Source: Paraburkholderia phytofirmans PsJN
GTDB lineage: Bacteria; Pseudomonadota; Gammaproteobacteria; Burkholderiales; Burkholderiaceae
NCBI RefSeq assembly: GCF_000020125.1
Contig: NC_010676.1
Location: 1,240,001 to 1,304,000 of the forward strand
Length of the DNA: 64,000 nucleotides
Direction of reading: 5' to 3'
Shown here one piece after another: positions 1 through 64,000 of the stretch. The notes under the pieces were generated by a model. It had not been told where the DNA came from, made no database searches, and saw only the letters and a list, made by a program, of their open reading frames with translations. Position 1 is the first letter of the stretch. Each line of letters opens with the position of its first letter. A program made the position numbers and the translations under genes.

Positions 1-527
1 ATACGCAGTTGAACAATCCGAACGGCATCTATGCATTCGACCCGTACGCGATGATCGGCACACGGACGTTCCTCGGCAAGCCGACCGTGTCCGTCGATCC
101 GGCGACCGGCGCGGTGACGGATCTGTATAGCTCGTCGGCGTTTCCGGTCGACAAGCAAGGGGCGTTCGCAGTCGGCGCGGCCTATACGATCGGCAAGGTC
201 ATGTTGAGCGGCGATTTCACCTACACGACGATCAAGGGACTCGGCGAGACCTCGCATATGCAGGTGTATGAAGCGGGCGCCTCGTACACCTTCACGCCCG
301 CGTTGATGCTGTACGGCGGCTATCAGCACACGCGGTTCGAAGGCAATCACTGGAACCAGGGCTCGCTCGGGTTGCATTATCTGCTCTCCAAGCGTACGGA
401 CGTCTATATCTCCGGCGACTATCTGCGCGCGTCGGACGGCGTGAATGCAGTGATCGGCTACAGCTTCACGCCGTCCACGTCGAACACGCAGACCGATGTG
501 CGGATCGGCATGCGGCACTCGTTCTGA
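1..527 (+). CDS. Gram-negative porin, C-terminal part (5' end outside window)
   Basis: Reading frame open from the first bases of the window to a TGA at 525-527. The visible part has the alternating aromatic/polar strand pattern of trimeric outer-membrane porins of Burkholderiales (for example strands around GASYTFTPALMLYGGYQH and LGLHYLLSKRTDVYISGDY). It ends in RIGMRHSF; a C-terminal phenylalanine is the outer-membrane assembly signal. Such porins are usually about 350-400 residues, so a little under half is present. The TTG at position 9 is internal, not a start. Role: general or substrate-selective diffusion channel; the substrate cannot be told from this part. Confidence 0.85.
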   Translation, partial: TQLNNPNGIYAFDPYAMIGTRTFLGKPTVSVDPATGAVTDLYSSSAFPVDKQGAFAVGAAYTIGKVMLSGDFTYTTIKGLGETSHMQVYEAGASYTFTPALMLYGGYQHTRFEGNHWNQGSLGLHYLLSKRTDVYISGDYLRASDGVNAVIGYSFTPSTSNTQTDVRIGMRHSF

Positions 528-545
528 CACGTTGATACGCAAGGC

Positions 546-578
546 TTGCTGGTGGCCCGGTTCACGGGACACCAGCAA
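546..578. terminator. Hairpin between convergent porin and LysR genes
   Basis: Nested inverted repeat: TTGCTGGTG (546-554) pairs with CACCAGCAA (570-578), and inside it CCCG (556-559) pairs with CGGG (565-568). It sits between the porin stop (527) and the LysR stop (585), where a shared bidirectional terminator would be expected. No T-run follows on either strand, so intrinsic termination is plausible but not certain. Confidence 0.5.
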
Positions 579-584
579 ACGCCG

Positions 585-1505
585 TCACGCGGCGCGTTCG
601 AGCTGCTTCTTGAACGTCTCGATTAGCGCCCGCACTTTGCGCGGAGGATGACTGGTGGGCGGAAAGATAGCCTGAATACTCGCGGGCTCCGTCGCCCATT
701 CCGGCAGCAGGCGAATCAACCGGCCGGCCGCAATGTCGCCGCCAATCGAGAAATCCGTCAACAGCCCGAAGCCGCCGCCGGCGAGTGTTGCTGCACGGCA
801 GGCGTCGGCGGTATTCACCAGCAACGCGTTTTCACAACGCACGCTTTCCACGTCGCCATCGCCCGTGCCGCCGTTGCGTTGCAGGTCGAGCGTCAGCGGA
901 CGCGGCAACACCGTCAACGCGCAAAAGGGCATCGCCGACAATTCGGCGGGTGTCTGCGGCTGCCCCCATGTCTCGACGAAATCTGGGCTCGCCACGATCC
1001 ATTTGACGAAGCTGCCGAGTTTCACCGCGCGGAAATTGGAATCGGCAAGCCGGCCCAGGCGAATCGCGACGTCGATACCGTCCGCGATCAGATCCACATA
1101 GCGATCGGTGCACAACAACTCGACATTGAGTTGCGGATGCGTGCGGCGCAGTTCGACCAGCACCGGTGCGACTGCAAGCGAACCGTAATCGATCGGCGAG
1201 CTCACGCGCAACGTGCCGCGCACGGGCGCCGTTTCGCCGCCGATCGCCGCGAGCGCGTCTTCGGTGGCGCGGAGGATTTTCACGCTGGCTTCGTAGAACG
1301 CGCGGCCGGGCTCGGTCAAACCGAGCCGCCGCGTCGTGCGCACCAGCAGGCTCGCGCCGACCTCGGCCTCGAGCCGCTGCATGTGCGTGCTGACCATCGT
1401 CTTGGCGAGGCCCAGGCGCGCTGCCGCGGCGGTCAGCGAGCCCGCCTCGACGACCGCGACGAAGATCGCCAGCCGGTTCAGATTTACGTCGCGTACGTCG
1501 GCCAT
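585..1505 (-). CDS. LysR-family transcriptional regulator
   Basis: A 306-residue LysR-type regulator when started at the ATG at 1505 (MADVRDVN); the open frame extends to 1598, but the first helix of the family begins right after this methionine. Residues about 8-65 form the winged helix-turn-helix (LAIFVAVVEAGSLTAAAARL, then TRRLGLTEPGRAFYE), followed by the effector-binding domain (GTLRVSSPIDYGSLAVAPVL, DGIDVAIRLG). This composition matches the CrgA/AaeR-like subgroup that often controls a divergent oxidoreductase or transferase gene. The divergent neighbour is the glutathione transferase at 1616, so that gene and the oxidoreductase after it are the likely targets. The effector is not predictable. 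Confidence 0.88.
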   Translation of the reverse strand: MADVRDVNLNRLAIFVAVVEAGSLTAAAARLGLAKTMVSTHMQRLEAEVGASLLVRTTRRLGLTEPGRAFYEASVKILRATEDALAAIGGETAPVRGTLRVSSPIDYGSLAVAPVLVELRRTHPQLNVELLCTDRYVDLIADGIDVAIRLGRLADSNFRAVKLGSFVKWIVASPDFVETWGQPQTPAELSAMPFCALTVLPRPLTLDLQRNGGTGDGDVESVRCENALLVNTADACRAATLAGGGFGLLTDFSIGGDIAAGRLIRLLPEWATEPASIQAIFPPTSHPPRKVRALIETFKKQLERAA

Positions 1506-1615
1506 GGTGGATTGTCCATCTTCGATTGACTGTGTTTCCCGGATTATCAGGCTTCTGCAAGGTGGGGCGTGCGGATTATGCTCGTCCCATCCCTTCACGC
1601 TTTCCGGAACCTGTC

Positions 1616-2257
1616 ATGCCCGTTGCTCGACCCGCCCAGCCGATCCGCCTCTATACGACCCTGCTTTCCGGCCACGGCCATCGGGTGAAGCTGTTTTTGA
1701 CCCTGCTGGATCTGCCGTTCGAAGTGGTCGAACTGGACGTGAAAGCCGGCGACAACCGCAAGCCTGACTATCTGGCGCTCAACCCGTTCGGCCAGGTGCC
1801 GACCATTCAGGACGGCGACATCACGTTGTTCGACTCGAACGCGATTCTGGTGTATCTGGCCAAGCGCTACGGCGACGCCTCCTGGCTGCCGGAAGACCCG
1901 CTCGGCGCGGCCGCGGTGCAGCGCTGGCTGTCGCTCGCGGCGGGTCAGATCGCATATGGGCCGTGCACGGCGCGGCTCGTCACCGTATTTGGTGCGCCGC
2001 ACGATCACGAGACGGCGAAGAAGTTGGCGGTGAAGCTGTTCGATGTACTCGACCGCGAACTGGCGGACAAGCCGTTCGCGGCAGGCAATCAGGTGACGAT
2101 CGCCGATATCGCCGCGCACACCTACATCGCGCACGCGCCGGAAGGCGGCGTGTCGCTCGACCCGTATCCGAACATTCGTGCGTGGCTGCGCCGCGTCGAG
2201 GCGTTGCCGCGGTTCATCGCGATGCCCTCGACAAAAGCGGGGCTGCTCGCCGAATAA
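1616..2257 (+). CDS. Glutathione S-transferase family protein
   Basis: 213 residues. The N-terminal thioredoxin-like domain begins IRLYTTLLSGHGHRVKL and contains the cis-proline segment FGQVPTIQDG and the glutathione-binding DSNAILVYLAKRYG. The helical C-terminal domain has the family's folding motif around NQVTIADIAAHTYI. Start set at ATG 1616 because the N-terminal beta strand begins immediately after it; the open frame runs further upstream into the LysR promoter region. The next gene starts 33 bp downstream and encodes a redox fusion protein, so the two are probably cotranscribed and controlled by the divergent LysR. Probable role: conjugation or reduction of an electrophile in the cytosol. 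Substrate unknown. Confidence 0.88.
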   Translation: MPVARPAQPIRLYTTLLSGHGHRVKLFLTLLDLPFEVVELDVKAGDNRKPDYLALNPFGQVPTIQDGDITLFDSNAILVYLAKRYGDASWLPEDPLGAAAVQRWLSLAAGQIAYGPCTARLVTVFGAPHDHETAKKLAVKLFDVLDRELADKPFAAGNQVTIADIAAHTYIAHAPEGGVSLDPYPNIRAWLRRVEALPRFIAMPSTKAGLLAE

Positions 2258-2290
2258 TCGGCTGATCTTTCACGACACCGGAGTCCGGTC

Positions 2291-4339
2291 ATGTCCTCCT
2301 TTATCCCTCTGAATGGCTGGGGCGTCGACACCTCGCCGTTTCATGCCGCGGAAGTCGCCGCCCAGCAGCGCGTGGGCGTGAGAAGCGTGGCTGAAGCGTC
2401 GGGACGCCGGGGGATCCGGCGCTACATGCCGGACCAGCATCGTAAGTTTTTTGCCGAGCAGCCGTTCATGGTGATCGGCGGCGTCGATGCGCACGGGCAG
2501 CCGTGGGCGACGGTGCGCGCCGGCCTGCCGGGCTTCGTGTCGTCGCCGGATGCGAAGACCTTGCGCATCGAAGGCGGCGCGTTAGCCGGCGATCCGCTCG
2601 CGAATAGCTGGCAGAAGGGTTCGATGATCGGCGGCCTCGGGCTGCAGCCGCAGACTCGCCGGCGCAACCGGATCAATGGCATGGTGATGTCAGCGGACGG
2701 GGCGGCGTTGACGCTCGATGTTCATCAGAGTTTCGGCAACTGCAACAAGTACATCCAAAGCCGTACACCGACGTGGGTCGAGCCGAGTGCTTCCGAGCCT
2801 CCCATGCCGCCGGAAATAGCGGCGCAACTCAGCGATGCCGACCGCGCATTCCTGGCGCGGGCGGATACGTTTTTCATCGCGAGCGCGAATCTTGCGGACG
2901 ACGCCGAGCTCGCGCGCGGCGTCGACGTTTCGCATCGCGGCGGCGCGCCGGGCTTTGTGCGTGTGGACGATGAACACACGCTGACGACCCCCGACTTTGT
3001 CGGCAACAACTTCTTCAACACGATCGGCAACCTGATCCACGATCCGCGTGCCGGGTTGCTGTTCATCGACTTTGCGAGCGGCGATCTGCTGTATATCGCG
3101 GCGCGCGCGGAAATCATCTGGGACGGCGCGGAAGTGGCGGCCTTCGAAGGCGCGCAACGGCTCGTGCGTTTTCACGTGCTGGAAGTACGGCGCAGCCGGA
3201 GCGCGTTGCCGTTTCGCTGGTCGGACGTCGGGTACGCGCCGCAGTTTGCGGCGGCAGTGCAAAAGCCGGTGGCTGCATCGCCGTGGCACAAGCTGAAGGT
3301 CGCGGCAGTGGTCGAGGAGACTGCGTCGATCCGTTCCTTCTATTTTGAACCGGTCGACGGTGCACCGTTGCCGTCGTACAAGCCGGGGCAGTTTCTGCCG
3401 ATTCGCGTGCCTGTGGAGGGCTCTACCACGCCTTTGTCGCGGACGTATACGCTCTCCGATGCGCACGATCCGCAGCGGTATCGAATCAGCGTGAAGCGCG
3501 AAGGCGTTGCGTCGAAATGGCTGCATGAGCATCTGGTTGCGGGAGCGCAGATTGAAGCGATGAAGCCGCGTGGCGCTTTCATTTTCGATGAAGAGAGCCC
3601 GCGGCCCGCCGTGTTCATTTCGGCAGGCATCGGCATCACACCGATGATGGCAATGCTTAGACACGCGTTGGCAGCGTCTCGCACTGAGGGTGCGCTGGCG
3701 AAGCGAGTGTTCTTCTTTCACGGCGCGCGTAGCGATCGCGAACGTCCGTTTAGTGCGCAATTGAAAGAGCTTGCCGCGCGCAATCCGGCGCTTTCACTGC
3801 ATCTTTTCGATAGTGCCGCTGACGGAGTGACCGAAGGCGTGTCGGCCGGTCGTGTAAGCATCGACGCATTAAAGCGCGCGCTTCCGTTCGATGACTACGA
3901 CTTCTATCTGTGCGGCCCCGAGCAGTTCATGCGCGACCTGTACGAAGGTCTGCGCGGATTGAATGTCGCCGATGAACGGATTCGTTTCGAAGCGTTCGGT
4001 CCGGCGAGCGTCAAGCGCGCGGTTGCCGTCAAGAGCGAGCCAGTGCCGGCGGCCACGCCGGTACGAGACGCGGGTGCTGTGCAAGTGACCTTTGCGCGCT
4101 CCGAGCGCACGATTCAATGGCTGCCGCGCGACGGCAGCCTGCTTGAATTCGCCGAAGCGCACGGTATCGACGCGCCGTCGAGTTGCAGGTCGGGTATGTG
4201 CGGGACGTGTTCGACGCGGTTGCTGTCGGGCAAGGTCAAATACGACGGCGAAGTGGAGGCGCAGATCGAACCCGGCGCGGCGCTGGTTTGCATGGCGCAT
4301 CCGGTTGCGGGCGACGCGGGTGTGACATTGGATCTGTGA
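2291..4339 (+). CDS. PNPOx-like / ferredoxin reductase / 2Fe-2S ferredoxin fusion oxidoreductase
   Basis: 682 residues in three modules. Residues 1 to about 310 resemble the pyridoxamine-phosphate-oxidase-like FMN-binding split barrel (HGQPWATVRAG; FNTIGNLIHDPRAGLLF). Residues about 325-560 are a ferredoxin-NADP reductase module with the FAD motif RTYTLSD (about 382-388) and the nucleotide-binding SAGIGITPMMAML (about 445). Residues about 595-682 are a plant-type 2Fe-2S ferredoxin with cysteines C632, C637, C640 and C667. Electrons would pass from NAD(P)H to FAD to 2Fe-2S, possibly to the N-terminal domain. It follows a glutathione transferase by 33 bp. Members of this architecture are poorly characterised; the electron acceptor is unknown. 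Confidence 0.85.
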   Translation: MSSFIPLNGWGVDTSPFHAAEVAAQQRVGVRSVAEASGRRGIRRYMPDQHRKFFAEQPFMVIGGVDAHGQPWATVRAGLPGFVSSPDAKTLRIEGGALAGDPLANSWQKGSMIGGLGLQPQTRRRNRINGMVMSADGAALTLDVHQSFGNCNKYIQSRTPTWVEPSASEPPMPPEIAAQLSDADRAFLARADTFFIASANLADDAELARGVDVSHRGGAPGFVRVDDEHTLTTPDFVGNNFFNTIGNLIHDPRAGLLFIDFASGDLLYIAARAEIIWDGAEVAAFEGAQRLVRFHVLEVRRSRSALPFRWSDVGYAPQFAAAVQKPVAASPWHKLKVAAVVEETASIRSFYFEPVDGAPLPSYKPGQFLPIRVPVEGSTTPLSRTYTLSDAHDPQRYRISVKREGVASKWLHEHLVAGAQIEAMKPRGAFIFDEESPRPAVFISAGIGITPMMAMLRHALAASRTEGALAKRVFFFHGARSDRERPFSAQLKELAARNPALSLHLFDSAADGVTEGVSAGRVSIDALKRALPFDDYDFYLCGPEQFMRDLYEGLRGLNVADERIRFEAFGPASVKRAVAVKSEPVPAATPVRDAGAVQVTFARSERTIQWLPRDGSLLEFAEAHGIDAPSSCRSGMCGTCSTRLLSGKVKYDGEVEAQIEPGAALVCMAHPVAGDAGVTLDL

Positions 4340-4508
4340 TCGGCGGCCTCTGGCTTTCCGGAAAATCCAGGGCTTCGATTTGTGTCGCGCGTGCCGCGGA
4401 TCAACGCGACGCCAGTGAATGTTGCGTGAGGATGCGGCCGCTACATACGCCGAACCCGGACCCTTGCCGCCCGTTGCGATTAGTGATCCGGGTCCAGCAG
4501 GTTCTCAG

Positions 4509-5864
4509 TTATGTCCGCAGCGGCCTCAAGCCCGCGCGGACCTCTTCAGTAAATAGTTGCGGTTGTTCCCACGCCGCGAAGTGTCCGCCTTTGTCGAGCC
4601 TGTTGTAGTAGATCAGGTTGTGATACGCCCGCTCTGTCCAACTGCGCGGCGCCTGATAGTTCTCGCGAGGAAAGACGCTGATCGCAGCGGGTACGGATAC
4701 GTCGGCGGCGGCGAGGAAGTTGAAGTGAGACTCCCAATAGAAGCGCGCCGCGGAAATTCCCGTATTCGTTAACCAGTAGAGCGTGATGTCGTCTAGTACG
4801 TCGTTGCGCGTCAAGTCGCCAGCCGATTCCCCGTTGACCGGGTGCCCGAACACAGCCGAGGTCAACGCCGCCGCCGGCTGCTCATACCCGTCCCCGTGAT
4901 CGAGAAGCCAGCTCGCGAGGCCGACGGGAGAGTCCGACAGTCCTGTGAGCGTTTGCGGGCGTGTGCCCATCTCGAGTGCGTACGCGCGTCGCTTCATGGC
5001 CGCTGAACTCAGTTGCTCGTAAGCGTGCTTTTCGTCGGCGGAGAGGTTGGCGGGCGGTGGATCGCCAGCCTGGAGTGCCTTGACGATTTCGGGCGGAAGC
5101 GTCGCGGGGAAGTTGACATGGATGCCTAACAATTCCGGCGGCGCCTGCTTGCCCATGACGTTGCAGACAATGCCGCCCAGATCGCCGCCTTGCGCGGCGA
5201 ATTTTTCGTATCCAAGGCGCTTCATCAGAACGACCCATGCGCGCGCGGTACGCTCCGGGCCCCACCCGGTCGTGGTCGGCTTGCCTGAAAAACCATAGCC
5301 CGGCAAAGACGGAATGACCAGATGAAACGCGTCGGACGCCCTTGCGCCATAGGCGGTCGGATTGGTCAGCGGACCGATGATCTTGAACTGCTCGATCACC
5401 GAGCCTGGCCACCCATGCGTGACGACGAGCGGCATCGCATTTTCGTGCTTCGAACGGACGTGAATGAAATGGATATCCAGTCCATCGATCTCGGTCACGA
5501 AATTCGGCAACGAGTTGAGCTTCGCTTCGCACTTTCGCCAGTCGTAATCGGTCGACCAATGGCGCGCAAGTTCCTGAATCATCGCGAGCGGCACGCCTTG
5601 CGAATTGTCGGTGACGGTCTCCCGATCAGGCCATCTCGTCGCCTTGATGCGCCGGCGCAGGTCGACGAGTTGCGATTCCGGCACATGCACGCGAAGTGCG
5701 CGAATGGCGGTCTTGTCGCTGCCAGTCGCCGGGACAACTTCAGTAATCGCTTGATTCGTTTCGGCAAACGCGAGCTGGCTCAATGAGCCGGCAGCGACGG
5801 CCGCCGCTGCCGCGCTGACAAAACGGCGGCGCGAGGGCGAATGGGGAGGGAGCTTGTCTGACAT
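4509..5864 (-). CDS. Epoxide hydrolase family protein, Tat-exported
   Basis: 451 residues. The N-terminus (SRRRFVSAAAAAVAAGSLSQLAFA) has a twin-arginine signal, so export to the periplasm is predicted. An EHN-type N-terminal domain follows (IRALRVHVPESQLVDLRRRIKATRWPD), then an alpha/beta hydrolase fold. Seen: oxyanion motif HGWPG (about residue 150), nucleophile region AAQGGDLGG with aspartate (about 229), and the catalytic histidine segment KGGHFAAWEQP near the C-terminus. This matches microsomal/juvenile-hormone-type epoxide hydrolases, which open epoxides to diols. It is convergent with the gene ending at 4339; no obvious operon partner. Physiological substrate unknown. Confidence 0.87.
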   Translation of the reverse strand: MSDKLPPHSPSRRRFVSAAAAAVAAGSLSQLAFAETNQAITEVVPATGSDKTAIRALRVHVPESQLVDLRRRIKATRWPDRETVTDNSQGVPLAMIQELARHWSTDYDWRKCEAKLNSLPNFVTEIDGLDIHFIHVRSKHENAMPLVVTHGWPGSVIEQFKIIGPLTNPTAYGARASDAFHLVIPSLPGYGFSGKPTTTGWGPERTARAWVVLMKRLGYEKFAAQGGDLGGIVCNVMGKQAPPELLGIHVNFPATLPPEIVKALQAGDPPPANLSADEKHAYEQLSSAAMKRRAYALEMGTRPQTLTGLSDSPVGLASWLLDHGDGYEQPAAALTSAVFGHPVNGESAGDLTRNDVLDDITLYWLTNTGISAARFYWESHFNFLAAADVSVPAAISVFPRENYQAPRSWTERAYHNLIYYNRLDKGGHFAAWEQPQLFTEEVRAGLRPLRT

Positions 5865-6184
5865 AAATTCTCCGATCGGCGATGAAGCCAGGCTTACCCA
5901 TCAACGACGACATGATTTCACGATTCACGCGCCGTCGGGAGGCGGTGTTCGACGTAGGGTGGACGTATTGGAGCGCGCGGAGGTATCACGCATGTGTCGG
6001 GAAGGGAGGGTTTTGTATGCGCGGGTGTCGCTGCATCCGGGAGATACGTTGCGATACAAAGTGGGGCCGTGTCGGAGAAACTCAGTCGCGCCTATGGTAG
6101 GGACGTAACGGACTGAACCCGATTGCGTCCCTCCCGTTTTGGCCCATAGAGCGCCGCGTAAAGATGTTCAGCCAGCAGTTCTGT
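5865..6184. other. Intergenic region, no gene recognised
   Basis: Between the epoxide hydrolase start and the Lrp remnant. Short open frames here show no recognisable family and no convincing ribosome-binding site. The sequence must hold the epoxide hydrolase promoter (minus strand); I could not assign it. Confidence 0.4.
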
Positions 6185-6463
6185 TCAGGCGTCGGGAACC
6201 GGAACCCGGGACGAAAACTTCACCTCGCGTAGCGCCAGACCCGACTGTATCGACGCGATGCCCGGCTGCCGCCGTAGCACCCGCTCGACAAATTCACCGT
6301 ATGCGTCCAGATCAACGGTGAACGCCTGCAGGATATAGTCCGCATCATCTGTGATCTTTTGGCACGAGAGAACCTCCGGTCGACCGCGGATAACGGCTTC
6401 GAAGTTGTCCGCGGTTTTGTCCGAGCGTACATTGAACCGGAGATTTGTTGCGGCGCGATCTGA
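6185..6463 (-). pseudogene. Lrp/AsnC-family regulator, C-terminal remnant
   Basis: Translation of the minus strand ending at the TGA at 6185-6187 gives the effector-binding (RAM) half of an Lrp/AsnC regulator: LRFNVRSDKTADNFEAV, then RGRPEVLSCQKITDDADYI, then LQAFTVDLDAYGEFVERVL, then RRQPGIASIQSGLALREVKF. The reading frame is closed by a TAG at 6464-6466, and no DNA-binding domain is present upstream. Intact members are about 150-160 residues; only about 85 remain, without a plausible start codon. The upstream side is now the promoter of the MarR-type gene, so the 5' half was probably deleted. Not expected to be functional. Confidence 0.75.
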
Positions 6464-6534
6464 CTATCGCCTGCGCACAAGGAGCTAGAGCATGACGCGA
6501 TATGTCGATGTGAAAGATGTTTCCCGCGTTCAAG

Positions 6535-6568
6535 TTGACCAAACGCATATCTCTGACTAAAGTCAGAG
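6535..6568 (+). promoter_or_regulatory. Promoter with overlapping palindromic operator of the MarR-GNAT gene
   Basis: A sigma70-like promoter, TTGACC (6535-6540), 17-bp spacer, TAAAGT (6558-6563). A perfect inverted repeat, CTCTGACT-AA-AGTCAGAG (6551-6568), covers the -10 box and ends two bases before the ATG at 6571. This is the expected position for autorepression by a MarR-type protein. If the promoter is real, transcription would start at or next to the start codon, giving a nearly leaderless message. Confidence 0.6.
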
Positions 6569-6570
6569 GC

Positions 6571-7455
6571 ATGGACACATCCGACATTCTCCAGGTTCGT
6601 AGCTTTAACCGCGTAGTCGCGGAAAGCATTGGCGCTATCGACGATCATTTCCTCGGCCGGGGCCGCCCGATGGGCGAATCGCGCCTGCTATGGGAGATCG
6701 GTGTCGAAGGCGCGGACATTCGTGCCCTACGCGCGCGGCTAAATCTCGATTCGGGCTATATCAGCCGCACGTTGGCGTCTCTTGAACGGCGAAAACTTGT
6801 CGCTATCCTCACTCATCCAAACGACCGCCGGGTACGCCGGGCTCGTCTGACTCAGAAGGGCCTCGCGGAAAGGGTCGAACTCGAACGGCTTTCCGACGCG
6901 GTCGCGCTACGCGCGCTCGAACCGCTCGGCGATGTGCAGCGCCGCAGACTGGTCGCGGCGATGTCAGAGGTCGAGCGTTTGCTACAGGCATCTCTTGTGC
7001 ATTTTGCCGTTGAACAGCCAGATAGCGATGACGCGCGGTGGTGCTTCGAACAGTATTTCAGCGAACTCGATCAGCGCTTTGACGCCGGATTCGACCGGTC
7101 CATCAGCCTTTCGGCAGATGCCCACGAACTGACGCCACCGGAAGGCGCGCTGATCGTGGCGAGACTCCATGGAAGCCCGGTCGGCTGCGTCGCGCTGAAG
7201 TTTCATAAGAAGTCTCCGGCCGAACTCAAACGAATGTGGGTGAGCCCTTCCGCTCGCGGGATGGGTGTAGGCCGCCGGTCGATCGTCGAGGCGGAGAAGT
7301 GCGCCCGGCAAGCCAAAGCGCGCGTTATTCGTCTGGAAACAAATCGAACGCTGCACGAGGCGATCTCGCTATACCGGCAGTGTGGATACGTCGAAGTCGA
7401 GGCGTTCAGCGCGGAACCGTATGCGCATCATTGGTTTGAAAAACGGCTCGTCTGA
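6571..7455 (+). CDS. MarR-family regulator fused to GNAT acetyltransferase
   Basis: 294 residues from the ATG at 6571 (MDTSDILQV). Residues 1 to about 145 are a MarR winged helix (RALRARLNLDSGYISRTLASLERRKLV; wing TRP-like HPNDRRVRRARLTQKG). Residues about 155-294 are a GNAT N-acetyltransferase with the acetyl-CoA loop in VSPSARGMGVGRRSIVEAE (RGxGxG/A) and the C-terminal IRLETNRTLHEAISLYRQCGYVEV. The fusion is a known architecture; the acetylated substrate is often unknown. The start was chosen over the upstream ATG at 6517 because a palindrome covering the -10 box ends directly before 6571. The gene probably represses itself. Confidence 0.88.
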   Translation: MDTSDILQVRSFNRVVAESIGAIDDHFLGRGRPMGESRLLWEIGVEGADIRALRARLNLDSGYISRTLASLERRKLVAILTHPNDRRVRRARLTQKGLAERVELERLSDAVALRALEPLGDVQRRRLVAAMSEVERLLQASLVHFAVEQPDSDDARWCFEQYFSELDQRFDAGFDRSISLSADAHELTPPEGALIVARLHGSPVGCVALKFHKKSPAELKRMWVSPSARGMGVGRRSIVEAEKCARQAKARVIRLETNRTLHEAISLYRQCGYVEVEAFSAEPYAHHWFEKRLV

Positions 7456-7810
7456 GCGGCCGTTCTCATTGGTTGCACGGCGACAATCGTTGCCCACGCG
7501 AAGATGCTGGCCGTTCGATAAACGCGGCACGTTGTGATTCTCGGATACCATAGTGCTCGACGTCGTCCAGCCGGCGGTGACTGGACGCGTGCCGCCTCGA
7601 ATAGTCGAGAAGACGTCCTGGCTTTCCATTGAATGACTCAAGTAATGATTTTGTCAGATCCCGGGCGGCGGTAATCGCGTTCATTTCAGCGGTTGCATGC
7701 GTCGAGGGGGATAGCGATAACCGGTTAATCGCGCTGGCAGCGCTCGCTGTCCCCAGGTGCCCGGCGACGTAGTTTCAGGCCGTGTGTATGAATCCGTTTC
7801 ATGAGGCTCC
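7456..7810. other. Intergenic region, no gene supported
   Basis: A 72-codon minus-strand frame (7466-7684) is open, but it has no ribosome-binding site and no family I recognise. The upstream control region of the diguanylate cyclase should lie here. Confidence 0.4.
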
Positions 7811-9322
7811 ATGCGTTCGTCACTACCGCCTTTTGTGCGGCGATCCATTTCGTCATCCGCGTCGCGGGTATTGTCGCCATCTGGCGTGATTGTTTGTGGC
7901 GTTCTGCTGATACTGTTCACGTGCAGTCTTTGCGCGTGGGTGCTTTTCGAGTCGCGTAAAGATGCCTACAACCGCGCTGAGGAAAACGCGCGGAACCTGA
8001 TGCTGGTTATCGAGCGGGACATCGCTCGCAACATCGAGCTCTACGATCTGTCGCTGCAGGCGGTAGTGGAAGGGGTTGCGGATCCGCAGATGATGGCGCT
8101 CCCCGCGAAGATCCGCAACGGGGTGCTGTTCGACCGCGCCGCTTCAGGCAAGTACCTTGGCTCCATCTTCGTGATGAATGAGCGTGGGGATATCGTTCTG
8201 GACTCCGGATTCTTACCGGCGCGAGCGGGCAGTTTCGGCGATCGTGACTACTTCCGCTTTCATCGCGATAACGGCAACACTGGCCTCTACATCAGCAAGC
8301 CCTACGAGTCACGACTGCGGGACGGGGCGCTCACGATTGCCCTGAGCCGCCGGATTTCGCACCCGGACGGCTCTTTCGGCGGTGTCGTGGTCGGCACGCT
8401 AAGCATCGACTATTTTCGCGCTTTGCTGGACGGCTTGTCCGTGGGGGAGCACGGCACCGCGGCAGTGATCGAGACTAACGGCGCCATGATCACGCGCTTA
8501 CCCTACGATCCGCACGTGGTCGGACGCGACATCCAGAACGCTCCGGTTTTTATTCAGGCAATGTCGACGAAGGAAGGTGCCTTCATGGGCACCGCCTCGA
8601 TCGATGGGATCCGCAGGCTCTACGTGTACAAGCACTTGCACGGGCTTCCGATCATCGTCGACGTGGCGCCTGCGGAAAGCGACGTTTACGCTGAATGGCG
8701 ACGCCGGGCCCTGCGGCTCGAGATCGTGATGGCGGTGTTCAGCATAATTCTCGGGGCGGGATCTTTGCTGTTGTCGCGCGAACTGCGGCGGCGGCAGCGT
8801 GCGGAATCGAAACTGCAGCACCTGGCGCGTACGGACGCGCTCACGGGGTTGAGCAATCGCGGCACCTTCGACGATACGCTGCAAAAGGAGTGGCAACGAG
8901 CCAACCGCTCGGGCCGTCCGCTCTCGTTGCTGTTCATCGACATTGATCAGTTCAAGGCTTACAACGACTACTATGGTCACCAGGCGGGCGACGAGGTGCT
9001 GCGAGCCGTTGCCCAGTGTGTGGGCCTGTGCGTTCTACGATCGGCGGACCAGGTGGCCCGATACGGCGGTGAGGAGTTCGTGGTGACTCTTCCTGATACA
9101 GACGCAACCGGCGCTACAAATGTCGCCGAAACCGTTCGGCGCGCCGTATTCGATCTGAATCTCGAGCACGTCCAAAGCCGGTATGGCCGGGTGACTGTGA
9201 GTATCGGCCTGGTGACCTCCGACGAGCGCGTCGCTCGTGATGGCGCAACGCTGGTGAACATGGCCGACTCGGCGCTATATGAAGCGAAATCAACCGGACG
9301 TAACCGGGTCTGCGAGGCGTAG
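7811..9322 (+). CDS. Membrane-bound diguanylate cyclase with periplasmic sensor domain
   Basis: 503 residues. A transmembrane helix at about 26-48 (VIVCGVLLILFTCSLCAWVLF) is followed by a periplasmic dCache-like domain (about 50-300; FGDRDYFRFHRDNGNTGLYIS and GGVVVGTLSIDYF are typical), then a second transmembrane helix at about 303-322. The GGDEF domain occupies about 335-503: DALTGLSNRGTFD, FIDIDQFKAYNDYYGHQAGD, and the active site GGEEF. An RxxD inhibitory site (RSAD) lies five residues before GGEEF, so product inhibition is expected. Function: synthesis of cyclic di-GMP from two GTP in response to a periplasmic ligand. It is a single gene with no evident operon partner. Confidence 0.9.
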   Translation: MRSSLPPFVRRSISSSASRVLSPSGVIVCGVLLILFTCSLCAWVLFESRKDAYNRAEENARNLMLVIERDIARNIELYDLSLQAVVEGVADPQMMALPAKIRNGVLFDRAASGKYLGSIFVMNERGDIVLDSGFLPARAGSFGDRDYFRFHRDNGNTGLYISKPYESRLRDGALTIALSRRISHPDGSFGGVVVGTLSIDYFRALLDGLSVGEHGTAAVIETNGAMITRLPYDPHVVGRDIQNAPVFIQAMSTKEGAFMGTASIDGIRRLYVYKHLHGLPIIVDVAPAESDVYAEWRRRALRLEIVMAVFSIILGAGSLLLSRELRRRQRAESKLQHLARTDALTGLSNRGTFDDTLQKEWQRANRSGRPLSLLFIDIDQFKAYNDYYGHQAGDEVLRAVAQCVGLCVLRSADQVARYGGEEFVVTLPDTDATGATNVAETVRRAVFDLNLEHVQSRYGRVTVSIGLVTSDERVARDGATLVNMADSALYEAKSTGRNRVCEA

Positions 9323-9566
9323 AAAAGCGATCTCATCCGCGATCGATATAACCGGGCTCGGGCGGCATGCCTGCAAGCCATAGGGCGCCTGATTCATGGC
9401 GAGCCAGGCATCGAGTTTGGCATTTGAACGGCCGCGATGACCATATCAAAGCCCATCTATCCTCATTCGAATCAACGCGGTTGACTGGCAGGCGGAACAG
9501 GACGCCTGGTGTATGGACGGCGGTGGGGGCGTGGTCAATCGTATCCAGGTGCGTGCCCGAACGGAG

Positions 9567-10643
9567 TCATTCCTCAGCCAAAGTGCGGGCCTTGATCGAC
9601 GTATTGATAGCGCGGCTCGCGCTATCCGCGTGACGCGTTTCAGCGAGCACCGTGCCCACGCCGTTTCTGGACGATCCATTGCTCGACCTGAACCGTTCGC
9701 GATACTCCGCGGGATTGATCTGCAGACGCCGCTGGAAGATGCGGCGAAACCCGTCCGTATTGTCGAATCCGCAACGGCGCGCGATTTCACGCAAGGGCAA
9801 AGTGGTGGCTTCCAGATAATGCCGTGCCGCGTCGATTCGCGCGTGGCTGAGGAATGTCATCGGCGTGACGCCGCATTCTTTCATGAAGGTCCGCGACAGA
9901 TTGCGCGCGCTCATATGCGCGCGTTCTGCGAGCGTGGTCACCGTATGATCGACATGCAGATTGTCGAGCATGTACTGCTGCAACAAGAGCGTTTGCGTCG
10001 ACGGCGAAGCCTGCACTTCGAGTAGCGGACTGAATTGCGACTGGCCGCCCGCACGGCGAAGATAGACCACGAGATATTTGGCGACATCGAGCGCCATTTG
10101 CCGGCCGAAATCGGCTTCGATCATCGCGAGCGACAGGTCGATCCCGGCGGTCACGCCAGCCGTTGTGAAGATGCTGCCGTCCTGCACGTAGATATGGTCG
10201 GGCTCGATGCGCGCCTTCGGAAAGGTGGCCGCGAGGCGCGGCACGTCCATCCAGTGCGTGGTGACCACGCGGTTGTCGAGCAGCCCGGCCGAACCGAGCG
10301 CGAACAGGCCGTTGCAGATCGCCGACATGCGCCGGCATTGCTTGTGCCGATCCTTGAGCCAGCCGCTCAGCGCGGGGTCGTCGAAGGCCTCGAAAATGCC
10401 GAGGCCGCCTGGCACGATGATCGTGTCGAATTCCGGGCACACGTCGAAAATGGTGCGGTCGGGCATGATGGTCAGCCCGCTCGAAGACTGCAGGCTGCCG
10501 CGCGTGGTGCCGACGGTCAGCATTTCGTATTCCGACTCACCCTTGCTGAGTATTTTCACTTCGGCAAAGGCGTCTTTCGGACCGGCAATGTCGAGCAGCT
10601 GGAAGCCGGGAAAGACCACCATGCCGACTTTGATGTGTTTCAT
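9567..10643 (-). CDS. GlxA-family AraC-type regulator with DJ-1/PfpI domain
   Basis: 358 residues. Residues 1 to about 185 form a class I glutamine-amidotransferase-like (DJ-1/PfpI) domain: VGMVVFPGFQLLDIAGPKDAF, DTIIVPGGLG, and the nucleophile-elbow region SAICNGLFALGSAGLLD with its cysteine. Residues about 215-325 hold the AraC/XylS double helix-turn-helix (LAERAHMSARNLSRTF; LREIARRCGFDNTDGFRRIFQRR). It starts 40 bp downstream of cbtA on the same strand and may be read through from the nitrile hydratase operon; GlxA-type regulators often sit next to nitrile, amine or betaine catabolism genes. The C-terminal tail beyond the HTH (about 35 residues) is not conserved. Confidence 0.87.
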   Translation of the reverse strand: MKHIKVGMVVFPGFQLLDIAGPKDAFAEVKILSKGESEYEMLTVGTTRGSLQSSSGLTIMPDRTIFDVCPEFDTIIVPGGLGIFEAFDDPALSGWLKDRHKQCRRMSAICNGLFALGSAGLLDNRVVTTHWMDVPRLAATFPKARIEPDHIYVQDGSIFTTAGVTAGIDLSLAMIEADFGRQMALDVAKYLVVYLRRAGGQSQFSPLLEVQASPSTQTLLLQQYMLDNLHVDHTVTTLAERAHMSARNLSRTFMKECGVTPMTFLSHARIDAARHYLEATTLPLREIARRCGFDNTDGFRRIFQRRLQINPAEYRERFRSSNGSSRNGVGTVLAETRHADSASRAINTSIKARTLAEE

Positions 10644-10683
10644 CAGCCCATCTCCGTTGTGGCAGTCAGTCTATCCAGAAACA

Positions 10684-11451
10684 TTAGAGCCGGCCATCCG
10701 CCATAAAAGCCCGGGAAACGCGCGCACGAGCGTCCTGCTCGCGACCCGCCGGCACGCAGCGTTCGGCCAGCGCGCCGAACAGCAAGCCGATGGTCGTCCA
10801 AAGGATCGCCTGCATGCCGAGCGCCGCCAGCCGGAACTGCCAGAGCAGCGTGGCGGGAAACGCCGCCGGAACTTCGTTAATGCTCGGCAACGCGAGTTGC
10901 CCTGCGGCAATGATAGCGACGAATACGGCTCCCGCTGCGATCGAGGCATTCCATGTCCCGAGTCGCGCACTCGCCAGTCTTCTCACCTGCAACGACAACA
11001 CCAGCGCGGCGATCGACACGGCAATCATCAGAAAGTAGAGTCCGGTTCGATAGGCAATCGTGTCCGGGTCGCCGACCGACGGCGGGTTGGCCGGATACTT
11101 CAGGTTCGGCACCACGGAAAGCGTGACGAAAGCCGCAAGCGCGATCGTCGCCGACAGCGCCCGAGCGCCGTATCGGCCGGCGCGGCCATATGCGAATGCA
11201 AAGGTCAGTGCAAACAGGCCGCCGAATGCCGCGCCGTAAGTCACCACCCCGGTCAACAGCCCAAGACCCGCCTGCGTCTCGCGGCTGACGAGCTCAGGCT
11301 CGGGCGCCTCGCCGCGCGCGGCGGCCGCGTGCTCTTCGAACGATATGGCCTGATCCACGCGCGGCTCGCCCGCGATTTTCGCAAAGCCGAACGTCACCAA
11401 TCCAGCGACGACGCCGGCAAGCATGCCGCGCATCAATAGTTTTCCGACCAT
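10684..11451 (-). CDS. cbtA: Cobalt transporter subunit CbtA
   Basis: 255 residues with several hydrophobic segments (LMRGMLAGVVAGLVTFGFAK; LGLLTGVVTYGAAFGGLF; the AASIATIALAAFVTL-type region; a pair near the C-terminus). The order and the glycine-rich first helix match CbtA, the membrane partner of CbtB in predicted cobalt uptake systems. It follows cbtB by only 14 bp and closes the nitrile hydratase cluster. Because the hydratase here is the cobalt type (see alpha subunit), CbtAB probably supplies Co2+ to this enzyme rather than to cobalamin synthesis; no cobalamin genes are nearby. Confidence 0.85.
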   Translation of the reverse strand: MVGKLLMRGMLAGVVAGLVTFGFAKIAGEPRVDQAISFEEHAAAARGEAPEPELVSRETQAGLGLLTGVVTYGAAFGGLFALTFAFAYGRAGRYGARALSATIALAAFVTLSVVPNLKYPANPPSVGDPDTIAYRTGLYFLMIAVSIAALVLSLQVRRLASARLGTWNASIAAGAVFVAIIAAGQLALPSINEVPAAFPATLLWQFRLAALGMQAILWTTIGLLFGALAERCVPAGREQDARARVSRAFMADGRL

Positions 11452-11465
11452 GACGACCTCGCGGA

Positions 11466-11675
11466 TTAGTGGCAGGGGAAACCGAGCAGATGGCGGCCGT
11501 CGTGGACGAATTCATGCACGTACATGCCGGGAACGATCGAGGTGGCGCCTTGTTCGGCACCGACGAAATACAGCGCGAGCAGCATTAGCAAACCGCCGAA
11601 AACGATCCACGGAAGCAACTCGCGCAGCGGAATCGGCGTCAGTTCGGCAGTTGGGTGGAGGACAGCATCGCTCAT
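11466..11675 (-). CDS. cbtB: Cobalt transporter subunit CbtB
   Basis: 69 residues from the ATG at 11675 (MSDAVLH). One transmembrane helix (LPWIVFGGLLMLLALYFVG) and a histidine-rich C-terminus (YVHEFVHDGRHLLGFPCH), the metal-binding signature of CbtB. An in-frame ATG at 11684 lies only one base after the likely ribosome-binding site AAAGG, whereas 11675 has a 9-base spacing, so I prefer 11675. Lies between the nitrile hydratase accessory gene and cbtA. Confidence 0.85.
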   Translation of the reverse strand: MSDAVLHPTAELTPIPLRELLPWIVFGGLLMLLALYFVGAEQGATSIVPGMYVHEFVHDGRHLLGFPCH

Positions 11676-11732
11676 GACAGGCATCCTTTGAAATCGAGAG
11701 TCAGTTGATAGAAGAGTTTGAAGCGGCGTGTT

Positions 11733-12113
11733 TCAAGCGGTCGGCAGGTGAGAAGCCGGCGCATTGACTTGCATGGGCCGGCGCGCGGTCATGATTCTCG
11801 CGAGTTCGTCGCGGGACAACACGCCGCTTGCTTCGACCACGTCCAGCAGCGCTTCCAGAAAGCGCTCGTAGTAGTCCCAGTGCGGCGGTGCGGCGCAATC
11901 GGCCGGAGCGTTTTCCCAACGCGCGATCGAGGCGATCAGGCACTGGCGAAAATCTTCCCACTCGAAATACCCCGCTTTCGAGAGCGACAACGCGAGGCCA
12001 AATGCATCCCGCTCCCAGCGATTGGTGAAATACAGCTTGCCGTCGAGCCGGGGCGGCGAATCGATGGCGCCGAGCATCGATGTGGCGGCATATTCCTCGA
12101 AGCGTGTGAACAT
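11733..12113 (-). CDS. Nitrile hydratase accessory protein (activator, beta-subunit-like)
   Basis: 126 residues beginning MFTRFEEYAATSMLGAIDSPPR. The segments WERDAFGLALSLSKAGYFEWEDFRQ and HWDYYERFLEALLDVV correspond to the N-terminal part of nitrile hydratase beta subunits, as expected for the P14K/NhlE-type activators. In cobalt enzymes these proteins escort the alpha subunit and deliver it, metal-loaded and cysteine-oxidised, to the apo-enzyme by subunit swapping. It starts 12 bp downstream of the alpha gene, so cotranslation is likely. Confidence 0.85.
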   Translation of the reverse strand: MFTRFEEYAATSMLGAIDSPPRLDGKLYFTNRWERDAFGLALSLSKAGYFEWEDFRQCLIASIARWENAPADCAAPPHWDYYERFLEALLDVVEASGVLSRDELARIMTARRPMQVNAPASHLPTA

Positions 12114-12125
12114 CGCAGGCTCCCT

Positions 12126-12749
12126 TCAAGCGGCGGGCGGGGCGACGAGGGCCACACCCATCATCGATTCCGGCGTGATGAGCGCGGCGAGTTCCTGTTC
12201 GCTCAGATGGTCGGTGTTCGCGGGCCGTTCCGGGACCACGAACCAGCGGATCTGCGCGCTGCTGTCCCACACTTTCACCGCTTTGCCGGGCGGCACCTCG
12301 ACGCCGAATTCCTTCAGCACCGCACGCGGCTTGCGCACGCCGCGCGCGCGAAACACGGGATCCTTGTACCAGTACGGCGGCAGTCCGAGCACAGGCCACG
12401 GATAGCACGAGCACAATGTGCAGATGATGAGGTTGTGCACGTCCGCGTCGTTGGCGACGGCGGCCATGTGTTCGCCTTCCGCGCCCGCCATGCCATCGGG
12501 TAAATCGAGTTCGGCGATCGCAGCCGGCGTATCGGCGACGAGGCGCTTCTTGAACTCCGGATCGATCCATGCTCGTGCAACGATCTTCGCGCCGTTGAAC
12601 GGTCCCGCCATGGTCGCGAAGTGTTCGAGTACGGCATCGACGGAATCGCTGCCGATCACGCCTTTCTCGATCAGCAGTGCTTCGAGCGCGCGCACCTTGG
12701 CGGCGCTCGACGCTTCCCGGTCGTCGGGAAACTGGAACAGGTTGCTCAT
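12126..12749 (-). CDS. nthA: Nitrile hydratase subunit alpha, cobalt type
   Basis: 207 residues from ATG 12749 (MSNLFQFPDD). The metal site CTLCSC is at C110, C113 and C115 within LIICTLCSCYPWPVLGLP; threonine after the first cysteine is characteristic of the non-corrin cobalt enzymes (iron enzymes have serine). In the mature protein the second and third cysteines are oxidised to sulfinic and sulfenic acids. Other family motifs are seen: VRKPRAVLKEFGV and VWDSSAQIRWFVVPERP. Reaction: hydration of nitriles to amides in the cytosol. The length matches the family. Thiocyanate hydrolase is a related alternative, but the two-subunit layout with a separate accessory gene favours nitrile hydratase. 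No amidase gene is in the window. Confidence 0.92.
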   Translation of the reverse strand: MSNLFQFPDDREASSAAKVRALEALLIEKGVIGSDSVDAVLEHFATMAGPFNGAKIVARAWIDPEFKKRLVADTPAAIAELDLPDGMAGAEGEHMAAVANDADVHNLIICTLCSCYPWPVLGLPPYWYKDPVFRARGVRKPRAVLKEFGVEVPPGKAVKVWDSSAQIRWFVVPERPANTDHLSEQELAALITPESMMGVALVAPPAA

Positions 12750-12792
12750 ATCGTTCTCTCTCGTTGTGCAATCGGGTTTCGTCGCAAAGATT

Positions 12793-13536
12793 TCAATGTG
12801 CTGGCAAGACGTAGGCTTCGTACAGGTCTGCGTAAATCGTCGTGTGCTCCTCGCTTTTTCCGGAGCCCCAGATGTGGGCGGCGTCGAACGCAATCCGGTA
12901 CACGGGCATCGGCTCGCCGATTCCGTCCGGCCCCGTCGACACGAAATATGAAAACGCGCCGGGATAGACGAGGTCGACCAAGCCGGTCTTGTTGCGCAGA
13001 TAACCGGGCAGACGCGTATGGTCGACCGCATCCGGATCGGCAATACGCACGGTATCGCCGGCCTTGAAACGCGTTGCGCCATCCAGCGCGTGGGCGCCGG
13101 AATCGCCTTTCTGCAGATAGGCGCCGATCTGCGCGCCGATCGCTTCGTTCGGTTTTTCCGGCAGCGCGGCGTCCGGATTGGCGCGGAAGAAGGCCGTTTT
13201 TTCGCCCAACTCCTCGGCGCTGATATAGCCCTGATCGATGAAGAACTGCGAAATGCCGCCGAGCCATTTCTCGTAGTAGCGGTACTTGAAGTACTCGAAC
13301 GGCTGCATGTCTTCTGCGCCGGTTCGCAGCGAAGCCCACGTCCAGTCGTTTTTGAATGACGTTGGCAATTCCTTTACCGGGTACGCATGGATGGCGTCCG
13401 AGAGATGCGCGCTCTCGGCCATCATCACCGTGTGAATGCCGAAGATGCGTTTTTCCCACGGTTCGACGAACACGCGTGTTTCCGTGCTGACAGGTCCGAG
13501 ATTTTCAATGCCGCCAAGGTGATGCTGTAGTTTCAC
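12793..13536 (-). CDS. nthB: Nitrile hydratase subunit beta
   Basis: 247 residues, apparently starting at GTG 13536 (first residues MKLQHHLGGIENLGPV; the sequence G-G-x-x-x-L-G at the N-terminus is the family hallmark). The C-terminal SH3-like part is present: FKAGDTVRIADPDAVDHTRLPGYLRNKTG, then AAHIWG. It is 43 bp upstream of the alpha gene. The order beta-alpha-accessory is typical of cobalt nitrile hydratases. Confidence 0.92.
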   Translation of the reverse strand: MKLQHHLGGIENLGPVSTETRVFVEPWEKRIFGIHTVMMAESAHLSDAIHAYPVKELPTSFKNDWTWASLRTGAEDMQPFEYFKYRYYEKWLGGISQFFIDQGYISAEELGEKTAFFRANPDAALPEKPNEAIGAQIGAYLQKGDSGAHALDGATRFKAGDTVRIADPDAVDHTRLPGYLRNKTGLVDLVYPGAFSYFVSTGPDGIGEPMPVYRIAFDAAHIWGSGKSEEHTTIYADLYEAYVLPAH

Positions 13537-13566
13537 GATACGCTCCGCAGACGGATAGGAATCGAA

Positions 13567-14070
13567 TTAGCTGAGTTGATGGGTGCGCTTGAACGACAGC
13601 GCGTCGCCGAGTTTTTCGGAGGCGAAGCCGAACAGCGCGCCGGTCACGAGTGCGGCCGCGGCCACGAGCGCCGGGTTGCCGATGCCGGCCGTGGTGATCG
13701 GCCTGCCGCTGGCCACAGTGGTGCCGACGGTCGACGCGAAGCCCCACACGATTGCGGGCAGCACGTCGAGCAGCCTGATCTTCGACGCCTGAACCATCAG
13801 CGCGCTGCCGATTCCGACCGCCACCGCGATGCCGAACGGCGTGGTGGTCATCGTCGCGATGCCGAGGAGCGTGAGCGAGCTGATGACAAGACCTGTCAGA
13901 TTCGACGCCACGCTTTTGACGAAGCCGGCGTTGCCGCCGCCGAGCACGAAGAACGACGCCCATGCGATGAACGTCACCCACACCGGCACCGGAAAAATGG
14001 TGCCGGTGAGCCATGTGTCGACGACGGCGAGAACGCCGATGCTCACTGTGTATGCCTCAGGTTTCTTCAT
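13567..14070 (-). CDS. DUF1097-family membrane protein
   Basis: 167 residues from ATG 14070 (MKKPEAYTVSIGVLAVVDTWL). Four to five hydrophobic segments with glycine-rich stretches (FFVLGGGNAGFVKSVASNLTGLVIS; GNPALVAAAALVTGALFGFASEKLG) match the DUF1097 family, to which E. coli YcdZ belongs. It lies 30 bp upstream of the nitrile hydratase beta gene and 68 bp downstream of the CobW-type gene, so it is inside the operon. A role in uptake of nitrile or of metal is possible from context, but nothing in the sequence shows a substrate. Confidence 0.75.
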   Translation of the reverse strand: MKKPEAYTVSIGVLAVVDTWLTGTIFPVPVWVTFIAWASFFVLGGGNAGFVKSVASNLTGLVISSLTLLGIATMTTTPFGIAVAVGIGSALMVQASKIRLLDVLPAIVWGFASTVGTTVASGRPITTAGIGNPALVAAAALVTGALFGFASEKLGDALSFKRTHQLS

Positions 14071-14138
14071 TTGCCTGCTCCTCGATAAAGGATGGAAGTG
14101 TGGTGATACGAAAGGGGGAAAGTGGCGTTGGCGAGGGC

Positions 14139-15122
14139 TCAGCTGTGCACGGGTTCGTCGATGCAAGCGAGCAGGCCGTCGCGCATGACGGCGGCATCGA
14201 TGCCCCGGCCGATCACGACGAAGCGGCTTTCGCGCGTTTCGTCGCGTGCCCAGGCTTTGCCGAAGCGCGTGTCCATCAACATATGCACGCTGTGAAAATA
14301 GAGCCGCCGCGCCTCGCCACGCATGTTGAGCACGCCCTTCATGCGCAGCAGGTGCTGTCCATGCGTTTGCACGAGCTGATTGGCCCAGCGGTTGAAGCGC
14401 GCGGCGTCCACGTCGCCCGGCACGACGAACGCGCAAGATGCAATCGAGTTGTCGTGTTCGTGATCGTGTGCGCCGTCGTCCAGCAGATCGGGTTCGATCG
14501 AGAGCAGGTTGTCGAGCGAGAAGCTACGCACGCCGAGCAGCGCGTTCACGTCGATCGCACTGTGGGACGTGAACTCGAGCCGCGCGGTCGGATTCAGCGT
14601 CGCAATGGTGTCAGCTAGCGCTGTGCGTTGAGCGGGTGTGGCGGCATCCGTCTTGTTGATGACGATGCGGTCGGCGAAGACGATCTGCTCTCGTGCGATG
14701 TCGTCGCCAAGCTGCGCGTGCGCATGACAGGCATCGACCACGGCGACGACGGCTTCGAGTTCCACGCGCTCGCGTACGTCGGGGTCGGCGAGAAATGTTT
14801 GCAGTACCGGTGCGGGGTCGGCGAGTCCGGAGGTTTCCACGATTAACCGCTCCAGCCGGTCGCCGTAGCGTGTCAGTAACTCGCGCACGCTGGCCACCAG
14901 ATCGGTACGCACGGTGCAGCACACGCAGCCGTTGTTGATCTCGACCACGGCTTCCTCGTCGGCCACGATCAACTGGCCGTCGATGCCCACCTCGCCGAAT
15001 TCATTGACAATGATGCCAATCGCCATCGGCCGGGTTGCATCGAGAATGTGATTGACGAGTGTGGTCTTGCCCGCGCCGAGAAAGCCGGTAATGACCGTCA
15101 CGGGGATTTTGCCGAGTCGCAT
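14139..15122 (-). CDS. CobW/COG0523-type GTPase, probable metallochaperone for nitrile hydratase
   Basis: About 327 residues. Walker A GFLGAGKTT near residue 15, metal-binding GCVCCT (CxCC) near 68, and the nucleotide-specificity motif NKTD around 157 are all present. A histidine-rich linker (DDGAHDHEHD) precedes the CobW C-terminal domain (FNRWANQLVQTHGQHLLRMKGVLN). COG0523 proteins insert or deliver metals; members linked to nitrile hydratase are thought to load its cobalt or iron. It is the first gene of the operon. I prefer the ATG at 15122 because AAAGG lies nine bases upstream; an ATG at 15131 directly abuts that site. Confidence 0.87.
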   Translation of the reverse strand: MRLGKIPVTVITGFLGAGKTTLVNHILDATRPMAIGIIVNEFGEVGIDGQLIVADEEAVVEINNGCVCCTVRTDLVASVRELLTRYGDRLERLIVETSGLADPAPVLQTFLADPDVRERVELEAVVAVVDACHAHAQLGDDIAREQIVFADRIVINKTDAATPAQRTALADTIATLNPTARLEFTSHSAIDVNALLGVRSFSLDNLLSIEPDLLDDGAHDHEHDNSIASCAFVVPGDVDAARFNRWANQLVQTHGQHLLRMKGVLNMRGEARRLYFHSVHMLMDTRFGKAWARDETRESRFVVIGRGIDAAVMRDGLLACIDEPVHS

Positions 15123-15131
15123 CGTTGTCAT

Positions 15132-15545
15132 CCTTTAGAGTCGTTCAACCGTCTTGGCTCGCTGATTTCGCGTGCCGGTACAAACGAAGTTGGATCGTCT
15201 TTAGCGACTTCCGGGCCGCATTTGACGTGCTGTCCCAGTCGGCGCCTTAGTTGGCATGATCTGCCGGGGTCGGTGGCCGGATGTGTCCGATTTGCAGAAA
15301 ACGGCCATGAAGGCCTTTGTTTCGTCGTCTCGCGTTTAGCAACGTAAGCGTGCCGGTGAGAAGCCGTTGCGCTCAATCAGTGCATGTGCGGTCCAGAAGC
15401 GTGCGATTTGTCGGAGCAAAAACGCCGCTGAGTTGCACGAAGGTGCACCTGGCTGTCTGACCATTCGCGCACGGTCGATGTGGCGGATTGCCTCTTGATC
15501 GCACGCTGTGCGACGGATGCCTTGTGCCCGATCTCCCGGTCGCGA
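15132..15545. other. Control region upstream of the nitrile hydratase operon
   Basis: About 410 bp between the BTAD-hydrolase gene and the CobW gene, both on the minus strand. No gene is recognised. The operon promoter should be here; I looked for a sigma54 site and found only a TGGCAT with wrong spacing to the downstream GC. Confidence 0.4.
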
Positions 15546-17096
15546 TTACCCAGTGAGACTGCCGACAAATTGCCTGATGTTGTCGAGGACAGGCTGCTGA
15601 TCGCCCGCGAAGGCCCAGTGATCGGCGCCGTCAAGTTCGACGAATCGAGCCTGCGCGATGTGGCTGGCGAGATGCCGGCCCGCGCCGATGCGAACGGCGC
15701 GATCGTCGTGGCGATGCAGCACCAGCGTAGGCACGGAAATTCGGCCCAGCAGATGCCGCACATCCATGTCGCGCAAAGCCTCGAGCACACCTTTGATGGC
15801 GCCCGGGCTCGACGCGGCCCGCAGCAAGCCTGCCCACCAGGCTCTCGCCTGTGGGTCGACGGACAGGCTCGGCGCGAATGTCTCGATGCCCGTGGGGCCG
15901 CCCCAGGCTGCGACGAGCTGCTGCAGCCACATGTCGTACTGACCGGTGTGAAGCGCGTGGGGATAGTCGCTCGTCGCGGTTCCTTTCGCCAACGAAGCAA
16001 ACAGAATGAGGCCGGCGACGCGAGCGGGGTGATCGACGGCAAACCTGATGCATGCCGGTCCGCCTTCTGACGCACCGAACAGCACGACCCTCCGGCTGCC
16101 GGCGGCATCGAGCACGGTGCCGATGTCCTGCGCGGTCGCGTCGACGCCCGGATTGAACCCGACCCGGTCGGACAGCCCGACGCCGCGTCGATCGAGCAGG
16201 ATGAGGCGGCCCATCCCGGCAAGGGAGGACAGGAACGCCCGGCAGCGAGGCTCCTCCCACAGCCGTTCGACGTGAGACACGAAACCTGGCAGCACCAGCA
16301 CATCGATGCGGCCGGCGCCGTAGGTCTGGTAGGCGAGATGGACGCCGTTACCGCTGACGTAGCGCGTCGACGGCGGGTCCTCGAAGGGCAACGCCGCACC
16401 GGCATCGAGCAGGGCGAGGGTCTCGGATTCGGGCGCCACATCGAGCTCGTCGCGAAGCCGTTGGGTCAGGGCCGCGAGGTGCCGCTGGGCCGTGGCCTGG
16501 TCTCCGGCGAGCATAAGATTGCGGATGAGGTGCCGCCCGTACACTTCGCTGAACGGATCGAGCTCGACAAGACGGCCGGCGTGCGCGGCTGCGGCCGCGT
16601 AGTCGCCGGCTGCGTTCCTGTCGTGCACCACTCGCTCGAGCGCCTGGATCGCCCGGCTTCGCAGAGCCTCGCGGCGAAAAAAAGCCCACTCATCGAACTG
16701 CGGGCAGTCGCCGGGCGAAAAACCGTCGAGAAAGTCGCCGGAATAATGGCGGCACGCCCGCTCAAAGTCGCCACTATCGCAGGCTTGCTCGAACAGTTGG
16801 GAATCCACTTGCAGACCGATCGCCGCCGACCATCGGACGGTTGACCGGTCTGTCGCGAGAACGTCGTCGCCGAGCGTGTGCTGGAGGCGATGCAACAGAC
16901 GCCGCAGCCGCGCCCGCACAACCTCTTCGCCGCCATCCGGCCACAACATTGCAGCGACGGCATCGCGCGCGACCGGGCCATTCGCTTCGGCCAGATAGAC
17001 CAGCAGGGCCAGGCCTTTGCGCAAGGGCAACTGGCAGAGCCGGTCGTCCTGACGGATCTCCGGAAATCCAAGCGTCCGCACGCTGAACAGAGCCAT
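15546..17096 (-). CDS. BTAD-domain regulator fused to an alpha/beta hydrolase
   Basis: 516 residues. Residues 1 to about 90 form an OmpR-like winged helix of the SARP type (KGLALLVYLAEANGPVARDAVAAMLWPD; ARLRRLLHRLQHTLG). Residues about 95-240 are a bacterial transcriptional activation domain (TPR-like; FERACRHYSGDFLDGF; GRLVELDPFSEVYGRHLIRNLMLAGD). Residues about 255-516 are an alpha/beta hydrolase: the nucleophile elbow GASEGG (serine), and the histidine in ELDGADHWAFAGD. The hydrolase part resembles proteins paired with LuxR or adenylate cyclase modules, so it may act as a ligand sensor or hydrolyse a signal. Divergent from the flavoprotein gene at 17215, its most likely target. Confidence 0.82.
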   Translation of the reverse strand: MALFSVRTLGFPEIRQDDRLCQLPLRKGLALLVYLAEANGPVARDAVAAMLWPDGGEEVVRARLRRLLHRLQHTLGDDVLATDRSTVRWSAAIGLQVDSQLFEQACDSGDFERACRHYSGDFLDGFSPGDCPQFDEWAFFRREALRSRAIQALERVVHDRNAAGDYAAAAAHAGRLVELDPFSEVYGRHLIRNLMLAGDQATAQRHLAALTQRLRDELDVAPESETLALLDAGAALPFEDPPSTRYVSGNGVHLAYQTYGAGRIDVLVLPGFVSHVERLWEEPRCRAFLSSLAGMGRLILLDRRGVGLSDRVGFNPGVDATAQDIGTVLDAAGSRRVVLFGASEGGPACIRFAVDHPARVAGLILFASLAKGTATSDYPHALHTGQYDMWLQQLVAAWGGPTGIETFAPSLSVDPQARAWWAGLLRAASSPGAIKGVLEALRDMDVRHLLGRISVPTLVLHRHDDRAVRIGAGRHLASHIAQARFVELDGADHWAFAGDQQPVLDNIRQFVGSLTG

Positions 17097-17214
17097 GGCG
17101 AGTCGACTCTCGATGATGGCGTCCGGGGGACGCCCAGGGGACGAGGCAATCCTACCATTCCGTGCAAGCGATGGTCACCGGACGCATCGCCTTGGATTGA
17201 ACTGGAGAATTGCC

Positions 17215-18597
17215 ATGAAGAACGTGGGAGAACATGCAATCGTGATCGGCGCCAGCATGGGCGGGCTCCTCGCCGCCCGCGTGTTGGCGGATTTCTTCAC
17301 CACCGTCACCGTGCTGGAACGCGATGCGTTTGCAGCAGCTGACCTGCCGCGCAAGGGCGTGCCGCAGGGCCGTCATACCCATGGGCTTCTTGCGCGCGGC
17401 AGCGCGATACTCGACGAATTCTTCCCCGGATATAACCATGAGGTTGTCGCGCAAAGCAACGGGTTGATCGGCGATGTAGCGAACGACGTGATCTGGATAG
17501 GCCGCAACGTCAGGCTCGCCAACGGCGCGAGCGACCTGACCGGTCTGCTTGCGAGCCGCCCCGTGCTCGAAGGTCATTTGCGCCGGCGGCTGCTGGGGTT
17601 GACGAACGTGCGCGTCGTGGAAAATTGCGCTGTGCGAGGTCTTGCCGCCGACCCCGCTCGCAGGTGCGTGACAGGTGTGCGCGCCTGTGTCGAGGGCAAC
17701 CCGGAAGAGACCATTGAAGCGGACCTTGTCGTCGATGCGACTGGCCGCGGCTCATCCAGTGCGGCGTGGCTCGAGGAGCTCGGCTACTCGTCGCCCGCCA
17801 AAGAGGAGGTCGAGATCGGCATTTGCTATATGACCCGTACCTATCGACGCCGGCCGACTGATCTCGACGGTAAGCACGGTATCGTTGTCGCCGGGAGTGC
17901 GCCGAACTGGCGCAACGGCGTCGTGCTTGCGCAGGAAAACGATAGCTGGATCGTCAGCGCCGGCGGTTTTCTCGGCGACGACGCACCCGGCGACGACCAG
18001 GGCTTTCTCGCCTATCTGGCGACGCTGCCGACCATGGAAATTCACGACCTGGTCGCAAGAGCGGAGCCGCTCACCGACTACAGACGCTATCGCTACGTCT
18101 CCAACCTGCGTCGGCGGTACGAGAAGCTTGCGCGCTTCCCCAAAAATTATCTGGTTTTCGGCGATGCCATCTGCAGCTTCAATCCTGTCTACGGGCAGGG
18201 CATGACGGTCGCGGCGGAGGAAGCACTGACGCTGCAGCGCTGCCTGCGCACGGGTCCGCGCGATCTTGCGCGCCGATTCTTCAGGGCGGCCGCGAAGATC
18301 GTCGATATTCCGTGGGACATCGCGGTGGGCAACGACCTCCGCCATCCACAAGTCAAAGGCGCGCGCTCGCCGATGCTGCGTTTCATCAACTGGTATATCG
18401 GCAAGCTTCACCGTGCCGCTACGCGCGACAGCACGCTGGCGATTGCGTTTCTGAAGGTCGTCAATCTGATGATGCCGCCGGCGTCGCTGCTCAGCCCTGC
18501 GATCGCCTGGCGGGTCTGGCAGGGCAACCGGCGGGCCGCGCTACCGGTTGCCTCGCCTGCCATCGAAGCGGCGCGGCGCAATAGCGTGTCGTCTTGA
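17215..18597 (+). CDS. FAD-dependent monooxygenase/epoxidase-like oxidoreductase
   Basis: 460 residues from ATG 17215, preceded by GGAGA. The dinucleotide-binding motif is GASMGGLLAARVLADF (near residue 13), and the second FAD motif is FGDAICSFNPVYGQGMTVAAEEA (near 320), as in aromatic-ring hydroxylases and polyether epoxidases. The middle part has ARGSAILDEFFPGY and VDATGRGSSSAAWLEELGY. Expected to be cytosolic and to use NAD(P)H and O2. It is divergent from a BTAD-hydrolase regulator, with 118 bp between the starts, suggesting paired regulation. Substrate unknown. Confidence 0.85.
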   Translation: MKNVGEHAIVIGASMGGLLAARVLADFFTTVTVLERDAFAAADLPRKGVPQGRHTHGLLARGSAILDEFFPGYNHEVVAQSNGLIGDVANDVIWIGRNVRLANGASDLTGLLASRPVLEGHLRRRLLGLTNVRVVENCAVRGLAADPARRCVTGVRACVEGNPEETIEADLVVDATGRGSSSAAWLEELGYSSPAKEEVEIGICYMTRTYRRRPTDLDGKHGIVVAGSAPNWRNGVVLAQENDSWIVSAGGFLGDDAPGDDQGFLAYLATLPTMEIHDLVARAEPLTDYRRYRYVSNLRRRYEKLARFPKNYLVFGDAICSFNPVYGQGMTVAAEEALTLQRCLRTGPRDLARRFFRAAAKIVDIPWDIAVGNDLRHPQVKGARSPMLRFINWYIGKLHRAATRDSTLAIAFLKVVNLMMPPASLLSPAIAWRVWQGNRRAALPVASPAIEAARRNSVSS

Positions 18598-18881
18598 GTG
18601 GACGCCGGTGCGTTGCGTGCCTGATCGATAGTAGGGGTGAATAGCAGGCAATTTGCCATGAACCGCCGTTCGCAGTGACATCTCCATCGAATGTCTCTTG
18701 CCGTGAGCTAAGCTACTTTAAACACGTAAAGCGACCCTCACTGACCGCTTCGAAGCGGTGCACAAGACGGGCAACAGCAGTGGGCATTCGTCGCCGCTGC
18801 TCCAGTTGTAGCTTGCTGATTCGCTAGCCCGTCCAAACGGCGAGCGTTCTGGCGACATTGATGTGTAGAAGGAGGATGGCC

Positions 18882-19196
18882 ATGAAGTACATCATTAGCT
18901 GGTTTGAACGCACACAAGGTTCGCCTCTGGAGTACGAGAATGCCCAGAAGCGAATCCTTGACGTCTTTGGTCAGTGGAAAGCGCCAGAGAACTTCAAGAT
19001 CGAATTTTTCGTGGTGCGTGTCGGGGAGTGGGGTGGGCACATGCTGGTCGACTGCGACGATCCGTTAGCGGTTCACAAAGTTTGCTCGACATTCCCCGCA
19101 TTTGAATTTCGGGCGCACCCCGTTGTTGCCGTCGAGGACGCAGTCCGGGTCGAACTCGAAGCGATTGCCTGGCGAGACGGTTTGAAAAGTAAATGA
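18882..19196 (+). CDS. DUF3303-like small protein
   Basis: 104 residues (MKYIISWFERTQGSPLEYENAQKRILDVF) with an excellent ribosome-binding site, GGAGG, before the ATG at 18882. The pattern W-x-x-P-x-x-F with VRVGEWGGHMLVDCDDP and the C-terminal VVAVEDAV matches small ferredoxin-fold dimeric proteins of the DUF3303 type. It stands alone, about 280 bp after the flavoprotein gene. Function unknown. Confidence 0.75.
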   Translation: MKYIISWFERTQGSPLEYENAQKRILDVFGQWKAPENFKIEFFVVRVGEWGGHMLVDCDDPLAVHKVCSTFPAFEFRAHPVVAVEDAVRVELEAIAWRDGLKSK

Positions 19197-19218
19197 GATC
19201 CGGGAGGACCTTGTCGGC

Positions 19219-19256
19219 TTCACCGCCAGTGAACTTCACCGCCAGTGAACTTCACT
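19219..19256. repeat. Short tandem repeat, 16-bp unit
   Basis: Two exact copies of TTCACCGCCAGTGAAC (19219-19234 and 19235-19250), followed by a partial third copy beginning TTCACTG. Each unit carries TTCAC...GTGAA, a short inverted repeat, so the array could form small hairpins. It lies between the convergent DUF3303 and formylglycine-enzyme genes. Confidence 0.7.
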
Positions 19257-19320
19257 GCAAGTCAAACCGAGACACCGTCCTCTTTTTTGAGGTGGCCAGC
19301 ATCCGGGCATCAGCGTCACC

Positions 19321-20448
19321 TCAATGGCGCGACTCCCGCTTCCACTCGTCTTCGTCCATGGCCAGCCGGAAGCCAAGATGCGACATGCCATTCATCGGGT
19401 CCGTGCCGCGGCGCGCGCTGGTTCGGTAGCTGATGCAGTAAGTTTCACTGCACAGGAACGAACCGCCGCGCGTCACGCGTTCCGGGGCCGCGGCGGTCGG
19501 ACCGTTGCCGGGATCGTAGCTCGAGACCGGGCCGTGAGGATCGCTAACCACATGCCCGGACGCCGCCTCGACGCGAAACGCGTCCGCGCGATACCAGTCG
19601 GCGACCCACTGCCAGACGTTGCCGGCCATGTCGTAGAGACCATAGCCGTTCGGCGCGAAGCTGCCCACCACGCTCGTCCCCACTTGAACCTTCTCGTGGC
19701 TGCCACGGTCTGCGGTGACGGGGAACGGGCGGGCCGCATCGTCCCAGGTGTTCGCCATCTTTTTGCCGGCCGGCGCGAACTCGTTGCCCCACGCATAATC
19801 GGCCTGCTCAAGGCCGCCGCGTGCCGCGTACTCCCATTCGGCTTCGGTCGGCAGCCGCTTGTGTGCCCAGCGCGCATAAGCGAGCGCATCCTCGTAAGAG
19901 ACCTGCACGACGGGATGATGGTCCATGCCGGCGATGCTGCTGCCCGGTCCGCCCGGATGCCGCCAATTGGCACCGGGCACAAATTTCCACCAGCGCGAGT
20001 AGTCGTTCAGCGCGATGGGCGCGTCGCTGCCGGTGAAGACGAGGCCGCCGGGGACGAGCGTATCGTCCGCGGGGCGCGGTGTGCCAGGCGGCAACTGAAC
20101 CGCCAGATCTTCCCAGCGCGGCTTGCGTTCGGCTGTCGTGACATAGCCGGTCGCGGCGACGAACCGGGCGAATTGCATGTTGGTGACATCGTAGCGGTCG
20201 ATCCAGTAGCCATGGACCTTCACCTCGTGCGCGGGCCGCTCGTTGGGCAGCGCGCGTGGGTGCTCGCTGCCCATCATGAAATTGCCGCCCGCGATCCACA
20301 CCATGTCTTTCGGTCCGGCCACGCCGTCGCCGACGGCAAGCGGCGCGGGGCCCTTGACGTGCTCATACGCGGCGACGGCGGTGCCGGCGATGACAAAAGC
20401 GATCGCGACGGCGGCCGCCCCGTACCCATGCTTGTTCGCTAACTTCAT
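19321..20448 (-). CDS. Formylglycine-generating enzyme (sulfatase maturase), exported or membrane-anchored
   Basis: 375 residues from ATG 20448 (MKLANKHGYGAAAVAIAFVIAGTAVAA is a signal peptide or anchor). The FGE-sulfatase fold is complete: VWIAGGNFMMGSEHP at the start of the domain, RLPTEAEWEYAARGGL in the middle, NGYGLYDMAGNVWQWVADWY, and the active-site segment GGSFLCSETYCISYR with C333 and C338. The five-residue step between the cysteines is that of copper- and oxygen-dependent FGE, which converts a sulfatase cysteine to formylglycine. It begins 56 bp downstream of the sulfatase gene, surely its client. The signal peptide is notable because bacterial FGE usually works in the cytosol. Confidence 0.88.
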   Translation of the reverse strand: MKLANKHGYGAAAVAIAFVIAGTAVAAYEHVKGPAPLAVGDGVAGPKDMVWIAGGNFMMGSEHPRALPNERPAHEVKVHGYWIDRYDVTNMQFARFVAATGYVTTAERKPRWEDLAVQLPPGTPRPADDTLVPGGLVFTGSDAPIALNDYSRWWKFVPGANWRHPGGPGSSIAGMDHHPVVQVSYEDALAYARWAHKRLPTEAEWEYAARGGLEQADYAWGNEFAPAGKKMANTWDDAARPFPVTADRGSHEKVQVGTSVVGSFAPNGYGLYDMAGNVWQWVADWYRADAFRVEAASGHVVSDPHGPVSSYDPGNGPTAAAPERVTRGGSFLCSETYCISYRTSARRGTDPMNGMSHLGFRLAMDEDEWKRESRH

Positions 20449-20504
20449 TGCAGTTTCCAATGCCAGAAGCGCCGACATCGGACGGGACGTCGGCGCGGTC
20501 AAGC

Positions 20505-22157
20505 CTACTTCAGCGAGGCCTGGGTTTTCGGGGGATATTTCTTGAGCACCTGCTGATAGCGGGCGAACTCCATCACGAGCGGCACGCTGACCGGGATATG
20601 GCGGATCGCGATCGACTCCTCTTCCTTGGGATCCGTGTAGAGGTTGAAGACCAGCGCGGTCCATGCATTGCCGAGCATTCCCGAGAAACCGCCGTTGTAG
20701 CCTTTCTGCGTGACGGCGTCGGGAAGCTGGAATTTCTTCATCAGCTTGAACTCGTCGACGCGCACAGCCGAAAGCTCATCGTTCCAGAAGTAAAAAACGC
20801 TGCGCCGGTTTGAGACGCCTTTGTCGGCGAGCAGGAACGAGGTCTGGTCGATGCCGTCGAGATAGGTCGTTGCCGGGACCAGCTTTGAGACGCCCGCACC
20901 CGGCGTACCGGACAGCGCCACCGACGTGTTGAACATGTCGGCGAAGTCGAACAGGCCGTCCGAGCGGCCCGGTTCGATCATCCCCTTCCAGTAGACGAAG
21001 AAAGGCGAGCGCACCGCGCCTTCCCAGGTCGAGCCCTTGCCGCCGCGGAACATCGAGCGGGCGGCCGGCTGCACCTCCTGTTCCGGGCCGTTATCCGATG
21101 CGAAAAAGACGATCGTGTTATCCAGTTCGCCGTTCGCCTGCAGCGTGTCGATCAGCTTTTTGAACATGTCGTTGACCTGCACGATGCAGTCGCCATAATT
21201 CGTGCGCGCCGCCGAACGCCCGCTGTAGTACTCGTTCGGATAGTTGTCGAAGTGGCAGGCACGCGGAGCGTAGTACAGGAAGAACGGCTTGGTGGCGTTC
21301 TTCTGCCGGTCGAGGAAGCCGACCGTGTAGTCGAGCCACTTGGTATCGAGATCCTTGATGGTGTCGGTGTTGATCTCATACAGGCTTTCGATCTGGCCGC
21401 CCTTGACGGCGTGTACGTCGCTCTTGTTGAACGGCAGATTGAGGATGTAGCGATAACGCTGCGGGCTCAGCGCGATCTCCGGGTTGTATTGCGGGTCGCG
21501 CCACTCGGTGTACATGTCCGACACCGAGAGGAAGCCGCGGAAGTCGTCAAAGCCGACGTTCTGCGGCTGCGAGCCGGCGTTTTCGCCCATGTGCCACTTG
21601 CCGACGGCCTGCGTCGTGTAGCCGGCGCGCGAGAGCAACTGCGGCAACGTCGTCAATCCTTCGAGACCACCCGGCTGGCCGTACATGGGTGGGATCTGGA
21701 TGCCATGGTGGGCCATGTTCTGGCCGGTCATGATGGTGGCGCGGGTCGGCGAACAGCTCGGCTGCGAATACGCCGAACTCAGGATAAGGCTTTGATTCGC
21801 GATGCGGTCGATGTCGGGCGTGGCGTTGCCCACCGCCTCGCCGCCGCCGTTGAAGCCGAAATCACTATAGCCGACGTCGTCGAGCAGGAAGATCACGACG
21901 TTGGGGCGTTTGCCGGTTTTTTTCTGCAGGGCTTCCAGCTTGCGAACGGCCTCCTGCTGCTGGTCGCCGTGCGCGATGGCCGGTTCCATGTTGTCCGCGA
22001 GCTTGACCGTGCGGGCCGCCAGATACTGATTGGGCTGGTCATAACCCGCCAGCCCCGGCTGCTTCGTGGGTTCGGTGATCGTCTGCGCGCCGGCCAGGTG
22101 CGAGATGGCCAGCGCCGCTCCTGCCGCCAGAAGCAAGGCTGGGATGATACGTTTCAT
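20505..22157 (-). CDS. Arylsulfatase-family sulfatase, exported
   Basis: 550 residues from ATG 22157 with GGAGA six bases upstream. Signal peptide [24 protein letters not shown]. Metal site in [15 protein letters not shown] (DD), and the sulfatase signature [13 protein letters not shown] with the formylglycine-precursor cysteine at C135. Other motifs: [12 protein letters not shown] and FFASDNGPE. The enzyme hydrolyses sulfate esters, probably in the periplasm. It is followed by its maturase gene. Its promoter region is shared with the divergent acyl-CoA ligase and contains a copy of the 21-bp palindrome, linking desulfation to the beta-oxidation cluster. The actual sulfate ester is unknown. 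Confidence 0.9.
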
Positions 22158-22331
22158 GTCGTCTCCTTCCATGGTGGAGATGGGCGGCGACGGTACGGTT
22201 GACGGCCGCAGGACGAATCATGGTCTGAACACCGCTCGAGCTGCCGTCGGGTTCGCACGATAGATGCCAACATTGCCTCGAACGCGCCGGTCCATCATGG
22301 GCGCAATATTCGTGTCGGCGTGCCGCGCAGT

Positions 22332-22352
22332 CACCCCTAATTACGGGGGGGA
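22332..22352. promoter_or_regulatory. 21-bp palindromic operator, copy 1
   Basis: CACCCCT (22332-22338), 7-bp spacer, GGGGGGA (22346-22352). Placed almost centrally between the divergent sulfatase (175 bp from its ATG) and acyl-CoA ligase (180 bp from its ATG). Same layout as five other copies in the cluster. Confidence 0.7.
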
Positions 22353-22531
22353 GAATTTGTTGCCCCGATCGCTTACCGTGCCTTACCCTGCATCTGAATG
22401 TTGCATAGAGACAAGGCGCTGGTACACGGCGGTGGTTCGCGGCGGAACAGACGGCGGCGGCAACCGGCGGCCCATAACGGATGCAGCTGCCGGTATGGCG
22501 CCGGACCGCAGAAAAATATATGGAGACTGAA

Positions 22532-24232
22532 ATGAGCGGTACGAATTCGGACACACTGGTTCATCGCTTTGTGCACTGGGAGCGTGTGCAGCCTGATACA
22601 CCGTACCTCACCGAGTCGATGCCGGACGGACAGGTCGTGGAGTACACCTGGCAGGAGGTCGGCGATCAGGCCCGGCGCATGGCTGGCTATTTGCAGTCGT
22701 TGCAACTGCCGCCGCGCAGTGCGATCTCGATCGTCGGCAAAAATAGCGCCCACTGGATCATCGCGGATCTGGCGATCTGGATGGCCGGTCACTTCTCGGT
22801 ACCGCTCTACACAACCATCAACGCGGACACTGCGCAGTACATCTTCGAGCACTGCGACGTTCGTTTGCTGTTCGTCGGCAAGCTTGACGGCAAGACTGAC
22901 GGCTGGAATGAAATTCGCAAAGCAGTGCCGCCGCATGCGCGGTTGATCGGCTTGCCCATGTCACCCGTGCCGGAGGCCCTCCAATGGGACGATATCGTCG
23001 CGAGCCAGGCGCCATTACGGGACGTTCACCTGCCGGCTCCAGGCGAACTGGCTACGATCATCTATACATCGGGCACCACCGGCCGTCCCAAGGGCGTCCT
23101 GCACAGCTTCGGGACGATCTTTGCCTATGCGGCGCAGGCAGGTGAATTCTGCGGCTTCACTCCGGCGGACCGCGTTCTGTCCTATCTGCCGCTCGCACAC
23201 ACGGCCGAGCGCTCCTTCGTCGAATCGAATTCGCTTTGCCACGGTTTCCAGGTTTTCTTCAACGATAGTCTTGCTACTTTCGTTCAGGACTTGCATCGCG
23301 CGCGACCGACTGTATTCATTTCGATGCCGCGACTGTGGACCAAGTTCTATCAGGGCGTCTGCGCGAAACTTCCCGCGAGCCAGCAAGCCTTGCTTGAGAC
23401 GGCGAGCCCCGAAGCCGCGGTCATTAAACAGCAGATCCTCACGATGCTCGGGCTCGACGCGACAAGAATCGCCTTTACCGGCTCGGCGCCGCTGCCTGAG
23501 GAAATCACGAACTGGTATCGCATGCTCGGCCTCGAGTTACTGGACGTGTACGGCATGACGGAGAACTTCTCGTACTCGCATTACAGCCGCCCAGGGCTCG
23601 TGCGGCCCGGCTATTGCGGCCAGGCCATGCCGGGCGTCGAATGCCGGATTGCCGGGAATGGCGAGATTCTGCTCAAAGCGCCGACCATGATGCTCGGCTA
23701 CTACAGGCAGCCGGACTTGACCGCGCAAAGCATGACCGAGGACGGCTTCTTCAAAACCGGCGATTGCGGCGAACTCGACGAACTCGGCCGTTTGAAAATC
23801 ACAGGGCGGGTGAAAGAAAACTTCAAGACCAGCAAGGGAAAATATGTGGCTCCCGCGCCCATCGAGAACAAGCTGAGTCATGCAAAAGTTGAAGCCGTGT
23901 GCGCGACGGGGCCGGGGCTCGCCCAGCCGTTCGCGCTGTTGATGCTGTCGGCCGCCGCGCGCGGAGAACTCCAGGGCACGCCTGCGTATGATGCCTTGCG
24001 TGCCGAGCTGCGCGGCATGCTCGACAAGGTCAACGACACGCTTGAAGATCACGAGAAGCTCGCCTTCGCCGTGGTCGTCGCGGATGCCTGGACGTCCGAC
24101 AATGGCTTGCTCACGCCAACCATGAAGATCAGGCGCGGCGCAATCGAGAAACGTTATCTGCCGATGGCCCAGGCGTGGGCTGAACTCGGACAACCCGTCA
24201 TATTCGAAACGCAGTCCGTCAAGACGCAATGA
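22532..24232 (+). CDS. AMP-dependent acyl-CoA synthetase (fatty-acid/carboxylate CoA ligase)
   Basis: 566 residues from ATG 22532 (GGAGA six bases upstream; the open frame extends to 22481). Phosphate-binding loop YTSGTTGRPKGVLHS near residue 175, YGMTENFSYSH near 345, and the hinge/C-terminal motif KTGDCGELDELGRLKITGRVKE with a later lysine in KGKYVAPAPIENKL. It matches long-chain FadD15-like ligases. Reaction: carboxylate + ATP + CoA to acyl-CoA + AMP + PPi. Being divergent from a sulfatase and next to a MalT-type regulator and a beta-oxidation block, it probably activates the cluster's substrate. Confidence 0.9.
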   Translation: MSGTNSDTLVHRFVHWERVQPDTPYLTESMPDGQVVEYTWQEVGDQARRMAGYLQSLQLPPRSAISIVGKNSAHWIIADLAIWMAGHFSVPLYTTINADTAQYIFEHCDVRLLFVGKLDGKTDGWNEIRKAVPPHARLIGLPMSPVPEALQWDDIVASQAPLRDVHLPAPGELATIIYTSGTTGRPKGVLHSFGTIFAYAAQAGEFCGFTPADRVLSYLPLAHTAERSFVESNSLCHGFQVFFNDSLATFVQDLHRARPTVFISMPRLWTKFYQGVCAKLPASQQALLETASPEAAVIKQQILTMLGLDATRIAFTGSAPLPEEITNWYRMLGLELLDVYGMTENFSYSHYSRPGLVRPGYCGQAMPGVECRIAGNGEILLKAPTMMLGYYRQPDLTAQSMTEDGFFKTGDCGELDELGRLKITGRVKENFKTSKGKYVAPAPIENKLSHAKVEAVCATGPGLAQPFALLMLSAAARGELQGTPAYDALRAELRGMLDKVNDTLEDHEKLAFAVVVADAWTSDNGLLTPTMKIRRGAIEKRYLPMAQAWAELGQPVIFETQSVKTQ

Positions 24233-24241
24233 TCCGTTAGC

Positions 24242-24270
24242 AAAAAGGGTATCCGCTATGGCGGATATCC
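24242..24270 (-). terminator. Candidate intrinsic terminator of the MalT-type regulator gene
   Basis: On the minus strand the stem TATCCGC / GCGGATA (24261-24267 with 24250-24256) has a 4-base loop and is followed by CCC and a run of five T. It lies between the convergent ligase and regulator genes. Confidence 0.55.
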
Positions 24271-24323
24271 GATATCACCGGCTCGATCACGCGCGCCGGT
24301 CCGGCAGGCCAAACGGATCGAGG

Positions 24324-27026
24324 CTAGCGGATCAGCTCCTGCTTGCGGGCCCAGACCATCGCGTCATAGCGGCTCGACACGCCGAGTTTGCTGAAAATAT
24401 TGCGCAGATTCCACTTCACCGTCTCGATCGTAATGTCGAGCGCGAGGGCAATACGCTTGTTCGACATGGCCTGGCCGACGAGACTTAGAATCTCGAGCTC
24501 GCGCTGCGTGAGCACCGGCTGCAATTTCGATGCGCCCGCACGGCGCGCATTGCCTGCCAGCCCCTCGGAAATCGCGCTGTCCGGAAACTTTTCGAGCAGG
24601 CCAGTTGCATATTGCAGCGTTGCACCCTCCAGCTTGCCCTCGCGCACCACCTTTGCGAGCAGCCTGCCGGCGGCCGCGCCTTCATCCACAAAGGTACGCA
24701 CGAGACCCAAGCGCTGCGCCGCCTCCACGGCGCGGACGAAGCATGCCTGCGCATCGCTGTCGCTGCGCTGCTCGGCGAGGACGATGGCCGACAGCAGATC
24801 CGCGAGTGCGGCAAGCCGGCCCCGGCCGAACGCCTCGGCATGGCGACGGGTGATTTGCAGTGCCCGCAGTGCTTCCTCAGGTTGGTCGTGACGCAGCACG
24901 CGCGCCCGCGCGAGCGCTGCAATCGCAGGAATTTCCGCCTTGGAGCCTTGTTCGGCGGTATGAGCCTCGGCGATTTCATCGAGCAGGGTCAGCGTTTCGA
25001 GCGCGCCCGCGTGGTCGTGCTTGAGGAGCAGGATTTTGACCTGTTCGGCCAGCATGTGCGCGACCGCGCGGATCTGGCGCATGCTGCGCAGGTGTGCGGT
25101 TTGCTGCTGCACGAAGTCGAGCGCAGCGTCGGCGCTCTCCTGAAGCAGGTCGAGACGCGCCCGGCAGAGCGACGTGTGAATCAATACGTCGGGCCCGGAA
25201 GAATGAAGCAGGCCACGACGGTTCGCAATGGTTTCGCGGGCCACGTCGATGCGGTCGAGTTCATAGCAGGCATCGGCCAGCACGCTCGCACAGATGTTGG
25301 CGCTGATCGAATGGCGGCCCACGGCCTGCACCGAACGCGTGAGCAGGCCCGCGCTCTCGCGTTCGGCCTCGCGCGCATTGCCTTCGAGCAGTATCGTCGA
25401 CGCGCGGGTCGCCTGTGCGACGAGCGCCATGTCGTTGTTGCGTTCGGCCGGCGGAACCGGGTGCAGATTGAAGAGGCGCCGCGCTTCGGTAAAGCGCCCC
25501 GCCGCGGCGTAGGCCGCGCACAGTTCGGCGACCAGCAGATACTGCAGAAAGGGATTGTCGAACGTGTCGCCGCGATGGGGTTCGAGCAGGTCGATCATGC
25601 GTTGCGTGTCGTCGTGCTGGAACGCGATGGCGGCATGAACCAGCGGCAGGCTACTGGCGATCTCCGGATCCGCCGACGCCGCGTTTGCCTGCAGGTGCGC
25701 GAGCCATGCCTTCGCCTTGGCCGGGCGCGTGGTGAGCGCAACCGTCAGGCATGCGATGAACAGCAGCCGCTGATGGCTGAGCAGTGTTTGTTCCGGCAAT
25801 CGTTCAAGCAGATGCAGCGTGGGACCCAGATATTCGACGCTCCACGTGGCCGGCGCCGCGCGCTCGATGACCGACGCGGCAAACTCCACGTCTTCGCCCG
25901 CGCTCGCGTGGCGCACCGCTTCGGCGAGCAGCCCGTGCGCCGCGAACCAGCGGCTCGCGCGCCGATGCAATTCGCGCACGGCATCGCCTTCACGACGTGC
26001 GAGGCGGGTTGCAAGGAACTCCCCGAAAAGCGGATGAAAGCGATACCAGGCTGTTCGGTCGTCCGAGTCGACGCGCGTGATCAGCAGGTTTTCGTCTTCC
26101 ATGCGTTCGAGCAGATCGGCGGCGTGTTCGTTGCCGGTGACCTCACGGGCAAGTGGCGCACTGAAGCGGCGAAAGATCGAGAGCGCCACGGCGAATTCGG
26201 ACAGCTCGGCGGGAAGCTGCGCCATGACCTCTTCGCTCAGATAAGCCTGCAGGTCGCTGGAACGCCAGATCAGGTCGCCGAGCGTGGCCCGCGCATCGGG
26301 CCGGTTCCTGAGCATGATGATGATGAGTTGGATGCACGACGGCCACCCGCCGGTCAGTTCGTGAATGAGCGTGAGTTCGTCGGCGTTGATCTTGCCGGGG
26401 CCGAGGTTTTCGTCGACGAAGCTGCGTGTCTCCGCAAGATCGAACGGCAGACCGTCGCTGTCCAGTTCGACGATCTGGTCCATCATCCGCAGGCGGCTCA
26501 GGCTCAGCGGCGGCGTAAGGCGCGAGCCGATCACGAAATGCAGATTGCCCGGCCCCTGATCGACCAGTTTCTGCATGAACTTGTGCGCGAGCGGCGCCTC
26601 GACGTACTGATAGTCGTCGATCATCAGGTACAGCTCTTTGGGCAATCCGACCGCCGCTTCGACGATGGCCGCAATGGCTGCATCCATGGCCGCGGCGCTG
26701 GCTACTTCGAGCGACAGGTCCGTCGCCACCGAGATGCCGATGCGCTGCATCGCGGCGAACAGCGCCGTGGAGAAATCGGCGTAGCTCTTGTCGTCGGCGG
26801 TGAGCGCGAGCCACGCGACCTCGGCGGACGCCTTCAGGCAAACCTTGCGCCACTGCGCGAGCAGCGTTGTCTTGCCATAACCCGCGCTGCCAGTGACGAG
26901 AGCCAACCGGCAATGACGCTTGCGCTGCAATTGCGCAAGCAGATCCACGCGCGTGATGTACTTCGCGCCGATACGCGGCGGGGAAAACTTGGTGGAAACG
27001 AGATGTTTGGGCGTTGGTGTATTCAA
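24324..27026 (-). CDS. MalT-type LuxR-family ATP-dependent transcriptional activator
   Basis: 900 residues. An N-terminal NTPase of the STAND class: Walker A GSAGYGKTT (about residue 46) and Walker B LYLMIDDYQYV (about 133), with the winged-helix part WYRFHPLFGEFLATRL. The middle (about 400-810) is helical, TPR-like. The C-terminus is a LuxR helix-turn-helix: LTQRELEILSLVGQAMSNKRIALAL, then ITIETVKWNLRNIFSKLGVSSR. Such regulators are activated by a small inducer plus ATP. It sits in the middle of the sulfatase/acyl-CoA cluster, and its promoter region holds one copy of the repeated palindrome, so it is the best candidate for binding all six copies. MalT itself recognises G-rich asymmetric boxes, compatible with AGGGG. 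Confidence 0.88.
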   Translation of the reverse strand: MNTPTPKHLVSTKFSPPRIGAKYITRVDLLAQLQRKRHCRLALVTGSAGYGKTTLLAQWRKVCLKASAEVAWLALTADDKSYADFSTALFAAMQRIGISVATDLSLEVASAAAMDAAIAAIVEAAVGLPKELYLMIDDYQYVEAPLAHKFMQKLVDQGPGNLHFVIGSRLTPPLSLSRLRMMDQIVELDSDGLPFDLAETRSFVDENLGPGKINADELTLIHELTGGWPSCIQLIIIMLRNRPDARATLGDLIWRSSDLQAYLSEEVMAQLPAELSEFAVALSIFRRFSAPLAREVTGNEHAADLLERMEDENLLITRVDSDDRTAWYRFHPLFGEFLATRLARREGDAVRELHRRASRWFAAHGLLAEAVRHASAGEDVEFAASVIERAAPATWSVEYLGPTLHLLERLPEQTLLSHQRLLFIACLTVALTTRPAKAKAWLAHLQANAASADPEIASSLPLVHAAIAFQHDDTQRMIDLLEPHRGDTFDNPFLQYLLVAELCAAYAAAGRFTEARRLFNLHPVPPAERNNDMALVAQATRASTILLEGNAREAERESAGLLTRSVQAVGRHSISANICASVLADACYELDRIDVARETIANRRGLLHSSGPDVLIHTSLCRARLDLLQESADAALDFVQQQTAHLRSMRQIRAVAHMLAEQVKILLLKHDHAGALETLTLLDEIAEAHTAEQGSKAEIPAIAALARARVLRHDQPEEALRALQITRRHAEAFGRGRLAALADLLSAIVLAEQRSDSDAQACFVRAVEAAQRLGLVRTFVDEGAAAGRLLAKVVREGKLEGATLQYATGLLEKFPDSAISEGLAGNARRAGASKLQPVLTQRELEILSLVGQAMSNKRIALALDITIETVKWNLRNIFSKLGVSSRYDAMVWARKQELIR

Positions 27027-27113
27027 GGCGTGACCCAGTCCGGGCGATACGGCATGTGAAGGCGGGTGCTGAACACCGTTGTCTGCACCTTCGCAAATAT
27101 GTGCCTGCGGGTG

Positions 27114-27134
27114 GCCCCCTCACAACGAGGGGTG
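27114..27134. promoter_or_regulatory. 21-bp palindromic operator, copy 2
   Basis: GCCCCCT (27114-27120), 7-bp spacer, AGGGGTG (27128-27134). Lies in the divergent region between the MalT-type regulator (88 bp from its start) and the enoyl-CoA hydratase (77 bp from its start). Confidence 0.75.
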
Positions 27135-27210
27135 CTATCCGAGGTTGTGAAAACTAACTTACCACAACCGAAGCGGCGATCACATTCGTTCGCGAGATTC
27201 CGGAGGGGAG

Positions 27211-27981
27211 ATGAGTTATTCGCATGCAGTGGTGGACTCGGTCGGCTGGTTGACGTTGGACCGTCCCGCCGCCATGAACAGTTTGAATCGTGAGATGGCG
27301 ACGGGCCTGATCGCGCAGTTGAAAGCGTGGCGCAACGACGACGCCGTACGGGTCCTCGTCGTAACCGGCAACGGCCGCGCTTTCTGCGCGGGTGCCGACC
27401 TGATCGAGGCCGCCGAGGCCACGCAGCCGGGCAGGCGGGAATTCCTGGAACTGATCGTCGAGTTTTTCGACACGCTGCGCGCGTTCCCGAAGCCGGTGAT
27501 CGCCGCGGTCAACGGTCTTGCGCTGGCGGGCGGTCTCGAAGTGGTGCTCGCGTGCGACGTGGTGCTCGCCGCCGAGTCGGCGCGTCTTGGCGACGCACAC
27601 TCGAATTTCGGCGTTTTCCCTGGCGCCGGCGGCGCGGCGATTCTGCCACGCAAGGTGCCGGCGAACGTTGCGCGCTACCTGCTTTTCACAGGCGATGCGA
27701 TGAGTGCCGCCGAGCTCAAGGGCTACGGCCTCGTCAACGAGGTGCTGGCCGACGCGGAACTCAGGCCTCGCGCCCAGGCGCTCGCCCACAAGTTCGCGAA
27801 GAAGAGTCCGCTCGTGCTGGCGCGTATGAAGCGCGTGGCCAACGAGACCGCCGACAAATCGGCAGCGGATGCACTGCGCCACGAATTGCTGGAGCTGCGC
27901 AACCATCAGCGCTCATACGACGTTCAGGAAGGCTTGCGCGCGTTTGCAGAAAAGCGCGAGCCGCAGTTCAAGGGCTGCTGA
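27211..27981 (+). CDS. Enoyl-CoA hydratase/isomerase family protein
   Basis: 256 residues with a strong GGAGG ribosome-binding site. Crotonase fold: GRAFCAGADLIEA (oxyanion hole), LALAGGLEVVLACDVVLAAESARL with one catalytic glutamate (in GGLEV), and FGVFPGAGGAAILPRKV. At the place of the second glutamate of classical hydratases there is histidine (DAHSNFG), as in many EchA paralogues, so the exact reaction (hydration, isomerisation or other) is uncertain. First gene of the rightward beta-oxidation run behind a palindrome copy; the thiolase follows after 27 bp. Confidence 0.87.
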   Translation: MSYSHAVVDSVGWLTLDRPAAMNSLNREMATGLIAQLKAWRNDDAVRVLVVTGNGRAFCAGADLIEAAEATQPGRREFLELIVEFFDTLRAFPKPVIAAVNGLALAGGLEVVLACDVVLAAESARLGDAHSNFGVFPGAGGAAILPRKVPANVARYLLFTGDAMSAAELKGYGLVNEVLADAELRPRAQALAHKFAKKSPLVLARMKRVANETADKSAADALRHELLELRNHQRSYDVQEGLRAFAEKREPQFKGC

Positions 27982-28008
27982 ACTCTACACGAAGCTATCG
28001 GACACACA

Positions 28009-29250
28009 ATGGAAAACATCTACATCGTCGGCATGGGCATGACCCCGTTCGGTCGTCATCTCGACAAATCGGTCAAGCAGCTCACGGCCTGGGCGGTCGA
28101 AGACGCCTTGAAGGACTCGGGCTGTGAGCGCGGCTGGGTCGAAGCGGCCTATTTCGGCAACACCACGCAGGGCCACATGCAGGGCCAGCACATGATCCGT
28201 GGCCAGGTGTCGCTGATCCCGCTCGGCTTCGGCGGTATTCCGATCCACAACATCGAAAGCGCCTGCGCGTCGGCAAGCAGCGCATTTCACCTCGCCGTGA
28301 CGCAGCTGCGCGCGGGCATGGCGGATGTCGTGCTGGCCGTGGGCGCGGAGAAGATGTACTCGAGCGACAAGGCGCGCATGTTATCCGTGTTCGACTCCGC
28401 ATGGGACATCGAAACAGCCGAAGCCAACGGGGCGCAGATGGTCGAGCTGGGCAAAGGCGTCACGGTGCCGGAGGGCACGCAGTCCGACAAGCCTTACAGC
28501 GTATTCATGGATGTCTATGCCGGCATCGGCCGCCAGCTGATGTCGCGCTACGGCATCACGCAGCGGCAGTTCGCCGCTGTGTCGTCGAAGAATCACGGTC
28601 ATTCGGTGCACAACGAGCGCTCGCAATATCGCAAGCCGATGTCGATCGAGGAGATTCTCGCGGCGCCGCCGATCACGTTTCCGCTCACATTGCCGATGTG
28701 CTCGCCGATCTCCGATGGCGCCGCCGCCGCGATCCTGTGCACGGAGTCCGCGATGAAGCGATATGGCTTCGACCGCAATCGTGCGGTACGCGTGCTTGCG
28801 ACAATCGTGCGCTCGGCGTCGGCGCGCGCAGGCGAGGATCTCGCCAACCACATCACGGTTCATGCAGCGAAGCTCGCCTATGAAGAAGCGGGTATCGGGC
28901 CCGACGACATCAACGTAGCCGAGCTGCACGACGCGTCGTCGATCGGCGAAATCGCGCTGTGCGAGAACCTTGGCCTGTGCAAGCCGGGCGAGAGCGGCGT
29001 GATGGCCGAGCGCGGCGAGAGCACGATTGGCGGGCGTCTGCCGATCAACCCGTCAGGCGGCCTCGAATCGAAGGGACATCCGATCGGCGCGACGGGCCTC
29101 GGACAGATCTTCGAACTGGTCGGGCAACTGCGAGGCGAATGCGGTCCGCGCCAGGTCGAAGGCGCGCGCTTGGCGATCCAGGGCAACGGCGGCGGCCTGT
29201 GGGGTGTGGAAGAGAGTATCGACCACATCGGCATCTTCGGTCGCGCCTAA
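28009..29250 (+). CDS. SCP-x/lipid-transfer-type thiolase
   Basis: 413 residues. The acyl-accepting cysteine is in NIESACASASSAFHL (about residue 86) and the histidine in SKGHPIGATGLGQIF. Unlike standard members, the HDCF motif reads HDASSIGEI, and the terminal segment reads QGNGGGLWGVEE without the usual cysteine of the GxGG(A)C motif. The second and third catalytic positions are therefore changed, and the protein could be a specialised thiolase or a retro-aldol enzyme of the Ltp2 kind; no DUF35 partner is adjacent. The gene lies between enoyl-CoA hydratase and acyl-CoA dehydrogenase genes with short gaps. Confidence 0.85.
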   Translation: MENIYIVGMGMTPFGRHLDKSVKQLTAWAVEDALKDSGCERGWVEAAYFGNTTQGHMQGQHMIRGQVSLIPLGFGGIPIHNIESACASASSAFHLAVTQLRAGMADVVLAVGAEKMYSSDKARMLSVFDSAWDIETAEANGAQMVELGKGVTVPEGTQSDKPYSVFMDVYAGIGRQLMSRYGITQRQFAAVSSKNHGHSVHNERSQYRKPMSIEEILAAPPITFPLTLPMCSPISDGAAAAILCTESAMKRYGFDRNRAVRVLATIVRSASARAGEDLANHITVHAAKLAYEEAGIGPDDINVAELHDASSIGEIALCENLGLCKPGESGVMAERGESTIGGRLPINPSGGLESKGHPIGATGLGQIFELVGQLRGECGPRQVEGARLAIQGNGGGLWGVEESIDHIGIFGRA

Positions 29251-29276
29251 CCAGAACCATTCAGGGAATACATACC

Positions 29277-30419
29277 ATGCCGTATCAACTGCCCACTGAA
29301 GAGCAGAACCTCGCCGTCGAGAGCTTTCGGAAGTTTCTGCAAGCGGAAGTCAAACCCGTTGCCAGGGAGTATCGCGACCGCTTCATTCCGAAAGAGAAGA
29401 TGCGCGAGCTCACGGAGCGCATCGCCGATTTCGGTCTGCCTGGCTGCACCATCCCTGCTGAATACGGCGGCATGGGCTGGTCGTTCACCACGCAGGGCAT
29501 GCTTTTCGAGGAACTCGTGGCCTGCTCATGCGATATCGCGCTGTGCGTCATGCTCAACATGGGCCTCGCGGCCATGCTGACCAACGCCCGGCCCGAAGTG
29601 CGCGAGCGCTATATGCCCGGTGTGCTGGCCGGCAAGATCTTCGGCTCGATCGGCATCAGCGAGCCGGACGTGGGCTCGAATGTGGCAGAACTGAGAACGC
29701 GCGCCGTGCGCGACGGCGACCACTTCATCGTCAATGGCGAAAAGACCTGGATCACCAACGGCGTTTATTCCGACGTGCTGATCTGCACCGTGCGCGGCGA
29801 AAAAGGTCTCTCGCACATTCTTATCGACCGCAAGGAGCATGGCTACGAGTCGCGCAACATCGACAAGATCGCGCTCGGGTCGCAATCCACCGCACAGATC
29901 TTCATCACCGATGCTCGCGTGCCGGCCACCAACGTGATTGGCGAGGAAGGAGAAGGGCTGCGCAATACGATGAAGGTCTTCGAGCACGCGCGCGCGCACG
30001 TGGGCACGCTGTCGGTCGGGATCATGCGCGCCGCGCTGGAGGAGTCTATCGCATACGCGAAGGAGCGCAAGCAGTTCGGCAAGGTGATCGCGGCGCATCA
30101 GCTGATCGCGGCGAAGCTCGCCAACATGGCGATCATGGTCGACGCGTCGCGCCTGATGTGTCAGCGCGTGTTCGGCCTGATCGACGCGGGCGTTCGTTGC
30201 GACATGCAGGCTTCGATGGCCAAGGCGTTCGCCACTGAAGCTGCTGTCAAGGTGTGCCGGGACGCCGTGCAACTGCACGGCGGCAACGGGATCACGAAGG
30301 AGTTCAACGTCGAGCGTCTGTTGCGCGAAGCGATCATCATCCCGATCCCGGATGGCACGACGGAGATCCAGCAGCTCATCATTTCGCGCGCGCTGACCGG
30401 AGTGGCGGCGTTCGTTTGA
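29277..30419 (+). CDS. Acyl-CoA dehydrogenase
   Basis: 380 residues from ATG 29277 (MPYQLPTEEQNLAVESF). FAD-binding motifs GSIGISEPDVGSNVAEL and VNGEKTWITNGVYSD, and the C-terminal helical part with ERKQFGKVIAAHQLI and LHGGNGITKEFNVERLLRE. Where many family members have YEGTSEIQ, this one has PDGTTEIQQ, so the usual catalytic glutamate at that place is an aspartate. Reaction: FAD-dependent 2,3-dehydrogenation of an acyl-CoA, passing electrons to ETF. It is 26 bp downstream of the thiolase gene. Confidence 0.88.
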   Translation: MPYQLPTEEQNLAVESFRKFLQAEVKPVAREYRDRFIPKEKMRELTERIADFGLPGCTIPAEYGGMGWSFTTQGMLFEELVACSCDIALCVMLNMGLAAMLTNARPEVRERYMPGVLAGKIFGSIGISEPDVGSNVAELRTRAVRDGDHFIVNGEKTWITNGVYSDVLICTVRGEKGLSHILIDRKEHGYESRNIDKIALGSQSTAQIFITDARVPATNVIGEEGEGLRNTMKVFEHARAHVGTLSVGIMRAALEESIAYAKERKQFGKVIAAHQLIAAKLANMAIMVDASRLMCQRVFGLIDAGVRCDMQASMAKAFATEAAVKVCRDAVQLHGGNGITKEFNVERLLREAIIIPIPDGTTEIQQLIISRALTGVAAFV

Positions 30420-30432
30420 CGGAGGGCTGAGT

Positions 30433-30455
30433 GGCCGGCAGCTTTTGCGCCGGCC
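30433..30455 (+). terminator. GC-rich hairpin after the acyl-CoA dehydrogenase gene
   Basis: GGCCGGC (30433-30439), 9-base loop, GCCGGCC (30449-30455). Placed 13 bp after the stop codon; followed by a mixed T/C stretch, not a clean T-run. It would separate the 27.2-30.4 kb and 30.8-35.7 kb transcripts. Confidence 0.45.
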
Positions 30456-30611
30456 TGTTCTGCGGCTCTTCGCGCATTCGCGTGGAGAGCCTTCTTTCTT
30501 TCTGGGGCGCGTTCTTTTTTGCCGTAGCAGATGGACATCTGCTCGACTATTCGGGCAAAGTTGATGATCGACTTTCGTCGATCCCCGCGGGACGTCTGCC
30601 GGGCGCGGCAT

Positions 30612-30632
30612 CACCCCTCGTTTTGCAGGGCG
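30612..30632. promoter_or_regulatory. 21-bp palindromic operator, copy 3 (weakest)
   Basis: CACCCCT (30612-30618), 7-bp spacer, CAGGGCG (30626-30632). The left half is perfect, the right half has mismatches. 138 bp upstream of the thiolase at 30770, and 58 bp centre-to-centre from copy 4. Confidence 0.5.
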
Positions 30633-30669
30633 GGCAGACCTCGGGCGGTCCGCGCCGACGCAAAGCATG

Positions 30670-30690
30670 CACCCCTTGAAAGGAGGGGTG
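30670..30690. promoter_or_regulatory. 21-bp palindromic operator, copy 4 (perfect)
   Basis: CACCCCT (30670-30676), 7-bp spacer, AGGGGTG (30684-30690). The symmetry extends one base further on both sides (G...C). 80 bp upstream of the thiolase ATG at 30770. This copy defines the consensus. Confidence 0.8.
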
Positions 30691-30769
30691 CCGGCCCGGC
30701 AGCCGTCTGCCTATGATGAGCCAATGCTGATCGATCCGATCAGCGATCACAACAACTGAAGGAGATCGT

Positions 30770-31951
30770 ATGACGCGCAAAGTCGTCGTCGCGGGCGTGG
30801 GGATGGTCCCGTTCCGGAAGCCTGGTGCCAGCGAAACTTATGACCTGATGGGCGCCGAGGCGGCGCGCCTCGCGCTGACCGATGCCGGAGTCGCGTACCA
30901 GGCGATCCAGCAGGCGTACGCGTGCTTTGTCTATGGCGATTCGACCGCTGGTCAGCGCGCGCTTTACCACGTCGGCATGACCGGCCTGCCGATCATCAAC
31001 GTCAACAATAATTGCTCCACCGGTTCGACGGGGCTCTTCCTCGCGCGCCAGGCCATCGAGGCCGGCGCGCTCGACGTCGTGCTCGTGCTCGGCTTCGAGC
31101 AGATGAATCCGGGCGCACTCGGCAGCTATTTCCACGACCGGCCGCTGCCTTCCGAACTGTTTCTTAAGCAGTGCGATCGCCTCGGCGTGCCGCCTGAAAT
31201 TGCGCCGGCCCTGCGCATTTTTGGCGGCGCGGGCATGGAGCACATGAAGCGCTTCGGCACACCGCTCGAAAGTTTCGCGAAGATTCGCGCGAAGGCGAGC
31301 CGTCACGCGGCCAACAACCCGCACGCGGTGTTCCACAAGGTAGTCACAACTGAAGACGTGATGGCCGACCAGGTCATGTGGTCCGGCGTGATGACGCGCA
31401 TGATGGCGTGCCCGCCGACTTGCGGCGCGGCTGCCGCCGTACTGTGCAGCGAGGATTACGCGAAGAAGCACGGCCTCGACACACGCGTGTGGATTGCCGC
31501 CCAGGCGCTGACGACAGACGGCCCGGAATCTCTCGAAGGGGACGACCTGCGAGACGTGGCCGGCTTCAGCATGGCGAGAAACGCGGCGCGCCAGGTGTAC
31601 GAGGCCGCGGGCATCGGCGCCGAAGACGTGAACGTGATCGAACTGCACGATTGCTTCGCGCACAACGAACTGATTACCTATGAAGCGCTCGGACTGTGCC
31701 CGGAAGGCGGCGCGGCGAAATTCATCGACGATGGCGACAACACCTACGGCGGGCGCTATATCGTCAATCCGTCGGGCGGCCTGCTTTCGAAAGGACACCC
31801 GCTCGGTGCGACAGGACTCGCGCAATGCACGGAACTGGTCCAGCAACTGCGCGGCACAGCTGCTGAGCGGCAGGTCGAAGGCGCGCGCGTTGCCTTGCAG
31901 CACAACGTGGGCATCGGCGGTGCGTGCGTGGTGACCATGTACTGCAACTGA
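30770..31951 (+). CDS. SCP-x-type thiolase (3-ketoacyl-CoA thiolase)
   Basis: 393 residues with GGAG before the ATG. All expected catalytic elements are seen: NNNCSTGSTGLFL with the nucleophilic cysteine (about residue 83), the HDCFAHNELITYEAL motif, SKGHPLGATGLAQC with its histidine, and the terminal VGIGGACVVTMY with cysteine. This matches the thiolase domain of sterol-carrier-protein-x, which cleaves 3-keto-acyl-CoAs with 2-methyl branches or sterol side chains. It heads the second rightward transcript, behind two operator copies, and is followed after 13 bp by an acyl-CoA dehydrogenase. Confidence 0.9.
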   Translation: MTRKVVVAGVGMVPFRKPGASETYDLMGAEAARLALTDAGVAYQAIQQAYACFVYGDSTAGQRALYHVGMTGLPIINVNNNCSTGSTGLFLARQAIEAGALDVVLVLGFEQMNPGALGSYFHDRPLPSELFLKQCDRLGVPPEIAPALRIFGGAGMEHMKRFGTPLESFAKIRAKASRHAANNPHAVFHKVVTTEDVMADQVMWSGVMTRMMACPPTCGAAAAVLCSEDYAKKHGLDTRVWIAAQALTTDGPESLEGDDLRDVAGFSMARNAARQVYEAAGIGAEDVNVIELHDCFAHNELITYEALGLCPEGGAAKFIDDGDNTYGGRYIVNPSGGLLSKGHPLGATGLAQCTELVQQLRGTAAERQVEGARVALQHNVGIGGACVVTMYCN

Positions 31952-31964
31952 CCGGGAGGCGCAG

Positions 31965-33164
31965 ATGGATTTTCAACCCGATGCAGGGCTCGAGGCATTT
32001 CGTGAGCAAGTGCGTGCATTCCTGCGCGAGCACCTGCCGCGCGATCTTGCAGGCAAACCGGTGGGCAGCGTTCGCTCCATGCGGCCCGATCTTGTGCGCT
32101 GGCAAAAGATCCTGAATCAGCAAGGTTGGGGCGCGCCGTACTGGGCAAAAAAGGACGGTGGCACGGGCTGGTCGGTTCTGCAGCGTCTCGTCTTCGACGA
32201 AGAGTGCATCGCGGCGGGCGCGCCGACCCAGGACGGATTCGCGCAGAAGCTGCTCGGTCCGGTGCTGAACGAATTTGCGTCGCCGGAACAGAAGGGCGAG
32301 CATGTGCCGCTCATTCTCGCTGGCGAGCGGCTTTGGTGTCAGGGTTTTTCGGAGCCGGGCTCGGGCTCGGACCTCGCGTCGCTGCGCACGCGCGCCGAGC
32401 GCGATGGCGATCATTACATCGTCAATGGCCAGAAGATCTGGACAAGCTACGCGCATGAATCGGATTGGATTTTTCTGCTCGTGCGGACCGATACCGAAGT
32501 GAAGAAGCAGGCCGGCATCAGCTTCCTGCTGGTGGACATGAAGACGCCGGGCATCACGGTGCGTCCGATCCGCAGCATCGACGACTGCCATCATCTGAAC
32601 GAGACTTTCTTCGACAACGTGCGCGTGCCGGTAGCCAACCGCGTCGGTGCGGAAGGCGCAGGCTGGACGATCACAAAGTTCCTGCTCAACAACGAGCACG
32701 CGAGCGCAGCGGACCTGCCGATCCTGCGGCGTTATCTGATGCAACTCCGCACGCTGGCGGCAACGCAGCGCGTGGGGTGTGAGCCGTTGATTGCACAGCC
32801 GGCCTTCGCGTTGCGCTTGGCGCGTCTCGAAGCCGAAGTGAGCGCGGTCGCCACAATGGTCAAGCGCGTCGCGGCGATGGAGCAGGACCACAGTCCCGCC
32901 GCCCATGCAATGGGATCGATCCTCAAGGTGCGAGGCACGGAGCTTCAGCAGCGCATCAGCGAGCTGATGGTCGAAGCGCTCGGCGACTACGGCGCGGTGG
33001 CTTACCCCGAACCGCACGATACGTGCGAGGCAGAACCCTTGCCGCACCAGGACGTGGCGCGTGGCCTTGCCAACGAGATGTTTTTCCGCCGCGCGTCGAC
33101 GATCTACGGCGGCACGAGCGAAGTCCAGCGCGGCATCATCGCGAAGATGCTGTTTCAACTCTGA
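31965..33164 (+). CDS. Acyl-CoA dehydrogenase, probable subunit of a heteromeric enzyme
   Basis: 399 residues. Clear FAD and substrate motifs: WCQGFSEPGSGSDLASLRTRA, VNGQKIWTSYAHESDW and FFRRASTIYGGTSEVQRGIIAKM. The position of the usual YEGTS glutamate is glycine (YGGTSE), as in many heteromeric FadE proteins of steroid and cholesterol side-chain catabolism. The partner gene at 33180 follows after 15 bp and lacks several FAD motifs, as expected of an alpha2-beta2 pair. Reaction: 2,3-dehydrogenation of an acyl-CoA. Confidence 0.88.
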   Translation: MDFQPDAGLEAFREQVRAFLREHLPRDLAGKPVGSVRSMRPDLVRWQKILNQQGWGAPYWAKKDGGTGWSVLQRLVFDEECIAAGAPTQDGFAQKLLGPVLNEFASPEQKGEHVPLILAGERLWCQGFSEPGSGSDLASLRTRAERDGDHYIVNGQKIWTSYAHESDWIFLLVRTDTEVKKQAGISFLLVDMKTPGITVRPIRSIDDCHHLNETFFDNVRVPVANRVGAEGAGWTITKFLLNNEHASAADLPILRRYLMQLRTLAATQRVGCEPLIAQPAFALRLARLEAEVSAVATMVKRVAAMEQDHSPAAHAMGSILKVRGTELQQRISELMVEALGDYGAVAYPEPHDTCEAEPLPHQDVARGLANEMFFRRASTIYGGTSEVQRGIIAKMLFQL

Positions 33165-33179
33165 GTCGGCGGAAGAATC

Positions 33180-34334
33180 ATGAACTTTACTCTCAGTGCA
33201 GAGCAGCAGTTGCTGCAGGATAGCGTCCGGCGCTTCGTCGACAGGGATTACAGCTTCGAAACGCGCATGGCGTTCGTCAAGGCACGTTCGACGTGCAGCG
33301 CAACGCATTGGCAAACTTTCGCGGACAACGGCTGGCTCGCAGCGGCGTTGCCCGAGTCTTGCGGCGGCTTCGACGGTTCGCTGACCGACACGGTGTTGAT
33401 CGCCTCGGAACTCGGTCGTGGACTCGTCATCGAGCCTTATCTCGGCTGTGCGGTGCTGGCGGCGCAAACGCTGCTCGCGGGCGCTACGCCGGCGCAACGC
33501 GAGCAATGGCTACCGGCGCTCGCCGACGGCTCGCGCAAGTTCGCGCTCGCGTACAGCGAGGCGCAGTCGCGTGGCTTTCCCGAGTTCGTCGAAACGAGCG
33601 CGACGCCGACGCCGGATGGCTACTCGCTCGCCGGCTCCAAGACACTCGTGCTGGGCGGCGCGGATGCCGACAGCTTCATCGTTTCGGCGCGTGCGCAGGA
33701 CGCCGAGGGCATCACGCTCATGTTGGTGCCGGGGGACGCACCGGGCCTCGCTCGCCGTGTGCTGCCGTTGCACGACGGCAGCTTCGCCGCCGAACTGACG
33801 CTCGACGGCGTGCGCGTGACCCGTGAAGCGGTGCTCGGTGTGCCGGGACCCGGACTCACGGCGCTCCGGCACGCGCTCTCTCACGCGACAGCGGCGCTCG
33901 GCGCGGAACTGGTCGGCGCGATGGAAAAGTCCATCGAACTCACCGCCGAATATTTGAGGGTGCGCAAGCAGTTCGGCGTGCCCATCGGCAGCTTCCAGGC
34001 GCTGCAGCACCGTCTCGCGGACATGGCGGCGGAAATGGAGCTCGCGCGCTCGATGCTCCATGCGCTGCTCGGCTCGCTTGAAAACGACGCGCCACCCGCT
34101 CGCCTGCGAGCGGTCTCTCAGGCCAAATCGGTGATCGGCCGCGCCGCGCGCTTCGTGTGCGGCCAGGCGATCCAGTTGCATGGCGGCATCGGCATGACCG
34201 AGGAATACCAGGTCGGTCACTACTACAAACGGGCGGTCGTCGCCGACGCGCTGTTCGGCAGCAGCGACCAGCACGACGCCGCTTGCGCCGCGCAACTGCA
34301 AAACGAATTGCTTCAAAAGGAAAACCACGCATGA
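33180..34334 (+). CDS. Acyl-CoA dehydrogenase, probable second subunit of the heteromeric enzyme
   Basis: 384 residues beginning MNFTLSAEQQLLQDSVRRFVD. Family features include LPESCGGFDGSLTDTVLIASELGRGLVIEPYL, RVRKQFGVPIGSFQALQHRLADMAAEMELARSML and QAIQLHGGIGMTEEYQVGHYYKR. The central FAD-contact region is degenerate (YSEAQSRGFPEF instead of the TEPxxGSD motif). Together with the preceding gene, 15 bp upstream, this fits the paired FadE architecture. Its stop overlaps the start of the MaoC gene (ATGA), indicating translational coupling. Confidence 0.87.
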   Translation: MNFTLSAEQQLLQDSVRRFVDRDYSFETRMAFVKARSTCSATHWQTFADNGWLAAALPESCGGFDGSLTDTVLIASELGRGLVIEPYLGCAVLAAQTLLAGATPAQREQWLPALADGSRKFALAYSEAQSRGFPEFVETSATPTPDGYSLAGSKTLVLGGADADSFIVSARAQDAEGITLMLVPGDAPGLARRVLPLHDGSFAAELTLDGVRVTREAVLGVPGPGLTALRHALSHATAALGAELVGAMEKSIELTAEYLRVRKQFGVPIGSFQALQHRLADMAAEMELARSMLHALLGSLENDAPPARLRAVSQAKSVIGRAARFVCGQAIQLHGGIGMTEEYQVGHYYKRAVVADALFGSSDQHDAACAAQLQNELLQKENHA

Positions 34335-34786
34335 AGAGTTTCCAGAAAATCGCCGATCTGCAACCGCTGGTCGGCGAATCGCTCGGCACGAGCGAATGGC
34401 TGTCGATCGATCAGCAGCGTGTCAATCAGTTTGCGGACGCAACAGGGGACCACCAGTGGATCCACGTCGACGTGGAGCGCGCGCAGAAGGGTCCGTTCGG
34501 CGGGACGATCGCGCATGGCTTCCTCACGCTGAGCCTGCTGCCCGCGTTCTTCGCGACCGCCTTCGAAATCAAGGAAACGAAAAGTGGCCTGAATTACGGG
34601 CTCGACAAGGTGCGCTTCATTGCGCCGGTCGCGGTCGGCAAACGGCTCCGCGCGCACTTCAAACTCATGGAGTGGAGCGAGTTAAAAGGCGGCGGCGCGC
34701 AGTTGAAGATCGAAATGACCGTCGAATGCGAGGGCGCGGACAAGCCCGCATGCGTCGCGGAGTCGATCACGCGCCTATTTCCCTGA
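34331..34786 (+). CDS. MaoC-like (R)-specific enoyl-CoA hydratase
   Basis: 151 residues from ATG 34331, overlapping the preceding stop by 4 bp. Hot-dog fold with the hydratase-2 motif in FADATGDHQWIHVDVERA (aspartate and histidine of the catalytic pair) and GPFGGTIAHGFLTLSLLPAF. NodN/MaoC-type single-domain hydratases hydrate 2-enoyl-CoAs. With the SCP-x thiolase and the multifunctional-enzyme-type dehydrogenase next to it, it would supply the (R)-hydroxyacyl-CoA branch of peroxisome-like beta-oxidation. Confidence 0.88.
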   Translation: MKSFQKIADLQPLVGESLGTSEWLSIDQQRVNQFADATGDHQWIHVDVERAQKGPFGGTIAHGFLTLSLLPAFFATAFEIKETKSGLNYGLDKVRFIAPVAVGKRLRAHFKLMEWSELKGGGAQLKIEMTVECEGADKPACVAESITRLFP

Positions 34787-34822
34787 TATTCCATGAGTGA
34801 CAATGTTCGAGGAGATTCAAGC

Positions 34823-35725
34823 ATGAGTATTCGTTTCGATGGCAAGGTCGCGATCGTGACCGGCGCGGGCGCGGGTCTTGGCCGAGCACATGCGCTGGCG
34901 TTCGCGGCGCGTGGCGCGAAGGTGGTCGTCAATGATTTCGGCGGCGCGCGCGATGGCACGGGCGGTTCGTCCGAGGCAGCGCTCGCGGTGGTCGAAGAGA
35001 TCCGCCAGGCAGGCGGCACGGCGATCGCCGACGGCGCGAACGTGGCGGACTACGAGCAGGTGCAGGCAATGGTCAAGCGCGCGGTGAGCGAGTTCGGCCG
35101 CGTCGACATTCTCGTCAATAACGCGGGCATCCTGCGCGACAAGAGCTTTACGAAGCTCGAAATGACCGACATCAAGGCGGTTCTCGACGTTCATCTGATG
35201 GGTGCGATCAACTGCTCGAAGGCGGTATGGGACGTCATGCGCGAGCAGAACTACGGCCGCATCGTCATGACCACTTCGTCGTCCGGCATGTACGGCAACT
35301 TCGGGCAATCGAACTACGGCGCGGCGAAGATGGCGGTGATTGGCCTGATGAATGCGCTTACGACCGAAGGCCGGAAGAACAACATCCTGGTCAACACGAT
35401 CGCACCGGTTGCGGCGACGCGCATGACCGCGGACATCCTGCCGGAAGCAATGCTCGAGCGTATCCAGCCGGAGCGCGTGACGCCCGCCGTGTTGTTCCTC
35501 GCGAGCGAGAACGCGCCGTCGAAAACCATCATCGCAGCGGGCGGCGGCGCATTCGCCGCGGCGACCATCGTCGAATGCGCGCCGGTGCTGCTGTCCGATG
35601 ACGACGTCACGCCGGAAGGCGTCGCCGCTCGCTTCGGCGATATCGCTGACTGGAGCACTGCGCGTGCATACGGCGAGTCGGGCGAACAGGTGCAGCGTTT
35701 CCTGAAGCTCGTCTGCGACATGTAA
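34823..35725 (+). CDS. Short-chain dehydrogenase, (R)-3-hydroxyacyl-CoA dehydrogenase type (MFE-2-like)
   Basis: 300 residues from ATG 34823 (GGAGA upstream; an in-frame ATG at 34793 lacks one). Motifs: cofactor site TGAGAGLGRAHALAFA, VNDFGGARDGTGGSSEAA, NNAGILRD and the catalytic SNYGAAKMAVIGL. The insertion VNDFGGARDGTG and the length of about 300 are typical of the dehydrogenase domain of 17-beta-HSD type 4/multifunctional enzyme 2. It would oxidise the product of the MaoC hydratase to 3-ketoacyl-CoA for the thiolase. Last gene of the transcript; a strong terminator follows. Confidence 0.88.
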   Translation: MSIRFDGKVAIVTGAGAGLGRAHALAFAARGAKVVVNDFGGARDGTGGSSEAALAVVEEIRQAGGTAIADGANVADYEQVQAMVKRAVSEFGRVDILVNNAGILRDKSFTKLEMTDIKAVLDVHLMGAINCSKAVWDVMREQNYGRIVMTTSSSGMYGNFGQSNYGAAKMAVIGLMNALTTEGRKNNILVNTIAPVAATRMTADILPEAMLERIQPERVTPAVLFLASENAPSKTIIAAGGGAFAAATIVECAPVLLSDDDVTPEGVAARFGDIADWSTARAYGESGEQVQRFLKLVCDM

Positions 35726-35752
35726 CCGTATCAACTTGACGTGAACCGCACG

Positions 35753-35779
35753 AACCGCCGCTTTTGCGGCGGTTTTTTT
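35753..35779 (+). terminator. Rho-independent terminator of the rightward beta-oxidation transcript
   Basis: AACCGCCGC (35753-35761), TTTT loop, GCGGCGGTT (35766-35774), then further T residues to 35779. A perfect 9-bp stem with T-run, 28 bp after the SDR stop codon. Confidence 0.9.
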
Positions 35780-35832
35780 GTCGCTCAAGCGCTTGCTCAA
35801 TGCAATTCAAGGGCACGTGCAAACGATGGGCG

Positions 35833-35866
35833 AAAAAAAGCTTGCATGAAGTTCTTTCATGCAAGC
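35833..35866 (-). terminator. Rho-independent terminator of the leftward acyl-CoA dehydrogenase transcript
   Basis: GCTTGCATGAA (35840-35850), 5-base loop, TTCATGCAAGC (35856-35866): a perfect 11-bp stem. Read on the minus strand it is followed by TTTTTTT (35833-35839). It lies 37 bp after the stop at 35903. Confidence 0.88.
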
Positions 35867-35902
35867 CGGACTTCGTTTCGACCTTAACGTCTTAATGGTC
35901 GC

Positions 35903-37048
35903 TCAATCCAGGTTGCGCGAAATGATCAGCTTCTGGATGTGGCTCGTTCCTTCGTAGATCTTGCAGATGCGCACGTCGCGCAGATATCGTTCGACCGGGA
36001 AATCAGTCAGGTAGCCATACCCGCCATGAATCTGCAAGGCGTCGGAGCATACCTTCTCCGCAATCTCGCTCGCGAACAATTTGGCAATGGACGCCTCCTT
36101 GATACAGTCGAAACCGGCATCGCGCAGTCGTGCGGCGTGAAGGCAGTATTGCCATGCAACGTCGACCTGCGCGGCCATATCCGCGAGATCGAAAGCGACG
36201 GCTTGAAGTTTGGTGAGCGGGCCGCCGTACGCCTCGCGTTCGCGCGCGTATTTGACGGCGGCGTCCAGCGCTCCCCGCGCTACGCCCGCCGAGATGAACG
36301 CGATGCCGATGCGGCCGTCCGAGACACCCGCCATCACGGTGCGATAACCGTCGCCCTCCAGGCCAAGCAGGTTTTCCGCCGGCACCCGGTAGCCTTCGAG
36401 CGCGATCTGTGCCGTGTGCGCGGTGTGCTGACCGAGCTTGCTTTCGATACGAGTGACGCTGTAGCCCGGCGCGTTCGGGTCGATGATGAAGGTGCTCGCG
36501 CCGCGTTTGCCCGCAGCCTTGTCAGTAATGGCGAACGCAATCCCGACGCCGGCCTCGCTGCCATTCGAAATGAACTGCTTGGTGCCGTTGAGCACGTAGT
36601 GATCACCCTCGCGGCGGGCACTCGCGCGCAGCGAGGCGGTGTCGGAGCCCGCGTGCGGTTCGGTCAGCAAGAACGCACCGATCGACTCGCCGCATGCCAT
36701 GGCGGGCAGGTAACGCTGCTTTTGCGTTTCGGTGCCGTGCTCGACGATCGTGAGCGCAGTGAAATTGTGCACGTGCATGATGGTGGCGAGTCCGGCATCG
36801 ACCGCCGCGAACTCGTGCTGCGCGATGCAGAAGTCGAGGATGCCCGCACCGGATCCTCCGTATTGCTCGGGGATCAGCATGCCGAGAAAACCGAGTTCGG
36901 CGAGCGCCTTCAATTCGCTGCGCGGCCAGGCGGACTGGAGATCGCGTTCGGCGGCGGTGGGTGCGATGATTTCGTTCGCCACTCGGCGCGCGGTGTCGCG
37001 AATCAACGTCTGTTGCTCGGTGAGGAACGAGCGGTTGGAGTCGGTCAT
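35903..37048 (-). CDS. Acyl-CoA dehydrogenase (short/branched-chain type)
   Basis: 381 residues with a complete motif set: LLTEPHAGSDTASLRASA, LNGTKQFISNGSEAGV, DGRIGIAFISAGVARGALDAAVKY, and the catalytic glutamate in CKIYEGTSHIQKLIISR. Unlike the three rightward acyl-CoA dehydrogenases this one has the canonical glutamate. Its start overlaps the stop of the CoA-transferase/racemase gene by 4 bp (ATGA), so the two are translationally coupled and transcribed leftward from the region with operator copy 5. Confidence 0.9.
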   Translation of the reverse strand: MTDSNRSFLTEQQTLIRDTARRVANEIIAPTAAERDLQSAWPRSELKALAELGFLGMLIPEQYGGSGAGILDFCIAQHEFAAVDAGLATIMHVHNFTALTIVEHGTETQKQRYLPAMACGESIGAFLLTEPHAGSDTASLRASARREGDHYVLNGTKQFISNGSEAGVGIAFAITDKAAGKRGASTFIIDPNAPGYSVTRIESKLGQHTAHTAQIALEGYRVPAENLLGLEGDGYRTVMAGVSDGRIGIAFISAGVARGALDAAVKYAREREAYGGPLTKLQAVAFDLADMAAQVDVAWQYCLHAARLRDAGFDCIKEASIAKLFASEIAEKVCSDALQIHGGYGYLTDFPVERYLRDVRICKIYEGTSHIQKLIISRNLD

Positions 37049-38196
37049 GGGTTGGGTCCGTTCACGTTTGAGGCAGGTTTCGGTTGGTTAGGCAGCCAGT
37101 CGCCCAGCACATCGTCCTGGTGCTCGCCGCGCCGCGGAATTGGTCCGGGGCGGCTTGCCGGGGTTGCCGAGAAGCGTGGCGCCGGCGCGGCTTGCAGCAC
37201 ACCGTCATCACGCGTATAGACACCGCGTGCATGCATGTGCGGATGGGTCGCCGCCTCGTCAGGGCTGAGCACCGGCGCAAAGCAGGCGTCGGTTCCTTCG
37301 AGTAGCGCACACCACTCATCGCGGCTGCGCTCGAGAAAAAGCGTGGCGAAGCGTTCGCGCAACTGTGGCCAACTGCTCGCGTCGTAGGGCCTGTCGAAGA
37401 GCGGGTCGGCGCCGAGGCCGAGCTTTTCTCGCAGTTCACGATAAAACTTGGGTTCGAGCGATCCGACGGAAATAAAGCCGCCTTCGGCGCAGCGGTAAGT
37501 GTTGTACCAATGCGGGCCGTCCAGCAGGCTTTGGCCGCGCTCGCTGCGCATCTGCCCCGACGCTTGCAATGCGAGTAGCAGCGTCGTCATGTGCGCGCTG
37601 CCGTCCACGATGGCAGCGTCCACCACCTGGCCCACGCCTGTCGCGCGCGCGTTCATGATTCCGGCGAGCAGGCCCACCGCGAGATACATCGCTCCGCCGC
37701 CCACATCGCCAACCAGGCTCGGGGGTGTCACGGGCGCTTCGCCGGGCTGTCCTGCATACCAGAGCGCACCGGACAGCGCGATGTAATTCAGGTCGTGGCC
37801 GGCCGCGTGAGCGAGCGGGCCGTCCTGCCCCCAGCCTGTCATGCGTCCGTAAATGAGGCGCGAATTACGCCCAAGACAAATGTCGGGACCGAGGCCTAGT
37901 CGCTCCATCACACCCGGACGCATGCCTTCAATGAGGGCGTCGCTCTGCTCGATGAGACGCAAGACGGTCTCGACGCCTTCGACCGTCTTGAGATCGACCG
38001 CCACGGAGCGTTTGCCGCGATTGGCGAGTTGCGTGCCGCCGAGGTCGAGCGCATCGGGACCGGCTTCGATGCGATCCACCACGACCACATCCGCGCCGAG
38101 ATCGGCGAACAGCATGGCGCAGAACGGACCGGGGCCGATGCCGGCGATTTCCAGAACTTTTAGCCCGGCGAGCGGACCTTGTCGTTTTGTTGTCAT
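37045..38196 (-). CDS. CaiB/BaiF family protein, probable alpha-methylacyl-CoA racemase
   Basis: 383 residues from ATG 38196 (MTTKRQGPLAGLKVLEIAGI; the open frame runs further upstream without support). The N-terminal GIGPGPFCAMLFADLGADVVVVDR and the LANRGKRSVAVDLK segment match alpha-methylacyl-CoA racemases, which invert the 2-methyl stereocentre of branched acyl-CoAs so that (2S)-specific dehydrogenases can act. The aspartate of the family is in MGLVGDVGGGAMYLAVGLL-like VGDVGGGAMY. A CoA-transferase role is the alternative. It is coupled to an acyl-CoA dehydrogenase gene, and an operator copy lies 61 bp upstream of its start. Confidence 0.85.
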   Translation of the reverse strand: MTTKRQGPLAGLKVLEIAGIGPGPFCAMLFADLGADVVVVDRIEAGPDALDLGGTQLANRGKRSVAVDLKTVEGVETVLRLIEQSDALIEGMRPGVMERLGLGPDICLGRNSRLIYGRMTGWGQDGPLAHAAGHDLNYIALSGALWYAGQPGEAPVTPPSLVGDVGGGAMYLAVGLLAGIMNARATGVGQVVDAAIVDGSAHMTTLLLALQASGQMRSERGQSLLDGPHWYNTYRCAEGGFISVGSLEPKFYRELREKLGLGADPLFDRPYDASSWPQLRERFATLFLERSRDEWCALLEGTDACFAPVLSPDEAATHPHMHARGVYTRDDGVLQAAPAPRFSATPASRPGPIPRRGEHQDDVLGDWLPNQPKPASNVNGPNP

Positions 38197-38256
38197 GGGT
38201 GATGGTCTCGGTACATGTTGACAGGAGCCATCGTAGAGAGTGCGAGTAGTGCCTTG

Positions 38257-38277
38257 CTCCCCCAATCTTGAGGGGGG
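38257..38277. promoter_or_regulatory. 21-bp palindromic operator, copy 5
   Basis: CTCCCCC (38257-38263), 7-bp spacer, AGGGGGG (38271-38277). 61 bp upstream of the leftward racemase-family gene. Confidence 0.7.
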
Positions 38278-38380
38278 ACGGCGCGACTTTTACGGAGCCT
38301 ATTCTTGCGAGGCGCCGCACTACAGCTCGTTGCGCCTCGCGTTTTTCCGTTCGATCCGTGCCATACGACAGCAGATTGAG

Positions 38381-38401
38381 GCCCCCCATTAGCGAGGGGG
38401 T
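38381..38401. promoter_or_regulatory. 21-bp palindromic operator, copy 6
   Basis: GCCCCCC (38381-38387), 7-bp spacer, AGGGGGT (38395-38401). 154 bp upstream of the porin ATG at 38555; probably serves the rightward porin-SDR transcript. Confidence 0.7.
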
Positions 38402-38554
38402 AGCGCATGAGTCGAAACGCCTATCCTTGATCGCAAGCGCCGCAACCCGAGTTCGAGATCAATCCCGTAACACGCCCAGCGGTTTCCGGTTGATGTCGAC
38501 TCAAGCGCTCTACCCGCGCAGTCCAAGACGCGGTCGACAATGAAGGAGACATGC

Positions 38555-39670
38555 ATGCGTAATATCGGTAAAGGCCTCGTGGGCGCTTCGATGCTCATCG
38601 CGGCAGGCGGAGCGGCAGCGCAATCCAGTGTGACCTTGTACGGCGTGGCAGATACATTCGTGCAATTTCTCGGCAACGGCGCAGTTCATTCGTGGTCGAT
38701 GAGAAGCGGCGGCAATTCGGGCTCCAATTTCGGGCTGAAGGGCAGTGAAGATCTTGGCGGCGGCCTCAAGGCCATATTTACGCTGGAGAACGGATACACC
38801 ATCAATAATGGCGGATTCTTCGTCGACAGTTCCACGATGTTCTATCGGCAAGCCTGGGTGGGCTTGAGCGCCGAAAAGTATGGTTCGCTCACTTTTGGGC
38901 GCCAATATCAACCTACTTTCTGGGCGGTGTATCCCACCGATCCGTTCCGCGGCGATGAGGTTCTTTCGCCGTTGTCGGCTGCGGCGAGTGCTCTCGACAG
39001 GCACACGTTTGCCACGCAGAGTGCCGCCGGGCGCAGTAGCAACGCGATTGTCTATCAGTCGCCGATAGTAGCGGGGCTGAAGTTGTACGCGATGTACGGT
39101 TTCTCCGCGACCGTCACTCAGCCTGTTCCGCAGACCCTTGGCAATATCCTTGATCTAGCGCTGACCTATTCCGGTTATGGCGCGTACGTGGGTCTCGCGT
39201 ACCAGAATCAGCACGCAGGCACTGCAGCGATTCCGGGGCTGCCTTCAGCGCTGAATCTGCTTGGCACGGAGCGCTTTACCGGTGCTTTGGGTTACCGGAT
39301 CGGCATCGTGAACCTGCAGTTCAACTACACATACAACCGCTCGAAAGACGCACCCGCCGGATCACTGGCCGCGCGTCTGGGTGCCAATAATTCCTACAGC
39401 ATCGCGGAAGTCGGGGCGACGATCCAGGCGAGCCCGGCCGATACGGTGGAAATAGCAGCTATCGAGCGCGACGTGCGAGGCGTGCATGACAACACGCCCG
39501 GTGTGCAGCTCGGCTTCGAGCACCTGTTGTCCAAACGGACGACACTTTACGCACGCGCAGGTTATATGAAGAACAACGGTTCCGCGATGATGAGCTGGCC
39601 CGGTATTAGCGTAAGCGGGCAGAACGCCACACAGACAATGGTGGCCACGGGCATGTCGTATCGCTTCTGA
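38555..39670 (+). CDS. Gram-negative porin
   Basis: 371 residues from ATG 38555 with AAGGAG upstream. Signal peptide MRNIGKGLVGASMLIAAGGAAAQ, then SSVTLYGVADTFVQFLG, the first strand typical of Burkholderiales porins. Constriction-loop region FFVDSSTMFYRQAWVGLSAEKYGSLTFGRQY and a C-terminal ATGMSYRF ending in phenylalanine. Its place behind operator copy 6 and before an HSD10-type dehydrogenase suggests that it admits the substrate of the beta-oxidation cluster. Confidence 0.92.
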   Translation: MRNIGKGLVGASMLIAAGGAAAQSSVTLYGVADTFVQFLGNGAVHSWSMRSGGNSGSNFGLKGSEDLGGGLKAIFTLENGYTINNGGFFVDSSTMFYRQAWVGLSAEKYGSLTFGRQYQPTFWAVYPTDPFRGDEVLSPLSAAASALDRHTFATQSAAGRSSNAIVYQSPIVAGLKLYAMYGFSATVTQPVPQTLGNILDLALTYSGYGAYVGLAYQNQHAGTAAIPGLPSALNLLGTERFTGALGYRIGIVNLQFNYTYNRSKDAPAGSLAARLGANNSYSIAEVGATIQASPADTVEIAAIERDVRGVHDNTPGVQLGFEHLLSKRTTLYARAGYMKNNGSAMMSWPGISVSGQNATQTMVATGMSYRF

Positions 39671-39746
39671 ACTCGAATGGGCGTTGCGGCTCGCGCCCAT
39701 CGTTCGGGCAGTTCTTTTCGTTGTGTAACAGGAAGTCAGTAAGAAG

Positions 39747-40493
39747 ATGAATCTTCAGAACAAGGTGGCGATTGTGACCGGCGCAGCCTCAGGGCTCGGG
39801 CTTGCAACATGCAAGGGACTGGCGGCAGCCGGCGCCATGGTGGTTGGTTTCGACCTCGACCAGGCACGGCTCGACGAAGCGCTGGGTGCTGACATGCAGG
39901 GTCTCGCGGTCGACGTCTCCAATGAATCCAGTGTGAAGTCCGGTATCGACGCCGTGGTGGCTATGCATGGACGCGTGCATGTGGCGGTCAATTGCGCAGG
40001 CATCCTCGGTCCTTGCAAGACGTTATCGAAGGGACAACTGTTTCCCTCCGACCTGTGGAATCGCGTGCTGGGCGTTAACCTGACCGGGACTTTCAATGTC
40101 ATTCGTCACGCCGCGCTCGTGATGAGCGCAAACGATCCCGAAGAAACCGGAGAGCGTGGCGTGATCATCAACACGTCTTCGGGCGCGGCCCGTGCCGGGC
40201 AGATGGGACAGGCCGCGTATAGCGCGAGCAAGGCGGGCGTGATCGGCATGACGCTGCCGATCGCGCGCGATCTCGCCGAACACGGTATCCGGGTCGTGTC
40301 GATTGCGCCGGGACTTTTCGAGTCGGGCATGTCGGCCGGCATGCCGCAGAAAGTCTCGGACAGCTTGATCGAAAAGATGCTGTTTCCAAGGCGTATGGGT
40401 AAGGCGGAAGAGTTTGCCGGGCTCGTGCGGCACATCGTCGAGAACGCGTATCTGAACGCGATGACGATCGATATCGACTGCGGCATGCGTTAA
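39747..40493 (+). CDS. Short-chain dehydrogenase, 3-hydroxyacyl-CoA dehydrogenase type 2 (HSD10-like)
   Basis: 248 residues. Cofactor site VTGAASGLGLATCKGLAAAGA, NCAGILGPCKTL, catalytic GQAAYSASKAGVIGMTLPIARDLAEHGIRVVSIAPGLFESGM and the C-terminal AYLNAMTIDIDCGMR. These are hallmarks of HSD17B10-type enzymes, which oxidise 2-methyl-3-hydroxyacyl-CoAs and some hydroxysteroids with NAD+. It follows the porin by 76 bp, with a hairpin (ATGGGCG at 39677-39683, CGCCCAT at 39694-39700) between them. This fits degradation of a methyl-branched or steroid-like substrate. Confidence 0.9.
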   Translation: MNLQNKVAIVTGAASGLGLATCKGLAAAGAMVVGFDLDQARLDEALGADMQGLAVDVSNESSVKSGIDAVVAMHGRVHVAVNCAGILGPCKTLSKGQLFPSDLWNRVLGVNLTGTFNVIRHAALVMSANDPEETGERGVIINTSSGAARAGQMGQAAYSASKAGVIGMTLPIARDLAEHGIRVVSIAPGLFESGMSAGMPQKVSDSLIEKMLFPRRMGKAEEFAGLVRHIVENAYLNAMTIDIDCGMR

Positions 40494-40559
40494 AAACTCG
40501 GCCACGGAGCAGGGGAGTTGACCCTGTAACTCAGGACACTTGGACGCGGTTAGGTTGAC

Positions 40560-40842
40560 GATGCAGCGGTTCGCGGGACTCCCGAGGGGTCACCCCACAG
40601 GATTCCCGAACCGTTCCAGCTCTTTACGAATGCCGATATAAAGCGCTTCACCCAAAGCATGTCGTCATGCGCGCCGGCGACAGGCCCCGTTCGGCCATCA
40701 TCTCCACCTGGTCGCGCGGACTGAGCTTGTAGCGCTGCCACCAGCGCACACACAGCACGATGATTTCCCGATCGAAATGACGGCCATCAGACGATCCTTT
40801 CATACGTTTGCGCTTGCTCATCAGCGCCTGCCGGATCGTCAA
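40560..40842 (-). pseudogene. IS6-type transposase N-terminal remnant, frameshifted
   Basis: The minus strand first encodes KGSSDGRHFDREIIVLCVRW and then WQRYKLSPRDQVEMMAERGLS-PARMTT, the N-terminus of IS6/IS26-like DDE transposases. It continues in another frame as MLWVKRFISAFVKSWNGSG, matching the next family segment. The shift lies near 40655-40670. The catalytic core and terminal repeats are missing, so this is a relic. It stands at the border between the catabolic cluster and the formaldehyde genes. Confidence 0.65.
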
Positions 40843-40858
40843 TGCATTCCGTGGAAAA

Positions 40859-41434
40859 TCAGGCCTCGCGGTAGACGCCTTTGGCCTTGGCTGCGTGAGT
40901 GGCCAGAACGTCCATCAGCGTGGGGCTGAGACAGTCGTACGGCTCCAGACCTTTGTCGCGCAGCGTCTGCCGGACCTCGGGCAGCGTCGAGGGCGGCGTG
41001 CCGCTTTCAATGATCGAGGAGACGAAAGCGGCGAAGCCGGGGCCGTCCCAGCCGGTATCGTTCGACAGTTCCGTGTGGATGAAGTCGAGACCGTAGAACG
41101 CGTGGTCCTTATTCTCGATGCGGCCATACAGATGCGTACCGCAGGCTGCGCAGGCGTGGCGCTGGATCGCGGCTTTGTCGTCCACGACCTTCAACTTCGC
41201 CGCGTTCGCCGTCACTGTCAGCTTGTCGCGCGATACGACACCCACGACGGAAAACAACGCACCTGCGGGTTTCCAGCATTTGGTGCAGCCGCACGCATGA
41301 TTGAACGCAACCTGCGAGTCGATGCGGACCTCGACGGCATCGCGCGCACACTGGCAGCGCAGCGTGCCGCCCGCGAAGTCCTCGGCGCCTTCTTGAATGT
41401 CGCGGTCAACGGTGGGATGAATGGCTGAGGCCAT
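40859..41434 (-). CDS. gfa: Glutathione-dependent formaldehyde-activating enzyme (Gfa)
   Basis: 191 residues. Zinc-binding cysteines are visible in [35 protein letters not shown] and [15 protein letters not shown], the Gfa/CENP-V fold. Gfa promotes formation of S-hydroxymethylglutathione from formaldehyde and glutathione. Its start lies 18 bp downstream of the frmA stop, so the two form an operon transcribed leftward. Confidence 0.9.
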
Positions 41435-41452
41435 GGTCTCTCTCCTTGTATA

Positions 41453-43375
<1,923 letters not shown>

Positions 43376-43621
43376 TTGGCCGAGAGTTCATTGTCGTTAC
43401 GCGCATTGATTGATAAGTGGTTTGAGCCTTTATCAGGTGTGCGCATCAGCAAGTGCAACATGCTTGTGAGCAGCGCACGACGTTGCGTTCGTGTCGAGTC
43501 CAGAAGCGCCGATATGGCACATGTGATTTACTTTTTCCAACATTGGGACGGTGTGTGGCGTGTCTATCCACCCGAGGCAAGGAAAATGAACAGAAGCGCT
43601 TTTTACGCTTCTGCAATCTAA
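43376..43621 (+). CDS. Small hypothetical protein
   Basis: 81 residues, probably from TTG 43376 (MAESSLSLRALIDKWFEPLSG). The pattern ALIDKWFxP, ending in HWDGVWRVYPPEARKMNRSAF, resembles a small Burkholderia family often found near integrated or rearranged DNA. I infer that from memory of the pattern only. The cysteines and basic residues in the middle show no known motif. It is 55 bp upstream of another small gene. Function unknown. Confidence 0.5.
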   Translation: MAESSLSLRALIDKWFEPLSGVRISKCNMLVSSARRCVRVESRSADMAHVIYFFQHWDGVWRVYPPEARKMNRSAFYASAI

Positions 43622-43676
43622 CGCTTCGACGACGCGTGAATGTGCTGCAAGCGCCAGGAAGCTATGGAGGCGAAAA

Positions 43677-43910
43677 ATGGACGTTTTAGAGATCGCTCGG
43701 AAGTCAGGTATGACTGTGATTCTCGATGCGAGAATCGGGCAGATTGAATATCACAGTGTTTATGGGTCCGTTAATTCTCTGAAGAAGCTCATCGAGACGA
43801 TCGTCGCGTTGGTGAGTGATGACGTAACCGACGCTATCCATGTCTCTAGCGAAACGGGCTTCGGTGACAATGCGCCCACAGACTGCACGACGAATCGGCA
43901 ACTTCAATAA
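43677..43910 (+). CDS. Small hypothetical protein
   Basis: 77 residues (MDVLEIARKSGMTVILDARIG...) preceded by GGAGG with good spacing. The N-terminal half is well-formed (amphipathic helix, then a beta segment); the C-terminus QLQ follows a low-complexity DCTTN stretch. I do not recognise a characterised family. It is paired with the preceding small gene and lies upstream of alanine dehydrogenase. Confidence 0.55.
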   Translation: MDVLEIARKSGMTVILDARIGQIEYHSVYGSVNSLKKLIETIVALVSDDVTDAIHVSSETGFGDNAPTDCTTNRQLQ

Positions 43911-44195
43911 GAGCGAGAGACGTAAGCGTCATTTCGTGGCCGCATGGACGGAACTTAAGCGGGTTTCCAAAGTGATGTCCGTTACTTCAGGTGGTGGGGA
44001 CTACTTTGGACACTCCGTGCAAGGACGGCATCAGCCACAACGAAATTGAGGATGCTCGTCGCGATCACCTGGCGGCAGGCTGCAATGTACTGCTTTACGC
44101 GATGCCCGAGCGTGCCACGAGCGCGAAGTGATCAGGCCGCTTGCGAACGGCAGATCTGCCGGCGAAATTTTCATTGACGAAATAGAGGAGACATC

Positions 44196-45320
44196 ATGCT
44201 AATTGGAGTTCCGAAAGAAATAAAAAACCACGAATATCGGGTTGGACTTACGCCTTCTTCGGTGCGCGAATTGACTGGACGCGGTCATCGAGTCGTAGTC
44301 GAGCAGGGGGCTGGAGCAGCTATTGGGCTCAACGACGACCTCTACGAATGGGCTGGAGCGACTATCGCGAATGGCCCGGTGGAAGTATTCGAACGCGCCG
44401 ATATGGTGGTGAAGGTGAAGGAGCCGCAGAGAACTGAATGGGAGATGCTCCGCAGCGGGCAGATTCTCTACACCTACTTGCATCTTGCTCCGGATCCTGA
44501 ACAGACGGCAGCGCTCGTGAAGTCGAGGGCCATCTGCATTGCTTACGAGACCATCACTGGACCGAATGGCGGCCTTCCGCTGCTGGCACCGATGAGCGAG
44601 GTGGCTGGCCGAATGAGCATTCAGGCTGGTGCGTCGCACCTCGAAATAAGTAAGGGTGGACGAGGCGTATTGCTTGGTGGCGTTCCGGGCGTTTCGCCCG
44701 CACACGTCGTGATCATCGGCGCGGGTGTGGTCGGCACGAACGCGCTGCAGATGGCTATTGGTCTGGGTGCACGCGTGACGGTGCTGGACACAAGCATTGA
44801 CCGGCTTCGATCGCTGGACCTCGTGTTCGGCAACCGGATTACGACCGCGTATTCGACGTCGTCCAGTATCGAAGACGCGGTCGTCGACGCAGATCTGCTC
44901 ATTGGAGGGGTCCTCGTGCCCGGTGCGGCCGCACCCAAACTCGTGACCCGCGCAATGATCGCGAAGATGAGGAGAGGGGCGGTCGCAGTGGATGTTGCCA
45001 TCGACCAGGGCGGTTGTTTCGAGACGTCAAAAGGAACGACGCACGGCGCGCCGACGTATGAAATCGATGGCGTCATCCACTACTGCGTCACCAATATGCC
45101 AGGCGCTGTCGCCCGCACCTCGACGTTCGCGCTCAACGGTGCGACGCTTGGACACGCATTAGCCATCGCAGATCGCGGTTGGCGCGAGGCACTGCGCGCC
45201 GACAGGCATCTGCGAAACGGTCTTAACGTATGTGACGGCCAGGTCACCCATGAAGCAGTCGCTTCGGCACTTGGATACGAATACGTGAACCCGAGGATCC
45301 TCCTCGAACAGTCGGCGTAA
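44196..45320 (+). CDS. ald: Alanine dehydrogenase
   Basis: 374 residues with GGAG before the ATG. N-terminal MLIGVPKEIKNHEYRVGLTPSSV with the substrate-binding arginine, MVVKVKEPQRTEW with lysine, YLHLAPDPEQTAAL with the catalytic histidine, NAD site VIIGAGVVGTNALQMA, and D-Q-G-G-C-F-E-T in VDVAIDQGGCFETSKGTTH. Reaction: L-alanine + NAD+ + H2O to pyruvate + NH4+ + NADH. Full family length. A fragment of the homologous pntA lies about 140 bp downstream. Confidence 0.95.
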   Translation: MLIGVPKEIKNHEYRVGLTPSSVRELTGRGHRVVVEQGAGAAIGLNDDLYEWAGATIANGPVEVFERADMVVKVKEPQRTEWEMLRSGQILYTYLHLAPDPEQTAALVKSRAICIAYETITGPNGGLPLLAPMSEVAGRMSIQAGASHLEISKGGRGVLLGGVPGVSPAHVVIIGAGVVGTNALQMAIGLGARVTVLDTSIDRLRSLDLVFGNRITTAYSTSSSIEDAVVDADLLIGGVLVPGAAAPKLVTRAMIAKMRRGAVAVDVAIDQGGCFETSKGTTHGAPTYEIDGVIHYCVTNMPGAVARTSTFALNGATLGHALAIADRGWREALRADRHLRNGLNVCDGQVTHEAVASALGYEYVNPRILLEQSA

Positions 45321-45460
45321 TCGCCAAGCGGGCACGACGTCGGTACGTCCGATTGAAGAACAACATGCGGCCTGGCGAAAACCGTGGACATTCGCGGGCC
45401 TCGCCAGCAGCGGATCATTGCGCCGTATCGCGCGGTCTCGACCCGGTCGAATAACACGAT

Positions 45461-45805
45461 GTGAGGACGGGCTCGATAGGAATTCCAGCGGAGACGACGC
45501 ACGAAGAGCGGCGTGTAGCCGCCTCGCCAGAGACGGTAAAGAAGTTCGTCGCAAGATGTCATGCGGTCCGTCTGCAACGCGGCGCCGGCATGCATGCAGG
45601 TCTCTCTGACGAGCAGTATTCAACAGCAGGCGCTGAGCTTTCCGATGATACAGATGCGCTTGCCGCACAACTGGTTCTGAAGGTCTGAGCGCCGACCCGG
45701 ACCGAATTGACGAAGCTCAGAAGTGGAACGGCACTGGTCGGAATGCTTGATCCCTTCGATGCCGAAGGTAGTGCAGGGTTCGCGCGCGCGGGCCGAAGCG
45801 GATCA
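45461..45805 (+). pseudogene. NAD(P) transhydrogenase alpha subunit (pntA) N-terminal fragment
   Basis: The frame encodes IGIPAETTHEERRVAASPETV, then KKFVARCHAVRLQRGAGMHAG and AGAELSDDTDALAAQLVLKV, the N-terminus of PntA. An in-frame TGA follows where the family has arginine (KV-R-AP; CGA to TGA by one transition). The same frame continues APTRTELTKLRSGTALVGML then DPFDAEGSA before similarity ends near 45,800. No NAD-binding domain, pntB or other subunit follows. Intact PntA is about 370-510 residues. Confidence 0.75.
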
Positions 45806-46462
45806 CATCTACGCATTCGTTACCAGTGCAAGCTGACGTTCGCCGCCGCCGAAGTGCGAATGTCGCCGAAGCGACGGCGGAGCCGTCTGAGGGATACGGT
45901 ACGTGAATGTCGCCTATGACCAAACTGACGTCTCCCTATGCGAGTCGACGAGCGGCCGGTGTAACTTCGACCCCGCCGCAGATGACGCGGTAGTTTGACG
46001 TGCCGCCCAAGATTGTTCACAAGCTCGGCAGTCGCAGAGAAGTAGCCGCCGGAGCAGGCACGCGCGCACCCGTTCCAGACGAATCGCCAACACCTTAAAT
46101 CTGTACGGCTAGCCCACCAAAGGCACCGACGTTGGAGGCAGCATTGCCTCGCGTTCTTCGCAGATGCGCCGGCGGGCGCCGTCGGCTTTGGGTGCTCGCG
46201 TGTTTTCGCGGCCCGTAGCCCTCGACGAGAATGTCCGCTCCCCGACCCGGCAGGTTGGCACGTCAGCCGTGGGCGTATAAGCTTCCTTTTGAACCACGGT
46301 CAGTGTTGTCAGGCAGCCGAGCGACATTGCGGCAGTGCAACAGACGGCGAAAAGCTCTCGGGTGGTCCGATCGCAGACTCACGCTACACGTTCTGTGCAC
46401 ATTTCTTTCAGTTCCTGGCACTTCTTCGCATAACCTTGTGCAGGTTGGTACGGGATCGAATC
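45806..46462. other. Degraded intergenic stretch
   Basis: About 0.66 kb between the pntA fragment and the AhpF-like gene. Several open frames exist on both strands, but none shows a family, and codon usage is unlike the neighbours. Probably decayed remains of the transhydrogenase locus plus the promoter of the gene at 46463. Confidence 0.4.
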
Positions 46463-47101
46463 ATGTTAAGCATCAGTCTCAGATCACAGCTGCAGACATA
46501 TCTGCAAAACATCCGCAGACCAGTCGAACTGATCGTGTCGCAGGGCGGTGGTCAAACGTCGCACGAGATGCGGACGATGTTGAACGAAATCGCGTCGTTG
46601 ACAGATCTGGTGACGGTAATCGAGGAGCCGCGTGGCAACGAACGTAAGCCATCGTTTTCAATCAGGCAGGTCGGAGAAAAAGCTGGCATTCAGTTTGCCG
46701 CCACTCCTTCAGGACCTGAATTTTCGTCTCTTGTCCTCGCAATACTTCAGGTGGGAGGACACCCCGTAATAGCCGACCATACGACCATTGAACAAATCCG
46801 AACGCTAGAACGTGACTATTATTTCGAGACCTATATTTCGCTCTCTTGCGCAAGCTGTGTGGACGTCGTGCAAGCCCTGAACATGATGACGGTGATCAAT
46901 CCACGGGTTCACAACATTACGATCGACGGAGGAATTTTTCAAAGCGAGGTGTCGGCGCGTGATATTAGCGTTGTGCCGACGATCTACATGAACGGCGAGA
47001 TATTCGGCGAGGGGCGCAGCAGCTTTGCGGAGCTAGGCGCGAAACTTGTCGACATAGAAATGAGTCTGAGAGCGGCACTGCGCGCGGCGGGCAGGCCGTA
47101 G
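46463..47101 (+). CDS. AhpF N-terminal-domain protein (alkyl hydroperoxide reductase subunit F lacking the reductase half)
   Basis: 212 residues from ATG 46463 (MLSISLRSQLQTYLQNIRRP). It matches the tandem-thioredoxin N-terminal domain of AhpF from end to end: PVELIVSQGG, FSSLVLAILQVGGHP, FETYISLSCASCVDVVQALNMM with the CxxC redox pair (CASC), and HNITIDGGIFQSEVSARDISVVPTIYMNG. Full AhpF is about 520 residues and has FAD/NADH domains that are absent here; only 100 bp remain before the next gene. Either a stand-alone electron shuttle needing an external reductase, or a truncated gene. No ahpC is adjacent. Confidence 0.8.
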   Translation: MLSISLRSQLQTYLQNIRRPVELIVSQGGGQTSHEMRTMLNEIASLTDLVTVIEEPRGNERKPSFSIRQVGEKAGIQFAATPSGPEFSSLVLAILQVGGHPVIADHTTIEQIRTLERDYYFETYISLSCASCVDVVQALNMMTVINPRVHNITIDGGIFQSEVSARDISVVPTIYMNGEIFGEGRSSFAELGAKLVDIEMSLRAALRAAGRP

Positions 47102-47201
47102 CGCAGCGCTGAAAGTGCGTCGGCGCAGTTTTACTGAACTTGCGAATGCTTCTGTCATCGCGGCTAGTATCAGTTGCAAGCGCCAACAGTTCAGGTCCGC
47201 A

Positions 47202-48491
47202 TCAGCGCAGATTTAGCGTCGTGCGGCATCGCCACAAGGCAACAAGGCTGATAACGCCGAGCAGCATCAGATAAAAGGCCGGGGCCAGCTTGCTGCCGGT
47301 CGCCTGAATCAGCGACGCCACAATCAACGGTGCGAAGCCGCCGAAAATAGTCACGCCAATGTTGTAGCTGATCGCCATGCCGGTCGCCCGTGTTTCGACC
47401 GGGAACGTCTCCGCCATCAAAGCGGGCAAGGCCCCGAAATAGACCGCTTTAAGCAATCCGACCCACGCCATCATCGCCATTAGTGCGCCGAGGCCGGCAT
47501 GCTCGCCGATAACCTTAAAAACTGGGTAGATGGTCAACGTGAAGACGATGCCGGCCCAAGCCATCATGCGCACCCGTCCGACCCGGTCGGAGAGGTGGCC
47601 CACAAACGGCGTGACGAACGTGAGAATGGCACCTGTGAGCATCGTCGCCATGAAACCGAAACTCTCGGGAAGATGAAGCTGGCGGACCGCGTAGGTTGGA
47701 ATGTAAAGGATGACGTAACTGGTTCCGGTCGACAGAACCAGCGTGCCAATGGCGAGGAGCATGCGGCCTTTCTGACGCGCAAACACCGTGCTGACCGGAT
47801 GCTCTCCCGACTTGGCTTCCTGGAAAATTTGTCCTTCGTGGACGTGCTTGCGCAAATAAAGGCCTACGGGTCCGATCAGGATGCCGAAGAAAAACGGCAA
47901 GCGCCAACCCCAGGATTCAAGCGCAGCCGTATCGAGCGTATTCGTCAGTAAGACCCCGAACCCTGCTGCGAGCAGGTAACTCAGGCCTTGGCTTGCAAAC
48001 TGGAAGCTGGCAATAAAGCCTTTTCGCTCCGGTGCCTGTTCGACCATAAAGGCAGTTGTGCTGCCGAATTCGCCTCCCGCGGAAAACCCCTGGATCATGC
48101 GCGCGCACACGACCGCGATCGGCGCCGCGACGCCTATTGTCGCGTAGCCCGGCATCAGGGCTATCACGGCGGTGCCTAACATCATCATGACGATCGACAC
48201 CATCATGGATGCCTTGCGGCCGCGCCGGTCCGCGTAGGAGCCGAGCACGAGCGCGCCGACCGGCCTGACGAGGTATGAAATACCAAATGTGCCAAGCGTT
48301 ATCAGGAGCGACACTGTGGAGTTTGAGGCTGGGAAGAATGTCTTGGCGATGATGGTGGCGAAAAAACCATAGATCAGGATATCAAACCATTCAAGTGCAT
48401 TTCCGATCGAGGCGGCCATGATGATCCAGTAAAAGCTGGAACGCCTGGTTTCAATTGAAACGGTATCAGTCACAGTCGCGGCGGTGTGCAT
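47202..48491 (-). CDS. MFS transporter, metabolite:H+ symporter (MHS) family
   Basis: 429 residues with about 12 hydrophobic segments. The MHS signatures are seen: GNALEWFDILIYGFFATIIAKTFFP near the N-terminus, RPVGALVLGSYADRRGRKASM in the 2-3 loop, and GFSAGGEFGSTTAFMVEQAP in helix 4-5. The family imports citrate, tricarballylate, shikimate, dicarboxylates or related acids with protons. It lies 47 bp downstream of an M20 peptidase gene on the same strand, so transport and hydrolysis of the same compound, such as an N-acyl or peptide-like acid, is likely. Confidence 0.9.
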   Translation of the reverse strand: MHTAATVTDTVSIETRRSSFYWIIMAASIGNALEWFDILIYGFFATIIAKTFFPASNSTVSLLITLGTFGISYLVRPVGALVLGSYADRRGRKASMMVSIVMMMLGTAVIALMPGYATIGVAAPIAVVCARMIQGFSAGGEFGSTTAFMVEQAPERKGFIASFQFASQGLSYLLAAGFGVLLTNTLDTAALESWGWRLPFFFGILIGPVGLYLRKHVHEGQIFQEAKSGEHPVSTVFARQKGRMLLAIGTLVLSTGTSYVILYIPTYAVRQLHLPESFGFMATMLTGAILTFVTPFVGHLSDRVGRVRMMAWAGIVFTLTIYPVFKVIGEHAGLGALMAMMAWVGLLKAVYFGALPALMAETFPVETRATGMAISYNIGVTIFGGFAPLIVASLIQATGSKLAPAFYLMLLGVISLVALWRCRTTLNLR

Positions 48492-48538
48492 GTGATAGTC
48501 CTGGGGATGGGAGGAGTATTCGCTTGAGCAAAAGGGAT

Positions 48539-49969
48539 TCAGGCCATTTCGTCGGTGACGTCCTGCCGTCGGCGTCGACTTCGAACCGTCGCGCCGGTTT
48601 CACCGAGATCCCAGAAGAGGCCGGCCATGATCTGCAGCGCTTCGCGCGCCACGCTTGCGAGCAGATGCTCATTCGGCGCGTGCTGGGAGCAGGCGCCATA
48701 CGAATGGGGAATCCAGATCGTCGGCATGCCCAGAATGTCCATAAAGACGTTATTGGGTATCGAGCCACCGAGATTCGGCAGCAGGTCCGGTTTCTTTCCA
48801 GCTGTTTGCCGAAGCGAGTCAAGTGCCCATTCGACCCACGGATCATCCGGCGGCAGGCGTGTCGCGCCCATCTGTTCGCAGATCTCGACCTCAACCATGC
48901 TGAAACCAAGCTGGTCGAGGTGGCTTCGCAGGAACGCGGCGATGTTGTCGACGTCGGTGCCCACCACATATCTGAGCTGGCAATGCGCGCGTGCGGTCGG
49001 AGGAATGGCGCCGACCGGATTGGCCGGGTTTCCCGTCGTGAACGCCAGCACCTCCAGCGCGTTCCAGCCGTAGACGCGCTCCTGGGCGGTCAGGGACGGT
49101 TCGCCCCAGTCAGGGTCGATGGCCGGATCATGGGGTCCACCGTCTACGGCGATATCTTTTAGCGCATGACGTACCGTGTCTGGAATGCCTTGGGGGCGCA
49201 ACTGCTCGACCAGAATCCGGCCACGCGCGTCGACGATGGACGCAATTGCGTTGGCGAGCACCGTGCCGGGGTTGCGCAGCAGGCCGCCCCAATTGCCGGA
49301 GTGGTGGGCGCCGTCGCGCAGGTTGGCCGAAAGGGTGAAATTGATGAGGCCACGCGAGCCGAGAAAAACGCAAGGCGTGCCGGCGTTGGCGCGAGGGCCG
49401 TCGGAAGCAATCAAAAGATCGGCAGCAAGCATTTCCTTGTGCTGTTCGCAAATCGCCTGAAGTCCGGGGGACCCCACCTCTTCACCCATTTCGATTAGCA
49501 GCTTCGTGTTGAAACCGAGGCGCTGGTTTTTGGCGGTCATGACCTGTTCGAGCGCGGCCAGATTGATCGTATGTTGGCCCTTGTTGTCCGCCGTGCCTCG
49601 GCCGTACCAGCGGTCTGCGTCTATGGTGATGTCCCACGGGCGCATCTGGTTCTTCCACTGACCTTCGTATCCGCGCACTACGTCGCCGTGCCCATAGATA
49701 AGGACGGTGGGCAGGGCGGGATCTTCGTTACGAGCTGCGAGCAGGAACGGCCCGCCACCCTCGAGCGGGTTCGCCACAATGCGCGTTTCGAAGCCGAGTC
49801 GTTCGACCGAAGGGCTCAGTTCGAGGCTCAGATAGTCCTGGAGCAGCGGTTTACGGGAGGCTTCCTGACTCTCGGTTTCCATGCGGACCCTGCGCTGCAG
49901 GTCGCGTAGAAAATCACCTGAATCGAAATATGAAATGGCGTTGTCGATCGCTTTATCGCGTGTCATCAT
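48539..49969 (-). CDS. M20-family metallopeptidase/amidohydrolase
   Basis: 476 residues from ATG 49969 (the next ATG, 49966, has the better spacing to GGAG). Metal ligands are in VLIYGHGDVV (histidine and aspartate), GRGTADNKGQH, and MGEEVGSPGL with the catalytic glutamate pair; the histidine of the dimerisation/active site is in RDGAHHSGNWGG, and a late ligand in IPHSYGACSQHAPNEH. M20 dipeptidases and N-acyl amino acid hydrolases share this layout. Probably cytosolic. It is in an operon with the MHS transporter and divergent from a LysR gene. Confidence 0.88.
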   Translation of the reverse strand: MMTRDKAIDNAISYFDSGDFLRDLQRRVRMETESQEASRKPLLQDYLSLELSPSVERLGFETRIVANPLEGGGPFLLAARNEDPALPTVLIYGHGDVVRGYEGQWKNQMRPWDITIDADRWYGRGTADNKGQHTINLAALEQVMTAKNQRLGFNTKLLIEMGEEVGSPGLQAICEQHKEMLAADLLIASDGPRANAGTPCVFLGSRGLINFTLSANLRDGAHHSGNWGGLLRNPGTVLANAIASIVDARGRILVEQLRPQGIPDTVRHALKDIAVDGGPHDPAIDPDWGEPSLTAQERVYGWNALEVLAFTTGNPANPVGAIPPTARAHCQLRYVVGTDVDNIAAFLRSHLDQLGFSMVEVEICEQMGATRLPPDDPWVEWALDSLRQTAGKKPDLLPNLGGSIPNNVFMDILGMPTIWIPHSYGACSQHAPNEHLLASVAREALQIMAGLFWDLGETGATVRSRRRRQDVTDEMA

Positions 49970-50100
49970 GTCTCCGACCAGTAGGCTTGTACGCTGCTTG
50001 TAATTGCTTCGATGAACCAAGCGTACGAAGCCAAAAGCCGCACCACAATTGACTTATTTGCGGACTCCCTTTTCCAAAAGCGCAAACCAGCGCATCCTGC

Positions 50101-50997
50101 ATGCACAGCGTCGCTCTTCGTTACTTTCTGGCGGTTGCAAACACCGGCTCGCTAAGCGAAGCGTCTGAGCGATTGCATGTGACGATCTCGGCGATCAGCC
50201 GGCAGATCGCAAAGCTGGAAGACGAAGTGGGCTATCCGCTATTCGAGCGGCAACCGCGCGGCATGGCGCTCTCCAAGGCCGGCGAACTTCTGGCCGCTCA
50301 TGTGCGCAGAACCCTGCTTGAGGGTGAGCAGGTGCTCGATGAGATCAAGGCGCTTGCCTCGTTCGATCGAAGCACGATTCGTATCGCCTCATCGGAGGCA
50401 TTTGCGCGGGACATGCTGCCGCACGTCGTCGCCCGCTTTCTGGAGAAATCGCCGGGTACGCGCTTCGAGCTGACGGTGACTGCGCCTCAGGACGTAACAC
50501 TGCGCGTGCGCAACGGCGATGCGGACATCGGCCTGACCTTTAGTGTCGCGCGAGACCCGGAGATTCGCGTCGAATACGCGCGCAGCGCGCCGATCTATGC
50601 GTTGATGCAGCGTACCCATGAGCTGGCTGCTCGCAGCAGCGTGTCGCCGGCCGATCTGCAGCCCTTTCCGATTGCGCTACTCGATCGGAGCACGACGATC
50701 CGGCAAATGTTCGACGTGACATCCAGTCTTGAAGGCCTGCTGTTCGACCCAGTGTTAACCTGTAATAACTCAAGCACGTTGTGCGTTTTTACGCAGATGT
50801 CGGGCGCTGTCTCACTGACGAGCCGGTTTACGGTGCGGGCGCGGCTGGAGCAGGACGGTCTCGTGGCGATTCCGATTGACCATCCCGGTATGACACTGCG
50901 CAGCGTACAGATTCAGACATTGTCTGGGCGCATGCTGTCGGCCGTATTGAAAGAGTTCGTTCTGCAGTTGATCGCGCAACTGCAGAACGAATCGTGA
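50101..50997 (+). CDS. LysR-family transcriptional regulator
   Basis: 298 residues beginning MHSVALRYFLAVANTGSLSEASERLHVTISAISRQIAKLEDEVGYPLFERQPRGMALSKAGE (read in parts: the classic LysR helix-turn-helix). The effector domain starts near residue 90 (IRIASSEAFARDMLPHVVARFLE). Divergent from the M20 peptidase-MHS transporter operon with about 130 bp between starts, hence its probable regulator. Confidence 0.88.
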   Translation: MHSVALRYFLAVANTGSLSEASERLHVTISAISRQIAKLEDEVGYPLFERQPRGMALSKAGELLAAHVRRTLLEGEQVLDEIKALASFDRSTIRIASSEAFARDMLPHVVARFLEKSPGTRFELTVTAPQDVTLRVRNGDADIGLTFSVARDPEIRVEYARSAPIYALMQRTHELAARSSVSPADLQPFPIALLDRSTTIRQMFDVTSSLEGLLFDPVLTCNNSSTLCVFTQMSGAVSLTSRFTVRARLEQDGLVAIPIDHPGMTLRSVQIQTLSGRMLSAVLKEFVLQLIAQLQNES

Positions 50998-51000
50998 GCT

Positions 51001-51382
51001 GGGTGGCGCCAAGCGTGTCAGCTCGCCCCTTGATGTCGACATCCGTCAATAGCTCTCTCCCCACTTTTCCGTCAGCGAGGCGCGTAAGGCACCTTCGACG
51101 GTGCGGATCACCGCAGCGAGTTGCAGCGCCTCGTCTGCGCCGGGACTAGTTGGGCTTGAAGGTCGGTTGCGTGAAGCTGAATCCTCTCTCCGGCGATCGG
51201 CGGCATCTTGCGCCCGATTGCGATTCGCCGCGCCCTCATTGCCGAGTGGCCCTGACGGAGCGGCGCTGACGCGACGCGCCATCGCGCCGAAGTTATCGTT
51301 ACTCGTGCGTACCGTGGCATAGTTGCTGGCGGAATCGCTCGACCCCAAGCGTGCGCGCGAGATTCAAGGAAGTGCCAGTAGA
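51001..51382. other. Intergenic region, no gene recognised
   Basis: Between the convergent LysR and Old Yellow Enzyme genes. Open frames on both strands lack family matches and ribosome-binding sites. I see no clear terminator. Confidence 0.4.
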
Positions 51383-52471
51383 TCAGACATGCGCAGACCA
51401 ATCTGGATAATCTATATAACCGGCTGCGGTGCCACCGTAGAAGGTCTTGGGATCGGGGGCATTGAGCGGCCCCCGATGGCTCAGGCGTTTTGGCAGATCC
51501 GGATTCGCGAGGAACAGTCGGCCGTAAGCCACAGCGTCGGCATCACCGCTGGAGACGGCGAGCTCACCCCGTGCGGCATCGTAGCCACCGTTGACGATGT
51601 AAATTCCCTTCCATGCACCCCGTAGATACTTGAACAGGGTGGTCAACTGCTCGCGCGCAGGCGTCTCCTCTGGCGCGGCTTCCACGACGTGGAGATAGCC
51701 CAGACGAAAACCGTTGAGCATATCGACGACCTGGGAGAATGTTTGTTCGGGATCCTCATCGTCCATATCGTTAAAGGTGCCGCCTGGCGAGATGCGGACA
51801 CCTACCCGCGTCGGCTCCCATACATCGAGCACCGCCTCGACGACCTCGCGGAGGAAGCGGACGCGTTTCGCAGTCGTACCGCCGTAATCGTCCGTACGAG
51901 CATTCGATTTGGACTGGAGGAACTGATCGATCAGGTAGCCATTGGCGGCATGAATCTCTACCCCATCGAAGCCTGCCAGATGGGCATTGGCCGCCGCCTT
52001 GCGGAAATCTCCGATGGTCTGGAGGATGTCGGTGGCTGTCATCGCACGAGGCGTGGATACGTCGACGAAACCCGATGCGGTGACTGTCTGGCTCTTGGCC
52101 CTGATGGCCGATGGGGCCAATGGCGCGACATTGCCTGGCAACAGGCTGCTGTGAGAGATGCGACCCACATGCCAGAGCTGAAGAAAGATTCGCCCGCCAG
52201 CCTGGTGTACGGCCGCGACGATCTTCTTCCACTCCGCGACCTGTTCGTCGGTGTGTATGCCAGGCGTGTTCACATAGCCCTTGCCCATGGGCGAGATCTG
52301 GGTGGCCTCCGTCACGATCAATCCTGCCGACGCACGCTGGCTATAGTAGACGGCCGCCATGCTTCCCGGCACTCCGTCTGGCCGGGCACGGTTGCGGGTC
52401 AGTGGCGCCATGAAGACGCGGTTCTTGAGTTGAAGCTTGCCCATGGTGAGCGGGTCGTAAAGGGAGCTCAT
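51383..52471 (-). CDS. Old Yellow Enzyme family alkene reductase
   Basis: 362 residues from ATG 52471 (MSSLYDPLTMGKLQLKNRVFMAPLTRNRA). FMN barrel motifs: QLWHVGRISH, GFDGVEIHAANGYLIDQFLQSKSNARTDDYGG, VGVRISPGGTFNDMDD and AVAYGRLFLANPDLP. The catalytic His/Asn pair (HAANGYL) is present. NemA-type enzymes reduce electrophilic C=C bonds, nitro compounds and N-ethylmaleimide with NAD(P)H. It follows the AhpD-like gene by 26 bp on the same strand; the divergent LysR at 53150 is the likely regulator. Confidence 0.92.
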   Translation of the reverse strand: MSSLYDPLTMGKLQLKNRVFMAPLTRNRARPDGVPGSMAAVYYSQRASAGLIVTEATQISPMGKGYVNTPGIHTDEQVAEWKKIVAAVHQAGGRIFLQLWHVGRISHSSLLPGNVAPLAPSAIRAKSQTVTASGFVDVSTPRAMTATDILQTIGDFRKAAANAHLAGFDGVEIHAANGYLIDQFLQSKSNARTDDYGGTTAKRVRFLREVVEAVLDVWEPTRVGVRISPGGTFNDMDDEDPEQTFSQVVDMLNGFRLGYLHVVEAAPEETPAREQLTTLFKYLRGAWKGIYIVNGGYDAARGELAVSSGDADAVAYGRLFLANPDLPKRLSHRGPLNAPDPKTFYGGTAAGYIDYPDWSAHV

Positions 52472-52497
52472 GTGTATGTCTCTCAAGGTTAGCCGGA

Positions 52498-53034
52498 TCA
52501 GTCCAATGCCGGGGCTGCAGGAAAATCCACCGGAATCTGGGTGGTGGAATGCAGGTAATTCGTAATAGTCTTGTCGCCAATGGCGACAATGGTGTCCACC
52601 AGATTTTCCTTGGTCCAGCTCGCAGCGAAAAACGCCTCCACCACGGCCGGATCGACATGGCCACGGCTTTGGGCGATGCCCCGGGCCAGACGGGCGAGGG
52701 CATCGAGCTTACTGTCGAAGCTGGCACGGCCGCGGCGAATTTCGATGATTTGCTCGTCGGAGAACCCGCTCATTTTGCCCACCATGGTGTGAGCCGCGAG
52801 GCAGTACTCGCACTCGTTCACTTGACTCACAACGAGGTTGACCACTTCGCGTGCTTTGCCGGAAATCGTGCTCTTGGCGCTTTGCAATGCCATGTAGCTG
52901 GCCAGGGCGCTTCCCGAATGCGCCATGGTGGCGAAGAGGTTAGGCACCACACCAAAGCGTCTTTCGAGATTGTCAAAGATCGCCTGGTTGACTGAGCTCA
53001 CTTCTTGCCGGGTGGGAACGTTGATGGTGGTCAC
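52498..53034 (-). CDS. Carboxymuconolactone decarboxylase/AhpD-family protein
   Basis: 178 residues. The AhpD redox motif is in VNECEYCLAAHTMVGKMSG (CxxC with a following histidine), preceded by the proton-relay glutamate segment ISGKAREVVNLVVSQ. Such proteins are alkylhydroperoxidase-like and often accompany an Old Yellow Enzyme under a LysR regulator in responses to electrophiles or peroxides. First gene of a two-gene operon with the alkene reductase. Confidence 0.88.
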   Translation of the reverse strand: MTTINVPTRQEVSSVNQAIFDNLERRFGVVPNLFATMAHSGSALASYMALQSAKSTISGKAREVVNLVVSQVNECEYCLAAHTMVGKMSGFSDEQIIEIRRGRASFDSKLDALARLARGIAQSRGHVDPAVVEAFFAASWTKENLVDTIVAIGDKTITNYLHSTTQIPVDFPAAPALD

Positions 53035-53112
53035 GGTGAATTCCTTTCGGTAGTTGAGATGCGATGACGCACTGTGACTGATTCCTTTTGATTGATATAG
53101 AGGGGGTTTCGC

Positions 53113-53125
53113 ACTAACATTTAGT
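53113..53125. promoter_or_regulatory. Candidate LysR-binding site
   Basis: ACTAA-CAT-TTAGT inverted repeat in the 115-bp divergent region between the AhpD-like gene and the LysR gene. Position and size fit the recognition half of a LysR target (T-N11-A type), 25 bp before the LysR start. Confidence 0.5.
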
Positions 53126-53149
53126 AGTTAATGGAATATATTGACAGAC

Positions 53150-54064
53150 ATGGACAAGCTCTCAGCAATGCAAACCTTCGTAAGGGTGGTCGAGTCGAGG
53201 AGCTTTTCGGCGGTGGCGGACGAGCTGCACGCCACCCAGAGCGCCATCAGCAAGCAGGTGGCGGCGCTAGAAAGGTCGCTCGGCGCCAACCTATTGGTTA
53301 GAACAACGCGTTCGCTCGCTCTGACCGAAGAGGGGGAGCGCTATTTCGTGCAGGCGCGCAGGCTGGTGGCGGAAATTGCCGAGGCGGAATCGGCCCTCAA
53401 GACCGGTGAGGAGCAATTGCGCGGCTGGATCCGAGTGGCCGCCCCGGTGGGCTTTGGTCGTTTGAAGCTGATGCCATTGGTGAAGTCGTTTATGGCTGCC
53501 CACCCCGATGTCAGAGTCGACCTGCGGCTGCACGACAGCTTTATCGACCTGGTGGACCAGGGAATTGATGTCACGGTCCGTATCGGTGCGCTGGACGACA
53601 GCAGGTTAGTTGCGCGGCGCGTTGGCACCTCTCAGCGCATGCTGTTGGCGCACAGCGATTACGTGCGTGCGCTTTCGCCAGGGAGTCACGCCCCCGTCGA
53701 TCCGGAAGACCTGCTCGCGCACGAATGCATTGTCTATACAGAGATGTCCAACAGCAATTCGTGGACATTTACGGCCGGGGCTGGTGCGTCGGCCACGCGG
53801 GGAACCCTTCGCAGTGTTCGTGTTGCGGGGCATATCCAGACCAACAGCAGCGAGGTGCTACGGCTCGCGGTAGTGACAGGAATGGGTATTGGCTACGCGC
53901 CCACCTGGCTATTTGAAAATGAGTTGGCAAGCGGGGAAGTTGTACGGCTGATGCCATACTGGGAGTCGCCCCAATCGCCTATTCATCTCGTGAGCCCGCC
54001 CGAGCGCAAGCACGCGGCAAAGGTCAGGGCCTTTGTCGAACACGTGTCAACGGCGTTGGCTTGA
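53150..54064 (+). CDS. LysR-family transcriptional regulator
   Basis: 304 residues from ATG 53150 (MDKLSAMQTFVRVVESRSFSAVADELHATQSAISKQV in sections). A TTG nine bases upstream is in frame but not needed. Helix-turn-helix at about 18-37, wing TRSLALTEEGERYF, effector domain LRGWIRVAAPVGFGRLKLMPLVKSF and DQGIDVTVRIGALDDS. It belongs to the same AaeR/DsdC-like subgroup as the regulator at 585-1505. Divergent from the AhpD-like/alkene reductase operon, which it probably controls. Confidence 0.9.
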   Translation: MDKLSAMQTFVRVVESRSFSAVADELHATQSAISKQVAALERSLGANLLVRTTRSLALTEEGERYFVQARRLVAEIAEAESALKTGEEQLRGWIRVAAPVGFGRLKLMPLVKSFMAAHPDVRVDLRLHDSFIDLVDQGIDVTVRIGALDDSRLVARRVGTSQRMLLAHSDYVRALSPGSHAPVDPEDLLAHECIVYTEMSNSNSWTFTAGAGASATRGTLRSVRVAGHIQTNSSEVLRLAVVTGMGIGYAPTWLFENELASGEVVRLMPYWESPQSPIHLVSPPERKHAAKVRAFVEHVSTALA

Positions 54065-54237
54065 GTCGGCATGCGGCGGCCTGCCATGCCTGCCATGTGT
54101 CAGGTAGCATAAACACGACCGTCGCAAGGTTTGCATCACCATAGGAATGTTAGTTTGGCGAGGGCGATCCCACATCCGCATTTGTCAGGCGAAGGCGAGG
54201 GGCGTCACTTCACGTTCAACTTGCTGCTCTTCCCGGA

Positions 54238-54879
54238 CTACCACCTCAAATAGAGCGGACCAATCAGCGCACCGATAGCGGCGGTGATGCTGACGCCCAA
54301 TACGTACCAGACACCCCAGAACGGTACCGACATCTCTGAACAGTAAAGCGAATATACGAGCAGTCCTTGCGCGCCAGCGAGCAGCCCGGCGCCTGTACCT
54401 GACAACATCGGGCGGATGGGAGCGAGTCCCTTCAAGGCGTGCATCACTGCGGCAAGCGATGGTAGAGAGAGCAGAACAATATTCGCCGTGGTGACTCGCC
54501 ATGTTGTACCTAACATCAGTTGCAGGCGATAACCTGGCGGGGTCGCGAATACGACGAACGTGGCAGCGAGCAACATGATAATGAATGGCAGTGTCACCGC
54601 TAACCATGCCAGCCTGACGGGTGCACCGGGCCGTCCAAGCCGTCCGGCGAGGTTCATCGCAGCGATGAGTGTCGTTACCGGAAACGCAAGTCGCACCCAG
54701 AACATCGTCGTCAATATCAATGCCGGCATGTCGCTGCGGATGCCGTAAAGTACTACCAGCAAAGCCGCGCTGCTGGCCATGCCAACACTAAGCGCGCGAT
54801 TGAGCCGCTTCGAAGCAAAATTCGATTCAACCGGTGTCAGGTTGTTAGTTAGCCTTAATATCAGATCTGAAGTTCTCAT
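54238..54879 (-). CDS. NrsF-like (DUF1109) anti-sigma protein, second copy
   Basis: 213 residues from ATG 54879 (MRTSDLILRLTNNLTPV). Six transmembrane segments and the C-terminal YCSEMSVPFWGVWYVLGV match NrsF, the membrane anti-sigma of SigF-type ECF factors. Compared with the copy at 57166, the loop cysteine of the first conserved position (WRSC there) is replaced by threonine (WRVTT), while the second (YC-SEM) is kept. It follows bufC by 91 bp and is the last gene of the bufferin operon, at a place where a DoxX gene is often found. It may titrate or modulate SigF, or have another partner. Confidence 0.82.
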   Translation of the reverse strand: MRTSDLILRLTNNLTPVESNFASKRLNRALSVGMASSAALLVVLYGIRSDMPALILTTMFWVRLAFPVTTLIAAMNLAGRLGRPGAPVRLAWLAVTLPFIIMLLAATFVVFATPPGYRLQLMLGTTWRVTTANIVLLSLPSLAAVMHALKGLAPIRPMLSGTGAGLLAGAQGLLVYSLYCSEMSVPFWGVWYVLGVSITAAIGALIGPLYLRW

Positions 54880-54970
54880 GTTACCCGACGGAAAACGTCC
54901 CAACCTTTTGAAAGCGGATACGCGATGCAATACCGGCACCGTCTGCCGGGCAAACGGTCCGACGTCCTGG

Positions 54971-55750
54971 TCAATCTCCGTGCCGGATGCCGGTGAATGC
55001 GCCGGCTGAAAGCATCCCTTCCAGGTTGCCGTGGATGTCGAAGGAGGGCGCCTCCTGAAACGCCGCCGCGACCGCTTCGCCCAGTGACGCGCCTTCGAGG
55101 AGACGCGTCAGGAAGGCCGCACCGCCAGCCGGCAGGCGCGATACCAGCACCTCACGTTCGGGCCGCGTCACGAGTGCGTCCTCCGCTTCGCTTGAGCGCA
55201 GCGGCCTAACGGGGCCGTCGTTCCGGTTCATCGCAAAGATGGCCACGGCGGGATAGCGTGATCGAACCACTCGCGTGGCGGGGTGCGGCGTGAAACGGAC
55301 TTCAGCGAGGGACGCCGGTTCGATCCCGGCTAGCGCCTCGGCAGCGAGCACAGGCAGGTCGGCTGCGTGATACGCATCCAGCCAAGCCCGCTCGATGCAC
55401 GCGATATCCGCAAGCCAGGGCATCTCGCGCGCATATTCGTAGGAATCAATGAACGCGGGAAAGTCCCGTCCGTACTCGAACAGCAGCGGCGAAGTGGGAG
55501 GCGTCGCGCGGAGATGGAAACGGGCCATCGCCCTGAAGAAGTCGGCGCCGGTGATGCGCTGGATAGCGGGATAGACCGCCGCCAGCGCCTCGATGAGGCT
55601 GACCGTGACGTTGTTGCGATAAACGTTGTAGCGCTTGACCACACCCTTGCCCGGCGCGGCGGTGACGTCTTCTGGCGCGGTGATCGATGGGTCCGTCAAA
55701 CCCGGTGCAAACGCGGCGGCGTGGCCGCCCGAAAGATGTTCAGCCTGCAT
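54971..55750 (-). CDS. bufC: BufC-like RRE-containing partner of the bufferin maturase (DUF2063)
   Basis: 259 residues. The N-terminal DUF2063 region (RYNVYRNNVTVSLIEALAAVYPAIQRITGADFFRAMARFHL) is the hallmark. These proteins bind the precursor peptide and pair with the DUF692 enzyme. Start codon overlaps the bufB stop by 11 bp, indicating coupling. Needed with BufB for modifying BufA. Confidence 0.88.
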   Translation of the reverse strand: MQAEHLSGGHAAAFAPGLTDPSITAPEDVTAAPGKGVVKRYNVYRNNVTVSLIEALAAVYPAIQRITGADFFRAMARFHLRATPPTSPLLFEYGRDFPAFIDSYEYAREMPWLADIACIERAWLDAYHAADLPVLAAEALAGIEPASLAEVRFTPHPATRVVRSRYPAVAIFAMNRNDGPVRPLRSSEAEDALVTRPEREVLVSRLPAGGAAFLTRLLEGASLGEAVAAAFQEAPSFDIHGNLEGMLSAGAFTGIRHGD

Positions 55751-56663
55751 GGCTGACCTCCTCGGCGAGTGACACGTCTTCTTCAGCCGTGATGTGCCGC
55801 GCGGAAAGTGCCTGAGCCCGCAGCACCGGCCATGCGGGAAGCTTGCTATCCCATTCGATCAGCGTGGGCGTTGGCCCGATTCGCGCAACGAGATCCCGAT
55901 AGAGATGCCAGACGGGATCGGAGATGGCGCAATCGTGGCTATCAATGAGCAGCAGTTCGTTTTCGTCGTCGCGCTGCTCGCTATGTCCGGCCAGGTGTAT
56001 TTCGCCCACCTGTTCAAGCGGTAATCCTTCAAGATACGCCTCGGCGGAAAAGCCGTGATTGGTCGCGGAAACGAACACGTTATTAAGGTCCAGCAACAGG
56101 CCGCAACCGGTGTGTTGAACGACTGCGCGGATAAATTCGGTTTCGCTCAATGTCGAGGACGCGAACGCGACATAGGTCGACGGGTTCTCAAGAAGGAGGG
56201 GACGTTTGATCGCGTCCTGGACCTGGCTGATGTGTTCGCACACGTGCTCAAGCGTTGCTTTCGTGTACGGCAACGGCAGGAGATCATTGAAGAATGTGCC
56301 GCCGTGCGACGACCACGCGAGGTGCTCAGACACCAGCACGGGTTCGTAGCGCGTCACCAGATCGCGAAAGCGCGAGAGGTGCGTGAGGTCCAGCGCCCCA
56401 GGTCCGCCGATCGACATGCACACGCCGTGAAGGGAGATCGGATAGGCCTCGCGAATCGCCGCAAGTGCCCGGTGGGGCGGACCACCGGCGCCCATATAGT
56501 TCTCGGCGTGAACTTCGAAGAAGCCATCCTTCAGGCCATCCGCGAGAATCGAGCTCAGGTGTTCATGTTTGAAACTGGTTCCGACAGGCGCCTGAGCGCG
56601 ACGCGTCACGCCATTCGAACAGCCAGGCTCGCAAACCGCCGTTGTCCTTGAGGTATCGTTCAT
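55740..56663 (-). CDS. bufB: BufB multinuclear non-heme iron oxidative enzyme (DUF692/MNIO)
   Basis: 307 residues, TIM-barrel of the DUF692 family. Metal ligands: FEVHAENYMGAGG (histidine and glutamate), SLHGVCMSIGG, SEHLAWSSHGG, LLLDLNNVFVSATNH, EIHLAGHSE and IDSHDCAIS. MNIO enzymes carry two or three irons and convert cysteines of peptide substrates into oxazolone/thioamide or thiooxazole groups. Here the substrate is the product of bufA, 32 bp upstream. Confidence 0.92.
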   Translation of the reverse strand: MNDTSRTTAVCEPGCSNGVTRRAQAPVGTSFKHEHLSSILADGLKDGFFEVHAENYMGAGGPPHRALAAIREAYPISLHGVCMSIGGPGALDLTHLSRFRDLVTRYEPVLVSEHLAWSSHGGTFFNDLLPLPYTKATLEHVCEHISQVQDAIKRPLLLENPSTYVAFASSTLSETEFIRAVVQHTGCGLLLDLNNVFVSATNHGFSAEAYLEGLPLEQVGEIHLAGHSEQRDDENELLLIDSHDCAISDPVWHLYRDLVARIGPTPTLIEWDSKLPAWPVLRAQALSARHITAEEDVSLAEEVSHAG

Positions 56664-56695
56664 GGCCGCTTCCGTTCATCAAGCCGTTGGCCGGT

Positions 56696-57007
56696 TCAGG
56701 ACTTTAGCGGCGTGAGCGAGCCATGGCCACCGCCCGGCACTTCGATACTCGTGCAGGTGCCGCCTTGAACGAACTTCCACGAGTTGCCCTGGAAGTCCAT
56801 TGCTGAGGTTCCCTGGCACGTCGTGCCGGGGCCGGCGGCGCAATCGTTCTGCCCCTTCAGTGCGACGCCGTAGCACTTTTCCTTGTGAGCCGCGATGGCT
56901 GCGCCTTCTTCCGCTTTTGTGAGCGGTGCTGCGTGTGCGACTGATGCAAGCAGGCTCGCAACAACGCCGGCGAGCAGGGTGGCGCTAACAGTGGCTTTTG
57001 TGGACAT
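56696..57007 (-). CDS. bufA: Bufferin precursor BufA (DUF2282)
   Basis: 103 residues from ATG 57007. Signal peptide [26 protein letters not shown], then the core with four conserved cysteines C45, C56, C64 and C85 ([23 protein letters not shown]). This is the four-cysteine class of bufferins: exported ribosomally made, post-translationally modified proteins that bind copper in the periplasm. It heads the bufABC-nrsF2 operon, directly behind a SigF-type promoter, 88 bp from the nrsF stop of the next locus. Confidence 0.92.
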
Positions 57008-57030
57008 CGCATTTCTCCAGAGATTAGAAG

Positions 57031-57047
57031 GTATCCGTGATGGATAC
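57031..57047. promoter_or_regulatory. Palindrome in the 5' leader of bufA
   Basis: GTATCC-N5-GGATAC, perfect 6-bp arms. It begins about 10 bp after the -10 box, so it lies at the very start of the bufA message. It could be a protein-binding site or an RNA hairpin. Confidence 0.5.
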
Positions 57048-57056
57048 GTCATCTAA

Positions 57057-57082
57057 TTCGTGGGTCACAGACGTCTGGTTAC
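57057..57082 (-). promoter_or_regulatory. SigF-type ECF promoter of bufABC
   Basis: On the minus strand GTAACC (57077-57082), exactly 16 bp (57061-57076), CGAA (57057-57060). This matches the promoter described for Caulobacter SigF (GTAACC-N16-CGAA) at both elements and spacing. It is 50 bp upstream of the bufA start codon. Confidence 0.85.
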
Positions 57083-57165
57083 AGGGGCGTTTTGTTTTTT
57101 TGCCTGTGGTGGTCGACATCAGCCATTTGACCAGGCGACTGCAGTGCATATTGTCGCAGCGTTGT

Positions 57166-57807
57166 TCACCAACGAAGGAGTGTGGGACCAAGCACCGCGC
57201 CGAGCGCGGCTGGGAGCAACATACCAGCCATATACCAGACGCTCCAGAACGCTGGACTCATCTCAGGGCAATGAAAGCAGTACGCGACTGTGGCGATCGA
57301 ACTCGCGAGCAGTCCGGAGGCAGCGCCGGCAAGCCGGAGCCTCGTGGGTGCCAAACCTTTGCCGGCCCAGAATACGGCGATGAAGCCTGGAATGGCGAGC
57401 AGAAGAATATTGAACGGACACGACCGCCACGAGTGCCCGAGTATCGCAGGCAGCCGCTCTTCCGGCGCCGCGGTGACGACGATCGTTATTGCAGCGATCC
57501 AGACGACTAGCACCGGTGTCGCCATGATGGGCCACGCGGCTTTAACCTTGGTACCGGGGCGCGCCAGCCGAACGGTCGCAATCAGGGCACCAATTGCGAG
57601 GCATAGCGGCAACGCGAGCTTCTCCCAGAAGATCGGGGTTTTGACGACGACCGCCAGATCGGGGCGAACGCCAAACACAGCAGCCATCAACGCCGTTGCG
57701 CCAAGCATGGCGATAGGCAGTGAGATGCCGAAACGACGGGCTGCGGTGCCTCTTCGCACAGGTGTTATGCCGGTCGAGAGCAATCCGACAAGATCATCTG
57801 TTCTCAT
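57166..57807 (-). CDS. nrsF: NrsF-like (DUF1109) anti-sigma factor
   Basis: 213 residues, six transmembrane segments ([57 protein letters not shown]; and three more). Both conserved cysteines of NrsF-type regulators are seen, in [17 protein letters not shown] and [17 protein letters not shown]. NrsF holds SigF at the membrane until metal or oxidative stress changes these cysteines. Its start overlaps the sigF stop by 4 bp. Confidence 0.9.
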
Positions 57808-58349
57808 GCAATTCTCCGGACGTGTGCGGCCAGAGCCTTGAGTCCCCTATGGATACTGACCTTGACAGCCGATTCCGATAGCCCTGTCAACTGGGCGGCT
57901 TCCGCAACCGAAAGTCCCTGCAACTTGACGTGCAGGATCGAGAGCCTCTGTTTGTCGGGCAGATGACCCAGTAGTTTCCCGACATCACGACGGGCATCCG
58001 CCGGCTCGTCGTCGCATTCGGCGAAAATGTCGTCGTGCTCGTCAAGCGGTTCGTGCAACGACTCGCGTCGGGCGCGGGTCCGGAAGAAATCCATCAGCTT
58101 ATAACGCGCGATCGCGTGGACCCACGCGGTGAGAGGTTCATCCGGGCGGTAGGTATGACGCGCATTATGCACGGCAAGCAGGATTTCCTGAACGAGATCC
58201 TCGACGTCGTCGTGGAGTTGTGGAATCCGCTTTCGAAGGTAACCCCGCAGGTGACGCGTCAGTTCGGACAGGAACAAGCGATAGTCGGATGCGTTGCCCG
58301 CGAGGCCCGCAACAAGCAATGTTTTCAGACGCTGCTCTGCGGAATACAC
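57804..58349 (-). CDS. sigF: ECF sigma factor, SigF group
   Basis: 181 residues from GTG 58349, preceded by GGGAG at 8 bases. An upstream ATG at 58400 is in frame but would overlap the preceding pseudogene and adds a leader not seen in the family. Sigma region 2: [45 protein letters not shown] in sections. Region 4: [45 protein letters not shown]. Controlled by NrsF and directs transcription from GTAACC-N16-CGAA, found before bufA. Confidence 0.9.
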
Positions 58350-58365
58350 GGTTCTGACTCCCGGG

Positions 58366-58686
58366 TCAAAGAGCAGAGTGGTCCCGAACAGCTTTCTCAA
58401 GCACGGCTTTCATGCCGGCAAAGCGTCGGTCGAGCGCAGCAGGGTTGCTGGGATTCAGTGCGATCATTTGCGTGCGAGTCTCACCGCCCCGGATGACCTC
58501 GAAGGCTTTTTGTTCAAGCCCGGAGCAGATCGCATCGGCAACAGCTATTGCCGGTTCACGTACGAAACCCAGTTCGGCCCCGGCTCGTGAACTCTGCATC
58601 ATGGGTGTCTCCTTCGCCTGGGCGAGTGCCAGGCCAATGCCGCTGGAGCCGCCCGTAGTCAACCCCCGCCTGTTGCTGATTTCCAT
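58366..58686 (-). pseudogene. Short-chain dehydrogenase, internally deleted
   Basis: 106 codons from ATG 58686. The N-terminus NRRGLTTGGSSGIGLALAQA is the cofactor site of a DltE/YciK-like SDR, but it jumps directly to a C-terminal piece ending [20 protein letters not shown]. The Rossmann core with the Tyr-Lys pair (about 150 residues) is missing, and the frame is kept. Not expected to be active. Confidence 0.6.
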
Positions 58687-58736
58687 TCCTCGCGTTCCTT
58701 GTCTGGTCTGATTCTTCGGAGCTATGGATCGCCTAT

Positions 58737-58759
58737 CGCAGGGGATGAATTCCCCTGCG
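58737..58759. repeat. 23-bp inverted repeat downstream of the glutathione transferase gene
   Basis: CGCAGGGGA (58737-58745), 5-base loop, TCCCCTGCG (58751-58759). Eleven bp after the transferase stop (58770, minus strand). It may act as a terminator hairpin, though no T-run follows. It differs in spacing and polarity from the 21-bp operators of the 22-38 kb cluster. Confidence 0.55.
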
Positions 58760-58769
58760 CTTCTGTACG

Positions 58770-59471
58770 TCATGCGGCTGGGTAGTTGGACGGGAAGAGG
58801 GCGTGCCGGGCTTGCTCATCCATCTCCTGCTTGAATGCGTGGCCGGTTCCGACCGCTCTTGCGCGAATCGCAGCCGGGCGGGCGTCGATTTCAGTGAACC
58901 AGCGCTTGAGATTGGCGAATGGCGCCAACGGATCATCAGTGCCCGGCCGGACGAAAGCGGCGCGTGCTATCCAACCCCACGCGGACATGTCGGCGATCGT
59001 ATAGGTTTCTCCGACGAGATACTCGCGGCCCGCGAGCTGCTCGTCGAGTACGCGATAGTGCCGCTCCGCTTCACGGCGGAACCGGTTGATCGCATACGGC
59101 AGTTTCTCCGGTGCCGCGTGCTGGAAATGTACCGACTGACCCGAGAACGGTCCGACACCTGAACTGACGAAGAAGAGCCAGGAGAGCAGTTCGGGGCGAT
59201 CAGTTGCGGCGCCGAGATACTGTCCAGTCTTCTCGGCCAGATAAAGCAGAATGGCACTGGAATCGAACACCCTCGTTTCCCTCCCGCCCGGCCCGGCCCT
59301 GTCGACGATGGCGGGAACTTTGCCGTTCGGGTTGACTTTGAGGAAAGCGTCGAGGTGCTGTTCGCCCTTCTTGGTGTCGACGGGCCGAAGTTCATACTCG
59401 AGGCCCGTTTCTTCAAGCATCAGGGCAACCTTTGCAGGGTCGGGTGTAGGGTGAAAATAAAAGTCGATCAT
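58770..59471 (-). CDS. Glutathione S-transferase family protein (YfcG/Ure2-like)
   Basis: 233 residues. N-terminal thioredoxin-like domain IDFYFHPTPDPAKVALMLEETGLEYEL, cis-proline NPNGKVPAIVDR, glutathione contact FDSSAILLYLAEKTG. C-terminal domain with GREYLVGETYTIADMSAWGWIARA. YfcG-type enzymes have glutathione-dependent disulfide reductase activity. Divergent from the TetR gene at 59644 with about 170 bp between starts, so it is the likely regulated target. Confidence 0.9.
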   Translation of the reverse strand: MIDFYFHPTPDPAKVALMLEETGLEYELRPVDTKKGEQHLDAFLKVNPNGKVPAIVDRAGPGGRETRVFDSSAILLYLAEKTGQYLGAATDRPELLSWLFFVSSGVGPFSGQSVHFQHAAPEKLPYAINRFRREAERHYRVLDEQLAGREYLVGETYTIADMSAWGWIARAAFVRPGTDDPLAPFANLKRWFTEIDARPAAIRARAVGTGHAFKQEMDEQARHALFPSNYPAA

Positions 59472-59560
59472 GAGCTTACCGTGCGTTGCGTTCAGACCGC
59501 CTGATGCGTGCGTGATGGCTTTCGTTGGACCCCAGAAAGTGCTATCGCATCAGGTCATTT

Positions 59561-59576
59561 TAGATCAGTTGATTTA
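59561..59576. promoter_or_regulatory. Candidate TetR operator
   Basis: TAGATCA-GT-TGATTTA, a near-perfect inverted repeat (one mismatch) in the divergent region between the glutathione transferase and the TetR gene. AT-rich compared with the surroundings, as promoter overlaps usually are. Confidence 0.5.
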
Positions 59577-59643
59577 GAATATCGTAACGTGTGTGACGTT
59601 GCAATGCCGACCGGCAAAACGTTACGCGATGTGAGGAGTTAAC

Positions 59644-60237
59644 ATGGCCCGACCACGGGAATTTGATGAAAATGCAGTCCTTGATGCGGCCGCCCACCAG
59701 TTCTGGATCTATGGCTATACAGCTACTTCCGTCCGGGATCTCGCGCAGGGGATGGGAATTACGGGGGCAAGCCTGTTCAACGCGTTCGGGGACAAACGGT
59801 CGCTGTTTGAACGAGCACTGGCGCATTACATTGAAAGAAGCTTCGGAGACCGGGTATCGAGATTCGAGCGTAGCCTGCCGCCGTTGGAAGCCATCAAGGC
59901 ATTCTTCCGGGAGATTGTCGAGCGGTCGGTCCGCGACAGGGACCGTAAGGGATGCCTGCTGGTAAATTCGGCGCTTGAGGTTGCACCACACGACGCCGAT
60001 TTTCAGGCGATGATCGCAAACGTACTGGTGGAGGTCGAAGCGTTTTTCCGGCGTTGTGTGAACGCGGGCCAGCAGACCGGCGAGATTTCCAGTGCGCAGC
60101 CCGCCGATGATCTTGCCCGGTTACTGCTCGGGGTGCATCTGGGCATACGGGTGCTTGCCCGCACAAGGCCGCAGCGTGCTCTGCTGGAGGGCGTTGTACG
60201 GCCGGCGCTGGCGCTTCTCGAGCCCAACATCGACTGA
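59644..60237 (+). CDS. TetR-family transcriptional regulator
   Basis: 197 residues beginning MARPREFDENAVLDAAAHQFWIYGY. Helix-turn-helix SVRDLAQGMGITGASLFNAFGDKRSLF; ligand-binding domain RDRKGCLLVNSALEVAPHDADF, typical of the AcrR/YcdC-like subgroup with a conserved cysteine. GAGG precedes the ATG. Likely represses itself and the divergent glutathione transferase. Confidence 0.92.
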   Translation: MARPREFDENAVLDAAAHQFWIYGYTATSVRDLAQGMGITGASLFNAFGDKRSLFERALAHYIERSFGDRVSRFERSLPPLEAIKAFFREIVERSVRDRDRKGCLLVNSALEVAPHDADFQAMIANVLVEVEAFFRRCVNAGQQTGEISSAQPADDLARLLLGVHLGIRVLARTRPQRALLEGVVRPALALLEPNID

Positions 60238-60368
60238 GCGGTGGGCATGGGCGGACATGGCGTTTCCACCGCTTGCGGCGAAGATTTGCGGCGCATGGCA
60301 TCGCACATTCGCAGATTCGCGCATCCAAGGGCTAGCCTGCTGCCCTTCGGAATCCAACGGGACGGACG

Positions 60369-61142
60369 CTAATTCGCTTCAAAGAGCGGGATGTAGCCCT
60401 CAGTCGGCAATAGAGCTGCGTGCATTTCCGAATGAGCGCCCACCGAATTGAGGGTGTCTACAGTAGTGCGTCGATTTGACAGAATACGCCACGGCACCGC
60501 TTGCGTAGCAGGCGCAGCAGGATCCAGCGCTCTGCATAACTCATCAAGCATTGTACGAGGAGGTAGCGTGTACGTCACAAACCCCTCATTGGCCAAAGAT
60601 GCGGTACGAAAACCAGCATTTCCACACAGCCGCTCCTTCACAGGAACATCACGAACGGCTGCCTCACGGGAGTTCTGGATCAGATCCGCCGTGATGGAAT
60701 CCACGATTCGACTGCCTTTGATGAATGAGGGTCTGTCGGCGGCCCACGCCTCAGGCGGGCAAGCCTTGTGTGCCGGCATAAGTTCGATGAAAGGATTGAC
60801 TTCAGCCGGATAGATTCTGCAGACGTTGGGCCTTGCCTCGTATGCGCCACATCGCATATCGGGTTGCAGGTGCGGGCAGGCGCCGTCGAAGGCGGCAGCG
60901 ACGGTCACCATCACACGGATCGGAAGCTCACCGCTTTCGGCGGCAAACGACCGCACTCGCCTGTGTTGCACCTGGCCATCGTCCGTCGATGGTTCGACGG
61001 GCCACGGCATCGCTTCGCAAAGAACCTGGACATCTCCGCCACGTTCCAGCCAGCGTATGGCTTCGTTGACGCTCAGGGGCAGACGAAGATTGTGACAACA
61101 ATCGCCGCACATCGTGCATGCGAAGTTTAAATCCGTGGTCAT
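60369..61142 (-). CDS. YkgJ-family cysteine cluster protein
   Basis: 257 residues from ATG 61142 (MTTDLNFACTMCGDCCHNLRLPL). The CxxCxxCC cluster at the N-terminus, CPHLQPDMRCGAYEARPNVCRIYPAE in the middle, and a late cysteine in RLCGN form the zinc/iron-chelating pattern of this family. Function of the family is not established. It stands alone; the region up to 61431 contains no gene. Confidence 0.85.
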   Translation of the reverse strand: MTTDLNFACTMCGDCCHNLRLPLSVNEAIRWLERGGDVQVLCEAMPWPVEPSTDDGQVQHRRVRSFAAESGELPIRVMVTVAAAFDGACPHLQPDMRCGAYEARPNVCRIYPAEVNPFIELMPAHKACPPEAWAADRPSFIKGSRIVDSITADLIQNSREAAVRDVPVKERLCGNAGFRTASLANEGFVTYTLPPRTMLDELCRALDPAAPATQAVPWRILSNRRTTVDTLNSVGAHSEMHAALLPTEGYIPLFEAN

Positions 61143-61431
61143 GTCGATCTCGGGTTTCAGAAAGCGAAATACAGGTACACACAAAGGGAAACGAAAGACT
61201 GCCTAACCTCGGTTGCAGTCGATCCTTTGCTAGTTCGATCTGAAACCCGTTTCGGTTACATCCGAACGTGAAAATGGCCTCTGCGTCACCGGACGCGTCT
61301 GGGTCCGTCGAGAGCTACGGACGGGGGCAGCAGATTTGTGCCGCGCTGTAACCGAGATTGCCGAATATCCGAACTAGGATTGGAGCATTGACTGTTTCCC
61401 CTCTTTTCCCAACCGCCAAAAGGGTCTAATC

Positions 61432-61821
61432 ATGAACCGGATACGATTCGTTAAACACATCGTAGGTGCAGCGTTGCTGGCGGCGTCAGCCGCCGCGTTC
61501 GCGGGTGAAATGCCATTTACTCAGGCAAGCTTCGATCAGACCGTCTCATCGGGTCGGCCGGCGGTTGTCTATCTGCATGCCAGTTGGTGTCCAACATGTC
61601 GGGTTCAAAAGCCGATCGTCGACCATCTGTCTGCCGATCCCAAACTGAAGCAGGTGACGATTTTCATCGCAGACTATGATGCGGAAACGAAACTGAAAAG
61701 AGAACTCAAGGTAACCCAGCAGTCGACCTTCGTTGTCTTCAAGGATGGCCACGAAGTGGCGCGTTCGACGGGGCAGACCCAGGAGGCCACCATCCGGGCC
61801 GTGTTTGAACAGGCTCTGTGA
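61432..61821 (+). CDS. Periplasmic thioredoxin-family protein
   Basis: 129 residues. Signal peptide MNRIRFVKHIVGAALLAASAAAFA; thioredoxin fold with the active site LHASWCPTCRVQKPI (WCPTC) and QQSTFVVFKDGHEVARSTG containing the cis-Pro-equivalent loop. The stop overlaps the ccdA start (TGATG), so the pair is translationally coupled. Role: thiol reduction in the periplasm, fed by CcdA, probably in cytochrome maturation or oxidative protection. Confidence 0.9.
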   Translation: MNRIRFVKHIVGAALLAASAAAFAGEMPFTQASFDQTVSSGRPAVVYLHASWCPTCRVQKPIVDHLSADPKLKQVTIFIADYDAETKLKRELKVTQQSTFVVFKDGHEVARSTGQTQEATIRAVFEQAL

Positions 61822-62549
61822 TGCAATTCACCGCTGCAACGTATGGGTTAAGTCTCGTCGCCGGGTCGGCATCGGTGCTGTCTCCCTGTGTCCTTCCGCT
61901 GCTCCCGATACTCGCGACGTCAGCATTAGCTAAACATCGATTCGGCGTCATCGCGCTGGCAGCCGGCCTGGCCATTTCGTTTGCGGGCGTCGGCATATTT
62001 CTCGCCACGCTTGGAGCGTCAGCGGGACTGGACCCTGAGATTCTTCGACGCTGGGCTGCGAGCCTGATGCTGTTCTTCGGTCTTGTCATGTTATCGGGCA
62101 CGCTTCAAAGGGCTTTTTCGCGGCTCAGTTCTGTCATCGGTGCAAAGGGCCAGCAGGCGCTCGACGATGTGAAAGGAAACGGATTGCTCGGGCAGGCGAT
62201 GATCGGGCTGTTGCTGGGGTTCGTCTGGACCCCCTGCGTCGGCCCGACGCTGGGTGCGGCAACGTCGCTGGCGGCACAAGGTCAGGACCTCGGCCATATT
62301 GCCATCGTGATGGCGCTGTTCGGTTTGGGTGCGGCGCTGCCGCTCGTTTTGCTCGGAACGATCTCGAGAGTTTCGCTCACGAAGGTGCGCGGCACGCTTG
62401 CCGCGTGGGGCAAGACGGCCCGCTGGACGCTCGGTGCCCTTTTCGTTGTCATGGGAACGATCGTCATCACCGGCGTCGACCGTCAGTTGGAAACCCTTCT
62501 CCTGTCCGTCAGTCCAGCCTGGCTCACTACTCTGACAACATCCCTATGA
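61821..62549 (+). CDS. ccdA: Cytochrome c biogenesis/thiol transport protein CcdA
   Basis: 242 residues with six transmembrane segments. The two redox cysteines are in ASVLSPCVLPLLPILATS and LGFVWTPCVGPTLGAATS. CcdA carries electrons from cytosolic thioredoxin across the membrane to periplasmic partners such as the preceding thioredoxin-like protein. Coupled by a TGATG overlap. Confidence 0.92.
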   Translation: MQFTAATYGLSLVAGSASVLSPCVLPLLPILATSALAKHRFGVIALAAGLAISFAGVGIFLATLGASAGLDPEILRRWAASLMLFFGLVMLSGTLQRAFSRLSSVIGAKGQQALDDVKGNGLLGQAMIGLLLGFVWTPCVGPTLGAATSLAAQGQDLGHIAIVMALFGLGAALPLVLLGTISRVSLTKVRGTLAAWGKTARWTLGALFVVMGTIVITGVDRQLETLLLSVSPAWLTTLTTSL

Positions 62550-62613
62550 GAACGGGTCTGCGGCACGTCGGCGCAGGGAGCTACTGTCCGCATGACTCGC
62601 CAGGCAAGCGGTG

Positions 62614-63576
62614 TCATGACAAGGTGTGTAGCTGCCCCGTAACGCGCGCAATGAGTGCCAGGTCTGGTGAGGGAGCCAAGTCGGCGGCACTCGCCTTGTT
62701 TCCCGTCGGCAGCATCGTGGAGAACATGCCTTTGAATCGGTAGCCTGCTGTGCAGGCTGGACAATATACTTCGGTATCCTTGAGTGTATCCGACCTGACG
62801 ACCACAGTTGGACCGCACGTCTGGCAATACTGGAGGGGTATTCCTTCATCGCTATGGCCTGCGATGTGGTACAGGTTGAGGCTCCCACCCAGTGTCAGAA
62901 ACATTTCTCCATATTCGCGATTGAACTGCGTGCCGAGATTGTCGCGTACGACAGCAAAGGCATCGTCAATCGGCATTGCCTTACGGTACGGGCGTGTACT
63001 GGTCATGGCGTCAAAGGCGTCGCAGATGCCGATGATTGCGGCCATGGGGGTGATCTCATTGCCAGCGAGGCCTAACGGATAAGCCTTGCCGTCGGGTCGC
63101 TCGTGGTGGGCGTAAACTGCGTCAGCGATGCGTTCGCCGAAAGGGTGCTTCGCAAGCAGTCGTTTGCCGACTTCAGGGTGCGTTCTGATGACGGCATACT
63201 CCGCAGCGGTCAAACGCTCTGTTTTGAGCAAGACCGAATCGGGAACGGCGATTTTGCCCAGATCATGCAGGAATCCACCCACCGAGACGTTCGCCGCATC
63301 GCGATCCGAAAGACCAATCTGTCGTGCCAGCAGACTCGCGTAACGGGAGACTCGCCACAAATGTCCGCCGGTGTAGGGGTCTCGGGCCTCTACCACCCAC
63401 GCAAGTGCGAGCAGACTATCAAGAAGCGGTCGATCCACACTGTGTGCGGATTCCGCCTGGCCGAACAGACGTGAAGCGAGGCTGAGCATCGTTTTTAGAG
63501 TCATGGTCACAATGGAAGCATTTCTCAGGGACATTTCTGGCAAACGGGAAGCCGCTGCAAACGACGGACTGTCCAT
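62614..63576 (-). CDS. HD-GYP domain protein with C-terminal zinc ribbon
   Basis: 320 residues. The HD signature GFLHDLGKIAVPDSVLLK and the HHERPDGKAYPLGLAGNEI segment identify an HD-GYP phosphodiesterase. The loop reads AYP instead of GYP, so hydrolysis of cyclic di-GMP may be weakened. Residues about 252-290 hold two CxxC pairs (QYCQTCGP and VYCPACTAG), a zinc ribbon not usual for this family. The best start is unclear: the ATG at 63576 and internal ones at 63531 and 63504 have no good ribosome-binding site. The preceding genes are on the other strand. Confidence 0.85.
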   Translation of the reverse strand: MDSPSFAAASRLPEMSLRNASIVTMTLKTMLSLASRLFGQAESAHSVDRPLLDSLLALAWVVEARDPYTGGHLWRVSRYASLLARQIGLSDRDAANVSVGGFLHDLGKIAVPDSVLLKTERLTAAEYAVIRTHPEVGKRLLAKHPFGERIADAVYAHHERPDGKAYPLGLAGNEITPMAAIIGICDAFDAMTSTRPYRKAMPIDDAFAVVRDNLGTQFNREYGEMFLTLGGSLNLYHIAGHSDEGIPLQYCQTCGPTVVVRSDTLKDTEVYCPACTAGYRFKGMFSTMLPTGNKASAADLAPSPDLALIARVTGQLHTLS

Positions 63577-63734
63577 TTTGTTTTGTGCGGTCGACGTGTT
63601 ATGCCAGTGCGACCTCGCCCCTTGAATTCGTTCAGAAAGTGCTTCGGGTTACACGGAAGAGGGTATTTATTTGCGACGGCAATGCGGTCCAAACCGAGTA
63701 CTGACCTGCGCTCATCTGAAGAAATTGTGTCATG

Positions 63735-64000
63735 TCATCCGGCGGATGAATTGCTTTTCGCTGTTCTGGCGGGCGTGGCGTTGTCGAGCGCATGGAAGAG
63801 CGTCGAAGTTTGCAAGATCTCAGGCAGCAATTGCCCTTGTGGCATGCGAGGCCCATATACCACGTCGAGCGGAATGCCGAAACGACCGAAACGCTGGATG
63901 TAGGCGAGCACTCCGGGGTTATACCGGCTCCAGTCGGCTCGCATGCGCACGATATTGTCCTGTCTGAGCCGGGTGCGCACGGCAGCCGTGTCCAGAACGG
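63735..64000 (-). CDS. DsbD-like thiol:disulfide interchange protein, C-terminal end (5' part outside window)
   Basis: The frame is open to the window edge on the minus strand. The visible residues (VRMRADWSRYNPGVLAYIQRFGRFGIPLDVVYGPRMPQGQLLPEILQTSTLFHALDNA in sections) match the thioredoxin-like gamma domain of DsbD/ScsB: K-A-D-W-T-x-x-(N/D)P, F-G-R-x-G-(V/I)-P and the LPE(I/L)L ending. The CxxC lies outside the window. Its closeness to thioredoxin and ccdA genes points to a thiol-redox region. Confidence 0.8.
   Translation of the reverse strand, partial: VLDTAAVRTRLRQDNIVRMRADWSRYNPGVLAYIQRFGRFGIPLDVVYGPRMPQGQLLPEILQTSTLFHALDNATPARTAKSNSSAG

Follow-up and report, generated by a model that had tools for sequence, protein, structure and literature searches.

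Palindromes as predicted operators of a local catabolic regulon with a proposed MalT-type regulator in Paraburkholderia phytofirmans PsJN

MalT-type (LAL) regulators belong to a family that has been called poorly studied in the accessible part of one report (PMC3282765). The available part of another (PMC7567727) describes MalT of Actinoplanes sp. SE50/110 (ACSP50_3915), whose palindrome, TCATCC-N5-GGATGA, lies over the -35 ahead of 17 starts and occurs in relatives too, and for which activation was shown by deletion and overexpression. The same text quotes GGGGA(T/G)GAGG as the MalT box of E. coli and Klebsiella.

The locus described here lies in a 64,000-nucleotide stretch of the P. phytofirmans PsJN genome (the window) and resembles the Actinoplanes system, as far as that part of the report goes, in having a MalT-type regulator inside a local block and a 6-5-6 palindrome that overlaps the -35 and is kept in relatives. 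It differs in the half-site (GGATGA there, GAGGGG here), in gene content (amino-acid and transport genes there, beta-oxidation and sulfatase genes here) and in kind of evidence, activation being established by experiment there and predicted from sequence here. With the E. coli and Klebsiella systems, as quoted in the same source, it shares a G-rich box over the -35 and an ATP-dependent MalT-type activator, here a predicted one; repeats there include direct repeats, whereas here there is usually one inverted repeat per promoter. The comparison suggests a further example of the known MalT-type kind, whose gene set and operator are new with respect to the literature searched. That literature leaves out the majority of subscription papers and yielded no description of this regulon, which leaves uncontradicted the claim of the first-pass annotation that it is undescribed.

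Table 1. Genes, predicted operators and predicted -10 boxes of the block, in window positions
Feature	Coordinates	Strand	Remark
Sulfatase-modifying factor (FGE) domain protein	19321..20664	-	
Sulfatase	20505..22172	-	
Predicted operator 1	22332..22352	.	rightward to AMP-ligase; leftward to sulfatase-FGE possible
Predicted -10 TACCGT, ligase transcript	22374..22379	+	offset 21 from operator 1
AMP-forming acyl-CoA ligase	22481..24232	+	
MalT-type LAL regulator	24324..27026	-	900 aa, TTG start; proposed activator
Predicted operator 2	27114..27134	.	rightward to ECH-thiolase-ACAD
Predicted -10 TAACTT, ECH	27155..27160	+	from spacing and ECH rows of relatives
Enoyl-CoA hydratase	27211..27981	+	
Thiolase / lipid-transfer type	28009..29250	+	
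Acyl-CoA dehydrogenase	29250..30419	+	start set beside thiolase stop; scan covered 28959-30419 and matched from residue 113 on
Site 3, weak accessory	30612..30632	.	upstream; without -10
Predicted operator 4	30670..30690	.	fully paired; rightward to thiolase-ACAD-ACAD-134aa-SDR
Predicted -10 TATGAT, thiolase operon	30712..30717	+	
SCP2-type thiolase	30770..31951	+	
Acyl-CoA dehydrogenase (pimC-like)	31965..33164	+	
Acyl-CoA dehydrogenase (pimD-like)	33180..34334	+	
134-aa conserved protein	34396..34800	+	no Pfam or PDB match
Short-chain dehydrogenase	34793..35725	+	
Acyl-CoA dehydrogenase	35903..37048	-	
Alpha-methylacyl-CoA racemase-like (CoA_transf_3)	37045..38196	-	
Predicted -10 TACGAT, AMACR-ACAD	38230..38235	-	
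Predicted operator 5	38257..38277	.	-10 both sides: AMACR-ACAD leftward, porin rightward
Predicted -10 TATTCT, toward porin	38300..38305	+	
Predicted operator 6	38381..38401	.	rightward to porin-SDR
Predicted -10 TATCCT, porin	38422..38427	+	
Porin	38540..39670	+	
Short-chain dehydrogenase	39747..40493	+	

All six 21-mers that the first-pass annotation had reported are present in the window at the positions it gave (22332, 27114, 30612, 30670, 38257 and 38381). Their arms, described there as 7 bp in every case, pair at 4, 5, 4, 7, 5 and 5 of seven positions in coordinate order, so that fully paired 7-bp arms occur at 30670 alone; the symmetry and the eighth pair reported for that site are indeed there (7/7 paired, G30669-C30691). 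The core conserved among relatives is CCCCTC-N5-GAGGGG. All six sites lie outside genes provided that the AMACR start is no higher than 38196, its first ATG/GTG; under a longer TTG reading, extending to 38265, the gene would overlap the 38257 site. The weakest site, 30612, has TANNNT on neither side, and among the relatives G120 alone has a second site at its position.

Searching the window for CACCCCTN7AGGGGTG with up to three mismatches gave 7 matches against 1.89 +/- 1.46 expected, a number reached in 0 of 100 shuffles; five of these are the reported sites and two others lie at 55265 and 61829, while site 38381 is missed at this threshold. When each site was scored with a matrix built from the other five, it ranked 3, 3, 6, 6, 6 or 8 among 63,980 window positions. 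With the six-site matrix the sites reach scores of 15.1-22.2, and the best of the remaining non-overlapping positions in the window (33942) reaches 10.7, a gap that agrees with the earlier statement that the other intergenic regions have none.

A scan of the 8.2-Mb genome for equal sites scattered elsewhere found exact matches to MCCCCYN7RGGGGK confined to the block (4 matches: 22332, 27114, 30670 and 38381; a backwards control pattern had 0), and with up to one mismatch 30 matches (overlapping registers included) against 31 for the control, which puts sites outside the block at chance level. A refined matrix placed 2 of 20 off-block positions (14.8 and 15.9) level with site 30612 (13.9), both without a -10, and just 1 of the 20 off-block sites has a -10 at the spacing described below. 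With one-mismatch matches equal to the control and so few -10 boxes, a genome-wide regulon was rejected. The one-mismatch count might suggest that the sites are chance G+C-rich inverted repeats, or hairpins or terminators with no regulatory role, as might the bare palindromes of other genomes; some genomes that lack a close LAL have just as many of these (G077 has 7 rows and G136 has 12, partly overlapping registers of poly-C/G runs), so that counts per genome were discarded as proof. The positions of the sites, their conservation and their -10 spacing speak strongly against this chance reading, to which we give next to no credence.

Reading the sites instead as predicted operators, we examined their distance to the promoter in 60 sites with six-site matrix scores of 13.9 or more, dropping sites about 80-100 bp or less from a region end and leaving out L046-L049, L051 and L055, which are records of genomes already included. 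Of 120 flanks, 61 have a -10-like TANNNT that begins 20-22 nt past the 21-mer, the mean at the other 59 offsets being 0.25, and 52 of the 60 sites, including five of the six in the window, have TANNNT at 20-23 on one side or both. Further regions, outside the set used to find the rule, were picked because they contain exact matches; the spacing is present at 11 of their 13 sites. It is seen at 1 of 9 bare palindromes from three genomes that lack a close LAL (G077, G121 and G043), where distinct exact matches number about 17. Between ECH and LAL, CTAACTTA is present in 11 of 12 ECH rows, the remaining row being a G065 paralogue. The LAL side of this site has no -10 in the window or in any listed orthologous intergenic region, so autoactivation is unsupported there; a -10 is present at two other LAL paralogues (G065 79958 and L054 20802). 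The sulfatase side of 22332 has no TANNNT.

The operator centre lies 31-33 bp ahead of the first -10 base, which puts it near -43 to -45 when that base is taken as -12. The -35 hexamer is poor: TTGACA is matched at 4/6 by 5 of 61 promoters and by none at a higher level. A box overlapping the -35 at a fixed distance from the -10 is the layout of an activator covering the -35. Repressors also occupy this region, and acyl-CoA pathways are often repressor-controlled; the bound protein might block polymerase until an acyl-CoA of the pathway releases it. Because a good -35 hexamer is missing, these promoters would hardly function without an activator. Activation is further favoured by the constant distance to the -10 and by the Actinoplanes case, where deletion and overexpression showed it, and repression is very improbable.

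Conservation bears on which protein reads the predicted operators. Of 13 relatives' regions, which were chosen by their LAL gene and whose orthologous sites are not independent, 12 have sites ahead of orthologues of block genes; the exception is G040. The ligase is preceded by a site in G120 and G065 too, and the thiolase site is absent in G108. When loci were instead sought by their thiolase, 8 of the 9 that have a nearby LAL (>=65%) had a site no more than 1.5 kb away, against 0 of 21 without a close LAL. This result supports the view that sites track the close LAL rather than the thiolase itself, close LALs coinciding in this test with close thiolases. Upstream of distant LALs (26-38%), a CCCC palindrome occurs in 15 of 58 rows, two of which (L027 and L147) are one gene, against 3.4 in shuffles and 8/58 for a reversed control, numbers that fall short of proof for palindromes at distant LALs.

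The sites might also belong to a different, perhaps unlinked regulator of TetR, GntR or another LuxR type, with the LAL as a mere neighbour or target. In two relatives (G116 and G081) the sulfatase, FGE and ligase genes lie on a different contig from the LAL and keep their sites, which indicates a regulator working in trans. In G120 a site also stands ahead of a TetR gene, the one other regulator encountered beside such sites in an annotation that covers part of the regulators at these loci. Yet this TetR has close matches in 4 of 9 genomes, one with an internal stop, and none in G000, G128, G108, G116 and G040, the P. phytofirmans genome being among those without a match, for which reason it was rejected as the common regulator. 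Against an unlinked regulator stand also the tracking of close LAL rather than thiolase alone, the position over the -35, which fits an activator, the palindrome upstream of all four G065 LAL paralogues, and the altered half-site in G040, whose LAL has diverged (49-50% identical) and where the same geometry is kept: GGxGGKG followed after 18-23 nt by TANNNT occurs at six distinct places in 40 kb, and a further 116 kb from elsewhere gave 0. We regard a different regulator as unlikely.

The LAL itself carries a Walker A motif (GSAGYGKT) within an N-terminal nucleotide-binding domain, AAA/STAND Pfam matches mostly below the Pfam cut-offs, a 167-bit match to the MalT part in PDB entry 8bob over residues 10-419, and a C-terminal LuxR HTH (GerE, residues 838-893, 50.8 bits against a cut-off of 23.5). 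Its score of 322 bits falls below the 537 cut-off of the E. coli MalT equivalog NF003420, which makes it a relative of MalT and not MalT itself.

That one regulator controls all these transcripts, as first proposed, is supported by sites before orthologous genes, a fixed -10 distance, unlinked genes that keep their sites and a chance level elsewhere in the genome; that it is the MalT-type protein gains indirect support from the close-LAL association, the rarity of TetR, the half-site shift in G040 and the Actinoplanes-like layout. We consider it highly probable that the palindromes act as operators for a single local catabolic regulon, which this LAL would switch on. The sites, their conservation, the -10 spacing and the poor -35 are observed; the identity of the binding protein, activation, inducer and substrate we infer. 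In the proposed mechanism, the LAL, with ATP and an inducer that is probably a pathway acyl-CoA or precursor, would occupy CCCCTC-N5-GAGGGG in dimeric or higher oligomeric form. There the operator would stand in for the -35 element, and the LAL would recruit sigma-70 RNA polymerase there and turn on five transcript groups (ligase, perhaps extending to sulfatase-FGE; ECH-thiolase-ACAD; thiolase-ACAD-ACAD-134aa-SDR; AMACR-ACAD; and porin-SDR).

Like sterol and branched-chain beta-oxidation systems, the block has an SCP2-type thiolase, a racemase and paired acyl-CoA dehydrogenases (PDB comparisons: 6hsj, SCP2-thiolase; 1x74, methylacyl-CoA racemase; 4x28 and 6wy9, acyl-CoA dehydrogenases). Unlike steroid ring degradation clusters, which are marked by HsaA, it lies in a genome without HsaA above cut-off: judged by this oxygenase alone (NF045629), 0 of 9 genomes exceed the curated 450 bits (best 267 in G128 and 257 in G065; 150 in P. 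phytofirmans), leaving ring degradation by the HsaA route unsupported. The block may act on an isoprenoid or sterol-like side chain that carries methyl branches and is possibly sulfated.

For a catabolic gene set conserved in Paraburkholderia and Caballeronia, these results propose an operator, a promoter layout and a regulator that can be put to a sharp test, and they add a second case of a 6-5-6 palindrome over the -35 for MalT-type activators. Comparing the hexamers GAGGGG here, GGGAGG in G040 (LAL 50% identical) and GGATGA in the available part of the Actinoplanes report, we tentatively raise the possibility, itself rather doubtful, that MalT-type regulators generally read a 6-5-6 inverted repeat over the -35, with specificity set by a permuted purine-rich hexamer. 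If true, recognition-helix differences, for example at R875, which is K in G040 (residue number counted by hand), would be readable as a code, and regulons could be assigned to many orphan LAL clusters from sequence alone.

The six 21-bp palindromes listed by the first-pass annotation were all found at their coordinates by direct reading of the window, and we take the finding to be real. The 7-bp arms it had given to every copy held for the site at 30670, the remaining five pairing at only four or five of the seven positions. Alignment shows the bases common to all six: CCCC (positions 3-6), G (14) and GGG (17-19). With a matrix built from any five of them, the held-out sixth ranked 3rd to 8th among 63,980 window positions. 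Scanning the whole genome (8,214,658 bases, 3 contigs) for exact MCCCCYN7RGGGGK returned four matches, all from this set, and none for a control pattern, in keeping with the proposed regulon. With up to one mismatch, the count was 30, against 31 for the control; CCCCN8GNGGGG gave 12 rows, 11 distinct places by inspection, of which four belong to the six.

Palindromic sites and other features (window coordinates)
Feature	Position (strand)	Paired arm positions (of 7)	-10 predicted from spacing
Site	22332	4	TACCGT
Site	27114	5	TAACTT
Site	30612	4	
Site	30670	7	TATGAT
Site	38257	5	TATTCT and TACGAT, one each side
Site	38381	5	TATCCT
LAL (MalT-type regulator) gene	24324-27026 (-)		
134-aa protein	34396-34800 (+)		
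BTAD-alpha/beta hydrolase fusion	15546-17096 (-)		

Relatives of LAL, the proposed activator, at 65% identity or more occur in 8 of 150 family genomes, this one included, and the search located 11 loci on named genome contigs. When the six-site matrix was applied to 13 regions from relatives, each region picked for holding a LAL gene, sites scoring at least 13 lay upstream of block-gene orthologues in 12; a 1-Mb Markov simulation yielded no site at 14 or above. The site between LAL and the divergent enoyl-CoA hydratase (ECH) gene was kept everywhere this pair was seen, except in genome G040, where LAL is 49-50% identical and a single site scores 12.6. The thiolase site scores at least 14 in G120, G128, G116, G081, G146 and loci L050, L052 and L053, scores a weak 11-13 in L054 and in one of the copies in G065, and is absent by this matrix from G108 and L056. 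The site beside the racemase-like (AMACR) gene reaches 14 in six of the seven gene-holding regions other than G040, and 12.7 in the remaining one, G065. No site of 11 or more was found in 55 kb adjoining the blocks (L187-L189). Fifty-two distinct sites gave the refined consensus CCCCCCTCGTAACGAGGGGGG, with core CCCCTC-N5-GAGGGG.

Reading outward from the edges of 60 sites in 14 regions, the window among them, we found that 61 of the 120 flanks have the -10-like box TANNNT starting at an offset of 20-22, with a mean of 0.25 at the remaining 59 offsets; 52 of the 60 sites carry one at 20-23 on one or both sides, counts that overstate independence because orthologous promoters are related. Across the promoters of ECH, thiolase, ligase, porin, AMACR and sulfatase, the -10 sequence differs while its distance is nearly constant. 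A TTGACA match of 4/6 with a 16-18 bp spacer occurs in only 5 of 61 promoters, and none exceeds 4/6. In regions obtained later for their exact matches (L182-L186), 11 of 13 non-overlapping sites obeyed the rule. In the comparison sets only one of 9 bare palindromes taken from three g24 genomes did so, and only one of 20 sites lying off the block in the own genome, namely L177 (G000:C3:1451761-1451780). Within the window, 30612 lacks TANNNT at the rule distance on either flank. We consider the claim of one regulon strong.

A palindrome lies upstream of LAL in 16 of 18 rows with LAL at least 44% identical (L051 and L123 being one gene). It did not show in G040 (L024) or in L056, which is fragmentary and where other scans do find a site. 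Four LAL paralogues, 47-85% identical to the window's, lie within about 70 kb of G065, a genome of the window's own genus (C37:24490-93113; L018, L122-L124), and all four are preceded by a CCCC/GGGG palindrome. In G116 and G081 the sulfatase, sulfatase-modifying factor and ligase genes lie off the LAL contig, yet sites with -10 spacing are present, and the regulator therefore acts in trans. Independently of LAL, we searched the same 150 genomes for the SCP2-type thiolase: matches of at least 85% are confined to exactly the eight genomes with LAL at 65% or more. Among 30 loci examined with 1.5-kb flanks, a site of at least 11 accompanies eight of the nine thiolase loci beside such a LAL and none of the 21 others (59-76% thiolase identity). 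Relatedness among the genomes may account for part of this pattern. A TetR protein of G120 is a possible regulator instead, but across nine genomes its close matches occur only in G120, G146, G065 and G081, the last with an internal stop. LAL is the probable regulator of the sites.

A full-length LAL homologue lies within 20 kb of 25 of the 37 listed thiolase places, so an SCP2-type thiolase frequently has a LAL regulator as its partner. This includes pairs in which thiolase and LAL alike are distant from those of the window, and each such cluster may have an operator of its own. On either strand, CCCCCCCATGCGCGGGGGG lies about 100-145 bp past the matched 3' end of distant (28-30%) LAL genes (G093:C2:1751209, G063:C23:95156, G141:C1:2824646, G110:C1:1874135, G011:C1:1744636, G032:C24:252811, G102:C4:1490066, G118:C3:146270), and may be a terminator or the operator of the next gene.

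At the ECH, pimD-like dehydrogenase and SDR1 promoters of G040, the palindrome is missing and GGGAGG boxes are present; on its contig C12 (L073-L074; LAL 49-50%) GGGAGG replaces GAGGGG at about equal distance from the -10. GGxGGKG followed after 18-23 nt by TANNNT marks six distinct places in 40 kb of G040 (8 rows, three of which are the same G run in different registers), with no match across 116 kb of other sequence; the pattern is partly fitted, having been drawn up after three of the six had been seen. Palindromes such as ACCCCTACGTNGGAGGGGT (L190, L191, L194-L196; G077, G121, G043), kept among genomes of one genus, stand in genomes with no close LAL and have no -10 spacing; perhaps they serve another regulator.

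Pfam and NCBIfam scans assigned to the block an FGE-type protein, a sulfatase, an AMP-ligase, the LAL regulator, an enoyl-CoA hydratase, two thiolases, four acyl-CoA dehydrogenases, two short-chain dehydrogenases, a CoA_transf_3 protein and a porin, together with a 134-aa protein. The last, in the thiolase operon, is conserved (45-63% identity in relatives) with no Pfam or PDB match. Against PDB, the second thiolase matches SCP2-thiolase type 1 (432 bits), the CoA_transf_3 protein methylacyl-CoA racemase (337 bits) and the pimC-like dehydrogenase 6wy9 and 4x28, which we take to be a mycobacterial cholesterol enzyme. HsaA exceeded its curated cut-off in none of nine genomes searched. These matches and the lack of HsaA over the cut-off incline us, with low confidence, to a side chain of branched isoprenoid or sterol-like type as the putative substrate. 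Just beyond the block, one gene fuses a BTAD domain to an alpha/beta hydrolase domain.

No published treatment of this gene set or palindrome was recognised in the portions of the literature searched. In PMC7567727, MalT of Actinoplanes activates 40 of the 51 genes in a single region, its operator TCATCC-N5-GGATGA lying over the -35, 34.4 +/- 1.0 nt from the start, and the E. coli box is quoted as GGGGA(T/G)GAGG. The Actinoplanes operator has the same geometry and position as the window's sites. We regard the palindrome regulon as a further case of an already known kind of system.
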